From Saccoglossus kowalevskii (Eukaryota > Hemichordata > Enteropneusta > Harrimaniidae), in NCBI RefSeq assembly GCF_000003605.2, contig NW_003125886.1, forward strand, positions 1 to 60,959: a DNA stretch of 60,959 bases. The letters run 5' to 3'. The position numbers and the translations under genes were made by a program. The notes beneath the pieces were generated by a model. That model was given only the letters and a program-made list of their open reading frames with translations, was not told the DNA's origin and did not search any database. Every line of letters begins with the position of its first letter. Position 1 is the first letter of the stretch. Shown here piece by piece: positions 1 to 60,959 of the stretch.

Positions 1-1163
1 AAATAACTCGTACACATGCTCGTGATGCCAAAATACTAGTATGTCACGATTATTTACTAAATTGACAGATGGGAAGTCTGTACGTCACAGAGATACGTAT
101 AATTCACTATATACAAAAGTAGCATTCACAAACAACTTAAATAAATAACAATTTCAGACAACATGTTGCCAACGTGATAATAATTGTAAATACATAACAA
201 CACACGAAACGAGTATACAACAAGACACCGTAATGTGTGCGTATTCATATTGTGGATCAGTCGTCCTTGAGGTTAACGCCTATAAATTACTGCGTTTCTC
301 TTAAACTGTATACTAGTAGTTTTCTTCCCAAATGGGTGGCTCCACCTTCTGACATAAATCACAAATATAAGTATCCAATTAAAAAGTGTATTGTGATCCC
401 ATTAATTGTTATAAGAATGACCCATGGATTTCAAATGGCTTCGTATTCCCTTATGAATTACATCCATGAACTGAATATTGGGGAAATGTTCATTTCTACT
501 GATATTTACTTTCACCGTGACTGTTTTGTTATTTGAGCATATTGAATGTTTTAAATCCACGGGCTAGATTTCATTGTAAATTCACATTGTTCCTGACACT
601 GTTGAGTAGATTTCCATTAAAATGGTTGCGTCTTCAACTTCTTCTTTTTCATCAACTTTATGTATGAAATATTATACGCGATTGGAAATGTAAGAAAAAA
701 ATATGCCATTTAACGTCACTACGTAAAAATGAAAGATGAAAATGCAAAAGGCACAAACATTATTGAAATGTATCGATCTTCCATCAACTGTTGGCAGATA
801 ACTAACAGCAACAGCAACTTAGTTCTAACTAATATTCGCTCACCGGCCGTTATGGTAACAACCAGCTGGGTAAATTGATTGATTAATTGATTGATTGTCG
901 AGAGTATAAAGGAAATCTGCGAATGACAGTGAGTGCAAAGGTTATTTCTCATAACCAACCACAATCAATTAAAATGCATGCTATAAACATATTAACCGTA
1001 TTACGACTGTCCTGGGTGTAACACGGATCATATACTCTGAGATAATAGACCAGGTAATAAACACACACCTATATCGTACAGCTATTAGTACAGTCATAAT
1101 GGTACTTCATTTAAATGTTGATTCGCGTCGAAGATATCGACTATCGATAACTTTAAATTGTTA
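1..1163. other. Intergenic / flank without a supported gene
   Basis: AT-rich flank downstream of the minus-strand gene that ends at 1164. A short open frame near the left edge shows no recognisable domain, and I do not call it. No RNA gene or mobile element was recognised. Confidence 0.4.
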
Positions 1164-2444
1164 CTACTTTCTGTTATTTTTCAGGTGAAAGTCATATTGT
1201 CCAGCAATTGTTTTTTTCCGCAACACTCTGGTGAACGGCGTGGCACTCTCTTGATTATTTTTAGCGCGTCTGTTCACTCTCGTAGTCATTAAGGGTAGTC
1301 TGTTAGATTCATCTTCGTTCATCTGCATGGTGTGTGTACACGTTTTATTCCACCCCACCGTTCTCAACTTACGGCCTTGCGACGCTGTGGTGTTTCTCAT
1401 GTAGCTTGGAATGTTCCATTCCTCTAAACCCTGTTTTCTACTTCTCTGACGCGTCATTGACGACGTCGGTCTAAACGGGTACAGAAAATGAAAACGATCT
1501 CGGTATGACCACATGTACGTTTCGCCCGTCGTTTGTAGCTTACCAGCAGCCGACTTCGGGCGATGATTTTCAGGGCATATTTCCGTTGAATATTTTCTGT
1601 ATGTCCCAGGTGGCTCAGCAATGCTAACTCTGCGGACTGGTTTCGGTGGGAGAGATTGCTGTGGACGTGACGCCAACAATGCCGCGCCGTCAACGTCTTT
1701 ACTTTGAACATCTGCCGGTTTAGGTGATAATAATTCAGGGGCTGAGCCTTCCTCGCTGCTATGTGAAGTACTCGACAGATCATCGCATTCTACCCCCTCG
1801 TCTTCGGCTACAGCCGGGCTTGGTGGTTGATCGTCTTTTTCAAGAGATGATGTCAGCGTATCTGACTCACACTCATCAGAAGACTGGTCGCTTGACGACA
1901 ATGAAACATCGGAAACTGATTGTAATTTTTCCGACGTCGTGTCCCAAAATTTTGTTTCATTTTCGATCGACACTTTCTCGATTTCAGTGTTTTTACTGAC
2001 AACAGTTCTTCCGTGGGAGCCCTTAGATGTAGGTATTCGCCTGACAGTACACTTTCTTTTCATCCGAGAATTGTACATGTCGCGCGACTCACCGTTTTCT
2101 GGTTCCATTTCTAGTCGTAAAATCAATTCATCTATGGGTTGCCCTGAGTTACGACCATGCTGTTTTGTCCGAGTCGACACAAACTGCCTTTCTGCTCGAT
2201 GTATAGTGTTCTCGTGGTTTTCATTGCGCCCTTGTCTAAGTACAAGTCCGTGAATACTGATGGGAGGTGTTTTGTCATCACCTCGCTCTTCAACTTTCCT
2301 TTCAGTCGATGTCTTTGAGTTCAAAGTCACGACTTGTTCATATTCAACCACGGCGTTCTTTGCCTCTGAAAGCGATGCGAGTAACCATTTCGGTGTATGT
2401 GTTTTAGACTTTTGGCGTTTTTTAAGAAACGGACGAAATTCCAT
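1164..2444 (-). CDS. Hypothetical Ser-rich, basic protein, 426 aa, single open frame
   Basis: The frame runs uninterrupted from an ATG in good context (TTGCAATGG) to a TAG stop. I do not recognise the family. The N-terminus is very basic (MEFRPFLKKRQKSK). The middle, about residues 185-245, is acidic and Ser-rich (runs such as SLSSSDQSSDE and SSTSHSSEEGS). It is followed by a Pro/Arg segment with a basophilic-kinase-type site (PPKPVRRVSIAEPPG) and an Arg/Lys-rich C-terminus. No signal peptide or membrane segment is visible, and the composition suggests an intrinsically disordered intracellular protein. Base composition is more GC-rich than the flanks, which supports real coding sequence. A TGACGTCA element lies about 130 bp upstream. 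It could also be one large exon of a longer gene; I saw no compelling splice junction. Overlapping frames on both strands are shadows. Confidence 0.6.
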   Translation of the reverse strand: MEFRPFLKKRQKSKTHTPKWLLASLSEAKNAVVEYEQVVTLNSKTSTERKVEERGDDKTPPISIHGLVLRQGRNENHENTIHRAERQFVSTRTKQHGRNSGQPIDELILRLEMEPENGESRDMYNSRMKRKCTVRRIPTSKGSHGRTVVSKNTEIEKVSIENETKFWDTTSEKLQSVSDVSLSSSDQSSDECESDTLTSSLEKDDQPPSPAVAEDEGVECDDLSSTSHSSEEGSAPELLSPKPADVQSKDVDGAALLASRPQQSLPPKPVRRVSIAEPPGTYRKYSTEICPENHRPKSAAGKLQTTGETYMWSYRDRFHFLYPFRPTSSMTRQRSRKQGLEEWNIPSYMRNTTASQGRKLRTVGWNKTCTHTMQMNEDESNRLPLMTTRVNRRAKNNQESATPFTRVLRKKTIAGQYDFHLKNNRK

Positions 2445-2576
2445 TGCAAGTCCGCTTATAGAATCTTACTCGTCGCTTTGCTTCCTCGTGCCACTCCACA
2501 GATTTGACCGGTGACGCTCGATACCGACTAACCTTTTAGACCGGCACCCTTGTCGCACTCTGACTCTCACACCATG

Positions 2577-2584
2577 TGACGTCA
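2577..2584. promoter_or_regulatory. CRE palindrome TGACGTCA upstream of the 426-aa gene
   Basis: A perfect TGACGTCA (CREB/ATF site) lies about 130 bp before the minus-strand ATG at 2444, within a locally GC-richer stretch that could be the promoter. The motif match is seen directly; promoter function is inferred. Confidence 0.35.
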
Positions 2585-4952
2585 CTTCGAGACACAGCGC
2601 ATTTGTTTCTTTCTGGTTCCCATCAACAATGTTGCCCCGTACCATACTCCATTAAACAAACTGAATAACACAGGTTACAGAGATTAGCTTCGCCTGGGGA
2701 CAAACCGTCAGGAAACACGAATGCTATTGAATCCGGCTGGAAGAGCAGAGTAACTTCTAATTATACAACAATATTTTCAAAATAACGACACTAACCTATC
2801 GGCGAAGGCGTGTTTTATATTAGGATAAGTAGATGTAAATAGTATTAATTCCTCTTTACAGCGAGCTTTATGTGCCGTACACGATAATCTTGTACTTAAT
2901 CACTTCTGAAGTATGTATATACCAAACGCTGAAATAGTTGTTTGATGTAGTGTCAATACATGTTTAAAACTGTCTGACTCGTATCCTTTATTTCACGCCA
3001 AATAACCACCTCAACAAGTAGAAGTGGTGTTCACCGCGTAGTTTTTTAATGTTCCACAATGACCCCTTCAGCCCCCGGTAAATCATTGGATGGGGGATCT
3101 TCACAGAATGGAGTGGGTTGTGCTACCTTTCCTTAACAGTGGCAGTTTTATTAGACAATTCTCAGCGCTTCAATACAAGCAGGTCATAACATTAACAAAG
3201 GATCGATAGGTGTACGTCAGGAAATTACTAGTATGTGACAGAAGGGGGATTGGTTGACAAGGTTATTACGACACGATTTAAAAATGAAGTATATGATGAA
3301 AAAAAATAATTTGTGTATGACTACTACGTTTTTAATGACACGAAGACTAAAGTCGTCACATGCTGTCGTCTCGGGATCGCGTTCAATTCGTGGATTGACA
3401 TCACCACCCGGCGTAGATAACACATGTGCTGTTAATAATCAACGACTTTCAACTGTTTACAACGAGAATGCCCAGAATGCGGTATTGTTTGTTATATGTA
3501 ATTATCAAATATGAATGTATATTATTACCGGGTGATAATAATCATTGTCATTTCATTTAAGCTTAATGCCATACCTTATCTTTTAATTCCCCCCTCGAGG
3601 CTGTAATGGACATAGGTCAACCAAATTGAGTCGTGAATTCAGTGAATTTTATGACGGTCTGAACAATTCCTAGTCCCAGTCTGACATTCGGCGCTGATGT
3701 AATTCGGGCATGTATATGTCGACTGGGACCTACAGGTCAGATCAAATTCAAACGATACTTTTCCCTAAGCGGGTCACTGCACAAGTTCTGCATCATTCAG
3801 TAAGTTGTTTTATGACGTCTTGTACTTGTTGATTTATTGCATAAATCGGCAGCTTTAAACTACTTTAAATGTCATATCTTGAAAACAGCCGGCCAATAAT
3901 TATGCATGTTCAGACTGTACGTTATTGTCTAGTCTCCTACATTATTCGTAGATTCCCTTCGTGTTCTCATACATGCTTGTATAGAATTAAAACAGGTTGT
4001 CCTCACATCATCACTTGAGGGCGCTTATGGTCAACCGAGTGTCGCCGCACATACCGTTCATTGTATTAATATAAGCAGAGATCATCCCACAGGGGTGGGC
4101 GCTTAACACTATATAATTCGCCCAGTGTCAAATTGATCCACCCGACTAAACTAAATTCGATAGAGCGCGAAGGGGCGGTTTTGCTACGATGGTTTGTTTT
4201 TAAACAGCATAACTTGACTGCCAGTAACGATATATGTCACACTTTCCCAAACATGAAATGTTTAAAAAATCACTCCGACACAGACATGCATTTTGCCGAT
4301 TGCAGACAAGACTCACTGGATCCAATTTAGTCAAAATCTGATGTATTCTATGGCATGCACTTCATTTTACACTATTGCGTATTTTTGATTGTTTCCTATT
4401 ACGTACATAATATTTGTGTATGAACTTTCGCGATAACCAGCAAATAATTCATTAATTAAAATATTTGAAAATATATAAATAATAAAATAAAATAAACCCA
4501 AACTGGGATCTTATTGTAATTAAATTGGTTTGTGAAATATTTTTAATACAAGCAATAAATCACATAGAGACGTCGAATTGTGATACTATTATTTGTATTT
4601 TATGATTGAATATCGCAGACCAAAACCAAATCAAACATGCGCATGCTCACTCGACACGATAATCAGATTATGTGCTAGATTAGAATTCTGCGTTTATTTA
4701 CAAACAAAAAAAACATAATAATAATTGTTTTCAGTGATATTGAAGTAAAATTAGAATTCTAAATATACATCAAGTTAGGATAAATTGCTTCAATGTTTCC
4801 AATCTTGAAGAAATTGCTAAAAACAGACAAAAACTAGTGTTCATAGATGGGTAAATCACAAAAGTGGGTGTTCATTTGCATATAATAATGTGACAACAGT
4901 AAAATATTGAATGTCCGTATGACAACACATGTGTATTAAATTTTGTCTTATT
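2585..4952. other. Intergenic, no supported gene
   Basis: AT-rich DNA between two minus-strand reading frames. It contains one CTCF-core-like match (TCACTTGAGGGCGCT, 4011-4025). Small open frames here have no recognisable product. I see nothing else. Confidence 0.4.
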
Positions 4953-5363
4953 TTAAGTCCGCTTGTCGTCACGTTTGATAATATAGCGACATGACTTTTC
5001 AATCTGTTCAAGTTCTTGGATGGACGCTTTTCTTTTTTCGGCAACATTCAATTCTTTGACGTCGTCTCTCGGAGCAGGTACCCGCAGTTTTTGTGTGTAG
5101 ATCGGTGGTAGCGACTGTGGCGGTCCATATGTTCGTATCTCGAGTTCAGAACCTAAATCGGTCTGCTGCTGTTCTTGTCCTTTGTATCCGACGCCTACGA
5201 TGGCTTTACGCCGAGAAGTCTGTGTTTGTGACAGATATGTCTTTTCGTCTGTAGTTTTACTGCGTTGTGGCCTTGGTCTCACCTCCATGACGTCTTCGGG
5301 CAAAGAGCCATCGTTGATGCGACTGTTCTTCAGCGCAAGTATTGTCACCTTTTTGGTGTTCAT
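4953..5363 (-). CDS. Hypothetical small basic protein, 136 aa
   Basis: An open frame from ATG to TAA with codon-like composition that is GC-richer than its surroundings. I do not recognise it. It is hydrophilic and Lys/Arg/Gln-rich, with no signal peptide or membrane segment. A short Pro-rich stretch (YGPPQSLPPIY, about residues 79-89) precedes a predicted C-terminal helix (KELNVAEKRKASIQELEQIE, about residues 103-122). The C-terminus is strongly basic (KRDDKRT). It may be a complete small protein or the first exon of a larger minus-strand gene. The next minus-strand frame ends its 5' side 2.5 kb further on, so the two could belong to one transcript, but no splice evidence ties them together. 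Confidence 0.45.
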   Translation of the reverse strand: MNTKKVTILALKNSRINDGSLPEDVMEVRPRPQRSKTTDEKTYLSQTQTSRRKAIVGVGYKGQEQQQTDLGSELEIRTYGPPQSLPPIYTQKLRVPAPRDDVKELNVAEKRKASIQELEQIEKSCRYIIKRDDKRT

Positions 5364-5944
5364 GTTAGGTCCGTCGTGGTGTTGTTAAATGGTAGCAGTG
5401 ATGTGTTGACAACCTGTTGATGCACTGTTGCACCGTTTCTTAGGGAAAGACTTTTCAACGCCCGGTTTTTGGTCACGCTTGCTTCAGGGCTTCAGGACTA
5501 GAAATACCAAGTGTTGTAGCAACTTCCGGGCGACTTAACGTGAAAATAAAAACACAAGGTTACCGTAATAGATCAATACGCAACACACCGTTCTGAAAGT
5601 AATGTTGGAGATAACCTCCGTTTGTATGATAGTGATTCGTTCTTGGTTCTCTTTGCAGTATCGATCTATTTTTCTAACGACCGTATAATCGATACTTTAA
5701 TGCACTCTCAATGTTAACTATTTGTGCGAGTTTCTAGCAGCATGATCGGTCATAATAGTTTGACAATATAATTTCAATTTTGTTAATCTCCGACTTCTTT
5801 GTGTGATTCAATGTGTAAAGCAAATCCATTGTTGTACTCAAAATAAAGCTGGCGGGCGCAATGACAGATTGAATTGACAAAATAAACGGATACCTTTGAA
5901 TAAATGGTTCTGTCATATCCCAAGAGTGACGTAATGTCATAAAT

Positions 5945-6074
5945 CATGGGCGGATTTAGAGGGGCGGGCCCCTATTTTTAACAACCAACTGGGCTTCGCG
6001 CCATCGGCGCTCCCGAACTTGGCATTCGGCCAACTTACCCCCCCCCCTATTCCAGAATCCTAGATCCGCCCCTG
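5945..6074. mobile_element. Short non-autonomous TIR element (CAKGGGCGGATYTAG termini)
   Basis: About 130 bp bounded by imperfect inverted ends: CATGGGCGGATTTAG on the left and the reverse complement of CAGGGGCGGATCTAG on the right (TAGATCCGCCCCTG). The interior is G/C-run rich. Ends of the same type bound the element at 21457-21614. No clear target-site duplication is visible. It is probably a MITE or deletion derivative of a DNA transposon; the superfamily is not assigned. Confidence 0.55.
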
Positions 6075-7051
6075 TATATGTTGCACAAAATGGACGACTT
6101 CCTCATTCAAAGTCACATACAAACATTCTTTCAGAGTGGGTGGTGGATAATTATATTTTATAGCGAGTGGGAATAATGAAAAGCGATTTGATGAAATAAA
6201 AACGCGGTAATAAGAAATCATCAGGGAGTTTCGGGTTAGAATTCTCAGTTTCACTATTTTCAAGTACATGATGCAGAACCAAACTGAATATCATTGTCGT
6301 GAATGGAACCTTGCAAGTTTGTAGTTGTTATATTTTTCACTTGCACATTTGGCATTTTTACTGCCGAAGTTTGCTAAAAAGCCCTTAACACAATTCATTT
6401 TAATAACAATTTTAATGGCATGTAAATAGCAACATCAACCCTATCATTATAACAGATACGCGTTATTAGTGTGTAAATGTGTATTATTTACAAGAATTTC
6501 TTGTTAATAATAATGCTAATATCAAATTAAGTGATTTTCTCTACAAGTTATATATGACCTCACAAATTGGACTGGCCCAGCCGTGGCAATTTGGATAATA
6601 TATTTTTCAAAATCTTGGTCGCGTGAGCCAACATAGGTCTGATGCCGATCGGCCGGCGAGGGCCCACTCACGCCTACATACCTGAAAAGGAAAAGGACGT
6701 CGTCGTTTACCGCGCCCTCTTGCGGTGGCTCTAAACTGCGCTGTCTTTTTTTCCGTTCTTTTCAAAAGGCCAGTCAGTTTTTGATGCCTTTCACGTGCAT
6801 GAAGCCGACTTGATTCAAAATTAGAAAAGATATATGCAAAGTTGGCCAATTGTGAAAAGAAAATATTTTGAATTGTCGATGTTCGTGGTCAGACCAGTCT
6901 CGAAATCTGGTGGCCCGCCCGCCCCTTATCAAATGTTACCGTTTTGCAAACATTATTTACATAACAAACCCAAAGATTGTCAAACCGGAGATTATGACTG
7001 TAAAAAAAAAAAATCATTGGCTCTCAGCTGATCGCTCGGACGCCATAATGG
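6075..7051. other. Upstream region of the drebrin-like gene
   Basis: No supported gene. It contains a CTCF-core-like match on the minus strand (CCACCGCAAGAGGGCGCG, 6711-6728) inside a short GC-rich patch. The minus-strand open frame over that patch has no recognisable domain. Confidence 0.35.
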
Positions 7052-7059
7052 TGACGTCA
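7052..7059. promoter_or_regulatory. CRE palindrome TGACGTCA in the presumed DBNL promoter
   Basis: A perfect TGACGTCA lies 63 bp before the DBNL ATG, followed by AT-rich CATAAATA-like sequence. The position suits a proximal promoter; function is inferred from the motif and location only. Confidence 0.4.
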
Positions 7060-7121
7060 TAAATATGAGCACCATAAATACAACGTCATCGAGGTCACTT
7101 CCGACAAACTTTGCAGTCAAC

Positions 7122-7204
7122 ATGGCGATCAGTTTCCTCAAACACAAGGCCTCGCTCGTCAAAGCATGGCAAGATGTGCTGGACGACAAGAACGACGTCA
7201 ATTG
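7122..7204 (+). CDS. DBNL: DBNL exon 1
   Basis: Begins [20 protein letters not shown], the start of the ADF-H domain. It ends TG|GTATGT and splits a Trp codon that the next exon completes. Confidence 0.93.
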
Positions 7205-10200
7205 GTATGTATCAGTACCGAGACTGTATATGGTCTAGATGGGGTTATTTTGAGGGACTTCGTTTAAATTGTTTTTTGTTTTGTTGGACGAAAGGGGTGT
7301 GACCCTGTTTCCTGATTTATGCTAAAAGTTTGGTTACTTCCGCCTTTATAAAACTTAATATTTTCTACTTCATCCTTGCTTGTATTGCCCGCAACCAGTT
7401 TATGAGATTTAAAATGTTGGTAGACATACTCAAATTTTGTCGATGTTGACGATGCACAGACTGGTGACGCTCGTCCCATGACTCACCTTGTCTCTCGCGG
7501 TAGTATCTACAGTCCGGATGAATGTGCTTTCAGATCCACGCTATATTTTGCAGTACTCCCGGAATATATATCAGACATATTCATGTTCACTGTAGCATGG
7601 ACCTCCATGATTGCAGTGTCAAATGGGTTGATCACCACTCTAAAATATGCAACTTCTGAGATCAGCAGTTTTGTGATCTTGTATAATACGGGGAATTTGT
7701 GAAAATCAACGTTGATATCAGCTTGGTGCCTGTGCGTGGGGTGAAGGTAATGAGTCACCTGTTTTGGTTTATGAAATCATAATTTTATTTATGTATTTGC
7801 TTAACTGTAAAACCATTTATTTTCACTATTGTGATGTTTTGAGCATATTCACTGTGTTTTAATTTCACGAAATTGTCAACAAAACAATGAGATTTATTGT
7901 TATTTCACATGTTCACATAGATTTAATATAGCAGATTTTATTTATCAGTGCAAATAGTGATATCAAAACCCAGTGAATAATAATATTCAAAAAATAAATG
8001 TGGTCAAAATAAGTCATATTTTAATAATCCAGTATACATTAAATACAATTTTTGGTTTGTATCAATGACCAAGCAGAATTTACTTTTTCTTGTTACATCA
8101 CTGGAAAGCCTTGTGTACCAGTGATACATCTAAATGACATAAAACATGTATTGAAGCGTGGTGGTCGTCTCACCGCGTCGCACCGCACCACACTTGTACA
8201 AGATATTGTTCCCATATAAACAAAGATGGTGATTGATTATTACACAATTACAAAAAAATTATTCCAAAAAAAAAGACTAGTAAGGTGTAACTAATCACTT
8301 AATTTTAACGGGTTGAAGAAGTCAAAGTTGGTATTTGCAGTCAGATGAATTAACACTGGGAGAGTGCATTGGAAAATCACTGTTTAGCACAGTTTAAAAT
8401 TATCGCCCACCAGTACTTTCATCAAAGATGAGTAACTTTTCATTCCGATTGGTAACAATTAAAACTAATTTAAATGTTGATTTTCATGGTCTGCTTCAAG
8501 TAAGATTTTAAGAATGCAATTTTAATTCTGTTGAACACCTGTTCCTCTATTCCGATGGCTGATTCAATGATTATAAAACAAAATATGTAATTATCTTATC
8601 AGCAGAATATTGATTTTATTCGCATAAATCTAGTTCTTTAGTTCTAGTTACACATATTTTATGCAAATTAATTTATTATTTTCAACTAGGGCCGTGTTTG
8701 GATATGATGGCAAGACGTATGAACTCAAAGTGGTTGAAACGGGAGGTAAGTTTTTCGTTACTAATGGATTCAGTATGCGTTGTTTTATGTCAATGAATGT
8801 ATGCTGACGTCTTAATTCAATCACAGAAGGAAGTATTCAGTGAGATGTGGTTGACATCAGTACTTCCCTCTTTAGGCCTTTCAAATCACCAAATGAAATG
8901 AAATGCTTGCATAGTTGTGTGAAATCAATAATGAATGACAAAATGTCTCTAAAAGACGCTTAAGCTGCATTTTTAATAATAATATATTGAATGTTTATGC
9001 AACTTATATGGAAACAGCATATAATCAAAAAAAAATTTATTTACCAGTTTTTTATGCACTACTATTAAGGTATATTTACATGCCTTATTGTTTTCATTCA
9101 AGGGATGAAACATTTATGAAAAAATCCTGCACCCTATTTTGAATGTTTTTCTTTTTTCATGAACCATTTTGAAATTGCTCGAATGATAATTCAGTAAAGA
9201 TCGAGCATTGAGTCTGAACCAGTCTAGAAGGACAAATTCATAGTACATTGACTGCCACCTGTGTTTGATTTCATTGACTATCAATACCAATTAATATACA
9301 TTTTGAATACATCACACCTATAGATGACCTTGACGAGATGGTTGATGAATTAAATGGCAGTAAAGTTATGTACGCTTTCTGTAGAGTATTGGATCCGAAT
9401 ACCAACCTGCCTAAATATGTACTCGTGAATTGGGTAAGTATAGTAGTATGCTCATGCTGATTAACATATTGACTTGTTGTTGGATTTGATCAGTCACATT
9501 CTGACATGAGACAACTTGAAAATCACTTATTCAATATTCCAACAAACATTGCAAAACACACCTTTATTATCGTTTCAACGTTATAACTAAATTTTCTATA
9601 TAAAAATCATTAATATTTTGATTTTCTAGAGTGGTGAAGGTGCTCCTATTGATAGAAAAGGTACCTGCGCCCGGCATTACAGGGACGTAGCTGGCCTGTT
9701 TAGGGTAAGAGAATTTTTTCTTTTCAAAGATGTAGTTAAAAAATTATAAGTGCTATAGTTGTTGTGCATAATGTTCAATATGGATCAGCATGATGATGTG
9801 ATTATTTTAATTGCTACAAAATATGTTTCACATGTGATTTCTTTTTTTTCAAAATTAAGGGTGCCCATGTTACCATCAACGCCAGGACAGAAGACGATGT
9901 TGACGAAAATGAACTAAAGAAAAAAGTAGAAAAAGCTTCTGGAGCAAATTACAGTTTTCATAAAGAGAAACCACGACCTGTTCCTGAACCAAAACCAGTT
10001 GGATCAGTTTATATAAAAACACGTGCTGATTTAGAGATCAAAACATCCAGCCGAGATACATTCTGGAATAAAACACATGTAAGTTAATTGTAATTATTAT
10101 ATACTTCCCAACAAGAACTTTCAAAATTAACTAAAATTAAAATGACCAAGGTTGGATACACCAAGAATATTCTTGGACCCTTACTCTGAATATGTTGTAT

Positions 10201-13200
10201 ACATGTGTTAAAATATGTGGCGCAAACTCGTAATATCATTAATATTTTCATTTTTCAATTAAAAATTCCCACACACTGAATATTGACTCATTTGATATAG
10301 TGGCCCCCTACTCTGAATACCTTGCATATTTTATAACAAAAATCTAAATTTGAATGTTGTGCAAAATTTGCTGTGAATATCTTCTGTACTCATCTCTCAT
10401 ATTTTATGTACATTTTTAGAAGGAAGATAAAGAAAGATTGGAGGCAGAGAGTCAGCAGAAAAAACAACAACTTGCTAAGATGGATCAAGAAAGGAGAGCC
10501 AGGGAGTCTAAGGAGGCAGCAGACAGAGATCGTCAAATGTCAGAACGAATGAAACAAGTGCAATCCATGAAGTAAGAAGCTGTTTGTTGAATTTTGCTGA
10601 ATTACCCTATTCATGTTTCATTAGTTTGTGTGTGTATGAGTGTGAGGGTGAAGTGGGGTGCAATATGTAACATAATACATCTATCTAGTCCACTGAATAT
10701 GAGAAATATTATGGAAAAATCAGATGGTGATGTTGCATTCACATGTTAATAGGCTGCTAAATCTCATTATTATTATAGGGCAAAAGAACAACAAGAAAAT
10801 GAACATAAAAAGGAAGAAGAGAAACAAAAATGGGTTTGTATTTATCACTTTGTTTTTTTAATTTACAGTGAAATTTATGAAGACACCTTTTACCTTGGAA
10901 GATTCTCACTCAAATCCAAAGAATATACTTTCATTCCCCATAGAAACTTTGCAGGTTTTATTCACTCGTATGCCAATTTATTACCGTGCATAGTGACTGG
11001 TCAAGTTATTTTCAACCCTCGTTTGAAATTTATAAAACATTTATGAATATTTTATCTTATCGTCAAGAAATTCATTTCTAATGTTGATGATCTAGCGTTC
11101 ATGATTCAAGGCGAGGACATCGCCCTGTCTTGTTTTTAAGTCATGTCAAGACACCATGATTGCTTGTTTTGGTGAACTGTAAAACATACAGAGCTTCACA
11201 GAACTTGTTGTTACATACACTAAAAACTGATACTACCCAATACAGTAGTTGTGAAATGCTGCAAATCTGTTTTTGTTATGGCCAGTCCCTTAACGAATGA
11301 AAAGGTTGCTCTCTATGTTGTTGTTCATTTTACTAACTGATTACTTATTGCTTGTAGGAAGCACAAATGGCAGAAGATCAGAGAGAAGCAGCAGCTAGAC
11401 ACAAAAGGGGATCTGAACACACATCTGTAAGTAAATACATTTTTCAAATTTGAGAAAAAATTCATTTTATAAGTGACTTTGGCCTAACACAATTACATGA
11501 AACTTTCATGGTAACTAAAATGTGCTATACAATTTAGTATTAAACTTGTTATTACAGGAAGCAGCTCAAATGATTCAAGCAAGAAAAAATGACCCAAAAG
11601 CATTCTTTGAACAAAAATCAGTGGCAGCACCATTAAGACCAGCTGCTAGACCACCACCCAAAGTAATTAGAGATGCTCCACCTGGAGCACCACCACCAGT
11701 TGCTTCTGAGCCAGCCAGGCCACCTGCAAGGCCAGCAGCTCAACCACCACCGCCTCCTGCTGCTGCAATGTCAACTCCATCGCCCAAGCCTGAACCTGAG
11801 CCTGAACCTGAGCCTGAACCAGAATATGAACTGGAACCACAACCAGAAGCTCAGTATGAGTTAGAACCACAACCGGTGTATGAGTTAGAACCACAACCGG
11901 AATATGAGATCGAACCACAGGAGGAAGTTGAATATGAGCTAGAACCACAACCAGACGCTCCATATGAACCGGAGCCAGCTCCACCAGTTCCATCTCAGCC
12001 TATTCCTAAAATGGTACCACCTCCTACTTATAGGCAAGATTCTGAAGAACCTGAAGAAGATGATGAAGATTGGGGAGGTGAGTTACCATGGAAATAATTA
12101 TGTGATAACATTTTTGCACATTAGTTGGCATTTACAATACAAGCAAAATGAACGTGTATTGGAGAACATGGAAGAGGCTGGTTCTTTAAATGGACGATTT
12201 TTCTTTGGCGTTGGGAAAATTCTGTTTATTGTCTCCTACTAAGACTATCGGGGTATATTTAACTAGAATTGTTGAATTTTTAGCTCAAAAATGTGTCCGT
12301 TGAAATATTTGAGAAATAATACACATGTTTTCCATGGCAACGTTTTGGTTGTGTAGAGTCTGGTAATCGCCTCTGAAATTGAATAGAATTGTGTATTGAG
12401 CCTTATATGTAGGGCTATATGGTATTCAATCTCATGATATGCCGATGACCAAAAGTTTGTGTGTGACATTTTATTCCCTGTTTTGACCTCCATGTGTGTG
12501 CATGTCTGCATCTCCACTCGTATCACAGACATGCCTGGTCTGATCACATTCTTACCTCAGATTTTTTCCTTAATTTTTTTCTATTTTACAAATTAAAAAA
12601 AAAATGCATGATGACATGTAATGGATGTCAATGTAATTGCATTTTTGAAAATAATATATCATGAAAGTTGCTGTGATAGTGGTAATAATCCAGCATAAAA
12701 ACACCCCAATAGAGCAAACATTCAGGGAATCAGCTCACATAAATCATACCGATATGTACATTTTTGATTTGCACTTTTGTAGAGCAAGAGGCTGCATATG
12801 ACATTCCTAAAGCCCCGGCGGCGGCGGCCCAATCACCACAAGAAGAGGATCCTTATGAGGCAGCACCAGATTATGAAGAACCACCAGAATCACAGGCAGA
12901 AGAATATGCTTCAATCTCTGACAAAGGAGTATGTGCCACTGCTCTCTATGATTATCAAGCAGGTAAATAGATCAATATGTTTTTGGGGATGACTGTAAGA
13001 GATGAACTGCAATGTGAAACACAATTTTTTTTTGGTTACTCTGTATGTGTGTATGCATGTATGTCTGTTCCACAGATATCTTATGAATGACTTGCAAAAT
13101 TTCAATGGAACTTGTTACATAGGTGCTCTGGAACAACATCTGTACAGACCTAAATTAATAAACGCTGCTCGGACCGATAAATATGATATATAGAAGATAA

Positions 13201-15015
13201 TATTTGGTAATCGTAGACCTAAATAACTATTAAAAATAGCTAGACGTTTCGAGCAATGGCTCTTTATCGATAGCATAGAAGAAAATGTCAGATCAAACAA
13301 ACATGTGAGACCTGATTAGTTTTTGGTTGAAATGCATATTAATTACCTAATTTGTATAATAATTAGTAAAAATTTTTTTATTGAATTCTATGAAACCTGG
13401 TACATAGGTGCTCAAGAATAAACTGACTTGGTTATAGTTCTTGGTTGAAATTCATGAATAATTAATAATCTAATATGCATAATAATTAGCAATGTTTAGC
13501 AATTTAAAAACTATCTCATGAACCACTTTCTATGAAACTTCTATGCTTTGGGGTAAGCCACATGCATGTTAGGTTATGGTGGAATTTGGTGCATACTAAT
13601 TAATTTGCATAAATTAACTGATTCCCGGTACCACTAATCAAAATAAATTAAACTTGGTGCTTTGGAATGATCCACAGATCTGATAAATTTATGGTTGAAA
13701 TACGTGCATATTAATTATCTAATTTGCATGAAATTAAGTAATTTTCTGATGTCTCCATTAACTCAGATCAAATTTATTCATTTTGTTCTCAGTTAATATA
13801 GTATTATAAACTTCTGTACATTACTGTGAGGCAAGTTGCTTTCAAATTGTGCATCTCAAGAAACAAAACTATATTAGGCAACAGGCATCTGGTTTATATA
13901 AATATATGCATTTCTTATTTGTACTCAATATCTCTAATAACCTTCAAGCCCACAGGAGTACTTTCTAAGGTTTCTTTGATCTAAGTTGAGTAGTCCAAAT
14001 GCATTACTAAATTAATCAAATACAATTACACTATGTTTTTGCATTCATCAGTTTGTCTTTGTGGGTATGTGCCACACATAAATTGAGCAATATAGGTGTC
14101 TGCTAAGGCTGAATGGACTACAGGCTCTTAAAACAGGCATCACAGCCGACTTCCACAACATTTTTTTTAATTTCAAGTCCAGCAGATCTGTTCAGATTTT
14201 ATATACCGGTATGATGGAAATCAAAACACTTGGTTTTTTGATCAGTTTCAATCCTAGGTACTCAAATCAATACCATCTCCAAATGAGTGAGACTGCTGAC
14301 ATTCATATTAGCTGAACTTGACTGCATTCGTTGATACTACATGTAGGCCTGTATTGTAGAGGTCTCAGATACTGTACAAATCATCCCCTCTCGGAGTGCT
14401 TCTGTGACATGAAAGATTGAATTAAAGCGTCAATATAGTTTTGATCTGAAGTACGAGAATAACAATTAGATATTAATTCTAGCAAATGAGTACACAATCA
14501 AAGTTTTTGATATAAACCACTTTCCCAGAGGCAGCAAGACTGGGGTGCAGAAATATGTCTGCTTTGTCATGGCGGGAGATACAAACATGTCAGTTTGCTG
14601 ATAGTCGATAGAGAGGAATTTTATTTTTGTCACCTTGATTGGTACACCCAATATCATGCATGCAAGTTTATGTTACAGTCCAAAACTGTATGTTTGTGCA
14701 TGCAAAATGCCGCTTCTTCGACTATCAAGAAAATGGTCTATTTCTTTCACCCATTAACAGAAGCATTTGTCACTAGAGGGCGCTGTTTATAGAAATATTG
14801 TATTCAGGGGTAAGAAGAGAGGATTTTCAAGCCCTGGTGTATGGTTGTAATATATCAATGTTTGTTTTTTTCCAACAGCGGATGAAACAGAGATAACCTT
14901 TGATCCTGGTGACATCATCACGAATATAGAAAAAATTGATTCTGGTTGGTGGCAAGGTGTCGGTCCAGACGGTTCTTTTGGCATGTTTCCATCAAATTAT
15001 GTAGAAGAAATATGA
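7122..15015 (+). CDS. DBNL: Drebrin-like protein (ABP1/HIP-55 family), 11 coding exons, 551 aa
   Basis: Actin-binding adaptor linking cortical F-actin to endocytosis and signalling (known for the family). Coding exons: 7122-7204, 8690-8745, 9324-9433, 9630-9704, 9860-10078, 10420-10571, 10779-10833, 11358-11426, 11558-12077, 12783-12962 and 14879-15015. All introns start GT and end AG, phases join without conflict, and the sum is 1,656 nt. Domains: ADF-H about residues 1-133 ([32 protein letters not shown]); then [11 protein letters not shown] and the family-typical VGSVYIKT and DTFWNK; a charged Gln/Glu/Lys helix about 182-273; Pro-rich then Glu/Pro/Tyr repeats about 290-446; YDIP and YEEP tyrosine motifs; C-terminal SH3 about 496-551 (ALYDY, GWW, PSNYV). 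It is longer than the ~430-aa vertebrate protein because of the repeat region. The start is the first ATG, followed directly by the family N-terminus. Confidence 0.95.
7808..8016. mobile_element. Degenerate palindromic MITE-like element in DBNL intron 1
   Basis: The left arm (ACCATTTATTTT, then ATTCACTGTGTTTTAAT) is matched imperfectly by the reverse complement of the right arm (ACCACATTTATTTT, then ATTCACTGGGTTTTGAT). The arms are roughly 70 bp around a ~65 bp centre. No target duplication was identified. Age and family are unknown. Confidence 0.45.
8690..8745 (+). CDS. DBNL: DBNL exon 2
   Basis: Acceptor CAACTAG, donor GGTAAG. Encodes [18 protein letters not shown] of the ADF-H fold. Confidence 0.92.
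9324..9433 (+). CDS. DBNL: DBNL exon 3
   Basis: Acceptor CTATAG, donor TGG|GTAAGT. Encodes [11 protein letters not shown] through [18 protein letters not shown], the central ADF-H strand and helix. Confidence 0.93.
9630..9704 (+). CDS. DBNL: DBNL exon 4
   Basis: Acceptor TTCTAG, donor AGG|GTAAGA. Encodes [11 protein letters not shown] and [11 protein letters not shown], hallmark ADF-H residues of ABP1/drebrin proteins. Confidence 0.94.
9860..10078 (+). CDS. DBNL: DBNL exon 5
   Basis: Acceptor AATTAAG, donor CAT|GTAAGT. Completes the ADF-H domain ([10 protein letters not shown]) and encodes [19 protein letters not shown] and the DTFWNK motif found in drebrin-like proteins. Confidence 0.94.
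10420..10571 (+). CDS. DBNL: DBNL exon 6
   Basis: Acceptor TTTTAG, donor GTAAGA. Encodes a highly charged Lys/Glu/Gln/Arg helix ([17 protein letters not shown] onward), a predicted coiled coil. Confidence 0.92.
10779..10833 (+). CDS. DBNL: DBNL exon 7
   Basis: Acceptor ATTATAG, donor TGG|GTTTGT. A short exon continuing the charged helix ([17 protein letters not shown]). Confidence 0.88.
11358..11426 (+). CDS. DBNL: DBNL exon 8
   Basis: Acceptor CTTGTAG, donor TCT|GTAAGT. Ends the helix ([18 protein letters not shown]). Confidence 0.9.
11558..12077 (+). CDS. DBNL: DBNL exon 9 (Pro-rich and YELEPQP repeat exon)
   Basis: Acceptor ATTACAG, donor GGGGAG|GTGAGT. Encodes [18 protein letters not shown], a Pro/Ala-rich linker, an (EP)n run, several copies of YELEPQP-like repeats, then the acidic [11 protein letters not shown]. 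The largest exon. The repeats likely account for the length excess over vertebrate DBNL. Confidence 0.92.
12783..12962 (+). CDS. DBNL: DBNL exon 10
   Basis: Acceptor TTTGTAG, donor CAG|GTAAAT. Encodes [15 protein letters not shown] and EEYAS tyrosine motifs and the first strand of SH3 ([11 protein letters not shown]). Confidence 0.92.
13095..13770. repeat. Diverged tandem repeat in DBNL intron 10
   Basis: Four to five degenerate units of roughly 115-150 bp. They share TATGAAACCTGGTACATAGG, GTGCTCTGGAA, TTTTTGGTTGAAAT, CATATTAATTACCTAATTTG and CATAATAATTAG. Copies lie near 13100, 13300, 13400, 13530 and 13650. The array is interrupted by the insertion described at 13155-13310. It looks like intronic satellite-type DNA. 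Confidence 0.65.
13155..13310. mobile_element. Insertion inside the intron tandem repeat, Penelope-like fragment candidate
   Basis: Sequence that breaks the tandem repeat, flanked on both sides by AGACCT (a possible target duplication). It contains TAGACGTTTCGAGC and GGCTCTTTATC. The minus strand therefore reads AAAGAGC-CATT-GCTC-GAAACGTC, the stem II and GAAA half of a hammerhead-like fold. In known Penelope-like elements CUGAUGA precedes that stem; here that box is degenerate (TCGATAA), so an active ribozyme is unlikely. Assignment is by pattern only. Confidence 0.4.
14879..15015 (+). CDS. DBNL: DBNL exon 11 (terminal, SH3)
   Basis: Acceptor TCCAACAG. Encodes the rest of SH3 ([30 protein letters not shown]) and the TGA stop. 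Confidence 0.95.
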
Positions 15016-15221
15016 ATTTTATCAGTTACATTTTTTTCAGTCAGTGAGTGTAGAACTGTAGAATATTACTTGACTCACTGTCTTAGAACATCACTGGTGT
15101 CAGAACTGCATGTTACGTGTACGCATTTTACTGTTGTATTATTTGCACACATATGTATTATAATCAGTTCATTCAAGAAACATAAACATTGCTCAAGATC
15201 GTAAATAATACTTTATAGTCA

Positions 15222-15227
15222 AATAAA
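15222..15227 (+). terminator. Candidate DBNL polyadenylation signal AATAAA
   Basis: The first AATAAA after the DBNL stop, about 207 bp into the 3' flank. Further AATAAA matches, for example at 17227-17232, allow longer 3' UTRs. Confidence 0.4.
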
Positions 15228-16414
15228 TTTATTGCCCTTTAAAATGACAAGCCCAACACATAATTTTGACAATATTTTGTTCTTTAAAAACTGGTCGCTA
15301 TCAATACATGAACAATTTGGGCTGCACAAGTGTCGTTCTGATTGCAGTGTCATTTTCAAAATCAAATCAAATGTTCACTGTCTCGTAACAATTTGTGAAA
15401 ATAAGAAATTTTAATTGAGTACTTATTCTCACACAGAATTCACTTTTATGTAACGATCATTTATCAACAATAAAAAAAACAGAAGAAAAACAAGATTTGA
15501 AATTGAATAATCCAGTTAGAGTACAGTCCTCTTTAGGGGAAGTTTTAATTATTCAGCGCTTCCAACGATTCTGTCTGTTCCACAATTTCAACAAAGTTAC
15601 ACAGCATATGTTAATAAACAAGACTGTATATTTCACTTTGTTTCAGTTTCAGTAACTTTGTTTCACTTTTGTAAGTACCAAGAATTAGGGAAATCATGGA
15701 TGATGTTATATAAATGGGACCCCCACAGATTCTTATTCATAGACATATGAGGAATTACCCATAATGCCTATTATATATACACGTCAGATTTTGATTTAAT
15801 CCTCGTTCCTCTGAATACCAAAGTCAACTTTTGTCACAAAATAAACTTTTTCCATAATTTTTCAAGACTTTCGACTATTGAAGTGCGGTGGTCATCGCTC
15901 TGCGCGTGTTTGAATTTCATGTAAATATACAATGTATTTTACACGCGTTGTATACGTCGCTATGAGTCCCATTTCGAACAGTACGCGGCACGACGACTGC
16001 AGCCCTTTATGTTCAAAATTAACAAGAAAGTATGCGAAATGTTCAACCAAAATTTTGGCACAAAAATTATGTGATTTAAGGGCAGAAGACACCGTACCAC
16101 TAGTGTTTATTATACATGTACATTTTAACACTTATGCATGTCGCCCAAAATTCAGTGCAAATATTTTCCCATTTTGTAAAAATGTTCACTAAATTTCATC
16201 ATCCTTTGGACCACCTGAACAGTTTCTGATATTGCTTTTAGGTTTTAATCAAAAGGTTTGTCAATTTATCGGTATATCAACATTGCATGTGGGGAAGAAC
16301 AGACTACAAAATAATTTTGTACACTGTGACAAAAGTTGACAATGATTGCACTGATTAATCATTTAATTAAACTTAACAATTTCTTTAAAATTATCAGTCA
16401 ACTTGAACTGACTA

Positions 16415-16612
16415 CTGTAGAATACTTTATTTTCGCTTGGAATTAATTTTCGCTGAAAAAATGATTAAGTGAAAATAAAATCCAGCGAATATACATTTTC
16501 CCTGTATTTTACATTCAACTCATCAAAAATCTGTGAATAAATACTATACAAAACAAAAAAAGTCAGTCTTCTCAGCGAAAATTAATTTCAGCTAAAATAA
16601 AGTATTTTACAG
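16415..16612. mobile_element. MITE with ~44 bp terminal inverted repeats
   Basis: Left end CTGTAGAATACTTTATTTTC continuing through GGAATTAATTTTCGCTGAA. The right end (16569-16612), reverse-complemented, reads CTGTAAAATACTTTATTTTA then GAAATTAATTTTCGCTGAG. The arms match at most positions over about 44 bp, with an AT-rich ~110 bp centre and no ORF. This is clearly a foldback/MITE structure. The superfamily is not assigned, and no convincing target duplication was seen. Confidence 0.75.
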
Positions 16613-18657
16613 CTTTTCTGTGGTGAATGCTTGCACAATTTGTGATATCATTTTTTTTATGAGACAGTGTACCTTTAATGCTAGAAATTTTGTAAGGTTT
16701 TATGAAGTATATATGGAACTGTCTAATCTTGAAGAAATTAATATTTTTTACTGTAAGGCAGTGCATACAACTTTAATTCTATAAATTTATAAAGTTACCT
16801 GCTTCTTCTCTGGAATTGATGTCAGTTTTTTCAGGCGACTGTGAGACAATTCCTGGTTGATGAATCACGTCAACTTGTATTGTTTTCCTGACAATACACT
16901 TTAGTACTAGAAATTTACCTCTTGAAAGACAACATTTTTTTTCGTTTTCTTTTAGTATTTGTATCACACTTCATATTTTACATTCTGTACATTTCTCAGT
17001 CATTGTACATCAAGACAATAATTTCATATTATTTCGAAGAAATATGATCTACTCTTATGAAGATTTATGTGAACAGAACTTGAATCAGTCGTGCATAACA
17101 TACTTATTGATAAGTAGCATGAAATATGGAGAAAACAAGAGAACTGATATTCTTGTATTAAATGTATTGTAAATTATGGAATTTTTGAATGTGAACACGA
17201 AGATAGTTGAAGTTGCAAATGAGCCAAATAAAATGTGGGTGATGACAATTTTACAAATATCTTTTTTTTTATATGTAACCGATTCTAAAAATTATTAAAT
17301 TACAAAATAATAAATGACTGCAAATATTAAATGATTATTATTGAGAAATAAATTTTATGTGATTACAAAACTCACAAGTATATAGAAGTGGTAATCTTAA
17401 CACCCACATCACTGTATGCTACCAGTAAGGTCACCTGTTATCACCTGTTTGTAGAGGGGGTTTATGCAAGGGTTACCCACAAATCTGTTCATGACCTCAC
17501 TTGTTTCAAACAGCTCTACAAACAAGTGATATTCTCATTGTCACCACCTGGTGGCGCTACAACTCATATTTGCCCAATTCTTGATTCCCAAACTGAAAGC
17601 ACATTTATTGTTTTTGCGATTCTAACAAAAGTACCATCATCTTTCAGCTAAATTTGCAGACCATTCAAACATGCAATTATCTTGAGAAATGTTTTTATAT
17701 TTATGGAGTTGAAAAACTGTTTTCAGTTTATTTTTTTTGCAAGAAAACATTTTTTCAACTGGTAATACATGTTTCTCAGCTGTCTTGTATTGTATACCTA
17801 CCTGACCTTTTTTTGTTTAATACCATCCACACTCACTCCACAATCTTTTACATTTTTTTCCCATGTATGCCCTGTGTCTTTCAGAGTTGCCTGCCATTGT
17901 TGACTTCATCATTGCAGTACACTATAGGTGTTCTAGTACAGCTCAACTCTTCATAGACAAAAATGCAAAAACCTAAAGAACCAGGGCTATTTGAGCCAAT
18001 GATTCTAACTACCCAAAATACAAAAAATTTAGTTTTTTAAATCAAATAGTAAAAGACATTATTTTCAACCACCTGGTATTAACAATATTGGGAATGTTGA
18101 CCCAGCTGAATATTCACACTAAGCGTACCAGTCCTCCATTTTAAAATCAGTTGGTTTATGCCTAAATTCCACTCGGGCTCTTGTATGAAATAAATTCAAG
18201 CATTGGATCCCTTGCAAAAAAAAAGCACTCACAGCAAAGCAGCTATATACATATCTGGTACTCATTCTGGTACATTTCTCATTGTACTACTGGTTTTAGG
18301 AGGTTTTTCACCACCATCCAATATATTATCTGTATTCCAATGGTCTTGTAGAATTGTATATTCTGAACATGGTTTTTAATCATTCGTTTTTCACGAATCA
18401 CAAACGTCTGGTGGCCAAGTGGAAGCCACACTTGATTGTGTAACTTGATGATTTGTTGCTATGGTCGGCAATGCAACTAGCACATGTTGTACATGGACTT
18501 TCTATCCTTGATTTTCCGATTAGAAAAATAAGATATTGGAGAGGTCTACAATTACCAATTTTAATTCACTTGAATCACCCTGTAAAATCATTTTCAACCA
18601 CACTCTGCATGTAATCTCACTCATTGAATAAATAAATTGATTCCACTGCAAAAAATA

Positions 18658-18663
18658 TTTATT
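18658..18663 (-). terminator. Candidate BRF2 polyadenylation signal AATAAA (minus strand)
   Basis: Minus-strand AATAAA about 190 bp beyond the BRF2 stop codon. Confidence 0.35.
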
Positions 18664-18854
18664 TCATCTCAAAATATCACAATTTAATGAGAAGCTCAAA
18701 GATTGATCCTGCATTTCATGACAAAAATAACAAACAAACAAAAACAGTATATTGTCTCACTTGTTTGAAATACTTGCATATATTTTGATTCATTATCAAG
18801 TATGTCACATCACAGAAAGCAGAGTTCAGTTCTTTTGTTTGATGTAAGCAAAAA

Positions 18855-20033
18855 CTATTTATCATTTGGCGTTCCATACATCATCTCATACATGTTAGAA
18901 CACATTGCTACCTCTTCCGGCGTTTTCAAATACTGATCCATTTCGGAATCAGGAATATCTAGTTCTGTTAATTCTGGAGAACTGGAGACTGAGATACAGT
19001 CAGGTTCAACATGTATAGGTTCAGCCTCTCGTTTTCGTTTCTTATAACATGGTGGCTCAAAAATCATCTTCGGTTCATCAAGGACATCATCAGCACTCTC
19101 ACTTGCATGTGCTTCTAATGCTCTTGATTTTAATGACTTCTCGTAATTTAAAATTTCATTCAAGTAACTAGAAATGTTTTTTTGTGTGACCATTTTATTA
19201 TCAACCCATGGTATTTGATGTGCTAATATCAAAAGCGTTTGCTGGATTTCCTTGACTTTCTTTAAGATGTTACAATAACTACCAATGCCATGTACAGCAC
19301 AGAAGTTTTTGAAACCAACATTTTTGACACTAACATTAATCTGAGATTTCCAAACAATGTACACAGCAGCTGTGGCGACTGGTTCAGCCGCACGCCCAGA
19401 GCTAATCCAAGCATCTTTTGCCAGCTGAAGCACCTTCATAGTTTTATTAACAAATTCAGGTTCTTCAAATCCAAACTTGTTGAGCAAATGTTTAACAACA
19501 TCTTCAACACACACACTTGTAATCTGAATATCCAATTGTGATAGTAGTGATTTGTAAACAGAGTTGAAATCTTGACGCGAGCATTGAATTAAATCACAAA
19601 TAAATGCAATCGTAACAGGCCAGTTTTCCTGACGGCATGATATATACACGCAACAGCCATTCAAGACGTGTTTCTTCTTGGTCATATAGTTTTTAAAGCA
19701 ATCTATATTATACGCCTTTTCGAACAACTCAGTAGATCTTTTTTGAAGTTCAGAAGACATCTTCATCAGTTTGCATAGCTCACTTATTTCTTTCAAACCA
19801 GCTTTGTGACCACACGATTTACGTTTTCTGTTCTGCCAATGGTATGCAGTAGCAACGGTGGAAGCTGAGTAAGAACCATCGCTAAATACAAAGCAGGCTG
19901 ACGACTCTTTCTCTGCTTGGAAAGAGAGTTCTTCTACCACATTCCCACAGTTGGTACACACCTTGTGATCCTGACTAAAATGATGGTCTTCTTCGACCGC
20001 ATTTTCACCACACTCAGAGCACAGTGAAGGCAT
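18855..20033 (-). CDS. BRF2: TFIIB-related factor 2 (BRF2, TFIIIB 50 kDa subunit), 392 aa, single coding exon
   Basis: Subunit of the TFIIIB variant that loads Pol III on type 3 promoters (U6, 7SK) with TBP and BDP1 in the nucleus (family knowledge). Seen here: an N-terminal zinc ribbon (Cys5, 8, 26, 29: SLCSECGE and HKVCTNCGNVVEE); first cyclin fold about residues 75-170 (VLNGCCVYISCRQENWPVTI); second cyclin fold about 175-275 (GRAAEPVATAAVYIVW); and a C-terminal TBP-contacting tail with PPCYKKRKR (Cys329) and IPDSEMDQYLKTPEEV, closely like vertebrate BRF2. Length is near the 419 aa of human BRF2. The open frame extends 16 codons upstream, but only to a TTG. The first ATG, at 20033, gives the family-like MPSLCSEC start, and TATATATATTAG just before it may be a 3' splice site for a 5' UTR exon. 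No intron interrupts the coding region. Confidence 0.95.
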   Translation of the reverse strand: MPSLCSECGENAVEEDHHFSQDHKVCTNCGNVVEELSFQAEKESSACFVFSDGSYSASTVATAYHWQNRKRKSCGHKAGLKEISELCKLMKMSSELQKRSTELFEKAYNIDCFKNYMTKKKHVLNGCCVYISCRQENWPVTIAFICDLIQCSRQDFNSVYKSLLSQLDIQITSVCVEDVVKHLLNKFGFEEPEFVNKTMKVLQLAKDAWISSGRAAEPVATAAVYIVWKSQINVSVKNVGFKNFCAVHGIGSYCNILKKVKEIQQTLLILAHQIPWVDNKMVTQKNISSYLNEILNYEKSLKSRALEAHASESADDVLDEPKMIFEPPCYKKRKREAEPIHVEPDCISVSSSPELTELDIPDSEMDQYLKTPEEVAMCSNMYEMMYGTPNDK

Positions 20034-21456
20034 GTTGTCAGCTTCTAATATATATAAAATGGGATTATTTATATTAAGCAATTATTCTGTACACAAACGA
20101 TGAGGTTCAGATATAATCCATGGATGCTATTGCTTAGATGCCCTACCGTTTTGCCTTGGTGCCCTTAGAAAAATACGAATATTAATGAACAAAAAATACA
20201 AATAAACTAGGGCAATTTTATGAAATTTGATCTTGAAGTTAGGTGCCCAGTAGCTCTCAGCTACAATATTAAAGCCTTGACAACCTGATATCATTACTAT
20301 TCCAATTAATGAAGAAAATTAGCATGGATGGCCCTATATTTTTCATTATTATATAAAAATTAATAAATTAAAAAAAAATTAATAATAATAAAATGAATAA
20401 AAGAATTAATATAATAACTGTGTTACACTACTATAATAGGAAACAATATGGTAATTTAAACAACAGCATATATCATCCTTTCTGCAGCGATACTATTAAT
20501 TTAATACTTAATTTAATTTATGCAGTATAAAAGAATGTACAGTCTAAGACGAAATGAACTTCATCCTCAACCATAGAATCATATAATAAACTGTCAATGA
20601 TGTAATTAGGCAATTGCGATTAAGCTCATTTGCGGCTCCGTCGATTACTACCTGTTAATATTCACTTATTTAACTTGCCCTTGATCGCATTGCGTTGCAA
20701 GTTGCATTATTCCATCTCGGGCCAAATGTACACAAACTCAGCGACTGGGAGAGAGCTACATTTACCTGATCCTAACCCAAATCTTGTTCTCTGGTACAAC
20801 TATCAGTATCCCGTCATTCTTGAAGTGACGCCACACATAAGAAATCAGTGAAGATTGTAGTCTAGCCGCGCAAATAAGCAACGACCTACTGGGCTATATT
20901 GCTGACCACAGTCCCTCAACACCGTGTGTGTGCTGACGAAGCTACTACGATTTTCCTGAATCCTTGTGACAAAAATAGCGATGACCTTTCACCTAACTTG
21001 TATGTTTGTTTGTGTATGTATTGGTTTGTTCCACACTCCAATCACTGGCGGCGCTCTAACTTCTGTTACCTGCACACTTAAAAACTTATAACCCACCCAA
21101 TGTATAGCACATGTCACTTATTACTTGCCAATTTATTAATTAATTTATTTATTTATTTATTTATCTATTTATGTTCAAGTTTGTCTGTAAACAAATCATT
21201 CACGGTGTAATGAAATTATTAAAAATGCTTGAAATGATGCAACCATTGATATACACGAAAAATACTAAAATCAATGCGATTTTAATGACATAACGTGACC
21301 GTGACACGGTAGAGGATCTGACAGAGTGGTATTGTCGTGTCAGTCTGAAAAAGAGCTCTAAAAAACGTGTGAAGGATATCACGAACGATTGACGTATAGT
21401 TGCAATTTAATGTGCTATCCTGGTGTCAACCAGGTTCGGTCGAACACAAACACTTG
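20034..21456. other. BRF2 upstream region, no other supported gene
   Basis: AT-rich DNA. Open frames of 60-73 codons between 20630 and 21382 show no recognisable domain. A TTTA-type microsatellite lies at 21131-21172. BRF2's promoter and any 5' UTR exon should be here but cannot be pinned down. Confidence 0.35.
21131..21172. repeat. TTTA microsatellite
   Basis: An imperfect run of TTTA/ATTT units, seen directly. Confidence 0.8.
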
Positions 21457-21614
21457 CAGGGGCGGATACATGATTTTTTAGGGGGGGTCCAAACTTTAAA
21501 ATCGCCAGACTAAGTTAATGATTTTTTTATATTATACAAAAACAAATTGAATGCATTTTTCAACGGGGGGGGGGGGTCCGGACCCCAAGAACCCACCCCA
21601 TAGATCCGCCACTG
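21457..21614. mobile_element. Short TIR element (CAGGGGCGGATA ... TAGATCCGCCACTG)
   Basis: About 158 bp with inverted ends CAGGGGCGGATA and, reverse-complemented, CAGTGGCGGATCTA. The G-run interior includes GGGGTCCGGACCCC. Same end type as 5945-6074. It lies just before the SINE and close to the left edge of the large repeat array. No target duplication recognised. Confidence 0.6.
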
Positions 21615-21615
21615 A

Positions 21616-21768
21616 CCCAAAGTCCATTCGTTTGTGAATGAATCTTGGCCAGTGGGTTGGCCTTCCCATTGAGTCTGTGGGACACTCACTCAGGGTAGGG
21701 GTCGACCCTTTTGATGTTCAGCCGATCATGAGTCTGATGCGACAACCACTATGCTACCAGTGACCGTA
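21616..21768 (-). mobile_element. tRNA-derived SINE (minus strand)
   Basis: On the minus strand a Pol III A box (TAGCATAGTGG, 21747-21757) is followed about 40 bp later by a B box (GGGTCGACCCC, 21698-21708). A non-tRNA body rich in CCACTGG/AAGGCC follows. The spacing fits a tRNA-like head, but it does not fold as an obvious functional tRNA because the 3' half runs into unrelated sequence. It may instead be a tRNA pseudogene; the extra body favours a SINE. Confidence 0.6.
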
Positions 21769-23098
21769 CAGTTCCTACTATATCAATAATTCACCGTGAT
21801 TCAACTTTGATCTATAGCAATTTAAGCAAATGCAACAATATTTTTTTTATAGATATACAATATATAAAGACCCAAAAAGCTACCCTATTACATGAACTGG
21901 GAGGTGGTAGTGTTTTCATTCATTTATGTTCTGATATTACCGAACACGCATGGGATGCTTACGACTCGCGCAGCTGGCGTTTAATAAAACAATTTATTAT
22001 ATTTTGTAGAAATGATGGTGCTTATATAATTGTGATTTGCAGGACGATCTACTACTAACCACTGTACGATGACGTAGGATTGGACAATTTATGGGAATAT
22101 TTGCTTTTGAATCAAATTAGGACATATGCATTCCTTATGTCTTTTAGTATTAGGCTAATCTTCATCAGTTGAGTGTTACACAAAATAATCGAATTATTGA
22201 TTTAACTATCCGCATAGTTCGGGATTATGCCGAACATATTTTGCAGCAAAAATAAGTGCAGATCAACAATTGAATAGTGACATATTTTTAATTTTTATTA
22301 AATGGCTAAAATAAAGGAGTGTCTAGACTAGACTGACTTAAAGGAGGTCGGAACATTGTAGCCAATGATTATTATAAACATGATTAACAGAGATTACTCT
22401 AGTGCAAAAGTCACACTAGTAACTGCCCGGTGTTGATAAAAACGCACCATACGTTTGACGACAGATTCTAATTTCACGCAGGCAACTGATTGTTGACATT
22501 CTGACATAACTGACTGTAGTATACTGGACATATTAAATAGATCAAACGTGACATGTATCTTTGTACCAATTAATGGATTAGATTTCGCAAGCACAGTGAT
22601 GCTCAACATAATTACTATTTTTAACATCGTACCAAATTAGGACACAGGAAACCCCAGACGTGTTCTATTCTAAGTATCCAATATTTATCAGTTGTTCCTT
22701 GTTTGCATATATGTATAAGATTAGCCTTATCAGTCACCTTATTCTGTCGAGTTATACTATATGTCATTGTGCAATTCGCGGTATTAAAAATTGTTAAAAA
22801 TCGATATTTCTAATAGTCGCAATAGTCAAAAATGTTCAGAAAACGTTTGAGAATCAGAGAACAATTGTTAACACGTTTTTACTTTAAGTAGACGTTAAGG
22901 CCCATCCCAGATGTATATGGTGACGTAGAATCGGACATCACTTATTAATAACATATAAATACTAATTATGACACGGGAAACCCCGTTGGTGTCACCCAGA
23001 TAAGAAGACCAATCTTTATAATTAGATCTATTCGCTTTCATCTATTTGCCGTATGAAATCCAAACTATATTTGACAGCAACTTTTCTTTATTAGTTTG

Positions 23099-23121
23099 AC
23101 CATAGACCTTAGGTCTATGGT
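23099..23121. repeat. Perfect 11-bp-arm palindrome inserted in module R
   Basis: ACCATAGACCT-T-AGGTCTATGGT, flanked by a repeated TTTGACC. The sister R module near 29890 reads straight through TTTGACCAATTTTGGG without it, so this is a local insertion. Confidence 0.7.
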
Positions 23122-24175
23122 TTGACCAATTTTGGGGAGAATAGTCATTGCACATGACGTAGGTAGTTTTGATGTTTTTTTTTATATAATTGACTCTTGT
23201 TATCACGAATCTATACTCATTAGTAGAGGGAGGCACGGAGTTCGTTCGTTATCTCCGAAAGTTCATTATAAGTGAGTTCGTTACAGAGAGTACTGCATCG
23301 TTGTAGCATGACGGTTCAGGAAGAACAACTTGCAAAATATTCATAGAACAACAAATATTTAATCATACTGAATAAAATAAATAAAGTAAAATAAACAAAG
23401 AAAAGAATCGAGAAATTGAAAAATCCATTGAATAAAATAGTTGATTACTTGATAATTATAGAATTTTTTTTTTCATGTTTCAATATAGGGGTAAGCTGGG
23501 CACACATAATTATTACTATCTAACAATTATTGTAATGCGAGATTAACGTTTTTATAAATTTAAATCAGGAAAGTGTTTTTCAAGATTATTTACAATAAAC
23601 ATCTACATGATGTACACCTAAAGTTCAGAGTTATTTTGATGTAATTGATTGACAAATCTGGATGGAACAGTCACATGCAGTATATGTTGATTGTTTATGG
23701 ACATTCTGTTGATGTTGTTCGGTATTCACGAATCTCGAACTGGCATCAGTGTGTGGTCATTCACTGTCATGCTTCCAGTCGTTCCTGCCCTAGACCGAGT
23801 ATCGCCTTTCTTTGAACCATTGCTTCTGTTCTTCTGACGCACCTGATGTGTGCAGAGAGTACTGCATTGTTGTAAGTGTCTTTGTCAGCTGACACTTGTG
23901 TTCAATATATTTCACAGTATATGTTGGTTGTTGACAAGTCTCTCCACTGTTGTTCTGTTGACATCCGCAGACTGCTCACTGCCAAATTGTCCACCAGAAA
24001 GCATCTTTCAAACTACAGTGTCTGTCAGAGTATCAGGTTGCCAGTTGTCGGTTAAAACAAGTTGCCTGGTGAACTGTTGTTAATTCGTACATCCCGCTGA
24101 ACATTTTGTTGTTAGGCTCCTCTATCCTGTTTTGCTTAAATCATTCGGTAATCGTGAATGACTAGGTATAAGTTA

Positions 24176-24360
24176 GTGACCATTTCCTGTTGTGCTTCCA
24201 GTCGTTCCTGCCCTGGGTCGACTATCGCCTTTCTTTGAACCATTGCTTCCTTTCTTCTGAGGTACCTTGGTGTGCAGAGGGTAGGAGAGGTAAGCGAATT
24301 CTAAACCAGACTGCATCGTTGTAAGTGTCTTCCTTCTCAGCTGACAGTTGTATTTTCTCT
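24176..24360. repeat. Module A2, copy 1
   Basis: Apparently the best conserved module of the array: CAGTCGTTCCTGCCC, CGCCTTTCTTTGAACCA, TTCTTCTGAGGTACCTTGG, GAGAGGTAAGCGAATTCTAA, AGACTGCATCGTTG. The minus strand is open (NDAVWFRIRLPLLP ... HQGTSEER ... WFKERR). Confidence 0.7.
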
Positions 24361-27300
24361 AGGAGTATAGCGCCAATGTTCAGCAGTGAAATGATTAGGA
24401 GTGTGTCCGTCTCTTCTTTTATACATGTCAGTGCTATCCCAGAGTTCATTTCTCCTGAAGTTTGCGCAACATCACTGATATGAAAAAACTGGTCTGGTCT
24501 AGTTAATCTAGCATGCACGAGTCAGGTGATATGTGATGAACTTTGAACTATTCACATTCGTACTAAATATTCAACGGTGTCTATTACCTATTACAATGAA
24601 ATAATATCAACCCTCAATGTAAGAAGGTAACTTTAGACTCGGGTTTGAATTGCCAGTAAATATTATTTTGAGATTTACTAATAATTACATATACACTTAA
24701 GGGAGTTAGGTACACGTGGACGATGTGAGCAGACAATACGATTTGTTTATTTGGTGGAGAACTGTTTGCTTGGTGTAATCAAAGTGTTTTATTTGTGCAG
24801 TAAATATTTAGATATGTTGAGGTTACTGCTAATGTGGTCGACGAATTTCAGTGAATGCGTATATAAGTATGCACGTAGTCGTATTCATTTCCCTTAAATG
24901 ACGTCATCCATTTCAAAGTTGCAGCCCCTTCCCATCTTCACTCTACTGATTTTTGGTTAATTAAAAGGAAAACTTGTAAATCTCTGTAAGGTCATAAACC
25001 TATTAATCATTATTGAATAGTATATTGTGTCATCTTTCAGTGATGTGTAAAATGTTAAAAACAATTAAAATAACAGTTTTTCTACGTTAATTATGTATGG
25101 AGTAGTAAATATCCATAGGTCGTTTTTATATAAAAAAAAAACACTTAAATGTTGAAATTGTTTTTCTTTCTAGTTTTAAATTGCGAAATCTACATGACGT
25201 GGCGGCAGCGACAGCCACCTGACACAGCTCAGGGGTGCGGAAAACGTGTCATGATTTTTATCAGTTGGTTGTTGCGAAATGTGGCCCATGCTGGAATCGT
25301 TAAGTTAATGAATGCCTTAACTGGAAAGCCGTTTTAAATTCCAATTAATTTATTCTTGTTTTAACAAAATGTTATTGCATGCGTAGTACTCAGTAGGATC
25401 TGTAGATCTAGGGATGTAGACGCTATCGCTGATGGGTCCTTAACCACTCCTTATTACTTGTATTGAAATTCGTTTTAATCCACACATACTTATTTCACAT
25501 GAACACGTGTCATTACTGTTTTTATAAAGCAAGAATGTTCAATTTAATCAGTCATAAATGCGTCAATAAATGTAAATGTAATTTTATAAAATCACCATTT
25601 TTTAAAATTCACAATATTCAGCATTGATATTGGTTGTTAATTTATTACTATGAAACATTCAACAATATAGTCTGAATGTTGTTAATAGTTATAAGTTACG
25701 AATATATTTTATAGCTACTAACAGCAGCAGAAATTAAAACCTACTCCGAATTTGTATAACGACATGGGGCCGGATGTAATGTCGTTTTTAACTTAATTAA
25801 AACACTTTTAATTCAGTTCGTATTATACACATACGAAAGGTCATTTTTATCACTTGTTGGATTAGCTTTTATATAACAACTGAGGCAAATCAACCCATCG
25901 AGTCAAGTTATTCGTATATATTTTATTTTCTAATTTATCATTATTCCCTGTCATTATTTTTATTTAGATTGTGAGTCTTAACAAAACACTCAATTCGGAA
26001 AATCGAAAATTATGATGTGTCGCAAAAATGAAAAGAAAAGCTGCTGGAAATCTTAATAGTAAACACATAATTCATCAATGTCGAATAATAATGCAACAAC
26101 ATAATACATGAAGTCAAGTCAAGTAAATACAAAATGCAAAAAATAAAAAAAAATAAAAAAAAATCGTTGCTCACTAATAATTGTTGGATACTGTGTTCCA
26201 CGTTTTACGTCGAATCATTATGTTTACATTGCGAATCGCCAAATGGCATTACTCGGTTGCCGTTTCTGTCGTGCTTCCACACTGAAGTACCTTACTGTGT
26301 ACTTGGTAAGAGCAATATGTGAATTCTAATAAGGCTACATGATGGTGATAGTATCTTTTCCTGAAATATACCGTTTAATGTTCGGCAGTGCCCTTCCTTT
26401 CTTTTATGTCCACTGGTGATTTCAATTATATCGAAGTTTACGCAAGAAGTCTCAAATGGCAACTAGTTTTGCCAAGTTAAACTCTAAATTAATTGGACAT
26501 TCGATTGATACCAAAGTTGAACCCTGAACTTTTGTTGAACCAACCTCTTAAATTGACAATGCCATGTTTTTGGTTAATACATGTATTGAGTTGATGTAAT
26601 TCATTTCTCATAGAAGTAGTAATATATATTCATGATACAAATATGCATATATTTAGGATACAGACGACAGTGAATTCTTTATGTGACTATACTGTATCAG
26701 GGGATGGGTTGTTTATTTGATCAAGAACTGTCTGCCTAGTGCAAATATGTGTTGTTTTTCCCGAATGTACAAGGAGATTGTGGGTGTTTCTTTACAAAAA
26801 ACGTCTATGGTTTAAAAGTCTTAACAGTGAATATACATAGGTGGCATCTATAATAAAAATACAATTAAATTTAGATTTTTTTTTTCAGTTTTAAATTTCG
26901 AAATCCACATGGCGTGACTTCCATTAAAAGATGACAGTCACATTATACATAGTTCAAGGGCGCAAAAATCATGACGTGTCATGATCATTATCAGTTGCTT
27001 GTTGCAAAATTTGTTTTCCTGCTGGCGTCGACGTGTTAATGAATAACCTAGCCGGCCAGCTGCTTTGGATACCAACTGATGTATTTCAGTCCCAGCAAGA
27101 TTTAGTGTGACTTTGCGCACATTAGAAACTGTGGATTCGTAGATGTAGATACAATGCTAACACTGCCAAGAAGCTTCTGGCTTGCGGTAATTATTTTCTT
27201 CACACATGCTCATTATACTGTATAACATGTAAAACATTGGACGTCTTACGATAACGCAGATTATAAGCACTGGTGTACATGTTCAATATATTAATATATT

Positions 27301-30300
27301 TAAGGTGTGTTACATGTGGTTGTAAGTGTTTTAATATTCGCTGTACTAGTTGTAAGATACATATTTACTTTATATTGTAATAGTTGTGGATTGTCTTTAG
27401 TAACCATTTAGACCAACCCTAGATGCGTATAGTAACGTAGGGTCGGACGTAATGCTATTTTCAAACCTATACCAAATTAGGACACTGGAAACCCCGTTCG
27501 TGTTATACAAATAACTAAGGTCATCTTTTACCAGTTGTTTGTTTAAGACTTCGTCACTCATATAACACTTAAAGTTTCAAGTGATGCATTCAAATATGTC
27601 ACTATTTGTGTCATTGTATTTGTTGAATCCGCTGTGTTATGATGAGAATAACATTTGGAACTGTGTAAATGTTTGTGAAGATTAGATGGTGTACCCTGTT
27701 CCAGTGGTTCAAAGTCACGTGTAGGTCTCATGCCACTAATTAACCAATGGTTGCTCGTAGCAAATGCCCAGCCCAGCAAGAACCAATGAAATTTTTTAAA
27801 TATTATTTTTCTCAGGTGCTTCCTGTTTGAGGGCATAATCACCTGGGTCAGAGGTGAGACCAACATGTGGTCTTTTGTTTACTACTTAGCGGCTGTGTAC
27901 CTGTGGGTTTATTCTGTGTGTTAATGGATGTTCTAATCTTGGTGTTTTTCCAGTGATTTCTCTTGGTGCAATCCAAATACAGTAGGTGTGTCTTGTTTAC
28001 CTGAGATTTGCAAGAGTTTGAGCTGGCCAACATGTTAGTTTTTTTCATATGGTTGATTACTGGCATGTTGATTTCCCATTTTTGAGCCATATTTTCAACT
28101 TTCTTCGTCATTTTCATATAGCAATCTCGTCATATGTTAACATTGTCGTCTATGGAAATTCAATTAGTGGTATGAGCCCTGTACACTATTTATTGTCATA
28201 AATATAACATATAATCACAGCTGTGATATTCATTGTCACATACATACACTTTGGAACGACATAATCGATAGCGGAGCTTGTTTACTACATCGAGACTTGC
28301 AAGGAAATAACCCCCCATTGTTTAGAAACGTATTTTAGTATTTAGTATACCCAGGCCTTTAATTTGTCGATGCCATGTATTTAATTAATAGACTAATTGA
28401 ATCGATCAAGTAGCAAATTATCGTTTTGAAAAATATTTAATATTTTAGAATTTTTTTGAAAAAGTAAAGAAACACATGGCAGTGTATTATTTATGTGACT
28501 ATACTTTATATGTTTCAGGAGTGCTTTGTATGGCCTAAATGTACGAAGAAAATAAGGCTATTTCTTGACGTGAATTTTTCTATTTAGAGAGTCAATATTT
28601 CTAGATGCCATGTACATATTCGTACTCAAATCGTTATATCTATACAGTAACACCATCCTCACCATTAGCGAGTATTTAAATTTATTGAATTTTCTAGTTG
28701 CCAAGTAAAAAACATCTATGTCTGTAGATCAGTTATTAAATGCAACTTCTTAAAGATAAGCTCAGCACACAGGATGTCAAACACGTCAAAAATTATGAGT
28801 GTCTATGATATATAAAGCTATAAATAAAAGTTTGAAGTAGACGCTACGTACAACCATCGACTTAAATGTTTTCATTCTGCTATACTAGTATTCTGATATT
28901 GCCGAATACACGTTGGCAACCCATAAGTCAAAACATATTGATGCTGGTCTTTATTAGTTGTATGTTGCGATATATAGATCGTATCAGTGGTTTATCTAGC
29001 CATGATTTATGTCAAATGTGTTTACTTGTGTCAACCAAACGAGATAACAGTTTAAATATTGAGGCAATTATTGATACCCAAAGCAGCGAGAGCATCAAAC
29101 AATTAAGCAAGTACTAAAGAAAATTAGAAGATATAATTTTGAAAGAAAAGTATTAAAACAAACAGTCATGACTAATATATGGACCTCATCATTATAATTG
29201 CGAAAATGGTTATTAATTAATAGCGAAATATGCCATATAAAAGATGTTCAATATCCAGCGTGGGTTTAAGGCAACTGAGTGTTGACCTTTTAACGTAAGC
29301 AAGAAGCTAGGCCAACACTTGATGACGTGGCATCGGACTCCGCAAGTGCAATGATGCTCTAACATAATTTATATTTTTAACATTGTACTAAATGTACTAA
29401 AACGAGGAAACCCCAGACGTGTTCTACTCTAAGTAACCAATATTTATCAGTTGGTTGTTGTTTGCATACATGTACAAGATTAACTTTATCAGTCACCTTA
29501 TTCTGCCAATTTCTACTGCATGCGTAATCCACCAGTCATTCGCGGTATTAACAAATTGATACAAATTGATGTTTTCAAGAGTCAAAAATGTTTAGAAAAA
29601 GTCTGAATCACACAGCAATTGGTTTACAGGTTTCTACCTTAAGCAGACGTCAATGCCAATCTCAGATGTATATGGTGACGTAGAATCAGACATCATACTA
29701 CATTTGTATTTTTGTTTATGACATATAAATGTTAATTATTACATGTGAAACCCCGTTGGTATCATACAGATAAGACGGGCAATCATTATAATTTGTTCTA
29801 TTTGATTTCATGTTTTTATATACAGATAGTTCGTCACTTAATTGCTGCATGAAATTCAAACTATATTTGACAGCTTTTTTTATTAGTTTGACCAATTTTG
29901 GGAAGAATAGTAGTCATTGGACATTGACGCAGGTAGTTGTGTTTGATCTAATTGACTCTTGTTATCACAGATCTATACTCATTAGTATACAGAATCACGG
30001 AGTTTATTTGTTAAAAAACACTTAACATTCAAAGGTGAATATGAAGAAAAACTTAAAAAATATTCATGGAGCAACAATAAAATAAAGTAAAATAAACCAA
30101 GAAAAGAATGTGAATAATGTAACAACAAAATAAATGAAGAAAAGAATAGAGAAATTGTGAAATCCATTGAATAAATTAGCTGAGTACTAATAATTATAGA
30201 AAATATTGTTTTTCATGTTTCACATTGAATTAAATCAATCGATAATATAGGAGTAAACATAGTTATTACTATAACACAATTATTGAAACGTGAGATTGAC

Positions 30301-30964
30301 GTTCCTTATAAATTAAAAACAAGTAAGTGTTTTGTTTTCAGAATTGTTAAACATCTACATGATATACACTTAAAGAGTTATTTTGATGTTTTATGTTGAT
30401 GTCGGTTGTTTACGTTGCTTGTCCACAATCTGACATCCTTCAAACATATTTTTCTCTCTTGCTGGGTCTTAAGCTTGTTCCTTCATGTTCATCATAACTT
30501 GTTCGGTATTCAAGAATCTTGAAGTCACATCAGTTAGCGGCCATTTACTGTCGTTCCTGCCCTGGGTCGAGTATCGCTTTCTTTGAACCATGGCTTCCGT
30601 TCTTTTGACGCTTCTGTGTGCCTGAAGTACTGCATCGTTGTATAAGTGTCTTAGCTGACAGCTGTATTTTTCCGTTCAATATTTCACAGTACATGCTGGT
30701 TGTTGATGAGCCTCTCCACTGTTGTTGACATCAGCAGACTGCTCACCGTGCCAAATTGTCTACCAGAAAGCATCATACAAACTGCAGGGTCTGTCAGAGT
30801 ATCAGGTTGCCAGTTGTCGGTTAAACAGTTATCTGATTGTCTGTTCCCAGGTTGCAAGTGGTCTGGTGAATTGTTGTTAATTTGTTCACCCCGCTGAACA
30901 TTTTGCTCCTCTGTCCTGTTTTGCTTTAGTCATTCGGTAATCGTGAATGACTACGTATAAGTTA

Positions 30965-31150
30965 GTGACCATTTCCTGTTGTGCTTCCAGTCGTTCCTGC
31001 TCTGGGTCGACTGTCGCCTTTCTTTGAACCATTGCTTTCCTTCTTCTGAGGTGCCTTGGTGTGCAGAGGGTAGGAGAGATAAGCGAATTCTAAACCAGAC
31101 TGCATCGTTGTAAGTGTCTTCGTTTTCAGCCTACAGTTGTATTTTCTCTA
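30965..31150. repeat. Module A2, copy 2
   Basis: Very similar to copy 1. The plus-strand GAGAGGTAAGC has become GAGAGATAAGC. The minus-strand frame is still open. Confidence 0.7.
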
Positions 31151-32361
31151 GGAGTATACTGTCCAATGTTCAGCAGTGAAATGATTTCGAGTGTGTTCGT
31201 CTCCTCTTTTATACATGTCAGTGATATCCCAGAGTTCATTTCTCCTGAAGTTTGTGCAACATGTTATGAAAACTGGTCTGGTCTAGTTAATATAACATGC
31301 ACGAGTCAGGTGGTATGTGATGAACTTTGAACTATTCACATTCGTACTACATATTTAATGGTGTCTATTACCTTCAATGAAATAATATCAACCATCAATG
31401 TAAGAAGGTAACTTTAGTGGATTTGAATTGCCAGTAAATGTTTTTTTGAGATTTATACTAATATCACATATACACCTAAGGGTGTTAGATACACGTAGAC
31501 GTGACGTGTGAGCAGGCAATACGAGTTGTTTATTTGCTAAAGAACTGTTTGCTTGGTGTAATCATAGTGTTTTATTTGTGCAGTAAATATTGAGATATGT
31601 TGAGGTTACTGTTAATGTGGTCGACCAGTGAAAACAAATAAGTATACACGCAGTCGTATTCATTTTCTTAAATGACAACGCCATTCATTTAAAAGTTACA
31701 GCTCCTCCCAATTTCCGCTCTACTCATGTGTGATTAATTAACACGAAAACTATGAAAAGTGTGTAAAGCAAATATTTTGAACATGCAGACTCGAAGATTG
31801 AAGTGCGTACGAATTATTTACTATTGTCTCAAACAGTATAACTCATACACTTCATATAAGCAAAGATAGTTTTGCATAAAGACGGAAACCTCTGACTAAA
31901 TGTTGTAATTAAAATTGCGCAAACCACGTGGCGTGACTTCTATTACGAGATGCCAACAACCCAATTTCGTATCAAAGTCAAACACCTTTTCTATATCAAG
32001 TAAACTGAAAATTAGTTGCATAACACAAAGCTCGTACAATAAAAAGAGTGGTCACTTAAATTCGTCGAGTCAATGATTTGAATGCCACAGCCGTGATGAA
32101 ATCAGCAAGTCTGAATATATCATAGCTAATTATGGATACTGCATGCAATTGGGACATGCATAGTTACAATTTCTCAAACCAAATAACCCTTACACTTCCT
32201 ATAAACCAAAATGTCTGTGCAGCAATACGGAAGCCCGTTATTGCACCAACAAATTAACATACACACGTGTCGCATTTATTAAATGGTATATTTTGTCATA
32301 TTTCATAGTGATGTAAATTTCAATAAACATTGAAGAAATCTAGGCTAATAAAGTAACATAT

Positions 32362-32416
<55 letters not shown>

Positions 32417-33819
32417 GTTGGTGGGTGAACAATCCAACGCTTGGCGAATTCTGCACAAAAACATTTAAATGTATAAATTGGTTGTTTTTTTCTAATTTTA
32501 AATTGCGAAATCTACGTGGCGTGACTGATTATTTGACGACAGCGGGCAGTCACCCGAAACAGATCAAGGGTGCGGAAAACTCTGACGTGTCATGATCTTT
32601 ATCTGTTGATTGTTGCGAAATGTGGTCCATGCTGGGGTCATTAACTTAATAGATGTCTTAACTAATAAGCTGTTTCAAATACCAATTAATGTATTATTGT
32701 CTTATTTATTGTACACGTTGCGTTGTACACTGTGGCTTCTTGCTTGGATTAATCTTCATAATGTCTCTTATTCTCTGTATCATGCAACACATTAAACGTT
32801 TTACGATAACACATATGGACTGGTGTACATGTTCAATTTACTATACTCAAAGAATGTTACGTGTGGTTGTTACATGTGATCATTACTGCTGTTCCATCGA
32901 ATATTTGTTTTATCTTGTATGCATCAACTGAGAACGCATCTTAGCACTGAATTGTCAGTAGAGTGTACGCTATCGCTATTTTTTCGATACATATTTCTTA
33001 TGAACACGTGTCATTACTGTTTTATGAAGCAATACTTGTGAATTTGATCATCACCGGACAGTTATAAATGCGTCAATAAATGTAACTGTAATATGAAATC
33101 AATTTTTTTTCAAATTTACAATATTCAGCATTGATATTGATTTGAAGACACTGGTTGTTAATTTATTACAGTGGTACATTAAACAATATAGTCTGCAGTA
33201 TAATCACGTACCAAATTAAAACACTTTTAATCCAGTTCGTAATATACATAAGGAAGGTAGTTTTTATCAGTTGTTTGATTAGCTCTTAAGTCTTGTTTTA
33301 TGGCAACTTCGGCACTTATATAACAATTGTCGCAAATAGACTTACCAAATCAAGTTATTCGTATATATTATATTTTCTAATGTTTCTATTTGTGTCATTA
33401 TTTATATTTGGCTGGTGAGTCTTATTATTCGTTAGTTATTGAATAGTGTGTTCCATATTTTGCGTCGAATCATTATGTTTACATTGTGTAATGATATTAA
33501 GGCATAAGACTCCCAGAGTGAAGTAGTTTCCGTGTACTGTCTATGAGCAATATGAGATTTGCAGATGGGTGTTTTCCATATGAAGTGATAATGTCTTTCC
33601 CCTTTCTTTTTTTATCTACTGTTGAAATTATTTATATCAATGTTTACACAATAACGCTCAAATGGCAACTAGTTTTATGTAGTTAAACCTCATCTAATCG
33701 GACACTCGGATGATACCACAGTTGAACTTTGAACTCTTGTTGAACCAACCACTGAAATTGACAATCCCATGTATTTGGTTAATACACGCATTGAATTGAT
33801 GTAATTCATTTCTGTATAT

Positions 33820-34450
33820 GTTTATTTCATCAGAAAAAAATGAAAATACAAGTAATTAAATAGATAAAATAAAAAATATGATGAGGACTGTGAAAATAGT
33901 TCTACTGTACTAGTCTAGTCCACAGCCCTGCCATGCTAGTAAACTTATGTGCATAGGTCATTGACGGACAGAAATTATTTATAATTTTAAATCTATATTA
34001 GGAAACAAAATAGATGAAAAATGCAATTAATCAATAACTATTTATCACAAAAAAAATAATAAATAACCAAGCAACCAGTTGATATAATAATTAATTAACC
34101 TGTTATGAAACAATTAAATGAATCAAACTGCTAATTAAACAAAAATACGAAATATAAATAATGAATTGGTAGGGAAAAAAACAATAAACAAAATCTTCCA
34201 AGGAAGTAACAAATATGCCCTGGTTAGCAAATATAACACAAAGAAAATAAAGTAACTAAAATAGTCAAGAAAGATGGATATGCCAGTTAACTACTTGGGT
34301 CTTTAAATCTGATTTAAATTGATTTCTATTATTTGAACTTTTTAATAAAATTGTGAGGGAGTTCCAATGTGTAACAGCTGCATATTTAAAATTATGCTGG
34401 AAAATGGACAAATGTAAATTTCTCATAAATGAATAATATTTTGTAATTCA
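33820..34450 (-). mobile_element. 5'-truncated LINE (non-LTR retrotransposon) 3' end
   Basis: Sequence not shared with sister units that sits between modules U and F, which are adjacent in unit 1. The minus strand encodes a typical LINE C-terminus: HNFKYAAVTHWNSL, then QFKSDLKTQVVNWHIH and a stop. A 3' UTR follows with GGGCTGTGGACTAG, ending TTTTTTCTGATGAAATAAA. The reverse-transcriptase core is missing. Frame breaks further upstream suggest a dead copy. The clade is uncertain, perhaps CR1/L2-like. Confidence 0.7.
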
Positions 34451-34689
34451 TAATGAAACCAGCAAACATGCATATGTTGAGAATATATACATGGTAGTGA
34501 ATTATTTATGTGAGTATACTGTATCAGGGGATGGGTTGTTTATTTGACCAAGAACTGTCTGCTTAGTACAAATATGATTTGTTTGTCCCGAATGCACAAG
34601 GAGATTCTAGATATTTCTTTACATGGATATCTCCATTTAGAGGATACATAGTTCTTTCAATTCACAAACAAAAACGTATATGCCATAAA

Positions 34690-37600
34690 ATCAATTATTA
34701 AATAAGATAAGCCCAGTACACAGGATGTCAAACACGTCAAAAATGATGAGTGTCTATCATATATAACGCTATAAATAAAAGTTTAGAGTAGATCCTACGT
34801 ACAATCATCGATTTAAATGTTTTCTGTCCGTTATACTAGTATTCTGATATTGCCGAATACGCATGGAATGATTACGACTTGCATTGATGACGTAAACATG
34901 TATAGAAATGTATTAGTACGCGCACATTGGTGGGGTTGAAGCTGGCGTTTAAATACAATACAATACAATTTAATATATTCGGTAGAAATTGTAGGTTAAT
35001 TGTCTACTACTATTGACGATAAAATCCCGTTTGATAAATGTACGATGTCGTATGATTGGACAACGCGTGGGAATATTTGGTGCTGAATCCGTACCAAATT
35101 AGGACATAGGCAACCCCATGTGTCAAAGCATACTCAAGCTTATCTTTATCAGTTGTGTGTTGCTTTACATACATCGTATCAGTGGTTTAACTGGCCACAT
35201 TATTTAGGAATCAGTCAAATATGTTTTACATCTGTTTAGCAGACGAGAGAACAGTTTATGTATTGAGGCAATTAAGCAAGAATGGCAAATTAGAAAATAC
35301 AACTATCAAAGAAATTTATGAAAACAAGTAATTTATGACTATTATAGAAGTTCGACACACAAAATATTAACATTGTGATAGTTATAAAAACAACACGGCA
35401 ATATATCAGTGGCGACTCGGAGCATACGTAACTGACGGTAGTATACTGAACATAACTTTTTTAAATCAAATATATAAAATATCAAATATATAACTTGCCG
35501 GGCTACTGTGACTTTTGTTGGTTGATCACATGCCGTAAGTTGAGTAGGAAGAGGCTAGGCCCACATCTGATGACGTGGCATCGGACTCCGGAAGCGCATT
35601 GATGCTCTAACATAATTTATATTTTTAACATCGTACCAAATTAGGACACGGGGAATCCTCAGACGTGTTCTACTCTAAGTAGCCAATATTTATCAGTTGT
35701 TTGCATACATGTACAATATTGGTACAATAGGTGTAATCTTTCAAATTTTCATTAAAATACACTAAAAACAAATCAGTGGCAAATCAGATTGTCAGTGTAA
35801 TATGCAAATGCTAGCTAGAAAATCAATTATTGCCCGTGTGATAAAAAGGTCATTCGACTGATTAAAAATGTTTAAAAAACTGAGTTTTAATAGTAAGAAT
35901 ATTAAAAATAATAATAACGAAATCAGCAGTTACGTAATCTCTTAACATTGATATGGTGTATGCATTACCCTATTCATCTGTGCCTAAGTTTCAGATGTGG
36001 TATAGGTTATACTAGTATGCTTAGTAACATTTAGATAATGTCGGAATCAATTTATCATTTTTTAGCTCATTTTACCCATGTATTTGGCGATTTAGGGTCG
36101 GACATATATAATATGAACTAATCAGGTTCTAGCCAATTTGACATGTATGAGTCAGGTGATATTTGACGTACTGTCATTCTTAACTTTAGACTTGGGAATG
36201 ATTTGACGGTTAATATTATTTTGAGTTTTATATATATTAGAAATACATTTAAAGGTGATATATAAATGTGGACGTACCATGTACACAGGCAATTTGACAA
36301 TATGAGTTGTTCGTGTTAGCTGTTCATGCTTGGTTGGTATTTTATTTGAGCAGTAATTATTATAATATGTTTTTTTTATGTTTTTGCTAGTTGATGGTGC
36401 TCGGCCGATATAAGAAGTTGCAGACGATGTGTGTACATAGCTAACAAAGACTTGTTCGTTTAGAATGACTGGCAATGAAATTAAATAGATATTGTTAAAT
36501 CAATTCCCCTTCAAAGCCTCTACTCTATATCAACTCAACTGATAAAATACTACAAAAAACGAGTACCAGTTATGATAGGTTTCGTCACTCGAATGTGAGA
36601 AACAAATATTTCTAACATGCAGACGATGGGAAATTTTAAATTGCCAAGAGAATTAAATTCCAAATAAAGTGTGTAATAATGAGGTGAAATATTCAAATTA
36701 TTGGCTTAAATACAATATTTCAATATGTCTGCATATAGACAGCGGCATCTGGATGTACCAATAAATCATTGTACACACGTGTTGGAAATATATCATGATT
36801 TATTGAATGATATATTTCGTTATATTTCATAGTGATGTATACTTTGTTACTCAGGAAAGAAAACTATGTTTTCATTAAAGTATATATAGTGAATATACAT
36901 AGGTGGCATTTATAATAAAAATACAATTAAATTTTGAAATAGTTTTTTTTTTCAGTTTTAAATTGCGAAATCCACATGACGTAACTTCCATTAAGAGATA
37001 ACAGTCACATTATACATAGTTCAAGGGCAAAAAAATCATGACGTGTCATGATCATTATCAGTTGTTTGTTGCAAAATTTGTTTTCATGCTGGCGTCCACG
37101 TGTTAATGAATAACTCAAATGGACAGCTGATTTGGATAACAACTGATGTATTTCTGTCACAGCAAGATTTAGTGTGACTGAGTGCACAGTATAAACTGTG
37201 GATTCGTAGATGTAGATACAATGCTAACGCTACGAAGAGGCTTCTAGCTTGAGGTAATTAATTTCTTTACACGTGCTCATTATACAGCGTAATATGTAAA
37301 ACATTGGACGTCTTACGATAACGCAGATTATATGCACTGGTGGACATGTTTAATATATTAATATATTTAAGGTGTGTTACATGTGGTTATTACTATTGCT
37401 ACAACGAGTATTAGTTGTAACTTGTATTCATCAGCTGGGGATGCATCACAGCATTGGGTTGCCAGTAGATTACGTGCTATCGCTTTTGCACTCATAGCAA
37501 CTCGCCTATTGATTTTCGTTTTTCTCAAATATGTATTTCACATAAAATCAAAACACGTGTCACTACTGTTTTAGAGAGCAAGTCTTGCTAAGTTGATTAT

Positions 37601-38809
37601 CAAAAGAAAGTTACAAATGTTCCAATGAATAGAAGACTAAATATACTAGGTAATATAAAATCATCAATTATTTTTTAAATGTACAACATCCAACATTGAC
37701 ATTGATTTCCAAACACTGATTGACTGTGACTGAATTTCTGACTGTGGAACTCTCAAAAGACGAATACAGTCTGTAAGTGTTTTAATAGTCGCTGGTTACT
37801 TGTCACTATTTCTGTCTTGTATTTCAAATTAGACGGAGAGTCTTAACAAAAGACTCAAATTGAGGGAAATCGGCGATTACCACGTTGGTTGTTGGTTGGT
37901 CGGAACGAATTGCCACTTGAAGAATTCAAGAACAATTTAGGGTTAGGTCACCGCGTACACACACGAAACATAATAGTAAACAATACTGAACACCTTAATT
38001 TCATTAAAACAACTCTGGGTATTTCTGGCTTGTACTCCCTCTGACGACTGTCATTGTATTCGTTGAATCCGCTATATGACTTGGGAAACGCATTAGAAAC
38101 TGTGTAAATGTTTGTGAAGATTAGATGGCGCACCCTGTCTCAGTGGTCCAACGTCACGTGACAATGATTGACAGCAGTTAATTATTCAAGCCCAGCGTCG
38201 CGTTTAACTGGTTTGTGTTTTTGACTTTCATTCATCAAAATCTCAACGCGTACACTATTTATTGTCATAAATATAGCATATAATCACTGCCGTGATATGA
38301 TATACATCCACTTTGGTACGACATAAACTTTACCGGAGCTTGGTTGAAGCTATTTACTACATCGAGACTTGTAAGGAAATAATCCCTATTGTTTAGAAAT
38401 GTATTATAGTATTTAGTATACCCAGATCTTTAATTTGACGATGCCATGTATTTAGTTAACATACTAATTAAATTGATCAAATAGCGAATAATTGTTTAGA
38501 AAAATATCTAATATTTTAGAATTTGTTTTGAAAAATACATTTAGTAAAGATACACATGGCATCGGATTATTTATGTGACTATACTTTATATGTTTCAGGA
38601 GTGTTTTGTATGACCCGAATGTGAATTGACGTGAATTTCTCTATTTAGAGAATTAATAATCCTAGATAGCATGTACATGATCGTACTCTCATCGTCATCA
38701 AATCATTATATCCATACAGTAACACCATCCTCACCATTAACGAGTATTGAATTCATTGCATTTTCTAGTTGCCAGGTTACTATGTCCTTAGATCAGTTAT
38801 TAAATTGAA
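34690..38809. repeat. Large-repeat array, unit 3 (module A deleted)
   Basis: G (34690-34870), P (35030-35300), Q (35400-35720), E (36110-36480), V (36500-36620), B/C (36950-37400), W (38040-38160), X (38230-38640). R, S, T and A are absent, so Q runs into E. This explains why the unit is only about 4.1 kb. Confidence 0.65.
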
Positions 38810-41800
38810 CTTTTCAAAGATAAGCTCAGTACACAGGATGTCAAACACGTCAAAAATGAGGAGTGACATATAAAGCTATAAATAAAAGTCTGGAGTAGAT
38901 CCTACGTACAACCATTGATTGAAATATGTTCATTCAGTTATACTAATATTCTGATATTGCTAAATACGTATGGGTGATTACGACTTGCATTGATGACGTA
39001 AACTGTATAGAAATGTATTAGTACGTGCACATTGGCGGTATTGAAGCTGGCGTATAAATACAATAACATTTATTATAATTTGTAGAAATGAGGGTGGGCT
39101 AATTGTCTACTACTATCGGCGATCTTCTACCTTGATAAAACAGTTCGAACCAGCCATTTGTTTCATGTATGTATAATTGGACAACTCATTGCTCCCGAAT
39201 CCATGCCAAATTAAAACGTGGGCAACCCATGAGTCAAAGCATATTTAAGCTGGTCTTTATTACTTGTATGTTGCAATATATACACCGTATCTGTGGTTTA
39301 ACTAGGCATGATTTATGTCAAATGTGTTTACTTGTGTTAACCAAACGAGATAACAGTTTAAATATTGAGGCAATTATTGATATCCAAATCAGCGAGAGCA
39401 TAAAACAATTCAACAAGAACTAATGGTAAATTAGAAAATTTTGAAAGACAATTATTAAAACTAACAGTCATGACTATTGTATATAGAAAATCGACAATGT
39501 ATTAACACTGTTTTTGTTAATACAAACTCTAAACAACACGACAAAATTTCAACAAATAATGTGTTATCAGTGGTGAATCAGAACATTGCCTCGATGCAAC
39601 GTTCACGTAAATATGTCAGTTCACTTCATGAATTTAGTACGAAGACACGGACCTCATCATTATAATTGCAAACTATGCCATATGAAAGATGTTCAATATC
39701 CAGCGTGGGATTACTATCGTTTCGGTCATTCGTTGAACGTTATTGTTTATGTAAATGTTGCTGCACTGCTGTTAGTAAATGTACAGCAATTGCTTTGAAA
39801 GTTATTGAACTTGTTTGCCACAATAAAGATTGTAATTTAAGGCAACTGATTGTTGACTCTTTAACGTAACTCACTGTAGCATACTAAACATATTTTTTGT
39901 TAAATCAAGCGTTTGATGGACAGATTCCATTGTATCATTTAATATATATAACTTGCCAGGCTACTGCGACTTTTGTAGGTTGATCACATGCCGTAAGTTG
40001 AGTAGGAAGAGGCTAGGTCAACATTTGATGACGTGGCATCGGACTTAGCAAGCACATTAATACTCTAACATAATTTATATTAACATCGTACCAAATTAGG
40101 GCACGGGGAATCCCCAGACGTGTTCTACTCTAAGTGGCCAATATTTATCAATTGCTTCTTGTTTGCGTACACTATCAGATTAGCCTAATCAGTCACCTCT
40201 TTCAGGTACCAGATGTGTTCTACTTCATTCCAATGTTCATTAAAAAATACGCCATATTATATTATATGCCAAACTAAATTTGAATGCAACTTTTCTTTTT
40301 TAATACTTTGTGACCCATTTGCGAGAATAGTCTTTGCACTTAACATCGGTGAAGCTGTAATGTATTTAATCCGTGTGACTCTTCTTTACACGTATTCGTT
40401 ATATCCAGGGAATAGGGGAATAGAAATAAAAAATGGCAAAGTATTCATAGAATAAAAAATAATTTATTCATACTGGTAATGCAACAATTAAATATAAAGT
40501 AAAATAAATAAAGAACAATATGTGAATAATGCAACAACAAAATAAAGTAACATTTTTTAAATCTACTGAATAAAATAGTCTATCACTAGTATTGTTATAA
40601 ATAATTGTTCCACGATGATTTAAAGTGAAGTAATATATGAGTAAACGTGACAACATAATTATAACTATAAAAAAATCATTAAAACGTGAGATTAACATTC
40701 AAGAATTGCGTTGTACATATATAACATGAAATCGGGAAAGTTTTATTTCAAGATTGTTTATAATAAACATGTGCATGGTGTACACGTTAATAATGTCATT
40801 GATTGGTTCACCTAGATTTGTCGTGGAAGAAATCACATGGCGTAGATGGTGTATGTTGATGGGTTAATGGTTATTCTTTTGACATCGGTCTTTGGCGGTT
40901 TTTGGTGATATTGCCAGTTTGTCCATTGGCTGTTTCCTTCAGTCCTCCAGTCGTTTCTGCCCTGGGTCGACTATCACCTTCTTTGAACCGTGGCTTTTTT
41001 TCTTATTAGATGTTGATGAGCCGCTCCACTGCATTTTTCAAATGTCTGTCAGGGTATCAGTTGCCTGTTCTCAGGTTGCCAGTTGTCTGGTATAAAGTTG
41101 GTAGTTCATACTTCTAAACATTTTGTTGTTAGTCTCATCTGTCCTATTTGGCATAAATCATTCGGTAAATGTGAATGACTATAGGTTAGTGACCATTCCC
41201 CGCTGTGCTTCCAGTCGTTCCTGCCCTGGGTCGACTGTCGCCTTTCTTTGAAGCATGGCTCCCTTTCTTCTGAGGTACCTTGGTGTGCAGTGGGTAGGAG
41301 AGGTAAGCGAATTCTAAACCAGACTGCATCGTTCTCGTGTCTTCGTTCTCAGCTAACAGTTGTATTTTCTTTTGGAGTATACCGTCCAGTGTTCGGCAGT
41401 GGAATGATCTCTAGTATGCCCGTCTCCTCTTTTATACATGTCTGTGATATCCCAGAGTTCACTGACGTTTGCGCAACATCACTGATATGGCAACTGGTCT
41501 GGTCTAGTTAATCTAACATGTACGAGTCAGGTGATATGTGATGAACTTTGAACTATTTGCATTCAATGGTGTCTGTCATTTTCAACTTAACTTTAGATTT
41601 GGATATGAATTGACGGTTAATATTATTTTGAGTTTTATTCTCATAGTAGAAATACATTTATGGGCGATAAAGAAAAACGTGTTCGTTTAGAATGACTGGC
41701 AACGCCATTTAATATTGTTAATATGCAGTTGGTATAATCAATTTTCACTAAAGGTTGAAGCCCCTGTATTTGTGGCTAAATACTTCAAAAGACGGATACA

Positions 41801-43539
41801 ATCGCTAAGAAACATGGTAAAATGTGTGAAATTGCTTCGAGAATTGAATGTAAATAAAGTGTATATGAGACAAGATATTAAAATTATTGGCTCAAACACA
41901 ATATATCGACAAAGATATTCCTGCATAAAGACGGACGCCTCTAAATGTACTCGTACATCACCGTGCGCATGCGTCAGAAATATATTTATGATTTATTGAA
42001 TGGTATATTTTGTCATATTTCACAGTGATGTATACTCTGTTACTCAGGAAAAAGTTTTCATCAAGTGTTGAATAGTGAAAATACATAGGTGGCGTTTATA
42101 ATACAAAAAAAAAACAATTATTTTTTTATTTTCCAGTTTTAAATTGCGAAATTCACGTGGCGTGACTTCCATTACGAGACAACAATCAAATTAAACATAG
42201 TTCAAGGGCGCACAAATCATGACGTGTCATGATCATTATCAGTTGTTTGATGCAAAATGTGTTTCCATGCTAGCGTCCTAAAGTTAATGAACAACCAGCT
42301 AGCCAGCTGCTTTGGATACCAACTGATGTATTTCTGTCACATGATTTGTGCACAGTATATTAATATTAATTTCTACACACATGCTCATTATACTGTATAA
42401 TATGTAAAACATTGGACGTCATACGATTATGTGGACTGGTGTACATGTTCAATATATTACTATATTTAAAGGGTTTTACATGGGGTAAAATGCTACAACG
42501 AGTATTAGTTGTATATTGTATTCATCATTTGGGGACGCATCATATCACTCGGTTGCAAGTAGTAAAATCACCAATTAAATGTGCAATATTCATCATTGAC
42601 ATTCTATACACTGATTGTTAATATTTGACCGTGGAACGTTCAATAATGCAGTCTGCAATTGTTTTAATATTCGCTGATTAGTTTTTATACAGATCTTCTA
42701 TATATAATAACAGTTGTGAGCTGCCTAGAAACCTTTAGTAGAAGTTTCGTGACGTAGGGTCGTACGTAATACTATTGTTAACTATATACCAAATTAGGAC
42801 ACTTGACACCCCATTTGTGTTAACAACTACGAAAGATCATCTTAATCGATTGTTTTGCTTAGCTTTACGTCTTTCTCTATGGTGAAGTTGGCACTCATAT
42901 AACAATTGTCGCCTGGGGTATTAAGTAAAGAAATGGGTAAACAAGTATATATACTTGGATGCTACATGACAAAACACGCATATTTCGAGAAAGATAAAAG
43001 CTGCAGGAAACTGTTGTAGTATAATATATAAGGATACATAAAATAATTAACAGAATCTTTGCTTACTAGTAATTATTGGATACTGTGTTCCATATTGTCC
43101 ACGTCTTTCTTCTGTGGTAAGAGCAATATGTTAATTATAAACCAGACAGCATGGTAGATGTCTTTTATCAGCTGTGTCTTCTCCTTAACTCTACCGTTTA
43201 ATGATCGGCAGTGGATGCAATGTGATTCCCTTTCTTTGAATTCGGTGGTGGTTACTGCAATTATATCAGCATTATGATGAAAACAACAATAACATGAAAC
43301 AACAATTGCGCGTTCTTGACACATTCAGAGTAAAATACAATGGATGCTGGAACTAACATTTTACCATTTGAGATGCTTCGAGCAGCATCCGTATTTTAAG
43401 TTCGTTTTCAAATCGTATATCTTTGCGGAGATTTTGATATATATGACGTCATCTAAATAAACGTATTTTTCAATGTGAAGAAATCAGTGAGTCACTAAAT
43501 GGAAAGACGGTCACCTGGGACGTCAACTAAAATGGAAAG
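38810..43539. repeat. Large-repeat array, unit 4
   Basis: G (38810-38980), P (39180-39440), Q (39840-40200), partial R (40210-40430), S (40430-40790), T with A1 (40790-41110), A2 (41189-41370), E (41530-41720), B/C (42120-42500), D (42740-42940), U (42990-43300). No supported gene. Confidence 0.65.
41189..41370. repeat. Module A2, copy 3
   Basis: Carries ATGGCTCCCTTTCTTCTGAG on the plus strand, followed by GAGAGGTAAGC. A 1-bp loss lies at CATCGTTCTCGTG. The ~35-codon minus-strand stretch remains open. Confidence 0.7.
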
Positions 43540-46499
43540 TCAAACAATAAAAACAAAAGAAATGTGAGTGACTGTGATATGTAAAGCTACTTATATATAC
43601 AATGAAACGAACGTTATCATAATGATTTCAAAAATACTTACTGGCAAAATATGCTTCTTTATGTTAAATATTCAAAGTTGTTTTTAAGGCAACTTATTGT
43701 TGAACATATAACGCAACTTCCGATAGTATACTGGCCATACTTTCTAAAACGTCAAACGTGCGATAGACGTGTGTGTTTGTATCAGTTAATAGTTATAATT
43801 CTTTAGGCTTCCGCGTCTTGTGTAGGTTTATCAAACCCCGTAAGCAGGAAAAGTGTTTTCCTGCTCGACTTCCTTTTCTTTTTTGAACCATAACTCTCTT
43901 TGTTCTGAGGTACCTTGGTGTCCAGTACGTAGGAACATTATGCGAATTCTAAACCAGACTGTAATATATTTGGCAGTACATGTTGGTTGTTGATGAGCCT
44001 CTCCATTGTTGTTTCTATTGACATCATTTGTCACTGCCAGTCATGCCAGGTTGCCGACTGTACAAGATCCTTCAATGTCTGTCAAACTTCAGTACCTGTC
44101 AGGTTATCAGTTGAAGGCTAAACAAATATTCGATTACTTCTTCATATGTTGCATGCTGTTTCATGAACAGTTGTTAATTCATACATCTTTTCCCCGTTAG
44201 TCTAACCTGTCTTCCTGTTAATTTCTGGTCTCGTCTATTTAATTTAACATCAGGTTATTCGGGTGATAGATAAACTTTTAATTATTTGCTTTCATATTAG
44301 AAAATTAATGGTGTCATCTATTAGCTTCAATGAAATAATACCAACCATCAATGTAAGAACTTAACTTTAGACTTGGGTTTAAATTGCCAGTAATATTACA
44401 TATACACTTGAAGGTGATAGGTAAATGTGGATGTGTTATGCGGACAATAAGTGTTGTTTATTTGATGATCACTTCCATTTCCACATTGATTTTGGGTTAA
44501 TTAACACAAACAACAGTAAATCCATGAGAGGTGTGGTCACTCAAATGTGTGAAACAAATATTTTGAGCAGAATTGGAAATTAGATATGCATGAATTTAAA
44601 TATTAAAAAATGTTTAATATTATCTCAAACACTTATAAATAAAGATATGTTTGCACGGGGACCTGTGAGTGTGCTAACAAATCAGTGAATGCACATGAAC
44701 TGAATGTTAATATTAAAATTATAAAAAAACACCTGGTGTGATTTCCATTACGAGATAACAGTCACCAAAAACAGCTGTTCAGATGTGTATTATCCTGCAG
44801 CTCAACGAGTCACAGTTATTTATACTAAATTAATTCAAGAGTATGGAAATCCCTGACGTGTCATGATCGTTATCAGTTGATTGTTGCAAAATGCCTTTTT
44901 ATACTAGAGTCGTTAAGTTAATGTATGTCTAAACTGGCCAGCTGTTTCGGCAACCAACTGATGTATTTCTGTCTTAGAAAGATATAATGTAATTACACAC
45001 CCATATGCACAATAGGAACTGATGATTTGAGGATGTAGATCCAAAGCTCATAACACATGGACTGGTGCAGATATTCAATTTTTTATATTTACAGGATGTG
45101 GTTGTTGGCATGTGGTACTGAACATTTCAAACCCCTTGCCAATTCAAATACATTGAGAAAAACTTCTTTTAACAAAATAATTGCCTTATCTTGTGAGCAG
45201 AGTTAGACAGAATGAGGGAGAATATACTGATATCAAAACAGGATAAATAAAGCTAGGAATGAATTCGTCGCCGGGATTTTATACACAGTAGGCTGAACGT
45301 ATCTGTGATATAAAATCACCAATTATGTTTTAATGTATAACATTTAGCATTGATTTCTAGATACTGATTGTTGATTTCTGACTATGACAGATTCAACAGT
45401 ACAGTCTGCATGTTTGTTGAAATAGTATCTTGTCAGTTAGTAGTTAAAAGTTATGAATCCATGTTACATTCTAACAGTTGCCGGCCAACCTTAGATGTGT
45501 ATGGTGACGCATGGTCGTACGTAATTATATTTTTAACCTTATACCAAATTTAGACACTGGAAACCCCATTCATGTTATACAAATACGAAAGGTCATATTT
45601 ATCAGTTGTTTGTTTAGCTTTTACGTCCTGTTTCATAGCGACTATGTTACACTTGTTCCCAATCAACTGAGATAGTACATATTAGTCACTGTACATAGCC
45701 TTTATTTTTTAAACAATAGTTTCAAGTGATGAAATCATGTATTTATTTAGATTTCGGGTCTTAATAAAATACTGAAATTTCAGAATTTGATAATCATGTG
45801 CCAGGGAAATAAAAAGAAAGGCTTTAGTTAAGGTTAAAATAGTAAAAACATACAAAGTAATTCAACAATTTATTAAATAATGTGAAGTAACAAACATTTT
45901 ACCATTTGAGATGCACTGAGCAGCAGCATGAATTTCAACATGCCGTATTTTAAGTTCGTTTTCAAATCATATATCTTTGCGGAGATTTGCAGAGTAAATG
46001 TTGAAAATAATGCAGAAACTCCAATAAACAAAATCGTTGCTTACTAATAATTACTTTTCCATATTTTTAATTTCAACCATTAAATCACCGAGTTTTAAAC
46101 TATGGGCATATAGTATTTATAAATATCAACTAATCACTGTCATTTGTGAATAAAGGGCATGGAATATGTGTTGATTTTTACAGTAAAAATCTACAGGTTG
46201 TGCATATCAGTTCATGTTTAGAGTTCGTTTAATGTCACTGATTGTTTTTGACCAACTCCATCAAGCTGTCTGTTTTCTGCTGACAGCTATTATAACAATG
46301 CTCACTATGTCTGATGTCTGCAATCCAACATCCTACAAACTTGAATGTCTGTCAGGTCATCATATTGTCAGTTGTCGAGTAAACAATTGTCTGGTTACCT
46401 ATTGTCAGGCGGCCATCTGTCTGGCAAACAGTTGTTAGTTCACAAGTCTAAACATTTTGCTGATAGTCTAGTACAACACAAATCATGTGTTAGTCGTAC
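43540..46499. repeat. Large-repeat array, unit 5 (rearranged, short)
   Basis: Weak G remnant (43540-43580), partial Q (43680-43830), truncated A2 (43861-43962) placed before T (43970-44210), E (44220-44470), V, B/C (44710-45010), D (45500-45680), U (45700-46080), a second T (46230-46500). The order A then T is reversed relative to other units, indicating internal deletion or rearrangement. Confidence 0.6.
43861..43962. repeat. Module A2, copy 4 (truncated, most diverged)
   Basis: TTTGAACCATAACTCTCTTT then TTCTGAGGTACCTTGGTG and CGAATTCTAAACCAGACTG. The splice-donor-like site is lost; the minus-strand frame is still open (VWFRIRIMFLRTGHQGTSEQ). Confidence 0.6.
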
Positions 46500-48074
46500 T
46501 TCTATGAGGATGAGTTAGTGACCATTTTCTGTGTGGGGGTTGTATATCACAACCTGCAAATAACAGAAGCTCTCTGGGTTGAAGGTAATTCATTGTTTTG
46601 CAAATGTTTATCATATCATGGAACACAGTGAACGTGAATAAGGTTATATTAAGCGGTGAGTTAAAGAGTTTCAAATAAGGCCGTCACATGGTTACCGGTG
46701 CAGTTGTGTCCTGTCCGTACATTCATGTACACAACATTCGTCAGGCCACACTTCATCCCTTAGCTGTCAGTAGACCAATTTTTGTATGAACTTTTGAGTC
46801 AAAAGCATTCACCAGCTGTGATTCCCGTGTGTCATATTGATTTGATTTTCGTGTGTCACAATTACAAAACAGGCATGAGGTCTAGATACGTGTTTTTGTA
46901 CTTTTTCAATTTGCTGAGTTGCTACATCTTGAATCCCAAATAATTCATAAATGTGTCAAACCAAGAAAGTCTAGAATGTTCGCGTGATATAAATTACCAA
47001 TATTTTTCTTTCTAACTTGCTAATACATGGCATTGACATTGTATTTGATGATTGTTGACTTTCTAACTATAACATATTTAATAGTAGAGTATGCATGCAT
47101 TTTGTGATAATTCAAAGAGTTACTTATCATATCTAAACAGAAACATCACATTATTTTAAACTTAATAATTTCTTTGATTAGCGTTCATGTTTTTATATAG
47201 GCCAAAGTTTCTAATGGTCAACCCCCCTAAATAAATACAGAAATACATGGAGAACTTTGAACAGTTGAACAAAATATTTGATTGTTGACAAATGTTTTTT
47301 CTATGTTTTACATGAAACAAATCAATCGAGTGAAGTTATCAGTGATTGACTTTGAACATATAGAATTTTTTTATTATCAAAGAATAATGGAAACGTGAGA
47401 TTAACACTCATGAAATGTATTGTACACAATAAGTAGAAAAGGTAAAAGGTTTTCTGATGTCAATGATTTTATCCAGATTTGTCAAGGAATATATAACATG
47501 CAGTGCATGTTGATGGATCACTGGTCATTCAGTTGGTGTCAGTTGTTGACATTGCTCCACCATCCAGCATCAATCAAATATATTGGGTAATACACCTCAA
47601 CATTTGCTTGTTTGTTTGTTTTCTCCCTTCCCCCGTTTTTCAGCATAAGTTGTTGTTTACTGTCATGCTTCCTGTTGCTTCTGCCCTGGGTCGAGTGTCA
47701 TCTTTTTTGAACCATGGCTCCCTTTTTTCATGGGTACCTTGATGTGCAGTAGACCAGACTGCGTCTTGGTGAGTGTTCTCGTTCTCAGCTGACAGTTGAA
47801 TCGTGGACTATAACGTTCAGCAGCACATATTGGTTGTGGACGAGCCTCTCTGCTTTTGTTTATAGTGACATCAGCTGTTTACACTGCTTATCGTATCAGG
47901 CTGTCAACCATGCAGCGTCCGTCAGACATCAATGTCTGACAGGTTAGCAGTTGTCAGTTGTCGGCTAAACAGTTATCCAGTTACCCGGTCTCAGATTGTC
48001 AGTTGTTAATTCATACATCTGAACATGTTTATGTTAGAATTAGTCGGTAATCATGAACGCGTAGGTATACATTA

Positions 48075-48256
48075 GTGACCATTTCCTGCCGTACTTCCAG
48101 TCGTTCCTGCCCTGTGTCGGCTGTCGCCTTTTTTGAACCATGTCCCCCTTTCTTCTGAGGTGCCTTGGTGTGCAGTGGGTAAGAGAGGTAAGCAAATTCT
48201 AAACCAGACTGCATCGTTGTAAGTGTCTTCGTTCTCAGCTGACAGTTGTATTCTCT
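48075..48256. repeat. Module A2, copy 5
   Basis: CCATGTCCCCCTTTCTTCTG then GAGAGGTAAGCAAATTCTAA. A 1-bp loss in CGCCTTTTTTGAACC shifts the downstream minus frame, after the conserved stretch. Confidence 0.7.
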
Positions 48257-51080
48257 TTTGTAGTATGTCGTCTACTGACAGTGGAATGATTACTGGTGTG
48301 CAAGTTACCTCTTTTATACGTGTCTCCCGGAGTTCCATTGTACTGACGTGTGCGCAACATTGCTGATGGCAACCGGTCTGATTTAGTAAATTTAAATTGG
48401 ACGAGTCAGGTGATATATGATGAACTTTGAATTATTTGCATTTGTACTACATATTCAATAGTATTATTTATTAGCTTCAACACGGTTATTGAATTTAGAC
48501 CTTGTAATACATTAAGGGTTATATTTGAGTTATACTAGAGTATACGAATATAACATGTACAATTAAAGGGAATACTTGTGGACGTACCATATGCACAGAA
48601 AATTAGGCAGACTTGTTTGTTTGAAAAGACACTGTTTGCTTGGTTCAATCAATATGTTTTATTTGAGCAGTAAATATTAGGATACTTTGGTGATGATGTG
48701 TGCACGTAGCCAAAAAAGTCGTGAACAACGTCATTCCACATGTTACAGCGCAGTCAGTAAAAATCAACTTCACATCAAAGACAAAGCCCCCCCCCCGCCT
48801 TATGCACTGATCGTTGTTTAATTAACACAAAGCTCGTGCAACGAAAGGTCTGGTCAATCAAATTCATTGAATTATTACCTCTGGTGATATCATTACAGAT
48901 GCTGCATCCCGTGGTGACATGCACGTGTAGTGAATATGCCACTGAACCACTCTCACGCGTATAGCTTAAATTTCAATGTGAAGTATATAATAAATATGAC
49001 TATTACCCTATTTTCCGGTTTTGAATCATAAAATCCACAAGGTGTGACTTACATTACATTTTTTTGGCGACAACCACCTGACTGAAACAGCTGATGGTGT
49101 AACACCCTGAATCGCAGAGTTCACAGCTAAATTACCTGAGATGATGTAGAAACCCCCAGATGTCATAATCCTTATCAGTTGTGTTGGAAATGCGTGTGAA
49201 TACGCCCTTAAGGAAAATAATAACTTAAATAGTAAGCTGACTTGGATACAAACTTATTTGTTAACTGTTTTAGTAAATCTGTGATTATATCCGTGGTGTG
49301 AAGTAGATTACATGTTAGCATTGCCAAGGAGCTTCTCGCTTGAGTTCATTAATCTCCATAAATACTCATCATATTTCGTAATGCTGTGTACATGTTGCAA
49401 TAACACAGGTTATATAAACTGATCTACACATATGGTTGTTACATGACTATCAACACTACTACCATTGATTATTCATTTTACCCTACATCAGAGAACGCAT
49501 TACATTACTGAGTTGTCAGCTAACTGGGTGTAATCGTTGTTGAACTCATAACCATTAATTATAACAAAATACACTGTGCGCATGAAGTCTAATGTGTTTA
49601 CTCCATTCTGTGATTAATTATATAAATATATAATATTAAACATGACAGGTGAATAGGGCAGAGCTGTTTATTTGATGGGGTACTGTCTGCTCGGTACAAT
49701 CAAGGACTGTTATTTGATTGGGGTAGATAAGAAAACAGTTGGGCATAATTGTTTTTCAAGTATACACGGGTGCCCTGCTTCGGGGGTTGCAATTGTGACA
49801 ATGTAATGCACATGATGTCAAAAAAGTTGCCGGGGTCTTTCATGTACTTGTTTCTATACATTTATATTCAGCAAACGAATAGTTTCATTACGATGGACGC
49901 TACGAAATTATTACCTGTAGTTATATAATCGATATATAATGGGAAGGGGTGATGCACTTATTGTCAACAACTTGTAATACTACCAGTCGCCAGAATTAAA
50001 ATTCGCTACACAAATCATGATAACCATACATAAAACGGAGGCTTTTAAATACAATCCAGCGATTACATTCAATTTTGCAATTGTTTCATTTTCTTTTTGA
50101 GTTTTAAATTGCGAAATCCACAGGGCCTGACTATATTTAATTAAAGAGTCATATCAATTCATATCTAATTGCTTAAAAGGACATGGAACAGCCCACATAT
50201 GTCATGATCTTATCAGTTATTTGTTACAAATTGTGCTTTGCATGCGTGGTTCTTGAGTTAATAAATCAACTGGTCTTTTGATTTGAATACCAGCTGATGT
50301 GTTTCAGTCTAAGGAATATAGAATGCAAGCGTTTCTACAATACAAACAGCCACACAAATATTCGCGGGGGTCTTGGTTCTATGCAGAAATAGAAAATTGG
50401 GAGGAATTAATTATACATTATGTTGTGTGAGTTACAATACTGTGGACGTTTTAAATATTTATTGAGCTGTGTTGAAGAAGTTTTAAATTTCTTGCCACTT
50501 AGTGTTTATTACTGTAAATATATTATGCCTTCCATCATCCGCGGCGGTCGCATTACATCACTACACTGTTAGTGAACTGGGGTTTTTATAGCCTGACACT
50601 GACAACTACAATAATATTGATGTTAGTTCGTGCATCACAAAAACAGACTGCTTCTGAAGTCTAAAAACGTTTCATTTCCACCTAAATAAAGGTATCATGA
50701 CCAGGATTATTATGGCCAGGTATTCGAAAAGATGGCATGCAATGGAAAAGTGTATATTCTTAATGTAAAATAACTATTTCATTCAAAATATGCATAGTAT
50801 TCAGCGTTGTCATGTATTTGTATTATCCGCGTCAGAATTCATGTCACTGTGGGTGTTACAGTGGCTAAACAACAAAAAGTGCTTTGCCTATTGCTACGCT
50901 TCAAATAATGAAATTACATAATTTAACGCTTTATCTATCTAAACATTTTGGTCAATGTTGGGTTTGTGTGAAGACATAAGGTAGTACAGCGCATGCACAC
51001 TGATGATCAAACATCTGTTTTAACCTTATATCAAATTGGGAAACGTAAATCCACACTTTCATTAGCCAGTATTTTTTCCT

Positions 51081-51316
51081 GACAACTGTTTATCATTGTG
51101 ACCAATTATTGGAGGACATATCCTTACAAAAACGCGTGTAACGTTTTAGGAGATGGTCGTTCGGACAACTGTTCATTATTGTGACCAGTTATCGGAGGAC
51201 ACATCCTTACAAAAACCCATGTAACGTTTTAGATGGTCGTTCGGACAAATGTTTATCATTGTGACCAGTTATCGGAGGACATATCCTTAAAAAAACATGT
51301 AACGTTTCAGGAGATG
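51081..51316. repeat. Three-copy tandem repeat of about 80 bp
   Basis: Units at 51081-51163, 51164-51243 and 51244-51316. Each reads GACAA(C/A)TGTTTATCATTG, GACCAGTTATCGGAGGACA, TATCCTTACAAAAAC, GTAACGTTTTAG, GATGGTCGTTCG. The copies are much closer to each other than the large units are, so this is a recent local expansion. Confidence 0.85.
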
Positions 51317-53664
51317 AACATTAGGTGCACAGTCGAGGCCAAGTATACATTGTGAAATAAAAATAAAGTTGCAAAACATTCATAATGCAACAATAACACA
51401 ATTGCTCAATACTAACTGTGATTCATTCATTGTATTGAGTGTCAAACTCTGGACACACACCAATTAGGACAATCAACTACTCATTGAAATGTGGTATAGA
51501 ATGTAAATGAATGTTTTGAATTCAAGTGTTCCTTCTAGATTTGTTTTAACTAATAAACGTTTGTACATGATGCCCATCTTTAACGTCAACTAGATTTCTT
51601 GTAAAATAGATCGACCATGATGGATGGTGATGGGTCTCCTGTTGTTGATACCGCTCACCTTGTCATTGTTGTCATCTTGCATTGTTCACACACGGCTGTC
51701 TTTCAGGTTATAAATTATCAGGTTGCTTCGTAAGTTAATTTAATCTTAGTGTTTGTCATAAAGCATTCATTAGTCGTGCATTTTAGGTCTGGGTTAGTGG
51801 GATATGTGGAAGGTAATGTTAATCATATTTCATAACCTGAATTACAGTTGACGTGTAATAACACAGGTTATATTAAGCAGTGGAAATATTTAAAAAGGCT
51901 CAAACAAGGCTGTCACGTCGATATCTACCAGTGCAGTTGTCCCTGTCCCAGTCTATGCATTCATTGTACTCTGCATTCGTCAGGCCGCACCACGTCACTA
52001 AACTGTCAGTCGACCAAGTTTCTTTTCTACATTTAAAATGCTGTTGAGTTGCCAAGTTTTGAATCCCAAATAATTCATAAATGCGTCAAAAGAAGTCTGA
52101 ACATATGCATAATACCAATCACCAATCGTACCAAGACAGGGTATTGACCATTGTTTTGTATATAATGAGTATTGACTTTCTGACTGGTACATTCAACGAT
52201 AAAGTATGAATGTCTGTCATTACAAGTCTACTCTTACTGTGACACTTGAAAGTTGCTTAGCAATCTTAAGTAAACGTTTCGGACTAGATGTATATGGTAG
52301 CCAATGATCGGACATCACACTATTTTAAACTTTCGTTGATTAGCGTCCATGTTTTTTTCTACAGATAATTAGTCATCCATTTTTCATATAGACCAACCTA
52401 TTTTTGACAGCAAACTTATTTTTTTAGTTTGAGAAAAGATTATTATTACATATAACGCAGGTGAAGTTGTAATATATCACATTTAATTGACTTATTTTCT
52501 CATATATGTGTACTGATTAGTATGCAGTGACACTGAGTTTGTCTGTTCTACTCGGAAGTTTGTTATAAAGAGTTTGTTGTGGTTACAGTGATTTCAGGTG
52601 GCAGTTGTTTAGTAGGTATAAATACTCAACGTTCTAGAAGGGGAATAATAAAAAAGCTGCAAAATAACCATGAAGCGAAACAATAGTTTATTCATACTAA
52701 ATAATTCAACAACAAAAAAAATGTGATAAAGGGTGGACCATTATTGAAATAAATATCACAAAACTAGGTGAAAGAAAAAAATTGTATAGTTTTTCTGCCA
52801 CCACAAGGTTTCAAATGGTAAACCCTTATATAGATACATAAATAAATAGAGAACTTGAAAACTCAATTGAACAAAATAGTTGATTATTAATAATTACAGA
52901 CACTTTTTTTTTATTTTTTTACATGGAACAAATCAATCGGGTGAAGTAATCAAGAATGAATTTTGAAAACATACCAATATTAATTATCAAAGAATAATTG
53001 AAAAATGGGATTAACATTCATGAAATGTATTGTACCCATAAAAACATCTGCAGGGATACACCAAGAGTTTTTTTAATGTCAATGTTTGTTTCAACCAGAA
53101 TTGTCAAGAAATATATCACAGGCAGTATATCGGGCATGTTGATGGGTCCCTGCTTATTCAGTTGGTGTCAGTTGTTGACATTGCTCCACCATCCAGCATC
53201 AATCAATATGTTGAGTTGCTTATCTCTTCGTGTTAGCATAAGCTATTCACTCACTGCCTTGGATCGAGTATGACTTTACTTTGAACCATGGGGTGCCCTG
53301 GTGTGCAGTAGATAGAGGCAATGTGTGAGCAAGATTGTACACCAGACAGCATCCTTTTCTTCGTTATCAGTTGACAGTTGAATCATATAACATCCAATGT
53401 TGAGCAGTACATGTTAGTTGCCGACGATTCTCAATGCTGTTGTTTCTGTTGGTATCAGCTGTTTACATTACTTATCATATCAGAATTTCAACCATGCAGC
53501 ATCCTTCAAACGTCAATGTCTCTCAGGTTAGCAGTTGACAGTTTTCGGCTAAACGGTTATCTGGTTTCCTGGTTTCAGGTTGCCAGTTGTCTGGTTAACA
53601 GTTGAAAATTCATACATCTAAAAATCATTCGGTAATCATGAATGAATGAGAAGTTATACGTTAG

Positions 53665-53845
53665 TGCCCATTTCCTGTTGTGCTACCAGTCGTTCCTGCC
53701 CTGGGTCGACTGTCGCCTTTCTTTGAACCATGGCTCCCTTTCTTCTGAGGCACCTTGGTGTGCAGTGGGTAAGATAGGTAAGCGAATTCTAAACCAGACT
53801 GCATCGTTCTAAGTGTCTTCGTTCTCAGCCGGGATTTGTATTTTT
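53665..53845. repeat. Module A2, copy 6
   Basis: ACCATGGCTCCCTTTCTTCT on plus, then AGATAGGTAAGCGAATTCTA. The minus-strand conserved stretch is open but a TAG lies directly upstream of it. Confidence 0.7.
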
Positions 53846-54650
53846 ATTTGTAGTATATCGTCTACTGTTCAGCAGTGGAATGATTACTAGTGTGTCTGTC
53901 TCCTCTTTTATATGTATCTCTGATATCCCAGAGTTCCATTGTACTGACGTTTGCGCAACATCACCAATATGGCAACCGGTCTGATCTGGTAATTTAACAT
54001 GTATGAGTCAGGTGATATGTCATGAACTTTGAACTATATGTATTCGTACTACATCCCTACTACAATGGTGTCATCTTTTAACTTCAATACAATTCTTAAC
54101 TTAATTTTCAGGTAATATATTAAGGGGTAATACTATTTTTGAGTTGTGTACTAATATTACATGTACAATTAAAGGTAATACTTGTGAACGTGTCATATGC
54201 TCAGACAATGAGGCAGACTTGTTTGTTTGGAGAAAAACTGTTTATTTGGTACAATCAAGGTGCTTTATTTGAGCAGTAAATATTAGGATATCTTTTTGTT
54301 ATTGTTAATCATAATTTAGGGCTTATATGACGATGTATGCACGTAGTCAACAGAGTTGAGATTTAGAATGTCTGGCAGTGTCATTCTAAATCTTACTGCA
54401 CAGTCAATAAAGCCCTTTCTCCGTATCTTTTTTTATTTAACAAAAATGAGTGCAATAAATGGTGTGGTCACTTAAATTCGTTGGACAAATTATTTTAATA
54501 CCACAGACATTGCGAAATTATAACCTCTGATGATATCATAGTTAATTACAGATGCTGCATAAAGAAGAGACATGCACATATAATGATTATACCAACCAAT
54601 CAGTCCCACGTGTATAGTTTTTAACATTGTTCACTGTTATATGGACTGAT

Positions 54651-54809
54651 CAAAGGCGGCGGCACGATATTTTGCATGAGGGCAAGATCTGAAATCTAGA
54701 CATTCTCAAAACGCTGTGTCCTGCATTTTGAGGGGGATTTTGCCGACACAACGGGTTTTAGCTTGATTTGAGAGGAGCGACGCCCCCCCCCCCCTGTGCC
54801 ACCGCCACT
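54651..54809. mobile_element. Short TIR element with ACTGAT duplication
   Basis: Left end CAAAGGCGGCGGCACGATAT; the right end, reverse-complemented, reads AGTGGCGGTGGCACAG. ACTGAT lies immediately before the left end and immediately after the right end (CCGCCACT|ACTGAT), consistent with a target-site duplication. C-run interior, no ORF. Confidence 0.6.
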
Positions 54810-54954
54810 ACTGATATACATTTGGGTGTCGCTGATGCATACATAGCCACTCGTCACTGAAGATAATAATTATCCTAAAATGCACAATGCGCATGAAGTC
54901 TAATTGAACTCCATTTATAAATATATAATTAATGACAGGTGAATAGGTGTGGAC

Positions 54955-55436
54955 GTACCACGTGACAATAAGGAAGAGGTGTTTATTTGATGAAGGACTG
55001 TCTGCCTGGTACAATCAAGGTGTGTTATATGATCGGGGTAAAGATGAAAACATCTTGGTATAATTGTTTTTCAAGTATACGCTGGTGCCATGTTTCAGGG
55101 GTTACAAGTGTGACAATGTAATGCACACGTAGTCAAAAAAAAATGTATCATTATAGAGTGATTGTCAGCGTCTTTCATTATTTAATTGTTTCTGTACCAC
55201 GTGAGCAGACAATAATGCAACGGTGTTTATTTGACGAGGGACTGTCTGCCTGGTACAATCAAGGTGTGTTATTTGATCTAGGTAAACATGAAAACATTTT
55301 GGTATAGTTGTTTTTCAAGTATACGCGGGCGCCTTGTTTCAGGGGTAACAAGTGTGACAATGTAATACATACGTAGTCAAAAAAATTGTATCAATATCTA
55401 GTGATTGTCAGCGTCTTTCATTATTTAATTATTTCT
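54955..55436. repeat. Tandem duplication of module F (239 + 243 bp)
   Basis: Units 54955-55193 and 55194-55436. Both start GTACCACGTGA and share GACTGTCTGCCTGGTACAAT, TTGTTTTTCAAGTATACGC, ACAAGTGTGACAATGTAAT and TGATTGTCAGCGTCTTTCAT. A single diverged F copy lies at 49660-49860. Confidence 0.85.
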
Positions 55437-56740
55437 GTACACCCTCTTCTCAATATCCATTCAACTGATATTTGTTTAATTAACGTACAACTAGTGCTAT
55501 ATTTACTTTAAGAAGTGGAAATTCATATTCAGCAAATGAATAAATTAAGATCTCTCATGTTATAATATATACATATAAACGGTGTGTGCAATGTGGAGGT
55601 TGCGCACTTTTAGTCAACAGCTTGTAATATTACCAACTGCTAGAATTAAAATTCCAAATGTGTATGAATAAATATTAAAATTATCTATCTATCTAACACA
55701 ATTACCGGTACGTATACAAGCCATGATACCCGTGCACAAAGACGGGGCACGAGAATACTAACCAACCAGTGAACGCAATTACGGTTACAAATTTGCAATT
55801 GTTTAATTTAATTTTTAAGTTTAAATTGCGAAATCCACAAAACTCGCGTGACCTTCACCACGCCACCAACCTAAATAGCTTATTGATAATGTAATAATTA
55901 AAGATTAAATGCTTAATTAAAGAGTCTTATCAATTTATATCCACTTGTCTATTAAATGACATGGACACTCCACGTGTGTCTTATCAGTTGTTTGTTACAT
56001 GCATGCATGGGGCCTAAGTTAATAAATACTGGTTATTTGATTTTGATACCAGCTGATGTGTTTCAGTCAGAATACAGAAGATAGAATATGACTGCAAGCA
56101 TGTCGGTGTTCTGGATCCTATGTTGAAATTGTAAATGAACTTCTGGATTTGGGGGAGTTCATTACTCCATCGATATCCATTATGCTGTGTGACTTTCAAC
56201 ACAGTGAATGTGTTAAATGTTACAAAAGATATATTGACTGGTGTAAATGTTCGATTTACTGTATTTAAAAAGTGTTAAATTGGTTGTTGTATGGGGCTTA
56301 TCACTGTTGTCTCTGTCATAAATGTAAAGTGCCTTTCATCGGTTGCATCTCGTCACTATGCTATTTTGTTCGTGCATCACGATTACACAAAGTGCATCTG
56401 TCTAAGCACGTTTCTTTTTTATTGTAAATGTAGGTATTTTGGTAAAGAATATCATCACTGAGTATTCGTAAAGATGCCAAAATAAAGTTGATGTTTTTAA
56501 TATAAAATCGCTATCTTTTTAAATAAGTATAATATTCAGCATTACAACTGATTTGTATCATATGTTTGGTGACATTTCGACTGTCGCACATTCAACATTA
56601 TATGTTAAAACTTCATCATCAGTTAGTATACATTGTTGGGCTATAGATGCAGATTCGTGGCACTTGGGAGTGAATTATTTTGCTTTTATTACCCAAACAC
56701 TTTACTTTGTAAGACGCAGTTTTTCGCGATCTCCGGTGAA

Positions 56741-56890
56741 ATGGACCGTGCGTTAGACGACCAGGTTGAAATGGGCTGTAATATTTTGCTACATAACGGC
56801 TATTCACAGTCTTTACTACTCAGTCGCCCAAACGCCAGTGCGAGAAAATCGAAATGGAAAGGAAAGCATTTTAAATCAAGGCAGGTTTAA
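56741..56890 (+). CDS. Candidate 49-aa ORF / first exon, unrecognised
   Basis: Starts at an ATG in favourable context (GTGAAATGGAC) and runs to TAA. The product is MDRALDDQVEMGCNILLHNG followed by a basic tail (ARKSKWKGKHFKSRQV). It lies in the CpG-richer island and has codon-like composition, unlike array ORFs. The sequence AGGCAG|GTTTAA at its end could be a weak splice donor. No family recognised. It may be chance. Confidence 0.25.
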   Translation: MDRALDDQVEMGCNILLHNGYSQSLLLSRPNASARKSKWKGKHFKSRQV

Positions 56891-57305
56891 TTCAACTACG
56901 GACGAGACGGGTCGATAAAATTTAAACGAACCCTGACCTCTGGAAATATAGAGTGCTTTAGTACCAGAGGTCGCCGAGCATGGCCGTACAACGTACTTTG
57001 CGACATCGATACAGATGCATGCTAGCTGACGATGGGGTGTTCGATTAAGGTAACCAAGATGGCATCGCAAAGTGCTTGATTTTTCCGCGGTATTTAATAA
57101 CAGCATCTCATTGACGATTTTTCTGTAATTTCCAATTTATTTTTTTTTATTTTTAATTAACCGAGCATTTTACGTTTGTGTATTTTGCCACTGAAAAGGT
57201 AGTTAGCAATGGTGTTTATTCATTGCATCGCAATGCTATCAGCACGGTGATCGTTACAGCGAAACGAAAAATATATATAAATATAAAAAAAAAATATTGA
57301 ACAGT

Positions 57306-57371
57306 ATACCACTGGAAGCTGCCAGGCTGGAAGTTGTCGAATTGTTGCGAGATAAGGGTGAAAAGGTTAAC
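57306..57371 (+). pseudogene. Ankyrin-repeat-like coding fragment
   Basis: A 22-codon stretch reads IPLEAARLEVVELLRDKGEK then VN. This resembles the ankyrin repeat pattern (TPLH-AA-x-G-H-xEVVxLLxxKGAxVN) with the Gly-His turn deleted. There is no ATG upstream in frame, and the frame runs on into unrelated hydrophobic sequence. It could be an exon fragment, a degraded copy or coincidence. Confidence 0.3.
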
Positions 57372-59589
57372 TTATCATTTACAACTGTATGTTTTTTATT
57401 CCCCTTGTATGCTGGAAGCGTCTACGTCTTGTCTGTTTTTTTGTACTTTGCGAAGCTAGTTGATAGCGCTTGAGGTAAGCAAACAGGGTCCAGGACAGGA
57501 AGTCACACATTGTCGCATCGTAACTGAGCCCAGCACTCATTTGCATATAACATCAACAGTGACTTGTCAACCAAAGAGCAACGTAAACAAACTTTCGGGA
57601 CTTTTAATCACATACGCGTGCCTCAGTTCCTTATATTTTACAATCGATTTTTGAGTTTGTTCCAGTATTGACAATGCTTTAAAATTTTAACACTGTGTAG
57701 CAAAGCCAAGGGTAAGAAAAAGCAAAAAAAAATCCACTCCGAGTGCTCAAAAACCTGCATCTATACCCTAATATAATTCTATTGTGACATGTGTGAGCTG
57801 AAAAACAAACTTATTAGCGGGCGTGAAGTTTGCGAAGGATTCATCCTTACCAATTCAATTAAATTGAAAAGACCTTATCTTGTGAGCACAATTAGACATG
57901 GTGGGGGGAATACATAATATTGTAAAAAAACAGGATAAATAAATACATTTTTAGGAATGCATTTTCACCCAAAATGTATAAATGTGCCAATAAATAGACT
58001 GAATGTATGTAATATAAAATCACCAATTATTGTTTTAATATACAACATTCAGCATTGACATTCATTTCCATACACTGATTGTTGATTTCTGACTGTGGCA
58101 TATTCAGCAATACAGTCTGTATATTTGTTGGAATAGTTTCCTATCAGTTATGAACCTGCGGATCTTAAGTAGACATTTAGGCAAAACCTAGGGGTGTATG
58201 GTGACATAGGGCCGTACGTAATTCTATTCTAACCTACTAATAAATTAGGACTCTGGAAACAATGTTAGTGTTATACAAATAAAAATGTCATCTTTATCTG
58301 TTGCCTGTATAGCTCTTACATCATGTTATATGGCGACTATGTCACTCACATCCCACTTGTCGTTAATCAACTGAGATATTACTTGTCAACGTATCGAGTT
58401 TAGATAACGGTAACAATGGTCATCATCAATAGCCCTAAATTATAAAATGACAAAATCAAATTTGTTACTGTGTTATTTATTTGGATGGGCAGTATTAACA
58501 AAATTTCAAAAAAAAAAACATTTTGATAAACCTGTGCCAGGGAAATAAAAAGAAAAATTGCAAAAAACTTCAACAATAAAAACAACATAATAAACACAGT
58601 GAAGTAAAGTATATATAGAAAATAATGTGGAAATTATAAACTCCAATAAACAATATTGTTGCATACTAATAATTATTGGTTAATTGTGTTCCACAATGTA
58701 CGTCGAATCATTAAATATTCTAATGGTAAATTATGAATAAATAGTAATCATAAATATCAACTAATAACTGAAATGACTAAAAGTCTACACGCTGTGCACA
58801 CCAGTTCGCGTTTTGGGTTATTTTAACGTCATTGGTTTATTGGCCCACTTCTGTTGACATTAACTATTGACACTGCTCACTTTGACAGGTTGTCTGCAAT
58901 CCAACATCATTCAAACTTGAATGTCTGTCAGGTTGTCAGTTGTCGGGTAAACAGTTGTCTGGTTGACAGTTGTCATTTTGTCAGCTGTCTGGCAAACACT
59001 TCTTAGTTCAAGACTAAAGATTTTTATGTTAGTTCTGTATACCATAAATCAGTCGTTAGTCGTAATTCTATGAGGTATGAGTTAGTGAGCTTTTCTGTTG
59101 TAGTGTGGGGATTTTCATCACATCATTGCTACTTAAATATATGTATCGTGGTCAAGGTTATTTATAAATATGACAAACAATGGAAATGTGGATGTTCCTA
59201 ATATAAAATCGCTATTTTTTTAAATATGTATAATATTCAGCGTTGATATATATCATTTGTGTGTTGACTTTTTGACTGTTGCAAGGATTCGTTAATTCAA
59301 AAATTTCAAATAGGTATGTTAATGTTAATGCATATAAGTATGCACGAATTCATTTACTTAAAGTTACAACGTATACAGTGTACAATTGTTACAATGCTGT
59401 AAGTATCACTTTCCTTTCACATTTCCAGACTCTTCTCATTTTCATTCAAGTGATTTTCGATTAATATCACAAAAACTAGGAGAGTGTATGAAAGGTGTGG
59501 TTAATCAAATTTTTCGAAACTTATATTTTGAACACACAGACGCTAGGAAATTGGAAATCGTCTCGAATATTAAGTGTGTATTAATTTTA

Positions 59590-60959
59590 AATATTAATAT
59601 GAAATATGCTAAAAATAACCATAGCTCTCTGGGTTGGGAGTAATTTATTGTTTTGCAAATGTTTATCATCTTTATAAGATAAACACAGTAGATGTGTAAT
59701 AACACAGGTTATATTAAGCAGTGTAAAGAAGGCTGTCACATGGTCACTAGGGCAGTTGTCCCTGTCCATACATTCATTGTACTATGCATTCGTCAGGCCA
59801 CACCACATCACTAAGCTGTCAGCCGACCAAGATGTGGTATGAACTGTGTAGTCAATAGCAATCACTGCTGCTCATATTAATGCATGAAGTATAAATTGAT
59901 ATAAATTACCAATATATTTTTTAAAATGTACTACACATTTGAATTGTATATAATGATTGTCGACTTTCTGACTGGCACATTCAACGATAAAGTATGGATG
60001 TTTGTTGAAATAGTCAATCATTACAAGTCTACTTATATTGTGAGTTGCTTAGCAACCTTGAGTAGACGTTTAGGCCAACCCTAGATGTATATGGTGACTT
60101 AGGATAGGACATTACACTATTTTAAACTTATTCTAAATTTCGTTGATTAGCGTTCAGTTTTTGTCTACAAATAATTAGTCGTCTATTTTTCATATAGGCC
60201 AATGTTGGCAGCAACTTTTCTTCTTACTTTGATCAGTTTTACGGAAGGAGTGCTATTACACATAATGTAGGTGAAGTTGTATTATATCAAATTTAACTAA
60301 CACGTTTTATCACGTATATGTAGTGATTAGTATTCAATGCCACTGAGTTTGTCTGTTCTACTCAGTAGTTTCTAATAAAGAGTTTGTTATATCGAGGTTA
60401 CAGTGTATTCGGGTGGCGGTTGTTTAACAGGTATAAATAATTTACATTCTACAGGCAAAATAATAAGAAAAGCTGCAAAATACACATAGAGCAAAACAAT
60501 AGTATATTTATACTGAATAACGCAACAAAAATTAAATTTGGTAAAGGTTTCGCATCATTGAAACAAACAAATATCACACAATTAGTTGAAGGAGAAAAAT
60601 ACTTTGTATAGTTTTTCTACCATTGTCACAATTTCTTATGGTACATACAGAAAAGAATGGAGAAATTATAAACCCAATTGAACAAAATAGTTGATTATTA
60701 ATAATCACAGAAAAATCAATCGAGTAAAGTAATCAAGGATTAACTTTGAACACATAGCTATGTTAATTATCAAAGAATAATTGAAACGTGGGATTAACGT
60801 TATGAAATGTGTTGTACACATATAAGTAGAAACAGGTAAGTGATTCTTTACAATAAACATGTGCATGAGGTACACCCAGAGTTTTACGAATGTCAATGAA
60901 TGTCAGTTGGTGTCAGCAGTTGACATTGCCTCACCATCCAGCATCAATAAAATACGTTT
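59590..60959. repeat. Large-repeat array, unit 8 (distal type, cut by window end)
   Basis: Y (59590-59850), D/R (59860-60440), S (60460-60860) and the start of T (60890 onward). It follows units 6 and 7 in the same order, so the array continues beyond the window. Confidence 0.65.

Follow-up and report, generated by a model that had tools for sequence, protein, structure and literature searches.

Several human macrosatellites carry genes, among them RS447/USP17 with a unit of 4.7 kb, PRR20 (6.6 kb), TAF11-like/MSR5p (3.4 kb) and CT47 (4.8 kb). In the parts of the published accounts considered here, these gene-bearing arrays vary in copy number and the PRR20 open reading frame (ORF) has no SNPs among five monomers (PMC3599962, PMC3018141), while chromosome 19 SST1 monomers are more than 99% alike within one array (PMC3018141). 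The array described here occupies positions 21929 to 60959 of the window, the whole 60,959-nucleotide stretch of DNA that was analysed, and its right end lies beyond it. As delimited by self-BLAST and profile families, it resembles the human arrays, so far as those accounts describe them, in having multi-kilobase units that lie head to tail, with a gene per unit, but differs in its irregular unit lengths, its partial decay and flanks of the five gene copies that are only 53-89% alike. The first-pass annotation of this DNA proposed a macrosatellite, and the term fits in part: the unit is large, tandem and direct, but high inter-unit identity is not seen and the flanks are not homogenised.

Two other kinds of tandem locus are relevant. 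In the birth-and-death model of tandem multigene families, genes are duplicated locally, some duplicates stay intact and others become pseudogenes, and homogenisation does not occur. The copies described here are likewise local duplicates, with signs of purifying selection in the intact ones and with pseudogenes among the others. They differ from such families in their very small coding fraction, 144 bp per several-kilobase unit, and because of this low content the cluster reads as plain non-coding repeat DNA. Replication-dependent histones are tandem, intronless, TATA-driven genes for small basic proteins. The gene in this array is similarly short, apparently single-exon and basic, with a TATA box plus initiator, a hairpin after the stop and tandem copies, but unlike the histones it has no Pfam match, histone fold included, in searches with two of the four intact copies (E ≤ 10). 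Its hairpin, with a stem of 6-9 bp and a 9-nt loop, differs from the histone stem-loop, and no Rfam family, the histone 3' stem-loop among them, reaches its gathering score in the window. A literature search for invertebrate macrosatellites with ORFs, for mollusc macrosatellites, and for small tandem intronless or orphan genes, returned no match.

Architecture of the array

The first-pass annotation described an array of large repeat units and suggested a self-comparison for diagonals at kilobase offsets. That comparison bears the description out. Parallel direct diagonals span approximately 21,929 to 60,954, with large self-matches at 21.93-60.95 kb, and 211 of the 212 self-matches in the whole window (self-BLAST, E < 1e-4) are direct; the sole inverted one (16415-16459 with 16612-16569) lies outside the array. 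Seven self-matches touch positions below 22,000, of which five are entirely outside the array and two, both short, start at 21929 and 21972 and extend into it. The longest pair, 22586-24974 and 29341-31751, is 75% alike over 2,564 columns. Offsets peak at 4.5, 5.25-5.5, 6.75, 7.75, 10, 12.5-13 and 17 kb, among others, and unit length therefore varies; since the array runs past the end of the window, its copy number is a lower bound. The units are diverged, direct and head to tail, and the earlier suggestion of an old segmental tandem duplication was right. Tandem Repeats Finder, run with periods of up to 500 bp and so blind to kilobase-scale units, gives a longest period of 83 bp (2.9 copies at 51081-51316).

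Profile searches of the module families, halted after four rounds, gave full and partial matches to modules T (24), U (23), B (18), A (15) and D (6), with the T and U matches overlapping each other. The core of module A, TTTAAATTGCGAAAT, lies at 25175..25189 on the plus strand, 0.86 kb upstream of the first gene copy, and recurs at 26890 (with one base different), 32497, 36957, 42138, 50103 and 55820. It is possibly an upstream regulatory element.

The small gene and its predicted promoter

The array had been called gene-free, which is incorrect, as it holds five copies of one small gene. In five units the minus-strand core encodes a predicted 47-residue basic peptide (pI 10.1), and four of these copies have an intact 47-codon coding sequence (CDS) followed by a stop: B1 (24173..24316), B2 (30962..31105), B3 (41186..41329) and B5 (53661..53804). 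In B4 (48072..48214) the frame is shifted by a one-base deletion; its mismatches to B5 fall 2/2/9 by codon position. The ATG, the TAA and the TATA box are common to all five copies, and the four intact proteins are 89-98% identical with no gaps among them, their differences falling at residues 18, 23, 25, 26 and 43. Searches of protein-family, structure, phage, viral and prokaryote collections, but of no eukaryotic protein or genome collection, gave no meaningful match to the peptide. One full copy in five being frameshifted counts against the gene-cluster reading.

Besides the full copies there are eight decayed fragments, and all 13 share one orientation. One fragment (23753..23861) lies 0.3 kb downstream of B1, and others adjoin B2 to B5 (30537-30621, 40932-41021, 47657-47758 and 53253-53352, respectively). 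Three have no neighbouring intact copy: 43865..43961, 26270-26338 and the weak 43116-43152 (E 0.025). The bias in codon position is weaker in the fragments (47/52/74) than in the intact copies (2/3/13; Fisher one-sided P 0.016), but third positions are still favoured, with 74 of 173 changes, and the fragments are therefore no clean neutral control.

Upstream of every copy, TATAAAAG is placed exactly 31 nt ahead of a TCATT[TC] initiator, which itself lies 73-77 nt ahead of the ATG. This 8-mer is invariant, as against 40% of the next 20 columns. The window has six occurrences of it on the minus strand and two on the plus strand, and five of the six minus-strand ones are at -104 to -108 of the gene ATGs. 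The predicted core promoters, each of which begins at the leading T of TATAAAAG and ends at the A of the initiator 31 nt further along the minus strand, are at 24392..24423 (B1), 31182..31213 (B2), 41405..41436 (B3), 48287..48318 (B4) and 53881..53912 (B5). Further upstream of B1, a conserved block (24462..24549, minus strand) contains [AG][AG]TTCAAAGTTCA from 24549 down, TGACTC[AG]T from 24524 and TTGC[AG]CAA from 24469; we take these conserved sites to be nuclear-receptor-, AP-1- and C/EBP-like motifs. The first recurs at B2-B5 (31333, 41554, 48433 and 54035), and TTGC[AG]CAA is missing at B4.

Downstream, neither AATAAA nor ATTAAA occurs within 430 nt of any of the five copies. A hairpin with an 8 bp stem and a 9-nt loop follows soon after the B1 stop (24139..24163, minus strand), and those of B2, B3 and B5 have stems of 9, 8 and 6 bp, also with 9-nt loops. 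The evidence for these four hairpins is modest, because 4 to 16 of 200 shuffles fold equally well (z -1.5 to -2.9).

Signs of selection on the 47-codon frame

Variable columns among the four intact copies are distributed 2/3/13 by codon position, so that 13 of 18 are third positions. Across the six pairs dN/dS is 0.03-0.19, with dS of 0.13-0.39 against dN of 0.009-0.048, and pooled pS is 0.206 against a pN of 0.025. When substitutions were re-placed in the fixed frame, none of 20,000 outcomes was as low in residue changes plus stops as the observed 5 (mean 13.1); 60% of re-placements were also free of stops, and stop-free frames are thus uninformative by themselves. As the ORF had been chosen after inspection of the alignment, a scanned-frame control was also needed. 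Over 309 ungapped columns of 328, a scan of six frames in 40-codon windows found one of 3,000 column shuffles that reached the observed score, surpassing it at 9 versus 8. Column shuffles also create stops, and this control therefore tests openness together with substitution pattern.

The first-pass annotation also took the unit to be non-coding DNA, and here it was mistaken: the best-conserved part is the promoter plus the 47-codon frame, which bears marks of purifying selection. Taken pair by pair (ten pairs), the five copies are 89-96% alike in the CDS, 78-91% in the promoter/5'UTR, 65-89% in the upstream flank and 53-85% in the downstream flank, with 24-114 gap columns in the flanks. Across the array as a whole, substitution periodicity passes the 1% threshold in one of 447 windows against 4.5 expected, and most gap lengths are not divisible by 3 (144 of 764 are), which confines any coding signal to the 47-codon gene. 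The best window in the single-pair codon scan has p 5.4e-4 among 171 windows and alone fails correction. Judged from these substitution patterns, purifying selection apparently keeps the frame in the intact copies.

Several other candidates were set aside. The plus-strand ORF pair 28866-29117 and 39169-39423 is less alike as protein (76% over 67 residues) than as DNA (87%), and so has no sign of coding constraint; its Pfam search was blank. A plus-strand internal exon, with AG before the core and GTAAG after it, was dropped, since a stop interrupts the plus frame that agrees with the pattern of substitutions. Longer minus-strand frames at 24222-24449 and 48072-48338 are comparable in B1 and B4, and were dropped because B2 has only a shorter one. 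No tRNA genes were found. The CpG pattern suggests gene-body methylation in the animal.

Origin and maintenance of the array

The array is most probably a cluster of tandem genes, old and shaped by birth-and-death evolution, a reading in which we have considerable confidence. The ancestral block, a few kilobases long, would have carried the small gene, apparently intronless, with its TATA-plus-initiator promoter, on the minus strand and transcribed towards BRF2. This block would then have been duplicated head to tail many times, presumably via unequal crossing-over, after which the spacers would have diverged and gained insertions and deletions; in some copies selection would have preserved the frame and the core of the promoter, while others died. 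Three features that the model leads one to look for are present: several local tandem paralogues (5 full copies and 8 fragments), purifying selection on the intact ones (by dN/dS and shuffles) and pseudogenes among the rest (the frameshifted B4 and the 8 fragments). The gene would probably be transcribed and translated from a single exon into the basic peptide, and several copies may have been retained for the sake of dose or of slight differences in expression. That they form a new, multicopy family of basic microproteins, with expression driven by TATA/initiator promoters that carry nuclear-receptor-, AP-1- and C/EBP-like sites, is proposed more tentatively, at somewhat under even chances.

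The alternatives overlap, and their odds need not total one. It is unlikely, though the strongest of them, that the array consists of non-coding DNA, either a macrosatellite or a structural repeat, and that its core is a long non-coding RNA exon, a regulatory block or a structured RNA, with an accidental frame. Most of the unit is indeed non-coding, the TATA box and upstream motifs are conserved along with the frame, and both a poly(A) signal near the stop and a meaningful match to known protein families are lacking. Such a core does not explain a third-position bias in one frame, low dN/dS or a common start and stop, and the units are too diverged for a homogenised macrosatellite when compared with the arrays that the cited part of PMC3018141 describes. 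The long non-coding RNA locus of the first-pass annotation, taken as a structured RNA, fails further in that only one pair among the 45 predicted shows a two-sided change that is kept (covariation term +1.84) and Rfam is without a match. The copies, full and partial, found at various points along the array might instead belong to a mobile element, spread in and beyond the array, of which the ORF is a part. This is very improbable, given that the 13 copies and fragments all point one way and are embedded in longer homologous units; no gene copy was found outside the array within the window, and the first 21.9 kb gives only a 10-residue match (E 0.22). The earlier remark that no transposon protein is present holds for five of the longer array ORFs (no Pfam match at E ≤ 0.1) and for four sequences searched separately.

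Slightly less credible still is a piRNA cluster or a decaying duplication without a selected product, which would suit a long, repeated, mostly non-coding and partly decayed array but not the constraint on the coding frame and promoter of four to five copies. The least probable alternative makes core-limited gene conversion, and not selection, responsible for the similarity of the copies. In pairwise profiles the core does rank among the segments of highest similarity, but conversion would level synonymous and non-synonymous sites equally, whereas dS is at least 5 times dN in all six pairs.

Under the birth-and-death reading, a 39-kb stretch that resembles non-coding repeat DNA carries a small-protein gene with marks of selection, in several copies. 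The divergence among copies within one genome reveals this gene without a second species, as the spacers serve as background against which the codons stand out, and the same within-array comparison could be applied to other large "non-coding" tandem arrays in search of missed microproteins. If the array does encode such a microprotein family, other animal tandem arrays considered gene-free may likewise conceal micro-genes. Should the peptide be expressed, the copy number and promoter motifs would suggest a dose-dependent or inducible product.

Tandem units and a small gene within them

The first-pass annotation had predicted a dot-plot of repeated units, and self-comparison of the window bears this out: 211 of 212 self-hits at E<1e-4 are in direct orientation, substantial hits span 21,929 to 60,954, and their offsets are broad, most falling at 4-8 kb and multiples thereof. 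The single inverted hit (16.4-16.6 kb) lies outside the array, which is still running where the window ends. Of the long pairs, the best is 22586-24974 with 29341-31751, at 75% identity over 2,564 columns. Profile searches, halted at four rounds, returned full and partial matches to the repeat modules T (24), U (23), B (18), A (15) and D (6), with the T and U matches overlapping one another. Within the array, at 51081-51316, there are 2.9 repeats of an 83-bp unit (86% matches), and the element at 21601-21770 that had been read as a SINE is without a second copy among the window self-hits.

The array had also been described as gene-free, a description contradicted by module B, which carries a minus-strand ORF of 47 codons in four intact copies and one frameshifted copy. 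Five of the module's 18 matches are full-length copies and the other 13 are partial. In pairwise profiles of its alignment, most windows of a roughly 200-bp block are 83-96% alike, and around the block similarity is mostly lower (31 to 95%). The ORF lies inside the block, with a start and stop common to four copies. ORF comparison places the intact copies at 24173-24316 (B1), 30962-31105 (B2), 41186-41329 (B3) and 53661-53804 (B5), and alignment places the copy with a one-base deletion, B4, at 48072-48214, all on the minus strand. The four intact proteins share 42 of their 47 residues.

Adjoining the array on the minus strand is a BRF2-like gene (TFIIIB 50 kDa subunit; 18855-20081), a single unbroken frame of 408 residues, stop to stop, identified by Pfam and by a PDB match (8ity_V, 2.6e-41). 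The first copy of the small gene is about 4 kb upstream of BRF2, and the copies are oriented towards it. At 9797-12097 on the plus strand are probable exons of an actin-binding protein; they include the terminal part of an ADF-H domain, which at E 0.043 does not reach the Pfam cut-off, and a stretch of repeats rich in Pro and Glu, and they look drebrin-like. Two minus-strand frames, 1164-2465 (433 residues) and 4953-5384 (143), both stop to stop, have no Pfam match at E<=0.1. Observed/expected CpG is 1.1-1.2 in the first 6 kb, 0.38-0.57 at 9-18 kb and 0.52-0.95 in the array, a pattern that appears to resemble that of animals with gene-body methylation.

Coding potential, selection and decay

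Comparing the intact copies in their six pairs gives dN/dS of 0.03-0.19 (pooled pS 0.206, pN 0.025), and the 18 variable columns of the four copies are split 2/3/13 over codon positions. When the same substitutions were randomly re-placed on the same bases, none of 20,000 trials scored as low as the observed 5 residue changes plus stops (trial mean 13.1); the absence of stops is itself uninformative, since 60% of the trials also lacked them. Because the frame had been picked after looking, an all-frame shuffle test was run over six frames and all 40-codon windows, using shuffled columns of the four-copy alignment (309 ungapped of 328). The observed score was attained by one of 3,000 shuffles (9 against 8), and, as column shuffles also create stops, both openness and substitution pattern enter into the test. 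In a pairwise codon scan of self-alignments the ORF ranks top of 171 windows, with a single-pair p of 5.4e-4 that alone would fail multiple-test correction. General three-base periodicity across the whole array is at chance level, with one of 447 windows exceeding the 1% threshold against an expectation of 4.5, and the 47-codon gene is therefore the only coding signal seen.

Across the ten pairs of the five copies, similarity is 89-96% in the coding sequence, where no pair has more than one gap column, and 78-91% in the promoter and 5'UTR. In the upstream flank it is 65-89% and in the downstream flank 53-85%, with 24-114 gap columns in the flanks. Gene conversion confined to the core is one explanation to be weighed for this contrast, but the synonymous divergence (0.13-0.39) speaks against it, being in every one of the six intact pairs at least five times the non-synonymous (0.009-0.048). 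The synonymous excess speaks for selection on the predicted peptide frame.

Eight decayed fragments of the gene, compared with B5, have mismatches of 47/52/74 by codon position, a weaker bias than in the intact copies (Fisher one-sided P 0.016), with a third-position share still above one third. One of the eight is weak (E 0.025), and seven contain gaps; the alignment of fragments may itself have produced the longest of these. The frameshifted B4 has mismatches of 2/2/9, as would be expected if this copy had died recently. The first 21.9 kb hold no further peptide copy except a 10-residue match at E 0.22.

Predicted promoter and flanking elements

The octamer TATAAAAG is found 104-108 nt 5' of the ATG in all five copies; the window has six occurrences on the minus strand, five of which are at the gene promoters, and two on the plus. 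The distance from the first T of this TATA to the A of TCATT[TC] is exactly 31 nt in every copy, as expected where a core promoter combines TATA and initiator, and the predicted leader is 73-77 nt long. In the five-copy alignment the octamer is 100% invariant and the next 20 columns 40%, with values of 62% for the remaining leader, 81% for the coding sequence and 34% for the distal upstream region. Farther upstream, [AG][AG]TTCAAAGTTCA and TGACTC[AG]T are common to all five copies, and TTGC[AG]CAA, a motif frequent enough that chance alone predicts about 2.4 on each strand of the array, to four; these resemble DR1, AP-1 and C/EBP sites, respectively. A sixth copy of [AG][AG]TTCAAAGTTCA at 33735 lies inside a partial module B match.

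Seven of the 15 module A matches, when aligned, have in common a short core, TTTAAATTGCGAAAT, in otherwise diverged DNA, located on the plus strand at 25175, 26890 (one base different), 32497, 36957, 42138, 50103 and 55820. The 20-column invariance of these seven was matched by 2 of 5,000 shuffles. Each of the five genes has a copy of the core 0.8-2.0 kb upstream, and two more copies lie farther off; the core may therefore be a candidate regulatory element.

Beyond the stop codon, the four intact copies have a potential hairpin whose stem is 6-9 bp and whose loop is 9 nt, for which folding support is modest (z -1.5 to -2.9; among 200 shuffles, 4 to 16 fold equally well); in B4 the stem looks disrupted, judging by alignment, not folding. 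From predicted start to stop (221 columns), the alignment shows no RNA covariation (1 of 45 pairs). No AATAAA or ATTAAA occurs within 430 nt downstream of any of the five copies.

The predicted peptide and the nature of the array

At 47 aa, with a pI of 10.1 and a GRAVY of -1.08, it is small, basic and hydrophilic, and by eye has no signal-like hydrophobic stretch. Searches of Pfam (two copies queried), PDB sequences (one copy), phage records and PHROGs (one copy each), IMG/VR and GTDB genomes (four-copy alignment as query) and NCBIfam (for B5) gave no relative, a result that holds for these collections alone, none of which spans eukaryotic proteomes as a whole. The one NCBIfam match for B3 (E 0.089) is meaningless, scoring 11.8 bits where the cut-off is 688.

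Several human macrosatellites, including RS447/USP17, PRR20, CT47 and TAF11-like, also carry a gene per several-kb unit, but chromosome 19 SST1 monomers are >99% alike inside one array and the PRR20 ORF is free of SNPs among five monomers (PMC3599962, PMC3018141). The Saccoglossus array is like the human gene-bearing macrosatellites in layout only, with its gene in several-kb units, and unlike the SST1 and PRR20 arrays in that homogenisation is absent. The class that fits it best is an old tandem gene cluster undergoing birth-and-death evolution, with coding sequence making up an unusually small share of it.
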